Origin: Woeseiaceae bacterium
GTDB lineage: Bacteria > Pseudomonadota > Gammaproteobacteria > Steroidobacterales > Woeseiaceae
Assembly (NCBI GenBank): GCA_011772865.1
Contig: WVYQ01000025.1
Location: 13,060-48,545 of the forward strand
Reading direction: 5' to 3'
DNA: 35,486 bases
Shown here: positions 1 to 35,486 of the stretch, in pieces
Layout: each line of letters opens with the position of its first letter
Position numbering within the stretch: the stretch's first letter is position 1
Made by a program: the position numbers and the translations under genes
The notes under the pieces: model-generated
What the model saw: the letters and a program-made list of their open reading frames with translations, nothing else
Databases searched by the model: none
What the model was told of the DNA's origin: nothing

Positions 1-419
1 TCGTCGAGCTGCTCCAGGGCCGCTGCGACGGTCGCGCTGAACTCGGGGTCGGTGAGCAGTACGCTGGCGCCGCCGTGCTGCAGCTGAAAAGCTATCGCGT
101 CGGCGTCGAGGCGAATGTTGATCGCATGAATGACCGCGCCCGCCATCGGGATGGCGTAATGCGCCTCGTACATTGCAGGTACGTTAGGGAGCATCAGCGC
201 GACGGTGTCGTCTGCCGTCACGCCGTGCTGCTGCAGGGCGCCGGCGAACCGGCGACAGCGGCGATACGTTTCCGACCAGCTGCGTCGCACCTCGTTGTAA
301 ACCAGGGCACAGCGCTCGGGATAGACCGCTGCGGCCCGTTCGATAAACGTCAGCGGTGACAGCGGCGAATAGTTGGCCGCATTCTTGTCGAGATCAGTCG
401 AATACTGCGAGTCCGACAT
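1..419 (-). CDS. Acyl-CoA synthetase (AMP-dependent ligase), N-terminal part
   Basis: The reverse strand reads from an ATG at 419-417 to the window edge, giving the first 139 residues of a protein beginning MSDSQYSTDLDKNAANYSPL. The stretch LTFIERAAAVYPERCALVY, followed by a Trp-Ser-Glu-Thr-Tyr motif and ALMLPNVPAMYEAHYAIPM, is typical of the N-terminal domain of the AMP-binding acyl-CoA ligase superfamily (medium-chain or DmdB/AlkK-like members). These enzymes activate carboxylic acids to acyl-CoA through an acyl-adenylate. The P-loop and the rest of the adenylation domain lie outside the window, so substrate class cannot be judged. It starts 9 nt downstream of the crotonase stop at 429, so the two form one operon that probably handles acyl-CoA thioesters. 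Confidence 0.88.
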   Translation of the reverse strand, partial: MSDSQYSTDLDKNAANYSPLSPLTFIERAAAVYPERCALVYNEVRRSWSETYRRCRRFAGALQQHGVTADDTVALMLPNVPAMYEAHYAIPMAGAVIHAINIRLDADAIAFQLQHGGASVLLTDPEFSATVAAALEQLD

Positions 420-428
420 GAGGCGCCG

Positions 429-1232
429 CTATTCGTGCTTCCACTCTGGCTTGCGCTTCTGGATGAAGGCATCGATACCTTCGCGCGCGTCATGCGAGTC
501 CATGTTGCAGGCCATTCGTTCGCTGGCGTAGGCATACGCGTCGGCCAGGTCCATTGGCAGTTGCTTGTAGAACATTTCCTTGCCCAGCCTGATCGAGTGC
601 GCAGACTTGCCGGCAATTTTGGCAGCGAGCGCATGCGTCGCCGAGTCGAGGTCTGCCGCCGCTACAACTTCGTTGACCAGGCCACATGCTTTTGCCTCCT
701 CAGCCGATATGAAATCCCCGGTCAGCAGCATCTGCATGGCCTGTTTGCGCAACAGGTTGCGGCTCAGAGGCACGGCCGGGGTCGAGCAGAACAAGCCGAC
801 GTTGATACCCGAGACGGCAAATCGCGCGTCTTCGGCCGCCACGGCCAGGTCGCAGTTCGCGACCAGCTGGCAGCCGGCTGCCGTGGCAATGCCGTTGACG
901 CAGGCGATGACGGGTTGCGGCAACCGATGGATACTCATCATCATGCGTCCGCATCGATCAAACAGCGCCTGGTGCACGGCGCGGTCTTCGCTGGCCCGCA
1001 TTTCCTTCAAATCATGGCCCGCGCAAAACGCCTTGCCCTCGGCGGCAATAATCACGACTCGCACCGTTTCGTCCTGAGCGATCTGATCCAGCTCGCTCTG
1101 CAAGCTAACCAGCAGATCTTCGGACAATGCATTGTATTGTGCCGGGCGATTCAGCGTCAGTGTGGCAATGCCGTCGGCATTGCTGCGCAACAGCAGGGGC
1201 GCTGGATTGAATGCGTCGGTGCTCGTGCTCAT
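429..1232 (-). CDS. Enoyl-CoA hydratase/isomerase family protein (ECHDC3-like, non-canonical active site)
   Basis: A 267-residue crotonase-fold protein starting MSTSTDAFNPAPLLL. The start at 1232 is chosen because ACAGGAG lies a few bases upstream; the longer upstream reading frame has no comparable ribosome site and runs into a duplicated non-coding segment. The oxyanion-hole loops are visible as AFCAGHDLKEM and NGIATAAGCQLVANCDL. The two glutamates that catalyse hydration in classical crotonase appear to be replaced: the GGGCELA position reads AAGCQLVA, and the P-E-I position reads S-G-I before NVGLFCSTPAVPLSR. That pattern fits the ECHDC3-like branch, whose reaction is poorly defined, so a standard beta-oxidation hydratase role is doubtful. 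It is followed after 9 nt by the acyl-CoA ligase gene. Confidence 0.88.
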   Translation of the reverse strand: MSTSTDAFNPAPLLLRSNADGIATLTLNRPAQYNALSEDLLVSLQSELDQIAQDETVRVVIIAAEGKAFCAGHDLKEMRASEDRAVHQALFDRCGRMMMSIHRLPQPVIACVNGIATAAGCQLVANCDLAVAAEDARFAVSGINVGLFCSTPAVPLSRNLLRKQAMQMLLTGDFISAEEAKACGLVNEVVAAADLDSATHALAAKIAGKSAHSIRLGKEMFYKQLPMDLADAYAYASERMACNMDSHDAREGIDAFIQKRKPEWKHE

Positions 1233-1241
1233 CGATTCGGT

Positions 1242-1408
1242 CTCCTGTGGCATTTCCTGAAACAGGTCGAAACGTGTTCGGTCGGCGTTTTTCAAGAACC
1301 CTCGAGTTGAGCCCTCGAGGATCACAATACCCAGCGCCGGCGATTTTTTCCATGCCCGAGAACATTGTGCAGAGCAGGGCAATAGGCGCTTCCGGCCGGC
1401 GGGACAGG
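1242..1408. repeat. 167-bp duplicated segment, copy 1 (5' leader of the crotonase gene)
   Basis: This segment matches 23613-23779 over 167 bases without gaps, with six substitutions that I could count (about 96% identical). On the minus strand it ends with the ACAGGAG ribosome-binding site of the crotonase gene, so it appears to be that gene's promoter/5' leader. It contains CCTCGAG and CTCGAGG separated by seven bases (1309-1329), able to form a 7-bp hairpin. The remaining bases to 1505 form the divergent upstream region of the cyclase gene; no confident promoter was recognised there. Confidence 0.9.
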
Positions 1409-1505
1409 AGTAGGGTGCTTTTGAAGCGTTTATTGGGGACAGGGCCTCTCTTTTTGCAGCCGGACAGGTTTTATGGGGCGGGCCAGATTCGTGTACATTG
1501 ACACC

Positions 1506-3749
1506 ATGACGTCGGCCCAACGCACGCGAACTGTCCGATTGCTTGTACGAGTTGCGATCAGCGCCGGAGCACTTGCGTTGTTCACCATGCATATCGCCCA
1601 CAGCCCCCGTTTCGAAGTCATCGACCGTGTTGAGAATTATCTTTATGACGTACGCGTCAGGCTCACGATGCCGGGTACGATCGATGAACGCATCGTCATC
1701 GTCGACATTGACGAGGCCAGCCAGGCAGAACTCGGGCAGTGGCCGTGGCCGCGAAATACGCTGGCAGACATCATCGATAAGCTGTTCGATGCCTACGGGA
1801 TACGTGTCCTCGGGCTCGATGCATTGTTTGGCGAAGCCGAGGAAACGTCGGCCGAAAGACTGCTTGATGAACTGGCGGCCAGCGACATTGGAGCCGACCC
1901 GGTGGTTGGCGCCGAACTCGCACGGTTACGTAAGACCCTCGACAGCAATAGTCGTTTTGCAGAGTCTTTTATCGCGCGGGACGTAGTTACCGGTTTCGTC
2001 TTCAAAGACTATCTCGGCGGCAATGAGCCCGAGGCAACAGGCGTATTGCCGCAGCCGATAGTCCACGCCGATGCGCTACGGGGTGTCTCGGTACCGTTCG
2101 TCGAAGCCGTGGGTTTCGCCGGCACCCTGCGCGAGTTGCAGGAAAATGCGATGGCGGGCGGCTTCTTCGACTCTCCGATCATCGACGCGGACGGCGTATT
2201 CCGCCGTGCACCGCTCGTGCAGCGATACAAAGGCGACCTGTATCCATCATTGGCGCTGGCGGTGGCGCACGTCATTCTCGGGCAACCCGATGTGAGCCTG
2301 AGTTTTGCGCCCGGTGCGCAGCTTGGCGGCATCGAACTCGAACATCTGCTACTGGGATCCCAACTTGTCCCTGTAAACGAGCAGGTGGCGGTATACATTC
2401 CGTACCGAGGCCCGCAGGAAAGCTTTGCATTTGTCTCGGCGAAGGATGTGCTTGACGGCTCGGCGCCACACGCATTGCTCAACGGCAAGATCGTGCTCCT
2501 CGGAGCCAGCGCGGCCGGTCTGCTCGACTTGCGCTCCACGCCGGTCGGCCAGCGTTACATCGGTGTCGAAGTACATGCGAACCTGATCGCAGGCCTGCTG
2601 GACAATACGATCAGGCAGCAACCGGCGTGGTCCGACGGTCTCGAGTTCACACTGCTCTTAATTACTGGCTTGCTTATGGCGCTGCTGTTGCCACGTCTTG
2701 CACCGGTGACGTCACTGATCTTCGTCATTGCAATCGTCGCCTTTGCGATGGCCGGAAACCTCTGGCTTTGGATGTCGTTCGGACTCGTCGTGCCACTCGC
2801 ATCGCTGCTCGTTTACACAATGCTCGCGGCCATGCTGCAAATCACGTATCGGTTCTTCGTCGAACAGCGAAACAAGCGTCACTTGTCGCAGATGTTCGGT
2901 CAGTATATTCCCCCGTCGCTTGTCGAAGAGATTGATGAAACCGGCGAGGAAATTTCTCTTGAAGGCGAATCACGCGAAATGTCGGTGTTGTTCTCGGATG
3001 TGCGTGGCTTCACCACGATCTCGGAAAGGCTCGACGCGATCGAGCTGACGCAGATGATGAACGAGTTCCTGACACCATTTACTCGCGCCATCCAGATGCA
3101 CCGCGGTACGATAGACAAGTACATGGGTGATTGTGTGATGGCGTTCTGGGGCGCGCCCCTTGCAGATCCGGAGCATGCGCGCCATGCACTGCTCTCGGCA
3201 TTCGACATGATTGCGGCTGTCAGGGCCCTGGACGAACCGTTCGCTGCGCGAGGCTGGCCAGCTATTCGAGTCGGCGTCGGCATTGCGAGCGGCGAGATGA
3301 ACGTTGGCAACATGGGTTCGGAGTTTCGCATTGCCTATACCGTCATGGGCGACACCGTGAACCTGGGCTCGCGGCTGGAGGGGCTCACCAAACAGTATGG
3401 CGTCGACATCATCGTCAACGACCAGACAACCAAACTCGTTCCTGATTACACGTTTCGTGAACTGGACCTCGTGCGGGTCAAAGGAAAGAATAGGCCTGTC
3501 GCAATTTTCGAGCCGCTCGGGCCCGGCGGCGAAATCAGCCGAGAAACGGCACAGGAACTGGCGTTATATGGCGCGGCGCTTGCCGCCTACCGGAGCAGGG
3601 CCTGGAATGAGGCACAGGACTCATTCCAGGCATTGAAGGACCGCACAGATAACGTCCTATATAATGTGTATCTTGATCGCATTGAGCGGTTCAGGGCCGA
3701 GCCACCACCGGATGACTGGGACGGAGTCTTCGAACACCTGAGCAAATGA
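1506..3749 (+). CDS. CHASE2-domain membrane adenylate/guanylate cyclase
   Basis: A 747-residue class III nucleotide cyclase. After an N-terminal membrane anchor (about residues 12-35), a periplasmic CHASE2 sensor domain (about 35-365) includes DERIVIVDIDEASQAELGQW. Three hydrophobic segments follow (about 379-450), then the cytoplasmic catalytic domain (about 488-670). Visible catalytic features are the metal-binding aspartates in FSDVRGFTT and DKYMGDCVMAFWG, the lysine of that second motif as seen in adenylate cyclases, and the Asn/Arg pair in VNLGSRLEGLTK. It probably makes cAMP in response to a periplasmic signal. An in-frame ATG at 1473 would add MGRARFVYIDT; 1506 is preferred because the protein then begins in the usual MTSAQRTRTVRLLVR style, but the ribosome site is weak for both. 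It heads a ten-gene run containing a protein with two cyclic-nucleotide-binding domains. Confidence 0.9.
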   Translation: MTSAQRTRTVRLLVRVAISAGALALFTMHIAHSPRFEVIDRVENYLYDVRVRLTMPGTIDERIVIVDIDEASQAELGQWPWPRNTLADIIDKLFDAYGIRVLGLDALFGEAEETSAERLLDELAASDIGADPVVGAELARLRKTLDSNSRFAESFIARDVVTGFVFKDYLGGNEPEATGVLPQPIVHADALRGVSVPFVEAVGFAGTLRELQENAMAGGFFDSPIIDADGVFRRAPLVQRYKGDLYPSLALAVAHVILGQPDVSLSFAPGAQLGGIELEHLLLGSQLVPVNEQVAVYIPYRGPQESFAFVSAKDVLDGSAPHALLNGKIVLLGASAAGLLDLRSTPVGQRYIGVEVHANLIAGLLDNTIRQQPAWSDGLEFTLLLITGLLMALLLPRLAPVTSLIFVIAIVAFAMAGNLWLWMSFGLVVPLASLLVYTMLAAMLQITYRFFVEQRNKRHLSQMFGQYIPPSLVEEIDETGEEISLEGESREMSVLFSDVRGFTTISERLDAIELTQMMNEFLTPFTRAIQMHRGTIDKYMGDCVMAFWGAPLADPEHARHALLSAFDMIAAVRALDEPFAARGWPAIRVGVGIASGEMNVGNMGSEFRIAYTVMGDTVNLGSRLEGLTKQYGVDIIVNDQTTKLVPDYTFRELDLVRVKGKNRPVAIFEPLGPGGEISRETAQELALYGAALAAYRSRAWNEAQDSFQALKDRTDNVLYNVYLDRIERFRAEPPPDDWDGVFEHLSK

Positions 3750-3764
3750 CCGTGGGGGGTCTCG

Positions 3765-5102
3765 ATGCTGAGGCTGATTGCTACAACAGTGGTCGCGCTA
3801 GTGTTCTGCGTACTGGCGCCATCGAGCGTCCATGCGCAGCAGACCGTGCAGGTGAGTACGGTGGCCGAGCTGCGCCAGGTACTGGGCGAGGCTGAAACGC
3901 TGCTCGCGACCGGTAGTGCGCAGGCGGCTTATGCGCTGTTGCAGCCACTCGAATCAGAGCATTCCGGAAACACCTTTTTTGACTACCTGCTTGGTGTGGC
4001 CGCGCTGGACTCCGGCCGCATTGCCGAAGCGGTACTCAGTTTGCAGCGTGCGGCCCTTTCGGCTCCAGAGTTCTCCGGCGCCCGCATGGAACTTGCGCGG
4101 GCTCATTTCGAAGGCGGTGATCTTGACGAAGCGCGCCCACTATTTGCTGCTCTATTGAGCGAAAACCCGCCGCCTGCCGTGCGCGCTGTCATCGACCAGT
4201 ACCTCACGGCGATCAATGCGACCCCCGGCACACCGCGCAGCGACTTTCGTCCCTACGCCGAACTCATGGTTGGCCATGATGACAATGCCAATGGATCGAC
4301 TGACAATCAGCAGTTCCTCGGTTTTGCGCTGACGCCCGAAAACCTCGCAACCGAATCATCGTTTTTCGAAGGCGGCGCCGGATTCAACTGGACCGTACCG
4401 CGTAGCGCGAGATTCGCCTGGCATCTCGGCGCACACGCCGGTTACCGCAAGAACCCCGACGCTTCGTTCGTCGACGCCGGGATACTGAGTGGCATCGGCG
4501 GCATGATCTGGCAGAGCGGCGCCAATTTCGGGCGCTTTAGCGTAGACGCCTACGCCGCAAGTCGTGACGGTGAATCCAACGAGTCTTACACGGGCGCCAA
4601 CCTGCTCATAGGCCGGCGACTCAATGAGCGCTGGGAGCTTAGCCTGGCACTGCGTGGCGGTGCCTTGCGTTACGACGAAGCCATCGAGGTGCTCGATGTC
4701 GATCGCCTGCTTTACACGGTAGGCCTCGCTTATCGGTTCCAGGCCCGGGGACAACTCGCGTTAGAAGCGATAGGCGGCGAAGACAGCGAACGACAATCCG
4801 GCTCGCCATACGGCAATTCGAAGTCAGGTGCGCGACTGAGTGTCAATACCGCGATTGGCGATAACACGTACCTGTTTGCATCGGTCGGCAGTCTAAGGAG
4901 CGATTTCGATGAACTGTTTTTTGGCGCGCCGCGTAAAGACACGCAATTGTCGTCCGTAGTGCAGATCGAATTTCGTGACGTCATGACAGACGGCCTATCG
5001 ATCGTGCCGCGACTCCGCTACATCGACAACGAATCCGACGTTTCGCTCTATGACTGGGACCGCACCGAAGTCGGGCTGCTGATTCGATGGGAGCCAAGAT
5101 GA
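3765..5102 (+). CDS. TPR-repeat protein with C-terminal outer-membrane beta-barrel
   Basis: A 445-residue exported protein. The start at 3765 follows a GGGGGGT ribosome site, and residues 1-24 form a signal peptide ending SSVHA-QQ. Residues about 30-150 contain TPR-like helical pairs (AYALLQPLESEHSGNTFFDY, then GRIAEAVLSLQRAALSAPEF). From about residue 160 the pattern becomes alternating amphipathic strands beginning with YAELMVGHDDNANGSTDNQQ and ending with a C-terminal aromatic/charged strand (GLLIRWEPR), as in outer-membrane barrels. The layout recalls the Slam/DUF560 class but I cannot assign a substrate. It lies 15 nt after the cyclase gene and overlaps the FecR gene by 4 nt (ATGA), so it belongs to the same unit. 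CHASE2 cyclases are often found beside TPR-barrel and FecR genes, but the joint function is unknown. Confidence 0.82.
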   Translation: MLRLIATTVVALVFCVLAPSSVHAQQTVQVSTVAELRQVLGEAETLLATGSAQAAYALLQPLESEHSGNTFFDYLLGVAALDSGRIAEAVLSLQRAALSAPEFSGARMELARAHFEGGDLDEARPLFAALLSENPPPAVRAVIDQYLTAINATPGTPRSDFRPYAELMVGHDDNANGSTDNQQFLGFALTPENLATESSFFEGGAGFNWTVPRSARFAWHLGAHAGYRKNPDASFVDAGILSGIGGMIWQSGANFGRFSVDAYAASRDGESNESYTGANLLIGRRLNERWELSLALRGGALRYDEAIEVLDVDRLLYTVGLAYRFQARGQLALEAIGGEDSERQSGSPYGNSKSGARLSVNTAIGDNTYLFASVGSLRSDFDELFFGAPRKDTQLSSVVQIEFRDVMTDGLSIVPRLRYIDNESDVSLYDWDRTEVGLLIRWEPR

Positions 5103-6781
5103 ATAAGCACCCTGTCTCGAGATTGTTTGCGCTGGCTTTGCTGTTCGCTACGGGCAATGCCCCGGCACAGGATGCTGGCACCGTCTTGTTTGCGACCGGT
5201 AGCGTAACGGCCGAACGTCAGCCAGCCGTTTCATTGGAGAAAGGTGACGCGATACTCGCCGAGGACTTCGTCATCACCGGAGACGCTTCGCGTGCCCAGC
5301 TCTTGATGATTGACGACGCTAAAATCGCGATCCGGCCAAACAGCCGCGTGCAGATCGGAGAATATGTTTACGCCTCGTCGGAAAGCACGGCCGGCCCGGC
5401 CGTCGTCACGAGTGATGACAATAGCAGCGTTCTGAATCTTGTCAAAGGCGGCTTCCGCACGATCACGGGCGCGATTGGCAGGGAAGACCCCTCCGATTAT
5501 GAAGTACGGACAGCCGTTGGTGTGCTCGGTATTCGCGGCACCGACTTTGCCGCACTGCTCTGCAGTGGCGACTGTGATACGGCGCCCGGAGTGACGCCCG
5601 GTGCCACGGTACCGGACGGTCTGTACCTGATGGTGCTCGACGGCAGCATAGCGTTCAGCAACGAGATAGCGACGCTTGTGCTCGTCGCAGGCGAGTATGC
5701 CTACATTCCGTTTGATACACGTCAGCCCGCACGCCTGGACGAAGCGCCGCCGGTTTTCATCGACGATTCCGATTTCCGTTTCGGTGACGATCTCGATGAT
5801 GATGGCATTGTGGACCCACCGGATGATGCGGTGCCGCCTACCGGTTTTGATGCGGCACTTGGCACACGTCGCGCACCCGATTCCAGCGCACAGCAACCCG
5901 CCAGCGATGCGGACACCAGCGATGACACGGGACGGGAGCCGCCGGCGCAGCAGATACGGGGCATCGGTAGCGACGGAAATGAAGTGGACCTGACGCCAGG
6001 CGGATTGCCCGATCCGCAGAATCGGACAATCGGTTTCTCAACGGGACCGCTCGGCCTCGTGGATACGGTCTGGAGCTTCGTTTCCGACAACCTGTCGGGT
6101 GAATACCAGCTCGACGGCAACAACAACGTTACGAGTTTTACGGGTGGTTTCCCGTTACGCAGCGGGCCTGATACGGCAACCTTCGATATTGGCTCGTCAG
6201 CGAACGTGGACACTGGATTCGACTCGGTGACCGTGCTTCGCTGGGGGCGCTGGGCCGGCGGCATGGCATCGATCACGCTCAGCGACGGCACCGTCACAGG
6301 CCAGGACCTCGGCACGCAAAGCATTCACTGGGTCAGCAGCCCGCAGTGGACAGCCGCGCCCGCCATGCCCATTGCCGGCACGGCCAGTTACACGCTCATT
6401 GGCAACACGTCACCAACCGATAACTTTGGCAATACCGGTGTACTCGGAGCGGCAACGTTTGATGCCGATTTCACGAACATGCTGGTCGACAGCACGCTCG
6501 TCATCGATATCAATGGTGCCAGCTGGACGGCGGCGGGCCAGGGCAGCATCGGCGCCGCGGCACAACTACCCGCCCACCTGTTCCAGGGCATTTACAACAA
6601 CGTAACGATCACCGACCCAACCGGCACAGCGATTGGGAGCGGTAGCTTCTCTGGCTTTTTCAGCGACTCCGGCCCGGCCTCGGACCCGACATTTCCGGGT
6701 GGCGTCGGCCTGACGTTCAGCTTGCAGGACCAGGGCGGTACGGTCTCTGTGTCCGGTGCCGCCGCATTTGGCAATCCGTGA
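5099..6781 (+). CDS. FecR-domain exported protein
   Basis: A 560-residue exported protein. The start at 5099 forms an ATGA overlap with the preceding stop and has GGGAG upstream; an in-frame ATG four codons earlier is less likely. A signal peptide (about residues 1-24, ending NAPAQ-DA) is followed by a FecR-like domain (about 30-200) with the typical stretches GDAILAEDFVITGDASRAQL, IAIRPNSRVQIGEY, NLVKGGFRTITGAIG and YEVRTAVGVLGIRGTDF. The middle is an Asp/Pro-rich linker with little predicted fold (about 225-300). The C-terminal part is Gly/Ser/Thr-rich and resembles the lipocalin/barrel-like tails of FecR-domain surface proteins. In FecR itself this domain passes a signal from the outer membrane; here no sigma factor is adjacent, so a structural or sensing role next to the CHASE2 cyclase is inference. 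The next gene overlaps its stop by 4 nt (GTGA). Confidence 0.82.
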   Translation: MNKHPVSRLFALALLFATGNAPAQDAGTVLFATGSVTAERQPAVSLEKGDAILAEDFVITGDASRAQLLMIDDAKIAIRPNSRVQIGEYVYASSESTAGPAVVTSDDNSSVLNLVKGGFRTITGAIGREDPSDYEVRTAVGVLGIRGTDFAALLCSGDCDTAPGVTPGATVPDGLYLMVLDGSIAFSNEIATLVLVAGEYAYIPFDTRQPARLDEAPPVFIDDSDFRFGDDLDDDGIVDPPDDAVPPTGFDAALGTRRAPDSSAQQPASDADTSDDTGREPPAQQIRGIGSDGNEVDLTPGGLPDPQNRTIGFSTGPLGLVDTVWSFVSDNLSGEYQLDGNNNVTSFTGGFPLRSGPDTATFDIGSSANVDTGFDSVTVLRWGRWAGGMASITLSDGTVTGQDLGTQSIHWVSSPQWTAAPAMPIAGTASYTLIGNTSPTDNFGNTGVLGAATFDADFTNMLVDSTLVIDINGASWTAAGQGSIGAAAQLPAHLFQGIYNNVTITDPTGTAIGSGSFSGFFSDSGPASDPTFPGGVGLTFSLQDQGGTVSVSGAAAFGNP

Positions 6782-9147
6782 GTTTCGACGTCGTCATTGT
6801 CGGTAGTGGGCCGGCCGGCCTGAGTGCGGCCGCCCGCGCCGCCGAACTCGGTCTCGAGTATGTGTTACTCGAGGCAACCGCCGCGCCGGCCAATACCATC
6901 CAGCGGTATCAGAAGGGCAAGCACGTCATGGCCGAGCCAACGGTTGTGCCGCTCAGGAGTGACCTCGAGTTTTCTGCCGGGACCCGCGAAGCCGTGCTTG
7001 GCGCCTGGCAGGACGGCATTGTCAGGCTCGGCGTCAACGTGCGTTACAGCGCAGAAGTGACGGCTATCTCCGGTGCAGCGCCGAATTTGGAACTGACACT
7101 GGCTGACGGCGAAGCGCTGCAGGCCAAGGCCGTGATTCTCGCAATCGGCCTGCAAGGTAACCCGCGCAAGCTCGGTGTTCCTGGAGAGAACGGCGACTTC
7201 GTGCAGTATACGCTCGACGACCCCGACGAATACCAGGGCGAAACGATTGTCATTGTAGGCGCAGGCGATGCAGCGATCGAGAACGCCATCGCCCTCGCGC
7301 GCAGCAACTCGGTCATCATCATCAATCGCCGCGACGAATTTGCGCGCGCCAAGGAAGGCAATCTCAACCTGATCACGCGGGCCATCGAAGACGGCTCCAT
7401 TACCTGCTTCTACAAGACCAACGTCGCGTCGGTCGACGCCAGCCGGAGCATCGTCCTTAACACCGAAACCGGACAAACGCGCGTTAACTGCGACCGCATC
7501 ATCGCGCGCCTCGGCGCTATTCCACCGCGCGGATTCGTCGAATCGTGCGGTATCGAATTCCCCAGCGATGACCCGACAACGCTGCCGGAACTGACTGGCC
7601 GCTATGAGTCTAATGTGCCCGGCCTGTATGTCATTGGCGCGCTTGGCGGCTACCCGTTGATCAAACAGGCAATGAACCAGGGCTACGAGGTCGCCGAATT
7701 CATCGCAGGCAACGACATCCTCCCGGCCGACCACAGTATCTTGGAGCAGAAATTTCGCAGCCTGCCTTTTGGTAACGACGTCGACGGCACGCTGAGCCTG
7801 ATTCGCAAGCGCATACCGTTGTTCGCCGACATCAACGGACTCGTACTGCGGGAGCTGGTGCTGGCCAGTGAGATTCTGACCCCCAGGGCCGGTGATGTGA
7901 TCTTTCAGCAGAATGACTACACGAATTCGTTCATCACGATCATTGAAGGCGAGGTCAGTATCGAGACAGACGGTGGCAAGTCGATACGCCTCGAACGCGG
8001 CCAGTTCTTCGGCGAAATGAGCCTGTTGTCGGGTCGTCGCCGTTCAGCCACTGTGCGCGCATCGGTTGATTGCGTATTGCTTGAATCACCGCGCCGCGAA
8101 ATTATTCGCTTGATGAACACCTACAAACGCGTGCGACGAATCATCGACCAGTTTTTCATTATTCGCACGCTGCGTGCCGGGCTCGTCCCGGACCTGCCAT
8201 TTGATAAGGTTGCCGCCGTAGCGGCGAAGACCGAACTCAAGTTGTTCAAGGCAGGGGACGAGCTGTTCGCCGAGGGTGATGATGGCGACGGGCTGCACCT
8301 GATTCGCAGCGGCTCGGTTTCGGTAACCCGGAACATCGGCGGCCGTGACATCGTGACGACTTACGTCGCAGCCGGCAACTACGTGGGCGAAATGGCGTTG
8401 CTCGGCCAGGCGAAACGCTCGGCCACCGTGCGCGCAACGGTTGCAACCGAGTCGATCTTCCTGGGAGCCGACGTGTTCCAGCAACTGTTGTTGTCGCAAA
8501 CCGGCCTGCGCGAGCGCGTGCAAGATACGATGAAAGACCGGCTCAGTGAAAACCTGCGCATGGAAGCCGCACCGGATGCCGGCGACCTGATCTCCTTCCT
8601 GATGCAACAAGGTCTCGGTGAAGCCACTGACGTGTTGCTTATCGACGAATCGCTATGTGTTGGCTGTGACAACTGCGAAAAAGCCTGTGCCGAGACTCAT
8701 GGCGGTACATCTCGCCTCGACCGATCGGCTGGGCCGACATATGCCGAAATCCACGTGCCCACCTCGTGCCGGCACTGCGAAGACCCGCACTGCATGAAAG
8801 ACTGCCCACCCGATGCGATCCGGCGCGCATCCAATGGCGAGGTGTTTATCGAGGACAGCTGCATCGGTTGCGGCAATTGCGAGCGAAACTGCCCGTATGG
8901 CGTCATCCAGATGGCGGGCGAGAAAGAGAGAGCGCCGAACCTGATCTCGTGGATCATGACCGGGCGCGGCGCGGCCCCCGGTCAACGCAAACCGGTCGAC
9001 GCATCGGGGGCGATGAAAAAAGCCGTCAAGTGCGACATGTGCATGGACCTCAAGGGCGGTCCCGCTTGCGTGCGCGCCTGCCCGACGGGTGCCGCACTGC
9101 GTATGAGCCCGGCGGAATTCGTCAACCTGACGAAGAAGGCGAGCTGA
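6778..9147 (+). CDS. Flavin oxidoreductase fused to two cyclic-nucleotide-binding domains and four [4Fe-4S] motifs
   Basis: A 789-residue cytoplasmic fusion starting at GTG, coupled to the FecR stop (GTGA). Residues 1-320 are a thioredoxin-reductase-like FAD/NAD(P)H fold: the FAD motif GSGPAG is at 9-14 and the nucleotide motif GAGDAA is near 161. No redox CxxC is seen in this part, so it should pass electrons onward rather than reduce disulfides. Residues about 350-465 and 475-590 are two CRP-type domains, each with an intact phosphate-binding cassette: FFGEMSLLSGRRRSATVRA near 410 and YVGEMALLGQAKRSATVRA near 535. From 627 come four cysteine quartets (starting near 627, 664, 695 and 752) in the DmsB/NrfC arrangement, the last being C-x2-C-x8-C-x3-C. 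The natural reading is an NAD(P)H- or quinol-linked electron carrier gated by the nucleotide made by the first gene. Electron direction is unknown. Confidence 0.93.
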   Translation: MSFDVVIVGSGPAGLSAAARAAELGLEYVLLEATAAPANTIQRYQKGKHVMAEPTVVPLRSDLEFSAGTREAVLGAWQDGIVRLGVNVRYSAEVTAISGAAPNLELTLADGEALQAKAVILAIGLQGNPRKLGVPGENGDFVQYTLDDPDEYQGETIVIVGAGDAAIENAIALARSNSVIIINRRDEFARAKEGNLNLITRAIEDGSITCFYKTNVASVDASRSIVLNTETGQTRVNCDRIIARLGAIPPRGFVESCGIEFPSDDPTTLPELTGRYESNVPGLYVIGALGGYPLIKQAMNQGYEVAEFIAGNDILPADHSILEQKFRSLPFGNDVDGTLSLIRKRIPLFADINGLVLRELVLASEILTPRAGDVIFQQNDYTNSFITIIEGEVSIETDGGKSIRLERGQFFGEMSLLSGRRRSATVRASVDCVLLESPRREIIRLMNTYKRVRRIIDQFFIIRTLRAGLVPDLPFDKVAAVAAKTELKLFKAGDELFAEGDDGDGLHLIRSGSVSVTRNIGGRDIVTTYVAAGNYVGEMALLGQAKRSATVRATVATESIFLGADVFQQLLLSQTGLRERVQDTMKDRLSENLRMEAAPDAGDLISFLMQQGLGEATDVLLIDESLCVGCDNCEKACAETHGGTSRLDRSAGPTYAEIHVPTSCRHCEDPHCMKDCPPDAIRRASNGEVFIEDSCIGCGNCERNCPYGVIQMAGEKERAPNLISWIMTGRGAAPGQRKPVDASGAMKKAVKCDMCMDLKGGPACVRACPTGAALRMSPAEFVNLTKKAS

Positions 9148-9148
9148 C

Positions 9149-10027
9149 ATGCACGAATCGATACTCGCCTACCGCAAACGCCGTTACCTATGGATCGCCC
9201 TCGGAGTGTCGTTACTCGCTATCGTCGCATACCTCTTCGACGATCCCCAGGAGCCGTCGAACGGCGGCACTGTGCTCGGCTATACACTTGGCACCACTGG
9301 CGTACTGCTCATTCTCTGGCTGACCTGGTTCGGCGTGCGCAAGCGCCGCTATTCGTCGACACGCGGCACAGTACAAGGCTGGCTGTCGGCGCATGTTTAT
9401 CTCGGCGTTGCCCTGCTAGTCGTCGTGGTGCTTCACGCCGGCTTTCAGTTCGGCATGAACGTACACACGGTCGCATTCGCGCTGATGGTGCTCGTTATTG
9501 CCAGCGGCCTGTGGGGAGTTTTCATCTACATGAGGTATCCCGAGCGGGCCAGCGCTAACCGCGACGGTTCGAGCCGGCCTGAGCTAATGGATCAGCTCGA
9601 GGACCTCGATCGGCGCGCCCAACGTGTCGCCGGCGAGCTCAGCGAAGAGTTCCAGGAACTCGTCGAAAGCGGCGTCTCACGTACGCAGCTCGGCAGCACC
9701 CTGTGGACACGGCTGCGCGGGCGCGATCTGTCGCAGATCATTCTGCGCCAGGGGGGCAAGACGACAGTGATGGCCAACCCGGGGCAGGAGGCGGCCCTAG
9801 ACTGGCTGGCAAATGAGCAGTCGCGCGCGGTCGATGCCGATTCACTGGCAAAAATTGGCGAACTCTCGGCGCTGATACGTAACAAGCGGCAGCTACTCAG
9901 GCAAATCGCCGAAGACCTGAGGTTGCAAGCCACGATGGAGATCTGGCTGTATTTTCACGTGCCGCTCACTGCCGCGATGCTGATGGCCCTCATCGCTCAT
10001 ATCGTTACCGTGTTCCTGTACTGGTGA
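9149..10027 (+). CDS. Membrane protein predicted to bind two b-type haems
   Basis: A 292-residue integral membrane protein, one base after the flavo-ferredoxin stop. Predicted membrane segments are about 13-30, 42-63, 80-101, 107-128 and 268-290, with a soluble, partly coiled-coil region between the fourth and fifth (about 135-260). H82 and H96 in the third segment, and H270 and H284 in the fifth, are each spaced by 13 residues. This is the spacing that lets two helices hold two stacked haems in cytochrome b561/ferric-reductase-like proteins. I infer a dihaem cytochrome b that takes electrons from, or gives them to, the four-cluster protein encoded just upstream, possibly with quinone. The family is not one I can name; the histidine spacing is seen, the haem binding is inferred. 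Confidence 0.75.
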   Translation: MHESILAYRKRRYLWIALGVSLLAIVAYLFDDPQEPSNGGTVLGYTLGTTGVLLILWLTWFGVRKRRYSSTRGTVQGWLSAHVYLGVALLVVVVLHAGFQFGMNVHTVAFALMVLVIASGLWGVFIYMRYPERASANRDGSSRPELMDQLEDLDRRAQRVAGELSEEFQELVESGVSRTQLGSTLWTRLRGRDLSQIILRQGGKTTVMANPGQEAALDWLANEQSRAVDADSLAKIGELSALIRNKRQLLRQIAEDLRLQATMEIWLYFHVPLTAAMLMALIAHIVTVFLYW

Positions 10028-10031
10028 CGCC

Positions 10032-11564
10032 GTGAAATACCTTATTCGATTTATTTCGAGGAACCCGGCGGGCGGTGTCGAGTACAGGGACAAGGTCGTC
10101 GATGCGCCGACGATCACCATCGGTCGCGCCACCGACCAGGTGTTGCAGCTAAGGGACCTCCGGGCACGGCTGCAGCACGCGGTCATTGAGCAAAAACCCG
10201 ACGGCGTGCATGTTTCATCGAGTGCGCTGACCGGCATCATCGTCAATGGCCGATCACAACGTGCATCGAAGCTTGCGGTCGGCGATATCATCGAGGTCGG
10301 TGCAAACGTCATCAAGGTCATTGACGCGCCAGACGGTATCGATTTCGCAATCTCGTTCGAGCTGAGTGATGACGCAAGCACGGAACACTTCGTTACGCGC
10401 TGGAGTGAACCCGTGTCCGATGTTGGTGGCTGGAGTAAGCGGCGTCTCTCGTGGACGCTCGTTGCCGTCGTGGCCCTGCTCGGATTCGTACTGCCGATCT
10501 ACACGTACGATATGTTCCTGCAGGCCGGGCCTATCCACAGCGCACACTCCACTACGGCCGCCGAATGCGATCTTTGCCATCTCAATGCATTTGAACGCGT
10601 TCCGGACAGCGCATGTGAGGCTTGCCACACCGTCGACCGTCATGTCGTGCATTCAACCGCTGCCGTATTGGGCGAAATTCGCTGTGCCAGTTGTCACCTC
10701 GAACACAACGAGCCCGAGCAACTCGTCAACCAGCACCAGGGCCTGTGCGGCGATTGCCACGCCAACACCCCGCCCGATGCTGCCCTGGACAGTGCTGCTG
10801 ATTTCCTCGATGACCATCCTGAATTCAATGCTGCCGGACAGGCTGAGGATTCGAATCTCAAATTTGACCACGCGGCTCATCTGGCCGAGCAGGGCATTGT
10901 CACGCCTGCTGGGCGCCGCGTAATCGAATGCAATGAATGCCACATCCAGGAACCCGGCGGCGCGGGATTCGAAACAATCAGGATGGATGTGCACTGCAGC
11001 GACTGTCATACGTTGAGTTTCGATCCCGATGATACGACGCGCACCGTGCCGCATGGAGACCCGGAGACGGTCGTTCAGTCATTGATCGAGTATTACAGCG
11101 CGCGGCTTCTCGGTGAGGACCCCGATGCTGTCGAGCAGCGTGTGCGTCGCCCGGGTCAACGGCTATCGCGAGCCGACCGCGACCGCGCCGCAGCCGAGGC
11201 ACGCGTCGAGGCACTGGCAATTGCCGAAGACCTGTTCGAACGGCGCGCGTGTACGAACTGCCACACCGTGACCCGTGTCGACGGCGACGTACCATGGCAT
11301 GTCGAGCCGGTCGAACTCACGACGCACTTTTTCAGCAACGCCTTCTTCACACATGCTGCGCACCAGACCGAGATTTCGGCCTGCGGCGACTGCCACGAAG
11401 CAAGGACGTCCGCGTCGGCCACCGATGTCCTCGTCCCCGGCATCGAAAACTGTCGCGATTGCCACGGCAGCGGCTTTGCGCGCCGCAATGCTCCTGGCCA
11501 GACGCCCAGTACCTGCGTTATGTGTCACAGCTTTCACTTTGAATCCAAGGGACCACGGGAATGA
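10032..11564 (+). CDS. FHA-domain / transmembrane / ten-haem c-type cytochrome
   Basis: A 510-residue protein starting at GTG. Residues about 1-98 resemble an FHA domain: ITIGRATDQVLQL, then LQHAVI, and GIIVNGRSQRASKLAVGDII. The Ser normally found before the conserved His is missing (RARLQHA), so phosphothreonine binding is uncertain. One membrane helix follows (about 140-158) and the rest is periplasmic. Ten CxxCH motifs are present: CDLCH, CEACH, CASCH, CGDCH, CNECH, CSDCH, CTNCH, a second CGDCH, CRDCH and CVMCH. Extra histidines such as HSAHST, FDHAAHL and FTHAAH could be axial ligands. It should carry electrons from the membrane dihaem protein across the periplasm while placing a regulatory-type domain in the cytoplasm. 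The next gene overlaps its stop by 4 nt. Confidence 0.92.
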   Translation: MKYLIRFISRNPAGGVEYRDKVVDAPTITIGRATDQVLQLRDLRARLQHAVIEQKPDGVHVSSSALTGIIVNGRSQRASKLAVGDIIEVGANVIKVIDAPDGIDFAISFELSDDASTEHFVTRWSEPVSDVGGWSKRRLSWTLVAVVALLGFVLPIYTYDMFLQAGPIHSAHSTTAAECDLCHLNAFERVPDSACEACHTVDRHVVHSTAAVLGEIRCASCHLEHNEPEQLVNQHQGLCGDCHANTPPDAALDSAADFLDDHPEFNAAGQAEDSNLKFDHAAHLAEQGIVTPAGRRVIECNECHIQEPGGAGFETIRMDVHCSDCHTLSFDPDDTTRTVPHGDPETVVQSLIEYYSARLLGEDPDAVEQRVRRPGQRLSRADRDRAAAEARVEALAIAEDLFERRACTNCHTVTRVDGDVPWHVEPVELTTHFFSNAFFTHAAHQTEISACGDCHEARTSASATDVLVPGIENCRDCHGSGFARRNAPGQTPSTCVMCHSFHFESKGPRE

Positions 11565-13537
11565 GGCTGCACGCGATCGGCCTGGCATTGCTGATGCTCG
11601 TGCTGGTTGCCTGCAGTGGCGGGTCGCAGAAGCAGGCCGGCGACGTCGATCCTGCAACACCTGGGTCAGGTTGTGAGGGGTCATGCGGCGATGTCGCAAC
11701 GAGCCTGACGATTGCCGAGGTCGAAACCGTCATCGCCCAGGCGGTGGCCGAAGCGCAGGCGCGTGGCGTCAGTGCGACGATTGCCGTTGTCGACCGAGTC
11801 GGTAACGTGCTCGCCGTGTTCCGCATGACGGGTGCTGCGGCGGCTGTCACGGTGGCTTCGCCCGGCGCCGGGGCCGATGGCGGGCTTGAAGCCGTCAACA
11901 TTGTGCCCGATGCCGCGGCGGCGATCGCCAAGGCCGTAACGGCAGCTTATCTCTCGACCGAGGGCAATGCGTTCACCACCCGGACCGCAAGCCAGATCGT
12001 GCAGGATCATTTCAATCCGCTCGACAACCAGCAACCTGCGGGGCCCTTGTTCGGCGTGCAGTTCAGTCAGCTGGCGTGCTCAGACCTGATGATGCGTTTT
12101 GGCGGCGGCGCACCTTCTGCCGGGCCATTCCGGTCCCCGCTCGGTCTTTCCGCCGACCCGGGCGGCCTGCCGTTGTATAAGGTTGGCACCGCTGTTGGCG
12201 GCGTCGGCGTCATCAGCGACGGACTGTACTCGTTCGACCCGGATATTTCGGATGTCGACAGCGATAACGACGAGTTAATCGCAATAGCGGGTGCGTCGGG
12301 TTTTGCGGCGCCCGATATGCGGCGCGCCAATCGGATCGCTGTTGACGGACGCACGCTACGCTTCACCGATAGCGCTCCCGGCGACCTGATGAGTGATCCG
12401 AACACAGCACCGTCGTTCGCCAGCATCAACAATGTCGTCGGTGCGCTGGTTGCCGTGCCGGGTTACGTTGCAGCCAATGTCAGCGCGGGTACCGCGTTCG
12501 GCCATGCAACATCCGGGATACGTCCCGATGCACTCGACTTCCAGGGTCTCGACGCGTATGTGCTCGTCGACTCACTCGACGCCGAGCGCTACCGGCCCAT
12601 CGCGGGCACGGACGGTGTCAATGCACTTACAGCTGTCGAGGTACAGACGATACTGGCCGAGAGCCTCACGCTGGCCAATCGCATGCGTGCGCAAATCCGC
12701 CGTCCGTTTGGTACACCGGCACGCGTCACAATCTCGGTCGTCGACTCCAATGGCGTAATACTCGGAATCGTGCGCAGCCGCGATGCGCCCGTGTTCGGCA
12801 TAGATGTGTCGTTACAGAAAGCGCGTACGGCGTCGTTCTTTTCGTCGGCCGCCGCTGGCAGCGCTCTCAGCGGCGTACCACCTGCCACGTATCTCAACGG
12901 AGGGCTCGTCGTGCTGCGCAAGGAGCCCCTGTCGCAATACGTGACCGCTGTGCAGACATTCCTGGGCTTGCCGAATGCATTGACCGATGGTGCCATCGCT
13001 TTTTCGGATCGCGCAGGCGGCAACCTGTCGCGACCCTTTTATCCCGATGGCGTCACGGGCAACCCGGAAGGACCATTCAGTAAGCCGGCCGGAGAGTGGA
13101 GTCCGTTCTCAACAGGACTACAGCTCGATCTCGTCTACAACGCCATCATTCAGCATGTCGGTTTCGTCGCCGGGCTTGTGCCGGACGTCCCGGCAAATTG
13201 CACGGGCATCGATGGATTTGACAACGGCTTTGTAACGGCTGGCGTCATCGGCCAGCTTGCTAACGGCACACAGATCTTTCCGGGTAGCGTACCCATCTAT
13301 CGCGGCAACCAACTAATTGGCGGTGTCGGGGTGTCCGGTGACGGTATCGACCAGGACGACATGATTGCATTCCTTGGCGTGCACCGCGCTGGCCAGTCCC
13401 TTGGCGGTTTCGGCAATGCGGACAAAGCCATTCGCAGCGATACCCTGGCTCCGCAAGGGGTCCGACTGCGCTACGTCAATTGCCCTATTTCGCCTTATAT
13501 CGACAGTGACGAGCAGAATGTTTGCGAAGGTAAGTAA
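11561..13537 (+). CDS. Lipoprotein with two GlcG/HbpS-like (DUF336) domains
   Basis: A 658-residue exported lipoprotein: the signal peptide ends in a lipobox Leu-Val-Ala-Cys with Cys18. Two regions resemble the GlcG/HbpS (DUF336) family. The first, from about residue 48, reads LTIAEVETVIAQAVAEAQAR then ATIAVVDRVGNVLAVFRM. The second, from about 350, reads LTAVEVQTILAESLTLANRM, then VTISVVDSNGVILGIVRSRD and SLQKARTASFF. HbpS of Streptomyces binds haem, and other members are accessory proteins of oxidoreductases. Because it sits among multihaem cytochrome genes, haem handling or assembly of the cytochromes is a reasonable guess, but the sequence does not prove it. It overlaps the previous gene by 4 nt (ATGA) and the next by 20 nt. 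Confidence 0.8.
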   Translation: MRLHAIGLALLMLVLVACSGGSQKQAGDVDPATPGSGCEGSCGDVATSLTIAEVETVIAQAVAEAQARGVSATIAVVDRVGNVLAVFRMTGAAAAVTVASPGAGADGGLEAVNIVPDAAAAIAKAVTAAYLSTEGNAFTTRTASQIVQDHFNPLDNQQPAGPLFGVQFSQLACSDLMMRFGGGAPSAGPFRSPLGLSADPGGLPLYKVGTAVGGVGVISDGLYSFDPDISDVDSDNDELIAIAGASGFAAPDMRRANRIAVDGRTLRFTDSAPGDLMSDPNTAPSFASINNVVGALVAVPGYVAANVSAGTAFGHATSGIRPDALDFQGLDAYVLVDSLDAERYRPIAGTDGVNALTAVEVQTILAESLTLANRMRAQIRRPFGTPARVTISVVDSNGVILGIVRSRDAPVFGIDVSLQKARTASFFSSAAAGSALSGVPPATYLNGGLVVLRKEPLSQYVTAVQTFLGLPNALTDGAIAFSDRAGGNLSRPFYPDGVTGNPEGPFSKPAGEWSPFSTGLQLDLVYNAIIQHVGFVAGLVPDVPANCTGIDGFDNGFVTAGVIGQLANGTQIFPGSVPIYRGNQLIGGVGVSGDGIDQDDMIAFLGVHRAGQSLGGFGNADKAIRSDTLAPQGVRLRYVNCPISPYIDSDEQNVCEGK

Positions 13538-15299
13538 AGCGAAGCTGCTCGCATTGATGTTGGTGGCATTCTCTCCGAGCGGTTCGACGATGGCGGAAGA
13601 AATGGCCCTTGATTCACGCCCTGACTGCACGTTCGGCGAAGAGCGTATACGCCGCCGGCCCGGGTCACCAATCCCGGATCAGGGTGCCTGCGAGGATAAG
13701 GGATTGCAGCCTGCCATCTGGCGGCCGCTGCCAGAGTTTGCGGCTGTTCCGGATCGCTGGCGCATCGTATCAGCGCTCGGTTATCCCGAGCGCAAGTGGG
13801 ACCCTTACAACGGCAATAACGTGCTCAAAGGGGACCGTCCGGCTTTCGGGGGGGACTGGTTCTTCTCGATGAGCCTGATTTCGGACTCTACGTTCGAGCG
13901 TCGAAGCATTCCGACCCCAGTCGCCACAGCCACGTCACCGTCAACAGGCTCGATCGACCTTGTCGGCGAGCCCGTCCAGTCAGCCTTCACACAAAACCTG
14001 ATTACGGAATTCGTGCTTTACAAAGGTGACACGGTCTTCAAGCCGCCCGACTGGGAGCTTCGTGTCCTGCCCGTATTCAACTTTACTAGCGTCAAGGTGG
14101 AAGAAGCCGGCCTGCTACGTGTCGATACAACCGAACCGACACGGCGCAACGACAACCATGCCGGCATACAGGGACTTTTCGTCGACAAGCACCTGCGCAA
14201 CGTTTCCGAGCGGTATGACTTCGACAGCCTGCGTATCGGCATTCAGCCAATCACGGCTGATTTTCGTGGTTTCCTGTTCCAGGACGCACCTTTCGGCATT
14301 CGCCTGTTCGGCACGCGCAATAACAATTTGTGGCAATACAACATCGGCCTGTTTCGACGCATGGAGAAAGATACAAATAGCGGCCTGAACGACGTCGGTG
14401 CCGACTTGCGCGATGATGACGTATTTTTATTCAATCTCTACCGGCAAGACTGGCCTTTCTTGGGACTAACCTCGCAGGTCGCAGTTGTACACAACCGCAA
14501 CCGTGAAAACCGGGAACGCTTCGTCGACAACAACGGCTTTCTTACCAGACCTGCGGCTATTGGTACGCAAATGCCGCGCGAATACGATGTCACATACCTC
14601 GGCTATAACGCTGATGGCCACATCGGCAAGTGGAACTTGAGTTTCTCGGGTTACTACGTGTACGGCGAGGAAAGCCGTGGCACGTTCGTCGAGCACAAGA
14701 GCGATATCAGCGCTGCGTTCGCTGCACTGGAAGTCTCGCGCGACTTTGACTGGATTCGCGTCAAGGTGACCGGGCTGGTCGGCACAGGCGATGACGACCC
14801 CTACGACGATCGTTCGACGGCATTTGATGCAATCTTCGAGAACCCGCTCATCGCGGGCGCTGATACGAGCCTCTGGATTCGACAGGCAATCCCGCTGATC
14901 GGCGGTGGGCGCGTGACGCTGTCCGGCACCAACGGCATTCTTAACTCTCTGCGTCCGAACAAGTTCCAGAGCCAGTCCAATTTCACCAACCCGGGAATCC
15001 TGCTCGTGGGACTCGGTGCCGAGCTCGACCTTACACCACAGATTCGTGTCTCGCTCAATGCTAACCAGATCGGGTTCGCCGATACGGCCGTGCTCGAAGC
15101 CGCGCGCAACCAGGCCGGGCTTCGCCGACGAATTGGCGCGGACCTGTCGATGGCGATTACTTACCGCCCGTTCACCTCACAAAACGTCATCCTGCGACTG
15201 ACCGGCTCAATGCTCGTCCCGCAAAAAGGCTACAAAGACCTGTTCGGTTCGGATGACATTCCATACTCCGTTTTCGCAAACCTGGTCCTGGCCTACTGA
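13518..15299 (+). CDS. Predicted outer-membrane beta-barrel protein (porin-like)
   Basis: A 593-residue exported protein. The start at 13518 gives a normal signal peptide (MFAKVSKAKLLALMLVAFSP, cleaved near TMA-EE); the reading frame extends further upstream but only inside the preceding gene. After a short Cys-containing segment (PDCTFGEE, DQGACEDKG) the protein is made of alternating polar/hydrophobic strands with many aromatic residues, for example WELRVLPVFNF, FGIRLFGTRNNNLWQYNIGL and KWNLSFSGYYVYG, and ends with SVFANLVLAY. This suggests a large barrel. It lies between a periplasmic ten-haem cytochrome and a secreted ten-haem cytochrome, the position a porin occupies in porin-cytochrome conduits such as MtrCAB. 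I see no sequence signature of MtrB (no N-terminal CxxC), so equivalence is inference from context. The next gene shares one base with its stop (TGATG). Confidence 0.75.
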   Translation: MFAKVSKAKLLALMLVAFSPSGSTMAEEMALDSRPDCTFGEERIRRRPGSPIPDQGACEDKGLQPAIWRPLPEFAAVPDRWRIVSALGYPERKWDPYNGNNVLKGDRPAFGGDWFFSMSLISDSTFERRSIPTPVATATSPSTGSIDLVGEPVQSAFTQNLITEFVLYKGDTVFKPPDWELRVLPVFNFTSVKVEEAGLLRVDTTEPTRRNDNHAGIQGLFVDKHLRNVSERYDFDSLRIGIQPITADFRGFLFQDAPFGIRLFGTRNNNLWQYNIGLFRRMEKDTNSGLNDVGADLRDDDVFLFNLYRQDWPFLGLTSQVAVVHNRNRENRERFVDNNGFLTRPAAIGTQMPREYDVTYLGYNADGHIGKWNLSFSGYYVYGEESRGTFVEHKSDISAAFAALEVSRDFDWIRVKVTGLVGTGDDDPYDDRSTAFDAIFENPLIAGADTSLWIRQAIPLIGGGRVTLSGTNGILNSLRPNKFQSQSNFTNPGILLVGLGAELDLTPQIRVSLNANQIGFADTAVLEAARNQAGLRRRIGADLSMAITYRPFTSQNVILRLTGSMLVPQKGYKDLFGSDDIPYSVFANLVLAY

Positions 15300-18200
15300 T
15301 GCAGAGACTCACACTTACGTTCCTGACGATTGCGGTATTGCCGGTATTGCTGTTCGCCGCCGAGGGCGAGAAGCCACGCTCGATCGAATACCCGGAGTAC
15401 CCGCCCGCACCTCCCAAGCAGGACCAGGTCGATGCCGACCGCAAGAGCGCGGGTTGCATCACATGCCATACATCGTCTGATGCCGCGACAATGCATGTCA
15501 GCAATGCCGTCATTCTCGGCTGCAGCGACTGCCATGGTGGCGACCCGACTGTATTTCGCCCGGACGGCGCGCCGTCTGGCAGCTTCATCGATGAGATGCG
15601 TGACCGCGCCCACGTGCAGCCACTCTATCCCGAGACCTGGCACTACCCGTCGAGCGCGAACCCGAAGCAGTCATATACGCTGCTTAACTACGAAAGCCCG
15701 GCGTTCATCCGCTTCGTCAACCCGTCAGACTACCGTGTCGCCAGCAAGGCCTGCGGCGCCTGCCACCAGCCGATCATCGACGCCAATATCCGCAGCATGA
15801 TGGCGACTGGCGCCATGCTCTGGGGCGGTGCGGCTTACAACAACGGCATTCTCCCGTACAAGAACTATATCCTCGGCGAGAGTTACACCGAAGACGGTGA
15901 AGCCGCGATGATCACGGGCGCACCGGTCGATCCCGAATTGGCAGCGAAGCACGGCATCCTGCCGGCGCTGTACCCGCTGCCTACCTGGGAAAATGTCGAA
16001 CCCGGCGACGTGTTTCGTGTATTCGAGAAAGGCGGGCGCAATATTCTCAACCTGTTCCCCGAAACCGGAAACCCGAATGTTGTCGGGCAAATCCAGCGCC
16101 TCGAGGAACCGGGCCGCCCGGATATACGCCAGTCAAATCGGGGTCCCGGAACCGGCGCGCGCATCTCGGTGCCGCTCATCAACATTCACAAGACACGTCT
16201 CAACGACCCTTTTACCTGGTTCCTCGGCACCAATGACCAGCCCGGTGACTATCGTTCGTCGGGTTGTGCCTCTTGCCATGTGATCTACGCAAACGACCGC
16301 GACCCGCGCCATTCGGGCCCTTACGCCGAATACGGCCATAGCGGCGAGACTGTCACGGCCGACCCGGCGATCCCGGTCGGCAGGTCGGGTCATCCGCTCG
16401 AGCATAAGTTCACGCGCGCCATACCGACAAGCCAGTGCATGGTCTGCCACATGCACCAACCGAACATGTTCGTGAATTCCTATCTTGGCTACACGATGTG
16501 GGACTACGAGTCCGACGCGCCTCGTATGTGGCCAGAGCAACAGCGCTACCCGAGCATCGAGGAACAGCGGGAGGTGCTTGATCGCAATCCCGAAGGTGCC
16601 GCCGTTCGAGGTCTCTGGAGTGATGTCGAATTCCTGAAAAAGGTCTCCGAGCTGAACCCGGTATTGCAGGACACTCAGTTCGCTGACTACCACGGCCACG
16701 GCTGGAATTTCCGCGCCGTGCATAAGCGTGACCTCGAGGGCAATTTGCTCGATGCCGACGGCGACATCGTATCGAACGATGACCCCGACAAGTTCAAGAA
16801 AGCTGTGCACCTGTCATCGATTCATGTTGACAAGGGCATGCACTGCGTCGACTGTCACTTCACGCAGGACAACCATGGCAACGGCCATTTGTACGGTGAG
16901 GTTGCGAGTGCGATCGAGATCGAGTGCAAGGACTGCCACGGCACGGCGCAGGCGTACCCTGACCTCAAGACGTCCGGTCCGGCTGCGCCACCGGGCGGCA
17001 CCGACATGCGCCTGTACCGCAATATCGACGGCCAAAAGCGCTTCGAGTGGCGCGATGGCAAGCTGATCCAGCGCTCCGTGTTGAACCCCGGCGTCGAATG
17101 GGTGCTCAGTCTCGTCAAGGACAGCGTCAACCCCGACCATGACGATTACAACGAGAGAGCGGCACGTGCCAAGCTCATGGGCAATGACACCGCAACGCAG
17201 GCGTGGGGCCCCGGAATCGATCTTGTCGATCTTGCGCACCAGGACGAAGAAATCGAGTGTTACACCTGCCATACCTCGTGGATCACGAGTTGCGCCGGTT
17301 GCCACCTGCCGATCGAAGCCAACTGGAAGACCAAGCGGCACCATTATGAAGGTGGTGAGACGCGCAACTACGCCACGTATAACCCGCAGGTCGTGCGTGA
17401 CCAGATGTTCATGCTAGGCAAGCGCGGCCCGGCCAATGACGGCAAGATTGCACCGGTTCGTTCTTCGTCCGCACTCGTCCTGTCGTCGACGAATGCGAAT
17501 CGCGAGCGAATTTACGTACAACAACCGCCGGTCGCGGCCAGCGGCTACAGCTCGCAGGCCATGAATCCGCACTTCCCGCACACGACGCGCAAGACCGAGA
17601 CCAAGACCTGTAGCAACTGTCATCTGACCGAGAATGGCGGTAACAACGCATGGATGGCGCAGCTGTTGCTACAGGGCACGAACTTCGTCAACTTCGTCGG
17701 TTTCCACACGTATGTGGGACTCGAAAACGGTATTGCTGCCGTGCAGGTAACCGAGTGGGATGAGCCCCAGGCCGTCATCGGCAGCTACCTGCATCGCTAC
17801 GCGTATCCGGACAACTACACACGCCATCAAGAAGACGGTAAAAAGCTGCAGACGGCGCATGTATACAACGACAAGCAAACGGGTTGCCTGCAGCTGCGTG
17901 GCGAATATCTCTTTGCGGCGGCCGGCAAGAAGGGCCTGGTCGTCTATGACGTAGCCAATGTCGCGAATAAAGGCTTCAGCCAGCGAATCGTCACCGCGCC
18001 ATTCGCCAAAGTCGGACATGACTCTGTCGTTAACAGCAAGTTCGCGACCTGCGTGGCGCTGCCGACTAACCAACCCGTGCATCCGCCACGCAACGAAGGC
18101 GACCTCATGCGTGTGGACAACCAGGAACAGCCATTCCACCCGATCTACAACTATGCGTTCACGACCGATAGAGTCGAAGGGCTTTTGATAACAGACGTCG

Positions 18201-19000
18201 TGACCTTCGCCGACGGCGACCTCAATAATAACCGGCTCAAAAGCAGCGTGCGCTGGAATCCGGACAACGTGCTGGACGGCGCACGCCACATCACGATCGG
18301 CGGGCACTATGCCTACATTGCGGCAGACCGAGGACTTGTCATTGTCGACCTCGACGACCCGCTGGCGCCGCGGGTGACAGCCGTGGTACCAGTCAACGAC
18401 GTGCGCGCCTCGGCACTGCAGTTTCGATACCTGTTCGCGACCACAGCCGAGGGATTGCGTGTTATCGATGTCACATCACCTGCAAAGCCGCGCCTGGTAG
18501 AGGATGCGCTAGTCCCGATTCAGGATGCACGCCGTGTCTACGTCGCTCGTACTTACGCTTATGTCGCTGCCGGCGCACAGGGTCTCGCAATTGTCGACGT
18601 GTGGGAGGCAGAGAATCCGCGGCTCGATCAGTATTTCAATGCGGGAGGCACGATCCGCGACACACACGATGTTGTTGTGGCATCCACCAACGCGTCGTTG
18701 TTTGCCTATATTGCCGATGGCGACGCCGGGCTCAAGGTCGTACAGCTGACCTCCCCCGACCTGCAGCCGAACTTCTACGGATTCAGCCCCAGGCCCAACC
18801 CGGAGCTGATTGCTACTTATGAAACATCGAGCCCGGCAATGTCACTTTCGAAAGGCCTCGACCGTGACCGCGGCGCCGACGAGACTGGTGGACAAATCGC
18901 CGTGTTCGGCCGCAAGGGCTCACGCCCGTTGACGCTCGAGGAGATGCGGGAGTTGTATCTCGACGATGAAGGAAAACCCTGGTATGTCGAAGATGAATAA
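15299..19000 (+). CDS. Secreted ten-haem cytochrome c fused to an LVIVD-repeat propeller
   Basis: A 1233-residue exported protein. The signal peptide is MQRLTLTFLTIAVLPVLLFA with no lipobox Cys. Ten CxxCH motifs lie between about residues 53 and 775: CITCH, CSDCH, CGACH, CASCH, CMVCH, CVDCH, CKDCH, CYTCH, CAGCH and CSNCH. From about residue 850 to 1190 come repeats typical of the LVIVD family, for example YLFAAAGKKGLVVYDVANVA, YAYIAADRGLVIVDLDDPLA, LFATTAEGLRVIDVTSPAKP and YAYVAAGAQGLAIVDVWEAE. These predict a beta-propeller. The fusion suggests an electron-carrying part attached to a binding or docking part, in the periplasm or outside the cell. It is translationally coupled to the barrel gene (TGATG) and overlaps the next cytochrome gene. 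Confidence 0.93.
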   Translation: MQRLTLTFLTIAVLPVLLFAAEGEKPRSIEYPEYPPAPPKQDQVDADRKSAGCITCHTSSDAATMHVSNAVILGCSDCHGGDPTVFRPDGAPSGSFIDEMRDRAHVQPLYPETWHYPSSANPKQSYTLLNYESPAFIRFVNPSDYRVASKACGACHQPIIDANIRSMMATGAMLWGGAAYNNGILPYKNYILGESYTEDGEAAMITGAPVDPELAAKHGILPALYPLPTWENVEPGDVFRVFEKGGRNILNLFPETGNPNVVGQIQRLEEPGRPDIRQSNRGPGTGARISVPLINIHKTRLNDPFTWFLGTNDQPGDYRSSGCASCHVIYANDRDPRHSGPYAEYGHSGETVTADPAIPVGRSGHPLEHKFTRAIPTSQCMVCHMHQPNMFVNSYLGYTMWDYESDAPRMWPEQQRYPSIEEQREVLDRNPEGAAVRGLWSDVEFLKKVSELNPVLQDTQFADYHGHGWNFRAVHKRDLEGNLLDADGDIVSNDDPDKFKKAVHLSSIHVDKGMHCVDCHFTQDNHGNGHLYGEVASAIEIECKDCHGTAQAYPDLKTSGPAAPPGGTDMRLYRNIDGQKRFEWRDGKLIQRSVLNPGVEWVLSLVKDSVNPDHDDYNERAARAKLMGNDTATQAWGPGIDLVDLAHQDEEIECYTCHTSWITSCAGCHLPIEANWKTKRHHYEGGETRNYATYNPQVVRDQMFMLGKRGPANDGKIAPVRSSSALVLSSTNANRERIYVQQPPVAASGYSSQAMNPHFPHTTRKTETKTCSNCHLTENGGNNAWMAQLLLQGTNFVNFVGFHTYVGLENGIAAVQVTEWDEPQAVIGSYLHRYAYPDNYTRHQEDGKKLQTAHVYNDKQTGCLQLRGEYLFAAAGKKGLVVYDVANVANKGFSQRIVTAPFAKVGHDSVVNSKFATCVALPTNQPVHPPRNEGDLMRVDNQEQPFHPIYNYAFTTDRVEGLLITDVVTFADGDLNNNRLKSSVRWNPDNVLDGARHITIGGHYAYIAADRGLVIVDLDDPLAPRVTAVVPVNDVRASALQFRYLFATTAEGLRVIDVTSPAKPRLVEDALVPIQDARRVYVARTYAYVAAGAQGLAIVDVWEAENPRLDQYFNAGGTIRDTHDVVVASTNASLFAYIADGDAGLKVVQLTSPDLQPNFYGFSPRPNPELIATYETSSPAMSLSKGLDRDRGADETGGQIAVFGRKGSRPLTLEEMRELYLDDEGKPWYVEDE

Positions 19001-20300
19001 ACGGATCCGCGCCCAAGGGGCGCTTTTGCTGGCAATGATTAATGTGCCGGCACTCGCGGCAACGCTGCCGGAGTCCAGCGTGGAGAAACACATGGGCGTA
19101 GCTACCTGTGCGTCCTCGCAATGCCACGGGTCGGCTATTCCACGTGACGGCACGGGCGTCTTGCAGAACGAATATGTCACCTGGACGCAGTCGGACCCAC
19201 ACTCAAAGGCCTACGAGATATTGAGCAACGAGCAATCGCGCCTGATCGCGTCACGCCTCGGTATCGGTCGTGCACGTGAGGCTGATGTCTGCCTCGATTG
19301 CCACGCCGACAATGTGGCCCCGGACAAGCGCGGTGACAAGTTCCAGCTGTCCGACGGCGTCGGTTGCGAAGCCTGCCATGGCGGTGCCGAAAATTGGCTC
19401 TCGACCCATTACAAAGCACCCGAAGTCACGCACCAAGCGAACCTGCAGGCAGGCCTGTATGCCAATGAAGATGCGGTCGATCGTGCCAACCTTTGTTTGT
19501 CCTGCCACCTCGGCACACGCGACAAGTTTGCGACGCACAAGATCATGGCTGCCGGTCATCCGCGACTGGTATTCGAACTCGACACATTCACCGAACTGTG
19601 GCGCACAGCGGGGCGGCAGCCGCACTACCGTGTCGATGCCGACTATCGCGAACGCAAGGACATCGATGGTCACGTCTATACCTGGGCAGCCGGGTTACTG
19701 GCCGAAGCACGGCGGCGCCTCGACCTGATACAGAGCCATTATTTCGATGTTCCGGGTATGTTTCCCGAACTCGCGTTCTACGATTGTCACGCTTGCCACC
19801 GTACGATGAAGACCGTGCAGTGGCGCTCGCTGCCACGCCATGGTGGCGTCGGTCCCGGCACTCCGTTCATCAATGACGGCACGTTCGTCATGTCACTCGC
19901 GCTGGCGCGCGCCATCGAGCCAGGTGAAACCGAAGGACTGATCAATGCCCTCAAACGCATCCACCGTGCAAGCATTACGAGCGTCGACGCCATTCGCGAG
20001 GCGGCAACTGAACTCGATTCGATCCTTGCACGAATGGGGTCACGATTGACGCCGGCGAGGTTACGCGGCCGCGAAGCAAAAATACTCGAAGAAATTCTCG
20101 CCACGGGCGCCGAAGGCAATTACCTGGATTACGTCAGTGCAGAGCAAGCATTTATGGCTGTACAGACGCTTGTCATCGAACTCGACGATCCGATTCTGGA
20201 AGCTGAACTCGATTTGCTGGCCGATTCACTCAACAATGACGAACGCTATCGGCCGTCGGAGTTTCGGCGGCTGCTATCTGCCCTGCAGGAAGAAGACTGA
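18984..20300 (+). CDS. Cytochrome c554-like multihaem cytochrome (four CxxCH plus one CX4CH)
   Basis: A 438-residue exported protein. In-frame ATGs at 18966, 18984 and 18993 all overlap the previous gene; 18984 is chosen for AAGGA about 11 nt upstream, but 18993 (MNKRIRAQGALLLAMINVPA) gives an equally good signal peptide. The haem sites are CASSQCH (four residues between the cysteines), CLDCH, CEACH, CLSCH and CHACH. Sequence such as NEYVTWTQSDPHSKAYEIL and HKIMAAGHPRLVFELDTF is typical of the cytochrome c554 (Cytochrome_C554) family, which carries electrons in the periplasm. CX4CH haem sites are known from tetrahaem cytochrome c3, so the first site is probably functional. The C-terminal ~130 residues are helical without haem sites. 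It is the last gene of the ten-gene run; no clear U-rich terminator follows. Confidence 0.9.
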   Translation: MSKMNKRIRAQGALLLAMINVPALAATLPESSVEKHMGVATCASSQCHGSAIPRDGTGVLQNEYVTWTQSDPHSKAYEILSNEQSRLIASRLGIGRAREADVCLDCHADNVAPDKRGDKFQLSDGVGCEACHGGAENWLSTHYKAPEVTHQANLQAGLYANEDAVDRANLCLSCHLGTRDKFATHKIMAAGHPRLVFELDTFTELWRTAGRQPHYRVDADYRERKDIDGHVYTWAAGLLAEARRRLDLIQSHYFDVPGMFPELAFYDCHACHRTMKTVQWRSLPRHGGVGPGTPFINDGTFVMSLALARAIEPGETEGLINALKRIHRASITSVDAIREAATELDSILARMGSRLTPARLRGREAKILEEILATGAEGNYLDYVSAEQAFMAVQTLVIELDDPILEAELDLLADSLNNDERYRPSEFRRLLSALQEED

Positions 20301-20465
20301 TTCGGGGATTCCCTGTTGCTTCAAAAATGTCAGCTGGTCAAAGTAACCTTTCTGAGAAACAAGCTGTTCTTTAACGGCATCTTCAACGCACAGCCCAGCG
20401 AGGTCGTCGACTTTGGCGGTGGTGAATTTCTCCACCCAGTCTCTGACCGGTTCTCTCGGTGTCAT
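20274..20465 (-). pseudogene. Remnant of a SnoaL/NTF2-like gene
   Basis: A short reverse-strand frame (63 residues) begins MTPREPVRDWVEKFTTAKVD and continues DLAGLCVEDAVKEQLVS. This matches the usual start of SnoaL-like/NTF2-fold proteins (a helix with W-x2-x-F-N-x-x-D, then LA-x-LY-x-EDA). The family normally has more than 100 residues; here the frame soon loses resemblance and stops inside the 3' end of the c554-like gene. It is best explained as a truncated remnant, convergent with the cytochrome gene, and it also covers most of the 195-nt gap before the PanB-like gene. A genuinely short protein cannot be excluded. Confidence 0.5.
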
Positions 20466-20495
20466 GTCGTGCCCGCATGCTAGGATTGTGCCGCT

Positions 20496-21317
20496 ATGCC
20501 ACGCATCCTTGATTACAACGGACAGGACGCCAATCGCACCGTCACTGTTGCCGACATCGTCACGCAAAAAGGCAAACGGGGTAAGCTGGCACAGGTTACC
20601 GCATCGACCGCAGAGGAATCCGCGGCTGCGGAAGCGGCCGGTATCGAAATGGCGGTGTGCATGTCCACCTGCGTTCGCGACGTCCGTGCTGGGTCATCCA
20701 GCATCTTTGTCACGGCAGCCATAGATTTTACAGGGGCTGTTACGGACGAGGACCTGCTCGAGACAGCCTTTGGTGCCCTGACCGACGGCGCAGACGCCGT
20801 GATCACAGCACGGCGGTTTCAGGCTGTGCGGCGCATCGCTGACGAGGGCGTGCCGGTCATGGGGCACCTGGGATTTGTACCAAAGAAGTCGACCTGGTAC
20901 GGGGGTGTCAGGGCTGTCGGCAAGACAGCGGAGGAAGCATCGGCACTCTGGGACGACTTTCGTCGCCTGGAAGACGCAGGCGCGTTTGCGGTCGAATGCG
21001 AACTCATCCCCGGCATGTTGATGCGCGAAATCACGAAGCGCACCGGGCTTACTACGATATCACTGGGTTCGGGGCCGGACGCCGACATCATCTTCCTGTT
21101 CATGTCGGATATTTGCGGCGAAAGTCCCCGGGTGCCGAAGCACGCACGCACTTACGGCGACCTGAAATCGCTGTATGCGAAGATCAACGACGAAAGAGTT
21201 CGTGCGCTAACCGGCTACCGGAACGATGTTCAGTCGGGCAATTACCCAGGCGAAGCTGAAGTTGCTGCGATCGATGCGGCCGAAATTGCCAAATTCCTGG
21301 AAGGGCTGGACTCCTAG
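20496..21317 (+). CDS. PanB-like protein (3-methyl-2-oxobutanoate hydroxymethyltransferase family)
   Basis: A 273-residue protein related to ketopantoate hydroxymethyltransferase, the enzyme that adds a hydroxymethyl group from methylene-tetrahydrofolate to 2-oxoisovalerate in pantothenate synthesis. The diagnostic part is PVMGHLGFVPKKSTWYGGVR followed by GKTAEEASALWDDFRRLEDA and GAFAVECELIP, which holds the active-site glutamate. The usual N-terminal PanB motifs are altered: where the metal-binding VGDSLGMV is expected there is CMSTCVRDVRAGSSS, so both metal aspartates seem absent. It is therefore probably a paralogue with a different aldol-type or PEP-mutase-like reaction rather than housekeeping PanB. 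It is a single gene; TAGGAT about 14 nt upstream of the ATG may serve the ribosome. Confidence 0.75.
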   Translation: MPRILDYNGQDANRTVTVADIVTQKGKRGKLAQVTASTAEESAAAEAAGIEMAVCMSTCVRDVRAGSSSIFVTAAIDFTGAVTDEDLLETAFGALTDGADAVITARRFQAVRRIADEGVPVMGHLGFVPKKSTWYGGVRAVGKTAEEASALWDDFRRLEDAGAFAVECELIPGMLMREITKRTGLTTISLGSGPDADIIFLFMSDICGESPRVPKHARTYGDLKSLYAKINDERVRALTGYRNDVQSGNYPGEAEVAAIDAAEIAKFLEGLDS

Positions 21318-21345
21318 CCAGGCTCTGAGGCGGGTGAACGACGTT

Positions 21346-21360
21346 CATCACGACGTGATG
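21346..21360. other. Perfect 6-bp hairpin upstream of the TolB-like/TPR gene
   Basis: CATCAC and GTGATG are separated by GAC, and a smaller inverted repeat (GAAC-GAC-GTTC) partly precedes it. It lies 29-43 nt after the PanB-like stop and 47 nt before the next start, and is followed by ATTTCT rather than a U-run. It may be a weak terminator or an operator; the sequence does not decide. Confidence 0.35.
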
Positions 21361-21406
21361 ATTTCTGCTATCTTGAGCGATTGGCAAAGTCGGGACTGGG
21401 GGTCTC

Positions 21407-23260
21407 TTGAGCCAGCTGTTCCAGGAACTGAAACGCCGCAACGTGTTTCGCGTTGCCATCGCCTACCTGGCGTTGGCGTGGCTGATCGTGCAGATCGCCG
21501 ATATCGTGCTCGGCTACACGTCTGCGCCGGCCTGGGTCATGCAGGTCCTGATGCTGTTTCTGCTCATGGGCTTCCCGCTGGCCGTCTTCTTTGCATGGGC
21601 CTTCGAACTCACGCCCGAGGGTATCAAGCGCGAGCACGAAGTGGACCGGGAGAAATCCATCACCCGCGAGACGGGACGCAAGCTCAATCGAACCATAACC
21701 GTCGTCCTGGTTGCCGCCGTTGCGTTCCTGCTCGCCGACAAGTTCCTGTTGCGCGGCGAAGCGCCTTCGGAAGCTGTCGGCACAGACTTGTCCGTGGCCG
21801 TGCTGCCGTTTGTCGCGATGAGCAGCGGGCCTGACGACGAGTTTTTTGCCGATGGGCTGACCGAAGAGATTCTCAATTCGCTGACGCGAGTGCCAGAGCT
21901 GCTGGTCACGGCCCGAACCTCCGCCTTTCACTTCAAGGGCAAGGATATTCCGATACCCGAGATTGCCGCGACGCTCGGCGTTGCCCATATCGTCGAGGGC
22001 TCGGTGCGACGGTCCGGCGATCAGATGCGCGTCACGGCGCAGCTCATTCGTGCCGAAGACGGTTTTCATCTCTGGTCCGAAACATACGACCACGAAACGA
22101 GTGATGCGTTTGGCGTGCAAACCGATATCGCGGAGAAAATAGCGAACGCGCTCGATGTCGTGCTCGACGAAGATCAGCTCGAGCAGATGCGGTCATTCGG
22201 TATGCGCGATCCCGAGGCATTTGTTGCGTGGCAGAGAGGCTTCGACCTGTACTTGCGGGCACATACCGGCTGGTCGGTGACCGACCGATTGCGCGAGGCG
22301 AATGAATGGCTCGAGAAATCGCTCGCGCTGCATCCGGAAAACGCCGCCGCATACGCGATCCACAGCGACCTCGCCGCGCACATTCTAATGGAAGCCAGTG
22401 CAGGTCAGCCGATCAGTGAAGAAGACCTCAACAAGGCGCTCGCGGATTTCACCTCCGATATGGACAACGCGATCAAGTATGCCCCTGATGAGGTAACCGG
22501 TCTGTCGGCCCGGTTCGACAAGAAAATCATACTTGGCGACTGGAGAGGGGTTACCGCGCTGCTTGACGAAATCGCCCGTGCCCAAACCTGCGTCTGGCCT
22601 TCATGGGATGACGTGACGTCGATTACTTATGGCTATGAGCAACTATTCCTTGACGTTGCGTTGCGTAAGATCGAATGTGATCCGCTCAATTTCAGCGGAT
22701 GGCGAGCCCAGGTTCAGGGTCATGCCTGGCTCGGCGACTACCAGGCGGCCATTGCGGCGGGGCTCAGGGGCCTCGAAGTGTTGCCGCACAACGCGATCCG
22801 CCACGCACTCGTGAAAACGTATATCGCGGCCAACGACATTGATGCGGCTGAGGCGATCGTAGATCGTGGCATGCTGAATGAGGAAATGACCTTTGATCTG
22901 CGGGTGCGGCTCGCGGCGGCCGAAGGCGATGGTGACAAGGCGCGGTCACTGGTTGCCGAGATGCGTGAAACGGACTGGGCCGAGCAGATGCAGGGCGGGA
23001 TGATCTCCATGCACAGCATTACGGGCCAACGGGATGAGGCTAATCGCCTGGCGGCCGAGGCAGATGCAAGGCCGCTCGGGCACCTGATCCTGATGGTCCT
23101 GCCGCTCGACTGCCAGTGCGGCGCGCCGTTCGACCTCGAGTACACTCCCAATTTCGCGAGGCTGCTCGATGACGCTGGGCTGCCGTGGCCACCCAAGACC
23201 CTGGTCGACTGGCCGCTGATGGACGATTCGACGCAACAGGGTGAAGACATCGACGAATGA
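21407..23260 (+). CDS. TolB-like/TPR membrane protein
   Basis: A 617-residue protein starting at TTG, chosen because GGGGG sits five bases upstream and because the resulting MSQLFQELKRRNVFRVAIAY is the standard beginning of this family. Three hydrophobic segments (about 15-33, 43-65 and 92-110) flank the conserved AWAFELTPEGIKREHEVDRE. A TolB/FlgO-like domain follows (about 125-250: VAVLPFVAMSSGPDDEFFAD, GLTEEILNSLTRVPELLVTA, VAHIVEGSVRRSGDQMRVTA). The rest (about 260-600) is TPR-like. Such proteins are abundant in marine gammaproteobacteria and lack the adenylate-cyclase or winged-helix domain found on relatives in other bacteria; their function is unknown. The 3' end overlaps a small membrane-protein gene by 4 nt (ATGA), now broken. 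A paralogue is encoded at 28757-30979. Confidence 0.82.
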   Translation: MSQLFQELKRRNVFRVAIAYLALAWLIVQIADIVLGYTSAPAWVMQVLMLFLLMGFPLAVFFAWAFELTPEGIKREHEVDREKSITRETGRKLNRTITVVLVAAVAFLLADKFLLRGEAPSEAVGTDLSVAVLPFVAMSSGPDDEFFADGLTEEILNSLTRVPELLVTARTSAFHFKGKDIPIPEIAATLGVAHIVEGSVRRSGDQMRVTAQLIRAEDGFHLWSETYDHETSDAFGVQTDIAEKIANALDVVLDEDQLEQMRSFGMRDPEAFVAWQRGFDLYLRAHTGWSVTDRLREANEWLEKSLALHPENAAAYAIHSDLAAHILMEASAGQPISEEDLNKALADFTSDMDNAIKYAPDEVTGLSARFDKKIILGDWRGVTALLDEIARAQTCVWPSWDDVTSITYGYEQLFLDVALRKIECDPLNFSGWRAQVQGHAWLGDYQAAIAAGLRGLEVLPHNAIRHALVKTYIAANDIDAAEAIVDRGMLNEEMTFDLRVRLAAAEGDGDKARSLVAEMRETDWAEQMQGGMISMHSITGQRDEANRLAAEADARPLGHLILMVLPLDCQCGAPFDLEYTPNFARLLDDAGLPWPPKTLVDWPLMDDSTQQGEDIDE

Positions 23261-23612
23261 ATCGCCAGCAATGGAAAGACCTGGCAGAGGCCGTCGGATT
23301 CGCCGCAATTGTTTCATCGCTCATATTTGTCGGCATCGAAACACGCAACAGTGCCAGGCAATCGGAATTACAAACCCAGGCGCTCGAGATCGCCGCATAC
23401 CAGGCCCTGATGTCAAACATCGACGAAATAAATGCGCTCGGCCTGCAGAGTGCGGAGGCAGCCGCTACGATGGCAAGATTCTGGGAAGACAACCCATCCG
23501 GGCCCGATAGTTTTCGGCTCAACAGAATGCTCTAAATCCTCTTCCGGCACGGCGACCTGGCCTACTTCATGTACGAACGTGGTGCAACAGACGAAGACCG
23601 GTTGTCCTCGGC
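23257..23612 (+). pseudogene. Broken small membrane-anchored protein gene
   Basis: The frame starts at ATG 23257 (overlapping the TPR stop) and reads MNRQQWKDLAEAVGFAAIVS, one membrane segment, then a charged helix. It stops at TAA 23533-23535. Directly after that stop the same frame continues sensibly (ILFRHGDLAYFMYERGATDE, DRLSSA) until the duplicated 167-bp segment begins at 23613, after which it ends at 23629-23631. So the gene carries an internal stop and is also cut at the repeat junction; its true 3' part is missing. The intact relative would be the partner of the upstream TolB-like/TPR protein, as at 30989-31705. Confidence 0.75.
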
Positions 23613-23779
23613 CTCCTGTGGCATTTCCTGAAACAGGTCGAAACGTGTTCGGTCGGCGTTTTTCAAGAACCCTCGAGTTGAGCCCTCGATGATCACAATA
23701 CCCAGCGCCGGCGAGTTTTTCCATGCCCGAGACCATTGTGCAGAGCAGGGCAATAGGCGCTTCGGGCCAGCGTGACAGG
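23613..23779. repeat. 167-bp duplicated segment, copy 2
   Basis: This is the second copy of the leader segment at 1242-1408, in the same orientation, with six substitutions and no gaps. One change (CCTCGAG paired with CTCGATG) breaks the outer end of the hairpin. Unlike copy 1 it is not followed on the minus strand by a crotonase start. Its left edge coincides with the loss of the small membrane-protein gene, so it marks a recombination junction. The 93 nt to the desaturase start show nothing else I recognise. Confidence 0.9.
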
Positions 23780-23872
23780 CGGGCGGCAATATTGAACTTC
23801 GGCGCACAGTTGATTCGAGGGCGCCCATAGAAATGTACCAACTCGACCCCATATCAAGGTCGCGGGTGGGAC

Positions 23873-24913
23873 GTGCTGGATATCGTAAGTCAACAAGCCA
23901 AAGTGTCCTCGGAAACCGGGTCCGAGCCGCGGACAGGCCGGGAACTGTTCAACGCAACCACGCCGTTTGCGATCGAGTCGGTACGAAGAAGCTGGTGGCT
24001 TGTGGGCTCGACGTTTGTGATGCTGATCCTGGCGCTCGTCGGCGCGGCGTTCGCACCCGTATGGCCGCTGCGCCTGTTCTTCTCCGTGGTGTCTGCACTG
24101 TTGCTGGTGCGCGCTTTTATCACGTACCACGACTATATGCATAACGCGATCTTGCAGCGGTCGCGGTTTGCATGGATCCTGTTTCGTGCCTACGCAGTGT
24201 TTGCCCTCACGCCGCCGCGATCGTGGAAAAAGAGCCACAATTATCACCATGGCCACGTGGGGAAGATCTGTGGTCCCAGCGTCGGCGCGTTCGCGATCAT
24301 GACGACCGACATGTGGAGCGATGCGTCGCGGGCATCCAGGGCAGCTTACCGAATAGAACGCCACCCGCTGACCGTAGTGACCGGCTACCTAACGATATTC
24401 CTGTTCAGCATCACTCTGCTGCCGCTTATCCGGGAACCAAGCCGGCACTGGGATGCACTACTGGTACTGCTCGGCCATGGCACCCTGATTACTCTTTTGT
24501 GGCTTCTCGGAGGCTTTGAGACCGCGTTCTTCGTCGTATTGCTGCCGATGACTATCGCCTCGATGATCGGCAGCTACATGTTTTACGCGCAGCACAGCTT
24601 CGAAGACATGCACATCCTTTCAGAGGAGAACTGGACGTACTATCGGGCGGCGATGGAGTCATCCAGTTACATGAAGCTCAACAGGCTTATGCGTTGGTTC
24701 ACCGGTAACATCGGCTATCATCATATCCATCACCTGAACGTGCGGATTCCTTTCTATCGGCTCCCCGAGGCGATGAGCGCAATTCCCGAGTTGCAGTCGC
24801 CCGCTACTACAACGCTTTCATTCCGTGACATCCGCGCATGCTTCCGCTGTTGCCTGTGGGACCCGGAGTTACAGCGCATGGTTTCGTACCGGGAGGCCGC
24901 CAAAGCAGCCTGA
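23873..24913 (+). CDS. Membrane fatty-acid desaturase
   Basis: A 346-residue integral membrane protein with the three histidine boxes of di-iron desaturases: HDYMH near residue 86, HNYHH near 122 and HHIHH near 283. Hydrophobic segments lie at about 41-75, 98-112, 168-190 and 200-235. It should introduce a double bond into an acyl chain (acyl-lipid or acyl-CoA) using O2. The GTG at 23873 follows GGGTGGGA and is the best start; an upstream frame from ATG 23833 is not collinear. A methyltransferase of the cyclopropane-fatty-acid type starts 95 nt downstream, followed by a flavoprotein, so the desaturase may make the double bond that the next enzymes modify. Confidence 0.9.
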   Translation: MLDIVSQQAKVSSETGSEPRTGRELFNATTPFAIESVRRSWWLVGSTFVMLILALVGAAFAPVWPLRLFFSVVSALLLVRAFITYHDYMHNAILQRSRFAWILFRAYAVFALTPPRSWKKSHNYHHGHVGKICGPSVGAFAIMTTDMWSDASRASRAAYRIERHPLTVVTGYLTIFLFSITLLPLIREPSRHWDALLVLLGHGTLITLLWLLGGFETAFFVVLLPMTIASMIGSYMFYAQHSFEDMHILSEENWTYYRAAMESSSYMKLNRLMRWFTGNIGYHHIHHLNVRIPFYRLPEAMSAIPELQSPATTTLSFRDIRACFRCCLWDPELQRMVSYREAAKAA

Positions 24914-25007
24914 CGCAACAGCCTATATATGGCTTCGGCTATCCCGAATAGCGCGAGTGCCTATATTAGGTAGACTATTCCGAAGCTTCCGGAGAGAGGT
25001 GGGCGCT

Positions 25008-26234
25008 GTGAGAGTGGGCATTAGGCGAGAACTCGAAGCAAGAAGCTTCGACCAGACCCTGGTTCGCTGGATCCTGAGATTCGCCGGTAATCCGAACATC
25101 TCTGTGCGGCTCTGGAACGGCGACGAATTCCAGATTGCGGACGGAAACCCTGTCGCCTGCATGGAAATTCACGACCGGGGCGTTTTGTTCGAGTTGATGC
25201 GCTCGCCATCGATCGGTTTCGGTGAGTGTTACAGCCAGGGCCGGATCGAGATCGACGGTAATTTCAGAGCCTTTATGGTCGAGTTGACCGCCGGCGTTAC
25301 GAAGCGCCGCCGCCGCTCCCATTACGGACCGAAGCTGCGCTCGCTAATCCATGCTGCGAGAGTCAACTCGCTGGCGCTATCGCGGCACAACGTCCACCAT
25401 CACTACGATCTGGGCAACGACTTCTACAAGCTGTGGCTCGATGATCGTATGGTCTATACCTGTGCCTATTTCGAGGATTCGGAAAAGACACTCGAGGAGG
25501 CGCAGGTGAGTAAGCTCGATCACGTATGTCGCAAGCTGCAACTGCAGCCCGGGCAGAAGGTGGTCGAGGCCGGCTGCGGCTGGGGCGCGCTGGCGATGCA
25601 TATGGCCGAGCACTATGGTGTCGACGTCATCGCCTACAACAATTCGCACGAGCAGGTACGTTACGCCCGGGAGCGTGCCGCCGCTGCGGGCCTGGAACGC
25701 CAGGTCACCTTTGTCGAGGACGACTACCGCACGATCAGCGAGCGCTGCGACGTATTCGTCTCGGTCGGCATGCTCGAGCACGTCGGCCTGGCCAATTACC
25801 GAACACTCGGTGCCCTGATCGACCGCTGCCTCGCGCCTGACGGCATCGGCCTCATCCACTCGATAGGCCGCAGCCATCCGGCGCCCCCCGACAAGTGGAT
25901 CCTCAAGCGCATCTTCCCGGGTGGCCACGTGCCCAGCCTCGGCGAGATGGCCGCGATTTTCGAGCCCTATCAGTTCACGGTACTCGACATCGAAAACCTG
26001 CGACCGCACTATGCGAAGACCTGCGCCGCCTGGCTCGAGAATTACGATCGGGTAGCCGATCGGGTCGTCGACATGTACGACGAGACGTTTGCGCGCATGT
26101 GGCGGCTGTACCTGGCCGGCTCGTCGGCGGCCTTCGAGACCGGCACCATGCAGCTCTACCAGGTCGTGTTCGCGCCGCAAGACAACAACTCACTGCCGAT
26201 GACGCGCGCGCACCAGTACCCGGGATCGCATTGA
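25008..26234 (+). CDS. Cyclopropane-fatty-acid-phospholipid synthase family methyltransferase
   Basis: A 408-residue S-adenosylmethionine-dependent methyltransferase. The start GTG at 25008 is chosen for the strong GGAGAGAGG site 8 nt upstream; the frame is open further 5' but there it overlaps the desaturase gene. The N-terminal lipid-binding part (about 1-120) has YSQGRIEIDGNFRAFMVELT. HHHYDLGNDFYKLWLDDRMV and TCAYFEDSEKTLEEAQVSKL precede the SAM site VVEAGCGWGALAMHMAEHYG (near residue 188) and VSVGMLEHVGLANY, all standard for CFA synthase. These enzymes add a methylene or methyl group across an acyl double bond. The 94 nt before it contain a small CTAT/ATAG hairpin and TATATT but no confident promoter. 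Confidence 0.9.
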   Translation: MRVGIRRELEARSFDQTLVRWILRFAGNPNISVRLWNGDEFQIADGNPVACMEIHDRGVLFELMRSPSIGFGECYSQGRIEIDGNFRAFMVELTAGVTKRRRRSHYGPKLRSLIHAARVNSLALSRHNVHHHYDLGNDFYKLWLDDRMVYTCAYFEDSEKTLEEAQVSKLDHVCRKLQLQPGQKVVEAGCGWGALAMHMAEHYGVDVIAYNNSHEQVRYARERAAAAGLERQVTFVEDDYRTISERCDVFVSVGMLEHVGLANYRTLGALIDRCLAPDGIGLIHSIGRSHPAPPDKWILKRIFPGGHVPSLGEMAAIFEPYQFTVLDIENLRPHYAKTCAAWLENYDRVADRVVDMYDETFARMWRLYLAGSSAAFETGTMQLYQVVFAPQDNNSLPMTRAHQYPGSH

Positions 26235-26235
26235 C

Positions 26236-27213
26236 ATGCGCACGGCCGACGCGGTCATCGTTGGCGGCGGTCCGGCCGGCTCGACCTGCGCCTGGAAGTT
26301 GCTCGATGCGGGCCTCGATGTGCTCGTGCTCGACAAGGCGACGTTTCCGAGGACGAAGCTGTGCGCGGGCTGGGTTACACCGGAGGCCTTGCGTGACCTC
26401 GAGCTGGATCCCGGGGACTATCCACACAGCTTCATGACCTTCGAAGCCCTCAGGCTGCACTTCAAGTTCCTGAGTATCGCGCCGAGGACGCGGCAGCACT
26501 CGATACGCCGCTTCGAGTTCGACGACTTTCTGCTGCAACGGGCCGGAGCAGAGGTGGTCGAACACAAGGTGAAGAGCGTGCGCGAAGAGGGCGGCGACTA
26601 CGTTATCGACGATGCATTTCGTTGCCGGTATCTCGTCGGGGCGGCCGGGACAGCTTGCCCCGTGTACCGCAACCTGTTCCACGACAGCAACCCGCGGGCG
26701 AGCGGCCTGCAAATTGCGACGCTCGAGCAGGAATTCGCCTACGACTGGCAGGACCCCACCTGCCACCTGTGGTTTTTCGATGGTGGACTTCCGGGCTACG
26801 CATGGTACGTGCCCAAGGCGAACGGTCACATCAATATCGGTCTCGGAGGCATAGCGTATCGGCTGAAAGCGCAGGGCGGGCATCTGCGCGACTACTGGCG
26901 ACAGTTTACGGCAAAGCTCGGCAAGCGCGGTCTCGTACGGTGCGACGACTATCGTCCAACCGGTTACAGTTACTACCTTCGCGGTGACGTCGACACGGTG
27001 AAGATAGGCAACGCCTACCTTGTTGGCGATGCGGCCGGGTTAGCCACGCGCGACATGGGCGAGGGCATCGGGCCCGCTGTGGCAAGTGGTTTGCTCGCCG
27101 CGCGGTCGATCGTCGACGAGGCCGAGTATTCGCTGGCCGGTATCGGCGATTTCAGCGACCTGCTGGGCCGGTCGACGGCGGGAGAAAAAATACGTCGATG
27201 GATGCTTCGATAG
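26236..27213 (+). CDS. Geranylgeranyl-reductase-like FAD-dependent oxidoreductase
   Basis: A 325-residue flavoprotein starting one base after the methyltransferase stop. It has the N-terminal FAD motif VIVGGGPAGSTCAWKLLDAG, then KLCAGWVTPEAL (the C-x-G region of the geranylgeranyl-reductase family), the WYVPKANGHINIGLGG segment, and the second FAD motif NAYLVGDAAGLATRDMGEGI. Family members reduce or oxidise double bonds in prenyl or acyl chains. Its tight coupling to a CFA-synthase-like methyltransferase suggests it acts on the same lipid, for instance to saturate or desaturate a methylated chain, as flavoproteins do in furan and methyl-branched fatty-acid pathways. That assignment is inference; no substrate-specific motif was recognised. 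Confidence 0.85.
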   Translation: MRTADAVIVGGGPAGSTCAWKLLDAGLDVLVLDKATFPRTKLCAGWVTPEALRDLELDPGDYPHSFMTFEALRLHFKFLSIAPRTRQHSIRRFEFDDFLLQRAGAEVVEHKVKSVREEGGDYVIDDAFRCRYLVGAAGTACPVYRNLFHDSNPRASGLQIATLEQEFAYDWQDPTCHLWFFDGGLPGYAWYVPKANGHINIGLGGIAYRLKAQGGHLRDYWRQFTAKLGKRGLVRCDDYRPTGYSYYLRGDVDTVKIGNAYLVGDAAGLATRDMGEGIGPAVASGLLAARSIVDEAEYSLAGIGDFSDLLGRSTAGEKIRRWMLR

Positions 27214-27223
27214 GGAATTCAGT

Positions 27224-27508
27224 ATGGATATCAAGTTAGCAATCACCGTTTTTACGGTGGTATTTCTTGCAGAACTCGGTGACAAGACGCAACTCGCGAC
27301 ATTACTGTTCTCAGCAAAGTCTCCTGAAAATCTGCTTACGGTATTTTTCGGAGCCTCGCTTGCGCTCGTGTTGACGTCGGCGATCGGGGTGCTGGCTGGC
27401 GGACTTGTCGCTCAATACGTCAGCCCCAAGTTGTTGTCGTATGTAGCTGGCGCAGGATTTGTTGTAATTGGCGTCTGGACGGTCTGGCAGGCATCAGCGT
27501 CCGGTTAA
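27224..27508 (+). CDS. GDT1/TMEM165 family half-size transporter
   Basis: A 94-residue membrane protein with the family signature E-L-G-D-K-T (VFLAELGDKTQLATLLFSAK). The start at 27224 has TAGGGA 7 nt upstream; the frame is open earlier only within the preceding gene. Three hydrophobic segments are predicted. GDT1/UPF0016 proteins normally have two such halves and move Mn2+ or Ca2+. Bacteria often encode single-domain forms that must dimerise, and no second half is present in the window. It lies 10 nt after the flavoprotein gene, so it may be co-transcribed, though a role in lipid modification is not obvious. Confidence 0.85.
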   Translation: MDIKLAITVFTVVFLAELGDKTQLATLLFSAKSPENLLTVFFGASLALVLTSAIGVLAGGLVAQYVSPKLLSYVAGAGFVVIGVWTVWQASASG

Positions 27509-27520
27509 TTGTTTTCCCAC

Positions 27521-27585
27521 CCGACCGCCCTGAAGCTGCCGTTCGCGAGATATGGGCTAAACTGTCTGCTACTGACTCAAAGGAC
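27521..27585. repeat. Dispersed hairpin repeat, degenerate copy
   Basis: GGGCTAAACTG, then CTACTGACTCAAAGGAC, matches the right half of the repeat (GAGCTAAACTG, then TATTGACCCAAAGCGGAC) with several changes. The left half is only weakly recognisable. Confidence 0.5.
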
Positions 27586-27801
27586 GCTACTACTCCTTTG
27601 GGGTTCGACGTCTACACTCAGTTTGAACAAGCATAGAGAATGGATTCCGCTTGATCGTGGCCAATCTTGAGATTCCGGGAATCGGGTTCTTGGACGAACT
27701 GGAATTAGTCCACTCGCAAGTCGAGAAGCTGTTGCAAATGATTCCAGCGGAGTAATTGGGTCGGACTTTCAGGCAGGGTTCTGATCTTGCCGTTGCAACT
27801 G

Positions 27802-27878
27802 AGCGTCTGCTGATGGCCGAAACCGGCCCCTGGGCTGGTCTGAGGCAGAATGGCTGCTTTTGACCCAAAGCGGACATT
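27802..27878. repeat. Dispersed hairpin repeat, copy A
   Basis: About 77 bp ending in TGACCCAAAGCGGACATT, the hallmark right end shared by the family. Internally, GGCCG-AAAC-CGGCC forms a hairpin. It resembles the copy at 31785-31860 (GAATGGCTGCT before the right end) more than the other two. Confidence 0.8.
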
Positions 27879-28031
27879 CGCAATTTTCCTCCTACGTCGC
27901 TTCCGACCCCTCTAAGTACATCCCAGAATTGACGGGGCTCCTCGTTCTGCAAGTAATCTCCAGTCAATTAACTCAATCCTGACGGAAGTCAGTGTTGTAG
28001 AAATACGCGCAGCCGGCATTAGGAGAGCATC

Positions 28032-28538
28032 ATGAAAGCCCGGACAATCCTCACAACCGCACTGCTCATAACGCACCTTGGCTGCTCACCGTCAACCGAA
28101 AACTCAGGTGTAATAGCTGATCAATCCGCACGCCATGAAGCCGATGTTCAGTCGATCCTGGACTTTGAGCAGAGTGTATTCGACGCGCAGATTAGGGGAG
28201 ATTTTGAAGCCTGGGTAGACTATTTCACCGAAGACGCGATAGTGATGGCGCCGCACGTACCTGCGCTGAAGAACAAGCAAGCAATTCGCGAGTGGCACGC
28301 ACCCTATTTCGGACAATACGAGCTGCACGAGAAGACCGATGAAAGGGAGATCAAGGTAGCAGGTGAATGGGCATATATTCGCGCACACTGGACCTGGACA
28401 TTGACCGCGAAAAGTGGCGGGGAGGCCATGGTAGAAACGGGCAATTCGATCTGGATATTGCGCCGCCAGCCCGGTGGCTCATGGAAGATCGCTCGTGGTA
28501 TCTACAACCACGATACTCCGATACCTTGCGAGGAGTGA
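28032..28538 (+). CDS. SnoaL/DUF4440-like lipoprotein
   Basis: A 168-residue exported lipoprotein: the signal peptide ends at a lipobox-like Thr-His-Leu-Gly-Cys (Cys18). The rest has the NTF2-like fold pattern of DUF4440/SnoaL proteins: ILDFEQSVFDAQIRGDFEAW, VDYFTEDAIVMAPHVPALKN, IREWHAPYFGQYELHEK, and a C-terminal strand region ending GGSWKIARGIYNHD. Such proteins are diverse small-molecule binders or isomerase-like enzymes, so no reaction can be given. AGGAGAG lies 7 nt before the ATG. It stands alone, with repeat copies on both sides. Confidence 0.82.
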   Translation: MKARTILTTALLITHLGCSPSTENSGVIADQSARHEADVQSILDFEQSVFDAQIRGDFEAWVDYFTEDAIVMAPHVPALKNKQAIREWHAPYFGQYELHEKTDEREIKVAGEWAYIRAHWTWTLTAKSGGEAMVETGNSIWILRRQPGGSWKIARGIYNHDTPIPCEE

Positions 28539-28560
28539 TGAGCCTCACGAGGTAGGAATC

Positions 28561-28637
28561 GACGGCCGCTTTTGGCCGTCAGCGGCCATTTGCCCCATTT
28601 GAGCTAAACTGACCGGTATTGACCCAAAGCGGACATT
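28561..28637. repeat. Dispersed hairpin repeat, copy B
   Basis: About 77 bp from GACGGCCGCTTTTGGCCGTC (itself a 7-bp hairpin) to GACCCAAAGCGGACATT. A second inverted repeat TGGCCG-TCAG-CGGCCA overlaps the first. It belongs with copy D through the shared GAGCTAAACTGACCGGT-type centre. It sits 22 nt after the lipoprotein stop and could act as a terminator, but no U-run follows. Confidence 0.82.
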
Positions 28638-28756
28638 CAGAAATTCTGGATGACGTGCGAGCATTGAAATGCGGGTAGTCGTGTAATGGGCTGATTTTCA
28701 GTCGCTTCACACCCAATCCGGGTAGAATCCGAGGCTACTCTCTTGAGGGGGGAGTT

Positions 28757-30979
28757 ATGAGCTCGGTCTGGGCAGAATTGAAACGGCGTAATGTCGTCAA
28801 GGTGGCCATAGCCTACGCGGTTGTCGGCTGGCTGCTGATCGAAATTTCCTCAACGATACTGCCGACTTTTGAGGCGCCCCAGTGGGCCGTCCAAACGGTC
28901 ACGTTCGTCATCATCCTGGGATTCCCTCTGGCCCTTATATTTGCGTGGGCGTTCGAGCTCACGCCCGAGGGCCTGAAGAAAGAGAAGGACGTCGATCGCA
29001 CGGAGTCCATAACCCACGTTACGGGACGCAAACTGGACTTCGTCATCATTTCCGTACTGGTTTTGGCGGTTATCTACCTCGGGTTCGACAAGTTCGTACT
29101 CGATCCTGCAGGGGATACTGAACTCGCGGCGATTACGAGTGAAGGTGGCGCCGAGCAGTCGGACGAGGCCGCTAGCGAAGGGGCAGCTGCGAAATCAATT
29201 GCTGTGCTTGCCTTTGACGACCTGAGCCCTGAAGGGGACCAAGAATACTTTTCCGACGGCGTTTCAGAGGAGATCCTGAACAGTCTCGCGCAAATTCCCG
29301 ACTTGCACGTGACATCCAGATCTTCAGCATTCAGCTACAAAGGCAAGGGCGTCGATATTCGGACTGTGGCAAAACAGCTCGGTGTCGCAAATGTACTCGA
29401 GGGCAGTGTGCGCAAATCCGGCAATCGCGTGCGCATAACGGCCCAACTCATCGATGCCGGTACGGACGCGCACCTGTGGTCGGAGACCTATGACAGGGAC
29501 CTTGAAGATATCTTCGCGCTGCAGGATGAGATTTCGGCCGCTATTGTCAATGCACTAACGGACCGCCTGGGCCTCGTGGTTGAGGCATCGCCACGGGCAA
29601 TTAGCGCCGCAAATATCGACGCCCACGAAGCCTATCTGAGGGGTCAGCATTTGCTATCTCAGAATACGTCCGCCAGCGCCACGAGCGCCATCCGCGAGTT
29701 TGAAAATGCGGTAGCACTCGACCCGGATTACGCACTCGCCTACGCGGGCCTGGCCATGGCGGTTCTTGGCTCAAGCTTCACTAACCCGGAAATCATTGCT
29801 CGTGCCCAGCCGCATGTTGAAAAGGCGATGGCGCTGGACCCGACTCTCGCCGAAGCGCACGCCGCGAAGGGCCTATGGCTGGTGCGCCAGACCCTGTGGG
29901 ACGATGCCCTGGTTTCTTTGCGGCGCGCTATTGAGATCAACCCGAACTACGTCATCGTCTATGTGTGGATGGGTGATGTTTTTGATTTTGATCTCGGTCG
30001 CTATGGCGAGGCCTTCGAGATGCGAAGCGCGGCGATGCGGCTTGATCCGCTTTCGATTCCGACCATTGTTCGATACCAACAGGCGCTGATCCAAAAGAAC
30101 GAGCTTGAAGAAGCTGCACGTGAGTTGGAAAAAATTGCATCCATTTACCCGCATGTTTACGCGTATCGCGAAGGTACCCGCACTTCCAGAAACGGAAACC
30201 TGGCCAATGCAGTCCTCGGCAGCCTGGAGGCTCTGAGGATCGATCCGGAATTCACCCGGGTTAAGGAGGGCCTGACCTATCACCTGGCCAACCTTGGCCT
30301 TGGGGACGAGGCACTTACCATGTCGCAACGTCCGCGGGCGGTTGTCTTCAGTTATCTGGGAAGGACCCGGGACGCAGTAGCTATAGCGGAGACGTACGTA
30401 GAAGAGTTACCAGATTGGACTTTGGCCCGCCACGATCTGGGCCTTACCCTGGCCGGTGCAGGTGACTACGCGCGCGCCGGGCCAATCCTGGAGGAACTGT
30501 GGCAAGAGAGCGGTGGGATAATCAGTAAGCGCAGCGACTGGATTCAACCCATTAGCGCAGCGGCGCTGATAGCCGTTCGACGCGAGGCTGATGAGAATGC
30601 CGACGTCGACGACCTGCTCATGGCCATGAGGGATAACGTACGACGCTATAGAGAGGCGGGTATTGTCGGGGATGGCCGAACCTTCGGCGTCGACTTCGAA
30701 GAAGGTCTTGCCGAATATCTGTCGGGCAACCGGGAAAAAGGCCTTGCTCAGCTCGACCAGGCAACCAAAGACGGCGTTTTCATTCCACCCAACGAAGTTT
30801 ACCTGCAAGCGCTATACGACGATCCCGGGTTCGCCCCCATTATGGCCCGACAAGAAGCCCGGCAGGTTCGCGAACGCGAGAAGGTTCTCGCTGTTGTCTG
30901 CGATAACAATCCGTACGAGGCCGTATGGCAGCCCGCCGAAGAAACTTGCGATGAGTTTTTCGCAAGTAGCGTGAACTGA
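28757..30979 (+). CDS. TolB-like/TPR membrane protein (paralogue of 21407-23260)
   Basis: A 740-residue protein beginning MSSVWAELKRRNVVKVAIAY, the same N-terminal style as the 21407 protein. Hydrophobic segments (about 16-33, 43-66 and 92-110) flank AWAFELTPEGLKKEKDVDRT. A TolB/FlgO-like domain follows (about 145-275: IAVLAFDDLSPEGDQEYFSD, GVSEEILNSLAQIPDLHVTS, VANVLEGSVRKSGNRVRITA). The C-terminal ~450 residues carry TPRs, for example AIREFENAVALDPDYALAYA and HVEKAMALDPTLAEAHAAKG. The ATG has GGGGGGAG upstream, and TAGAAT about 35 nt upstream may be a -10 element. It is followed after 9 nt by a small membrane-anchored protein gene, the same arrangement as its paralogue. Function unknown. 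Confidence 0.85.
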   Translation: MSSVWAELKRRNVVKVAIAYAVVGWLLIEISSTILPTFEAPQWAVQTVTFVIILGFPLALIFAWAFELTPEGLKKEKDVDRTESITHVTGRKLDFVIISVLVLAVIYLGFDKFVLDPAGDTELAAITSEGGAEQSDEAASEGAAAKSIAVLAFDDLSPEGDQEYFSDGVSEEILNSLAQIPDLHVTSRSSAFSYKGKGVDIRTVAKQLGVANVLEGSVRKSGNRVRITAQLIDAGTDAHLWSETYDRDLEDIFALQDEISAAIVNALTDRLGLVVEASPRAISAANIDAHEAYLRGQHLLSQNTSASATSAIREFENAVALDPDYALAYAGLAMAVLGSSFTNPEIIARAQPHVEKAMALDPTLAEAHAAKGLWLVRQTLWDDALVSLRRAIEINPNYVIVYVWMGDVFDFDLGRYGEAFEMRSAAMRLDPLSIPTIVRYQQALIQKNELEEAARELEKIASIYPHVYAYREGTRTSRNGNLANAVLGSLEALRIDPEFTRVKEGLTYHLANLGLGDEALTMSQRPRAVVFSYLGRTRDAVAIAETYVEELPDWTLARHDLGLTLAGAGDYARAGPILEELWQESGGIISKRSDWIQPISAAALIAVRREADENADVDDLLMAMRDNVRRYREAGIVGDGRTFGVDFEEGLAEYLSGNREKGLAQLDQATKDGVFIPPNEVYLQALYDDPGFAPIMARQEARQVREREKVLAVVCDNNPYEAVWQPAEETCDEFFASSVN

Positions 30980-30988
30980 CTGACTCAA

Positions 30989-31705
30989 ATGGCAATTAGC
31001 GAATCCTCCCGCGCGAAACTCAGCTGGTTACTTCTTGAAAGTTTCCTGGTCGTTGCCAGTATTCTGCTCGCATTCTGGATAGATGCGTGGTGGGACCAGC
31101 GAAAAGACCGTATTAAGGAATACGAGATACTCATTGGCCTGGAGGCCGAATTCGTCGACGTCAAGACTCGCCTGGAATACTGGGCGTCCAGAAACGCACG
31201 CGGAATTGGGGGGATAGGGAAATTCCTATCTGGCGTCGATCCTGAAACTGACCGACGGGCGGTTGAGTATGCATTTGAATCAGCGTCGATAGCCAATATT
31301 CTTGACCGCGGCGGCGCGGTTGATGCGCTGATCTTTTCAGGCCGCCTGGAACAGATCGGAGATAGGGACCTTCGCACGCTCCTGATCAAATGGCCCGATT
31401 GGATCGACGATATAGCCTCAAACGACCTCTCGGCACGTCGATTCGCCATGGACCAAATACAACCCTACCTTGCTCGGCACGGATTTCCGGGTGTTGACTG
31501 CCCAGAAGGTCGATTGGTCTGCGCAGAACCGGGCCCGGTACCGACCGCGTATCTCGCACTCGCAGCAGACCCGGAGTTTCGCGCATTGCTAATGCTCCGG
31601 CGCAACTGGCTACGTGGCGCCGTAAGGGATCACAACAATGCCGCAAATCAAGCTGAAGAAATTCTCTCCCTGATTCGCAAACGATTAGAGACCATTGCGG
31701 ATTAA
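30989..31705 (+). CDS. Small membrane-anchored protein, unknown function
   Basis: A 238-residue protein with one N-terminal membrane segment (about 11-30, SWLLLESFLVVASILLAFWI), then a charged helix DAWWDQRKDRIKEYEILIGL and a mostly helical soluble domain. The layout is that of the DUF6090-like small proteins. No signal-peptide cleavage site, haem motif or catalytic signature was seen. It starts 9 nt after the TPR stop without an obvious ribosome site, so it is probably translated by coupling and acts with that protein. Confidence 0.7.
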   Translation: MAISESSRAKLSWLLLESFLVVASILLAFWIDAWWDQRKDRIKEYEILIGLEAEFVDVKTRLEYWASRNARGIGGIGKFLSGVDPETDRRAVEYAFESASIANILDRGGAVDALIFSGRLEQIGDRDLRTLLIKWPDWIDDIASNDLSARRFAMDQIQPYLARHGFPGVDCPEGRLVCAEPGPVPTAYLALAADPEFRALLMLRRNWLRGAVRDHNNAANQAEEILSLIRKRLETIAD

Positions 31706-31784
31706 ATAGTTATGAAATTCAGGAAATTTTCGGCTCGAGAGATGTTCGTGCCGTCATTTGTCCAGGCGGTTGGTAACCTTCTTG

Positions 31785-31860
31785 AATGTCCGCTTCTGGC
31801 CGAAAGCAGCCGGTCGCCTGAATTAGGCTAGAATGGCTGCTAATGACCCAAAGCGGACAT
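31785..31860. repeat. Dispersed hairpin repeat, copy C (most complete)
   Basis: A 76-bp element with exact 10-bp terminal inverted repeats: ATGTCCGCTT at 31786-31795 and AAGCGGACAT at 31851-31860. Inside, AGCAGCC and GGCTGCT also pair, so the whole element can fold into one long hairpin with an apical loop of about 23 nt. It sits in the 197-nt gap between the two small membrane-protein genes; the remainder of that gap shows nothing recognisable. Confidence 0.85.
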
Positions 31861-31902
31861 CGGCGATCTCGGACATCACCGCATTAATTTCGAGAACTGG
31901 TA

Positions 31903-32634
31903 ATGTTGTGGCGAAAATTCAAATTGGACTGGCGTTACGCATTTGGAGAATTGACGATTGTAACGGTCGGCGTCTTAATCGCACTTGGCGTGGATCAATG
32001 GAATTCTGATCGTCTCGCAAGCCTCGAAGAGGCCACCTATTTATCTCGGCTTATAAGCGATATCGACGACGACATTATAGGTCTTGAATATCAAATTGCC
32101 GCAGTTGACCAAAAGCAAGAGAGTCTTTTTCGAGTTGCCGATCAGCTTCGTAGCGGGCTAGTTTTGGACCATTTGCAGTTTTTTCAGGACATAGTTATCG
32201 GCGCGAATTATGGCTGGAATCAAGATACAGCGAGCAGCGCCACCTACGACGATCTTATTGGTTCGGGAAACTTCGGCCTGATCAATAATCACGGCATTCG
32301 GATTCTTATAACCGACTATTATGATAGTTTTGAGGGCGGTAACAATCGAATCGAAGAGCGGGAAACTGATTACCCAAAACTAACTTACGAACTCATTCCC
32401 AGGGCAACGACCGATGGGGATGATGGAGTCGTTTGGGAGCGAAGTGTCCAGCCCAACCTCCCGCCAGACCGGATAGAAGAAATTTACCAAGACATACTTG
32501 ATTCAAATTTGAAGGCGTTGACCACGGCAGAGGCAAACTTTGGAAGATTCGTGACAGCAATCTCTGTCAGCCAACTTGAGCAAGCTAAAGCACTGCGGAA
32601 AATACTAGCTGATTATCTTGGCACTCTCGATTGA
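31903..32634 (+). CDS. DUF6090-like membrane-anchored protein
   Basis: A 243-residue protein with one membrane segment near the N-terminus (about 15-35, GELTIVTVGVLIALGVDQWN) followed by a long helical region (SDRLASLEEATYLSRLISDI) with coiled-coil character. FGELTIVTVGVLIALGVDQW and the topology resemble DUF6090 proteins, whose function is unknown. The gene is visibly more AT-rich than its neighbours and uses many codons such as ATA, TTA and AAT, suggesting a foreign origin. Repeat copies C and D lie on either side. The ribosome site is weak. Confidence 0.72.
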   Translation: MLWRKFKLDWRYAFGELTIVTVGVLIALGVDQWNSDRLASLEEATYLSRLISDIDDDIIGLEYQIAAVDQKQESLFRVADQLRSGLVLDHLQFFQDIVIGANYGWNQDTASSATYDDLIGSGNFGLINNHGIRILITDYYDSFEGGNNRIEERETDYPKLTYELIPRATTDGDDGVVWERSVQPNLPPDRIEEIYQDILDSNLKALTTAEANFGRFVTAISVSQLEQAKALRKILADYLGTLD

Positions 32635-32649
32635 GATTGCGACGAGTAC

Positions 32650-32727
32650 GGCCGTCCGCTTCTGGCCGTTTCCGGCCATTCGCCACATTTAAGCTAAACT
32701 GACAGGTAATGACCCAAAGCGGCCGTT
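32650..32727. repeat. Dispersed hairpin repeat, copy D
   Basis: About 78 bp from GGCCGTCCGCTTCTGGCCG to GACCCAAAGCGGCCGTT. The inner inverted repeat TGGCCG-TTTC-CGGCCA is kept. The right end reads AAGCGGCCG where other copies have AAGCGGACA, and the left end carries GGCCG, a partly compensating change that favours a structural role. Confidence 0.8.
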
Positions 32728-32773
32728 GCTCCAACAGCGCTCAATCCCCCGCTGCGCTACGTACTTACCCGAA

Positions 32774-32803
32774 TTGACACAAAATCTTGTGTCACACATT
32801 AAT
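32774..32803 (+). promoter_or_regulatory. Candidate promoter overlapped by a perfect 8-bp inverted repeat
   Basis: TTGACA at 32774-32779 is a consensus -35, and ATTAAT at 32798-32803 (18-bp spacing) a plausible -10, placing transcription start near 32810, just before the riboswitch. TGACACAA and TTGTGTCA, separated by AATC (32775-32794), form a perfect palindrome covering the -35 and spacer. This is the expected place for a repressor or dimeric regulator site. I cannot assign the regulator; it is not a standard FNR or CRP box. Confidence 0.6.
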
Positions 32804-32810
32804 AGTGGTC

Positions 32811-32930
32811 ACATTCGATAAAGGCAAACCCAGCAAAAGCTGGGGACGCAAAGCTACGGGTCCTCGCTTCCTCCGAGCAGCCATTGATGGCTCCCCGAAG
32901 GACCCAAGATCGCCGGGCTGCCGAAGTTCA
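32811..32930 (+). promoter_or_regulatory. GEMM-I (cyclic di-GMP-I class) riboswitch
   Basis: The conserved GEMM-I core is easy to see: AAAGGCAAACC at 32820-32830, a CCAGC/GCTGG stem closed by an A-rich loop, GGGACGCAAAGCTACGGG at 32843-32860, a stem GGGTCC (32858-32863) paired with GGACCC (32900-32905) containing an inner AGCCAT/ATGGCT hairpin, and the 3' strand GCCGGGCTGCCG at 32912-32923. It lies 30 nt upstream of the start of a multihaem lipoprotein. TGCCG (32919-32923) can instead pair with CGGCA (32935-32939), just before the AAGGGGAGAA ribosome site, and no U-rich terminator is seen, so translational control is likely. The ligand is probably cyclic di-GMP. Some GEMM-I members near cytochrome genes in Geobacter bind 3',3'-cGAMP, and I cannot settle this from sequence. 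Confidence 0.9.
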
Positions 32931-32952
32931 ATAACGGCACAAGGGGAGAATT

Positions 32953-35486
32953 ATGCAGATCCTGATCCGCCACAAGCTAAGAGTGGCCATTGTATTCTTG
33001 GCAACTTCCTTCTCGTTTGCCCTCAGCGGATGCGAAGGAGATGACGGCAGAGATGGTGCCGCTGGTCCTCCCGGACCTGATGGTATTTCCTGTTGGGACT
33101 TGAACCAGAACGGTGTTGCGGACCTGCCGGACGAAGACATCAATGGGGACGGGACGGTTGATGTTTTCGACTGCCAGACGCCTCCTAGTGGCGCAATCGT
33201 CCCTGGCGTAAACACCGCGTTCGATTCGATCTCAGAGGTAGCCACGAGCACGGCGGCGAATGGCCCTTATGATGCAGTATCGGAATACACGTACGATGCC
33301 GCCACGGAAACGATCACCTTAGGTGCAGGAGCGGTGCCATTCGGCGGGCTCTTCGTACGCATTGTCGGGGACGCCACCGTGGGCGGCGCAACGTCCTCGT
33401 ATACCATCTATACGTTCATCCCATCGAACGCTGACAGCGTTGCCGCAAACGAGCTAACAAGCCTTGCTGTTGGTCATGTCGCCGAGGGCACAGCCGCTGA
33501 TTTCGCTGCTGCGGTTGACCTTGTAGCGGCAGATACTGAAGGGCTTGACAGCGCCAGTATCACGGCGCCGAGCATCGAGGCAGATCGCGATCCCGCGGTG
33601 CGCGCCTCGATGATTGCGATTTCAAACGAGTTCGAGAATGGTGGCTTCGTTCCCGGAACGAGCAGTGCGAATACCGTAAGCGGGGCGATCTCACAATGTA
33701 TGGCGCTTGGTGGTGTCGCTTACGACAACTGGACCAAGCTGAATGCAGGCGGCACAGGCGTGCTGCCGGTGGCTGAACCCAATGGTGACTACGTGCGTTG
33801 TAAAGCGTGTCACGGCTGGGATCAGCGCGGCACCGATGGTGGTTATGCGCGGCGCTCGCGCACGAGCGGTCGGCCGAATGCCGGCTATCAGGACCCCAAT
33901 ACGGTCAGCCGCAATATCAGCGGTGGGCCCGTCAGCCTGGACATGGTCCTGCATGCTGGCACCGGAAGAAGTTGGGCCCAGGGCAGCGCAATATTTGACG
34001 GGACGGATCCGTGGGGACCTGGTACGCAAACGGGCAACGAGCATCCGGATCTGTCCGCCAGTGGGATCAACAATCCTGACGTCCCGAGCGCTGATCAGGT
34101 CAGGTGCTTAACGGCGTTCTTGAACTATCCCGAGGCCCGGGCAGATGCCGTATTCGCGGCTATCAATCCGGATCCTGCGCCGGTACCGAACTGGTGTACT
34201 TCTACACAGTGTGCCTCATACACGCTGGTCGGGACGGCCGATGCAACGCGCGGCGATACCTGGTATCACGACCCGAATGGCGGTAATTGCGTTACCTGTC
34301 ATGGTGAACCGGAGGATGCGGTTGGCCCAATTGCGGACGGACCGGAAGGCGGCTTGCTCGCGTTCCTGCGGAAAGACGGCAAATACAGCGAGTTTCGGCA
34401 CAAAGTACAATGGGGCGAGTCGGGCCATGCCCAGATGACTCGTGAAAATATGAACAATCCGACCGCAGCTGATGTGGCTGATGTTCTGGCGTACTTGCAG
34501 GGCGAAGTCCAAGGGGCAGCAGACATGGAGTCGATTGCTCTGGGCGGACTCGCTTACGACAATTGGACCAAGCTGAATGCTGGCGGTACTGGTCTGCTGC
34601 CGGCAGCCGAACCCAGTGGTGACTATGTGCGTTGTAAAGCCTGTCATGGCTGGGATGCACTCGGCACCGATGGCGGTTATGCGCGACGCTCGCGCACGAG
34701 CGGTCGGCCGAATGCCGGCTATCAGGACCCGAACACGGTTAGTCGCAATTTCAGCGGCGCTGCCGTGACAGCAGACATGATCTTGCACGCCGGTACCGGA
34801 AGGAGTTGGGCCGAGGGCAGCGCAATATTCGACGGCACCGATCCTGCGTGGGGAACGGGTGCGCAAAAGGGCAACGAGCACCCGGATCTGTCGTTTGGCG
34901 GCGTCAATGGTGCGGAGGTTCCAAGCGACACGCAAATAACAGCGTTGGTCAATTTCCTGAACTACCCGGGGGCACGAATTGACGCAGTCTTCTCGGCGGT
35001 CGATCCAAACCCCGCCACCGTACCTGACTGGTGTACTTCGACACAATGCACCGACTACACCCTCATCGCTACGGCCGATGCGGCCGCTGGCGAGGCTTGG
35101 TATAACGACGCTAACGGTGGCAATTGCGCTAGCTGTCATGGCCAACCGGAAGATGCGGTCGGCCCAATTGCGGACGGACCGGAAGGCGGCTTGCTCGCAT
35201 TCCTGCGGAAAGACGGAAAATTCAGTGAGTTCCGGCACAAAGTTCAGTGGGGCGAATCCGGCAATGATCTGATGACTCGTGAAAACATGAACGATCCGAC
35301 TGCCGCTGAATTGGCTGATGTTCTGGCCTTTCTCATGGCCAGAATAGACGATCAGGTTGCCGGACGGCCGGTCGCCAACGATGACACGGCATCCACGGAA
35401 CAGGATGTGGCGGTGGACATCGACGTGCTAGCCAACGATACCGATCCGAACAATGACCCGTTGAGTGTCACTGCCTTCGATGCGGC
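32953..35486 (+). CDS. Multihaem lipoprotein with duplicated two-haem modules, incomplete at the window end
   Basis: Open from ATG 32953 (ribosome site AAGGGGAGAA) to the last base, at least 844 residues. The signal peptide ends in a lipobox, Ala-Leu-Ser-Gly-Cys (Cys27). A short collagen-like stretch follows (GRDGAAGPPGPDG), then an Asp-rich segment (DLNQNGVADLPDEDINGDGT), which looks like a calcium-binding dockerin-type repeat. A Ser/Thr/Ala-rich domain runs to about residue 245. Two near-identical modules follow (33703-34536 and 34537-35338), each with CKACHGW and a second site (CVTCH or CASCH), giving four c haems so far. The last residues (NDDTASTEQDVAVDIDVLAN, then DTDPNNDPLS) start a cadherin/tandem-95-type surface repeat. 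The protein is thus probably exposed at the outer membrane and takes part in electron transfer, under riboswitch control. Confidence 0.88.
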   Translation, partial: MQILIRHKLRVAIVFLATSFSFALSGCEGDDGRDGAAGPPGPDGISCWDLNQNGVADLPDEDINGDGTVDVFDCQTPPSGAIVPGVNTAFDSISEVATSTAANGPYDAVSEYTYDAATETITLGAGAVPFGGLFVRIVGDATVGGATSSYTIYTFIPSNADSVAANELTSLAVGHVAEGTAADFAAAVDLVAADTEGLDSASITAPSIEADRDPAVRASMIAISNEFENGGFVPGTSSANTVSGAISQCMALGGVAYDNWTKLNAGGTGVLPVAEPNGDYVRCKACHGWDQRGTDGGYARRSRTSGRPNAGYQDPNTVSRNISGGPVSLDMVLHAGTGRSWAQGSAIFDGTDPWGPGTQTGNEHPDLSASGINNPDVPSADQVRCLTAFLNYPEARADAVFAAINPDPAPVPNWCTSTQCASYTLVGTADATRGDTWYHDPNGGNCVTCHGEPEDAVGPIADGPEGGLLAFLRKDGKYSEFRHKVQWGESGHAQMTRENMNNPTAADVADVLAYLQGEVQGAADMESIALGGLAYDNWTKLNAGGTGLLPAAEPSGDYVRCKACHGWDALGTDGGYARRSRTSGRPNAGYQDPNTVSRNFSGAAVTADMILHAGTGRSWAEGSAIFDGTDPAWGTGAQKGNEHPDLSFGGVNGAEVPSDTQITALVNFLNYPGARIDAVFSAVDPNPATVPDWCTSTQCTDYTLIATADAAAGEAWYNDANGGNCASCHGQPEDAVGPIADGPEGGLLAFLRKDGKFSEFRHKVQWGESGNDLMTRENMNDPTAAELADVLAFLMARIDDQVAGRPVANDDTASTEQDVAVDIDVLANDTDPNNDPLSVTAFDA
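33703..35338 (+). repeat. In-gene tandem duplication, period 834 bp (278 codons)
   Basis: Two copies, 33703-34536 and 34537-35338, begin ALGGVAYDNWTKLNAGGTG and ALGGLAYDNWTKLNAGGTG and stay aligned to the end (GPIADGPEGGLLAFLRKDGK in both). Several blocks, such as 34311-34375 and 35150-35214, are nearly identical at the DNA level, so the duplication is recent or kept alike by gene conversion. Each unit carries two CxxCH sites. Confidence 0.9.

Follow-up and report, generated by a model that had tools for sequence, protein, structure and literature searches.

Among the trans-envelope electron conduits of bacteria, the closest described relatives of the locus reported here are the PCC3 and PCC4 systems, which were defined by gene content (He et al., 2017; PMC5566968). 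As presented there, both are modelled as feeding the quinone pool with electrons taken from a donor outside the cell, and the HX13H helices of their inner-membrane protein (IMP) are compared to those of ferric reductases; the main text of that paper never uses the term 'cyclic nucleotide' (0 occurrences). In addition, a 10-haem Forkhead-associated protein is listed in 27 of 87 genomes of Gallionellaceae iron oxidisers (PMC10734462).

The Woeseiaceae operon and its products

The window, i.e. the whole stretch of DNA that was analysed, comprises 35,486 nt from a Woeseiaceae bacterium (assembly GCA_011772865.1, contig WVYQ01000025.1, 13,060-48,545, forward strand) and contains 0 ambiguous bases (N). 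Ten ORFs, all on the + strand, occupy positions 1506..20300 (Table 1). The gaps between consecutive genes are 15, -16, -4, 1, 4, -4, -20 and -1 nt, and the final gene pair overlaps, which confirms the ten-gene, gap-free unit proposed in the first-pass annotation. A consensus scan of positions 1200-20600, which is weak evidence, revealed no excess of internal promoter-like sites (4 vs 6.5 in shuffles) or terminator-like sites (15 vs 17.8). Upstream of the operon and divergent from it, the minus strand carries an enoyl-CoA-hydratase gene (ORF 429-1601), whose domain extends downwards from about position 1175.

Table 1. Genes of the operon, with positions in the window and basis of assignment.
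Product	Position	Strand	Basis
CHASE2 adenylate-cyclase-type membrane sensor	1506..3749	+	747 aa; ORF start 1473 possible; PF05226 183 bits, PF00211 74 bits
Slam-like outer-membrane protein, TPR + SlipAM barrel	3765..5102	+	PF14559 43 bits; PF04575 25.8 bits (cut-off 22)
Probably secreted protein with a FecR domain; no family assigned to its C-terminal part	5087..6781	+	PF04773 34 bits
Entry subunit, joining an FAD/NAD(P) reductase, two cNMP domains and a ferredoxin part with 16 Cys	6778..9147	+	Pfam domains, pattern
Inner-membrane protein, PCC3/PCC4 IMP signature; two haems b presumed	9149..10027	+	motifs, model
Cytoplasmic FHA - TM - periplasmic decahaem cytochrome (topology presumed)	10032..11564	+	PF00498 26 bits, 10 CXXCH
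HbpS-like lipoprotein	11561..13537	+	PF03928 68 bits, three stretches
Outer-membrane beta-barrel, ~18 strands, AlgE/OprD-like fold	13518..15299	+	prediction
Decahaem cytochrome, signal sequence, C-terminal LVIVD repeats	15299..19000	+	10 CXXCH, PF08309 72 bits
Pentahaem C554-type cytochrome, signal sequence	18966..20300	+	4 CXXCH + 1 CX4CH; PF13435 49 bits

The ferredoxin part of the entry subunit (PF13247, 42 bits) is predicted from its Cys pattern to hold four [4Fe-4S] clusters, and all 16 Fe-S Cys are kept in 79/79 aligned members of the family. The residues of the two cNMP sites are kept as well (E413, R422 and E538 in 79/79, R547 in 78/79). Thioredoxin and bacillithiol disulphide reductases have as their hallmark a redox-active Cys, either in CXXC or as the Cys of GXGPCG. 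Position 13 is Ala in the window and G, A or S in 75/79 members (Cys in 4), and the Cys residues found outside the Fe-S part (Cys 210 in 71/79, Cys 432 in 67/79) form no CXXC; this assignment was therefore rejected.

The next product, annotated at first pass as a four-His membrane protein, has the motifs W78-H82-H96, SG119-123 and W266-H270-H284, and five long helices in its AF2 model (pLDDT 88); its Pfam matches (cytochrome-b561/DUF4405) are weak and below the cut-off. The IMP signature, SGXXG plus two WX3HX13H, was present in 46/46 aligned rows (45/70 usable locus sequences plus the window).

The FHA-decahaem protein has a single TM segment at residues 139-157. FHA domains bind phosphothreonine through the contacts GR, Ser and Asn. 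The window has Arg at the Ser position; in the family, GR is kept in 68/68 and Asn in 55/68, and the Ser position holds Ala in 35/68, with Ser not among the six commonest residues. A phosphothreonine-binding FHA was accordingly discarded.

In the outer-membrane set, the LVAC of the HbpS-like lipoprotein is presumably a lipobox. The barrel protein has no Pfam match and is predicted to be an 18-stranded, AlgE-like beta-barrel (alignment of 39/57 usable locus sequences plus the window); a large barrel had been anticipated. The further proposal of an outer-membrane pore for electrons stood in part: a barrel is predicted, but the 18-strand model is smaller than MtrB, which has 26 strands, and in our judgement an AlgE-like barrel would fit the passage of solutes better than a threaded cytochrome. 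The LVIVD-decahaem protein scored 68 bits against NCBIfam ExtM, well under the cut-off of 800. The pentahaem gene may start at ATG 18966, 18984 or 18993, and its 4 + 1 haem pattern recurs in 27 of the 29 family members found, the remaining two (L163, L164) being truncated at locus ends. The motif count over the operon is 10 + 10 + (4 CXXCH + 1 CX4CH) = 25 c haem sites, in agreement with the earlier estimate of about 25.

The first gene encodes both CHASE2 and class III cyclase domains (Pfam), and its top PDB sequence match is CyaB (3r5g). The motifs FSD (496), DKYMGD (537) and VMGDTVNLGSRLE (613) are what we take to be the full catalytic set, with the adenine-type Lys/Asp; with both domains and the catalytic residues, the protein belongs to the CHASE2 class III nucleotide cyclases. 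Slam proteins pair a TPR + SlipAM barrel with a lipoprotein cargo encoded alongside. The Slam-like protein has an N-terminal hydrophobic signal and its PF04575 match lies above the cut-off, and residues 301-564 of the adjoining FecR protein, its C-terminal part, gave no match in the Pfam search.

Conservation of the conduit and its cyclic-nucleotide neighbours

The genes from the entry subunit through the pentahaem cytochrome form a conserved proteobacterial module. In loci with enough sequence, the five genes that follow the entry subunit recur at 69/76, 70/73, 61/65, 56/60 and 53/55; in the odd loci, the membrane protein is present somewhere in the genome in 10/10. Partners and order being kept across genomes, the reading of these genes as a single system is borne out. 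In an evenly drawn sample of 397 Pseudomonadota genomes, the conduit family was found in about 4% (18/397, including one distant variant and one without an entry subunit nearby). At 16 of the 18 places fetched, homologues of the entry subunit, membrane protein and FHA-decahaem genes stand in this order, and at one further place those of the first two are fused in a 1120-aa frame without a stop. The HbpS, barrel and LVIVD-decahaem genes are absent from the stretch at 8/18 places, some of these stretches stopping at contig ends.

The cyclase, TPR/SlipAM barrel and FecR genes are an add-on triplet to this module. In some families the triplet precedes the conduit, whereas in three genomes (G051, G484, G461) it follows the pentahaem gene. 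Cyclase profile matches were obtained at 13/80 loci, four of them outside a triplet (L076, L089, L094, L098), and a same-strand upstream cyclase is present at only 8 of the 47 loci whose upstream sequence extends to 6 kb or more. The idea that the unit makes its own second messenger thus needs qualifying: the operon does contain a cyclase and may do so, but the cyclase is part of the add-on triplet.

The triplet might instead be an independent sensory operon, co-transcribed by chance, with the cNMP domains reading the global pool or being structural. The low frequency of upstream cyclases is consistent with this, as are a genome that has the triplet without the conduit (G495) and the host genome total, window included, of 4 matches to the class III cyclase domain and 12 to the cNMP domain. 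Against it, the conduit-linked cyclases form one clade separate from the stand-alone paralogues (local support 0.97) and occupy two positions relative to the conduit. Moreover, the triplet or its cyclase recurs outside Gammaproteobacteria, where a CHASE2 cyclase and a phosphodiesterase occur at three conduit clusters (G272, G607, G644), the last of which additionally has FecR and, at 23.4 bits against a cut-off of 22, a SlipAM barrel. With the phosphodiesterase association described below also speaking against it, we regard a chance arrangement as rather improbable.

In the order sample (n=147), the linked-type cyclase was found in 16 genomes, the conduit in 14 and both in 12, with a 52% cyclase limit that was set after the data were seen. 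The linked type occurs without a conduit match in G495, G551, G487 and G042 (G487 and G042 being 73% and 82% complete), and the conduit without the linked type in G503 and G563; in G467 the two are on different contigs. In a second sample (f69, presumably Sphingomonadaceae; n=149), a CpdA/SpdA-like phosphodiesterase was present in 58 genomes, the conduit in 52 and both in 52. Therefore all 52 conduit genomes have the phosphodiesterase (about 2 kb downstream in 48), and 6 of the 58 have it without the conduit. The Fisher values for these associations, 1e-12 and 8e-34, ignore shared ancestry. Together, these associations bear out the suspected link to cyclic-nucleotide enzymes.

It should be noted that the neighbouring phosphodiesterases belong to the PF00149 superfamily and reach neither NCBIfam equivalog cut-off (SpdA, 133 and 137 bits, cut-off 400; CpdA, 78 and 97 bits, cut-off 225), so that they were not assigned to either. 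Because SpdA, named for 2',3'-cyclic nucleotides, outscores CpdA, both being below cut-off, 3',5'-cAMP is not assured as the ligand.

A proposed switched conduit

We think it probable that the operon encodes a trans-envelope, NAD(P)H-linked conduit related to PCC3/PCC4, in which a cyclic nucleotide controls the cytoplasmic entry subunit. Electrons would pass from NAD(P)H through FAD and the four [4Fe-4S] clusters of the entry subunit to the two haems b of the membrane protein, then to the FHA-anchored periplasmic decahaem, and on to an outer-membrane group of barrel, LVIVD-decahaem, pentahaem and HbpS lipoprotein. The conduit may be second-messenger-switched, because its entry subunit contains cNMP domains and genes for the synthesis or breakdown of cyclic nucleotides recur beside it. 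In the window lineage, where the sensor triplet is encoded with the conduit, the Slam-like barrel may put the FecR protein on the surface and the CHASE2 cyclase would supply cAMP, opening or closing the entry subunit. Counting against this reading are the rarity of cyclases near the clusters, the genomes in which cyclase, phosphodiesterase and conduit do not coincide, the absence of the outer-membrane genes at 8/18 places, the missing Ser of the FHA domain, the AlgE-like barrel and the higher SpdA scores of the phosphodiesterases.

The same conduit could run inwards, with Fe(II) or Mn(II), for example, as the donor outside the cell and quinone or NAD(P)+ as the acceptor, along the lines of the donor-to-quinone model of He et al. 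(2017; PMC5566968). The 10-haem Forkhead-associated protein of the iron-oxidising Gallionellaceae (PMC10734462) also points this way, the window module having an FHA-decahaem family of its own. This direction is opposed by the FAD/NAD(P) module of the entry subunit. By redox potential, electron transfer from Fe(II) to NAD(P)+ is uphill, and among the genera with the conduit are Dokdonella, Solimonas, Lysobacter and Sphingobium, which are ordinary heterotrophs. We therefore consider inward flow distinctly unlikely, and flow outward from NAD(P)H the likelier direction.

Outward flow might serve a regulated surface reductase, NADPH-driven and acting outside the cell, whose purpose is not respiration but the acquisition of ferric iron or haem, with HbpS and FecR in iron or haem handling. 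The HbpS-like lipoprotein in 61/65 blocks, the adjoining FecR protein and Slam-like barrel, the ferric-reductase comparison drawn for the HX13H helices (He et al., 2017; PMC5566968) and a predicted barrel suited to solutes all argue for such a role. However, 25 c haems seem to us more than an assimilatory reductase needs, and Pfam detected no iron transporter among the ten genes, which leaves this role somewhat doubtful.

Returning to the switched conduit, its widest form can be proposed only tentatively: a widespread proteobacterial conduit, passing NAD(P)H electrons without the quinone pool, might be switched post-translationally by a cyclic nucleotide at the two cNMP sites of its entry subunit, each cluster encoding a cyclase of its own (Woeseiaceae and relatives), a phosphodiesterase (Sphingobium-type) or both (G644, G607, G272). 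If so, a conduit family present in about 4% of the Pseudomonadota sample would be NAD(P)H-fed and second-messenger-gated, and would offer a handle on the switching of extracellular electron flow.

Comparison with known conduits

At first pass, porin-cytochrome conduits (MtrCAB, Pcc) were named as known, but none built with a cyclase and a cyclic-nucleotide-gated entry subunit. The kind itself has a described counterpart: the cytochromes differ, but the IMP, Fe-S entry protein and general layout match PCC3/PCC4 (PMC5566968); by its sequence features, the window system is a relative of this described kind. As in PCC4 subgroup II (PMC5566968), the five-TM IMP has SGXXG and two WX3HX13H, and the Fe-S (PF13247) gene is immediately upstream of it (gap of 1 nt in the window); a porin, here a predicted one, and three multihaem cytochromes also occur in both. 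In the PCC4 described there, however, the three periplasmic cytochromes have 4, 5 and 10 haems, compared with 10, 10 and 5 in the window, which in addition has the FHA domain, LVIVD decahaem, HbpS lipoprotein and a fusion of the Fe-S protein with an FAD reductase. A set in genome G188 (L218), comprising C554-type cytochrome, cNMP + Fe-S protein, IMP and decahaem, is matched by the window profiles at 57, 188, 64 and 54 bits, and is read as PCC4-like.

PCC3 shares an IMP with identical motifs (PMC5566968, PMC10734462), but its cytochromes, as described, have 21-27 (periplasmic) and 10-35 (extracellular) haems (PMC10734462), against 10 and 10 in the window. PCC3-like sets in relatives of the host (L248-L250) have IMP and Fe-S/FAD proteins related to those of the window, with cytochromes of 18-21 and 21-43 haems. 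Gallionellaceae cluster 403, placed under 'Other' in PMC10734462, resembles the FHA-decahaem protein by description, both combining FHA and 10 haems.

MtrCAB and PioAB share with the window a decahaem, an outer-membrane barrel and inner-membrane entry, but the window barrel is not of the MtrB/PioB family: the profile search with TIGR03509 gave one match in the host genome, at C45:349547-351382, which is not this barrel. Finally, as in the cAMP-CRP control described for extracellular electron transfer in Shewanella, cAMP would affect an electron conduit. Control in Shewanella acts through transcription, whereas the cNMP domains of the window are inside the electron-entry protein itself.

The ten-gene unit and its proposed entry subunit

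The window spans positions 13060-48545 of contig C43 in a gammaproteobacterial bin (G000) that is 84.6% complete, and the proteins most closely related to its own bear source names of Woeseiaceae or Gammaproteobacteria bins. The ten genes between 1506 and 20300 lie on a single strand, and a domain and motif scan bore out the domains and haem counts that the first-pass annotation had assigned to them, with 25 c-haem sites in the unit. From the spacing alone we infer that the ten genes are co-transcribed; the whole analysis rests on sequence, synteny and prediction.

Features of the window and of related loci (window positions unless stated; genes 1506 to 18966 by start)
Position	Feature	Junction to next gene (nt)
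1506	CHASE2 cyclase	15
3765	TPR/SlipAM barrel	-16
5087	FecR protein	-4
6778	FAD-NAD(P)/cNMP/cNMP/Fe-S protein	1
9149	four-His membrane protein	4
10032	FHA-TM-decahaem	-4
11561	HbpS lipoprotein	-20
13518	barrel	-1
15299	LVIVD decahaem	overlapping
18966	pentahaem	
21407-23260, 28757-30979	two membrane-anchored TPR proteins	
23873-27213	fatty acid desaturase, cyclopropane-fatty-acid-type synthase and FAD oxidoreductase genes in a run (putative small lipid-modification cluster)	
32814-32926	c-di-GMP-I (GEMM-I) riboswitch, RF03167, 70.5 bits over 59; ligand c-di-GMP or cGAMP	
32953-35484	just after the riboswitch: cytochrome c gene, 4 CXXCH and cadherin-like domain, runs off the window	
L121, 15013-15429	cluster c3: short unannotated gene between FHA-decahaem and HbpS genes	
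G000:C45:349547-351382	true MtrB/PioB-family barrel, 375 bits over 240	

The two TPR proteins outside the unit, of a kind often fused to class III cyclases, have no cyclase domain in Pfam.

In the alignment of 79 sequences, the window's 6778 product lacks the cysteines that are redox-active in thioredoxin and bacillithiol reductases, and a cysteine at position 13 occurs in 4 of 79 relatives. This lack, together with its FAD and nucleotide folds and a pattern for four clusters, fits an NAD(P)H-to-Fe-S entry subunit; all 16 Fe-S cysteines are kept (79/79). The phosphate-binding cassette of a cNMP domain is expected to have a Glu and an Arg, as in CRP. The corresponding residues of the two cassettes (E413, R422, E538 and R547) are kept in 79, 79, 79 and 78 of the 79 sequences, and are therefore kept also where no cyclase is near.

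Conservation and arrangement of the putative conduit

Eight aligned 6778 homologues, used to scan contigs, picked out at least 532 confirmed relatives, of which the best 80 were retained. These loci were scanned with iterated profiles for all ten proteins of the unit, built from those same loci. Among these best 80 of at least 532, and where downstream sequence sufficed, a partner on the strand of 6778 was found in 69 of 76 loci for the membrane protein (9149), 70 of 73 for the FHA-anchored decahaem (10032), 61 of 65 for the lipoprotein (11561), 56 of 60 for the barrel (13518) and 53 of 55 for the LVIVD decahaem (15299). Ten loci broke the pattern, seven without 9149 among them, and the membrane protein was present in the genome in all ten.

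Because the profiles came from the same loci, an independent draw of 397 genomes of the phylum was searched with the membrane protein alone. Matches at 1e-10 were obtained in 21 genomes, and 18 places were fetched, leaving out the window itself and the partial matches G199 and G371. The order 6778-9149-10032 was intact in 16 of the 18, including the distant variant L218; one place (L211) had no 6778 nearby, and in one other (L217, genome G093) 6778 and 9149 form a single 1120-aa frame without a stop, a natural fusion which supports a direct contact between the two predicted proteins. Of the 18 regions, 10 held at least one member of the outer block (11561, 13518, 15299), which in five of these lay on the opposite strand (L205, L207, L209, L213, L215), and the block was absent from the fetched stretch in the other eight. 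From this pattern of order and strand, the conduit therefore consists of two blocks, block A running from cytoplasm to periplasm and block B belonging to the outer membrane. Judged from gene order, these are rearranged, yet often together. The distribution of the conduit among the window's relatives is patchy: of 60, with the window's genome counted, 9 have a 6778 homologue of full length, one of them split across two contigs.

The short gene of cluster c3 has similar genes in nine other loci and occurs in clusters with alphaproteobacterial titles; the one member scanned had no Pfam match.

Cyclase and phosphodiesterase genes beside the putative conduit

Of 47 loci, 8 have the cyclase upstream and on the same strand. 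Five of these belong to the window's genus (L049, L050, L051, L053, L055); the other three come from one Chromatiales and one Steroidobacteraceae bin and from another titled Rheinheimera. The cyclase profile matched in 13 of the best 80 loci (of at least 532), the remainder being the truncated L052, L076, where another gene intervenes, and L089, L094 and L098, where the cyclase is on the other strand. The triplet of cyclase, TPR/SlipAM barrel and FecR protein is found downstream of the pentahaem gene in G051, G484 and G461, and upstream in G044 (L043), with about 1.4 kb of other sequence before 6778. Upstream, downstream and G042 cyclases form one clade, with stand-alone paralogues outside (local support 0.97); this clade includes G495, G551 and G487, all without a conduit match, and the one-contig genome G495 has the triplet and no conduit. 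In the order sample of 147 genomes, 16 had the linked-type cyclase (at least 52% identity, a limit chosen with the data in view), 14 the conduit (E <1e-100) and 12 both (Fisher 1e-12, ancestry not corrected).

On the Sphingobium herbicidovorans plasmid pMSHV (L274), 6778, 9149 and 10032 are followed by a metallophosphoesterase gene, with block B divergent. This putative phosphodiesterase scored 133 bits for SpdA and 78 bits for CpdA, both below the cut-offs, and the ligand of the conduit may be other than 3',5'-cAMP. The FHA-decahaem family occurs in 12 Sphingobium plasmid records, one typed as conjugative, of 0.95-1.28 Mb among the matches listed. The enzymes of family f69 share 43-69% identity with that of Sphingobium, and the family was therefore taken for Sphingomonadaceae; in the nine f69 clusters fetched from the phylum sample, the phosphodiesterase directly follows 10032 in all nine. 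Of 11 genomes searched, nine had it as the sole match and G381 had no match, whereas a further match of 26 bits was present in G444. Across 149 f69 genomes, the enzyme was found in 58, the conduit in 52, both in 52 and the enzyme only in six (Fisher 8e-34, ancestry not corrected). Like the other counts given here, these are inflated by phylogenetic dependence. In 48 of the 52 conduit genomes, the enzyme gene follows the membrane-protein gene on the same strand at a distance of 1760-2109 nt; two of the other four are on split contigs and two are rearranged. The phosphodiesterase was seen in none of the best 80 loci (of at least 532 relatives of 6778).

Both enzymes meet in some clusters. A CHASE2 cyclase and the phosphodiesterase adjoin block B in G644 (f69), with FecR and SlipAM barrel genes between this pair and block A, on mixed strands; the presence of CHASE2 and SlipAM there is in line with the proposed cyclic-nucleotide control of the conduit. 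Phosphodiesterase, CHASE2 cyclase and FecR stand beside block A in G607 (f69), and phosphodiesterase and CHASE2 cyclase between A and B in G272 (f68, not Gammaproteobacteria). Phosphodiesterase and cyclase also occur together without a conduit in G661 and, with FecR as well, in G707; the other four enzyme-only f69 genomes had no cyclase in the fetched stretch.

Proposed mechanism and relation to known systems

In the mechanism that we propose, 6778 would pass NAD(P)H electrons through Fe-S to the membrane protein, from which they would reach the FHA-anchored decahaem and then the outer block. The activity of 6778 would be set by a cyclic nucleotide, either the product of 1506 or, elsewhere, one removed by the phosphodiesterase. 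Because of the predicted NAD(P)H module, outward electron flow is tentatively favoured; for the related PCC3/PCC4 clusters, He et al. (2017; PMC5566968) favoured uptake.

In that paper, PCC3 and PCC4 (putative porin-cytochrome clusters) are defined by a porin and multihaem cytochromes, together with an inner-membrane protein that bears SGXXG and two WX3HX13H motifs; in PCC4 subgroup II, an Fe-S (PF13247) gene lies upstream of the gene for this protein. As far as this definition goes, the window module is similar, in that exactly these motifs occur in the 9149 product and in 46 of 46 aligned rows, and the neighbouring 6778 matches PF13247. It differs in its cytochromes of 10, 10 and 5 haems, FHA anchor, LVIVD decahaem, HbpS lipoprotein and fused FAD/NAD(P) part. 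Membership was rejected on cytochrome composition, which is not that of PCC3/PCC4, and the module was therefore placed beside these clusters, not inside them. The L218 set is read as PCC4-like, its predicted Fe-S gene itself carrying cNMP domains. Three PCC3-like clusters of the window's order (L248-L250) encode inner-membrane proteins with the same motifs, 18-21-haem and 21-43-haem cytochromes, and an Fe-S/FAD protein nearby.

In the consulted part of a study of Gallionellaceae iron oxidisers (PMC10734462), 27 of 87 genomes have a Forkhead-associated protein with 10 haems, given there without an assignment, which may belong to the 10032 family. Because a true MtrB/PioB-family barrel is encoded in the window's genome, this probably carries an Mtr-type conduit besides the present one. 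In Shewanella, the known effects of cAMP on electron conduits act via CRP on transcription; if the proposed mechanism is true, regulation within the entry protein itself would follow a principle different from that route.
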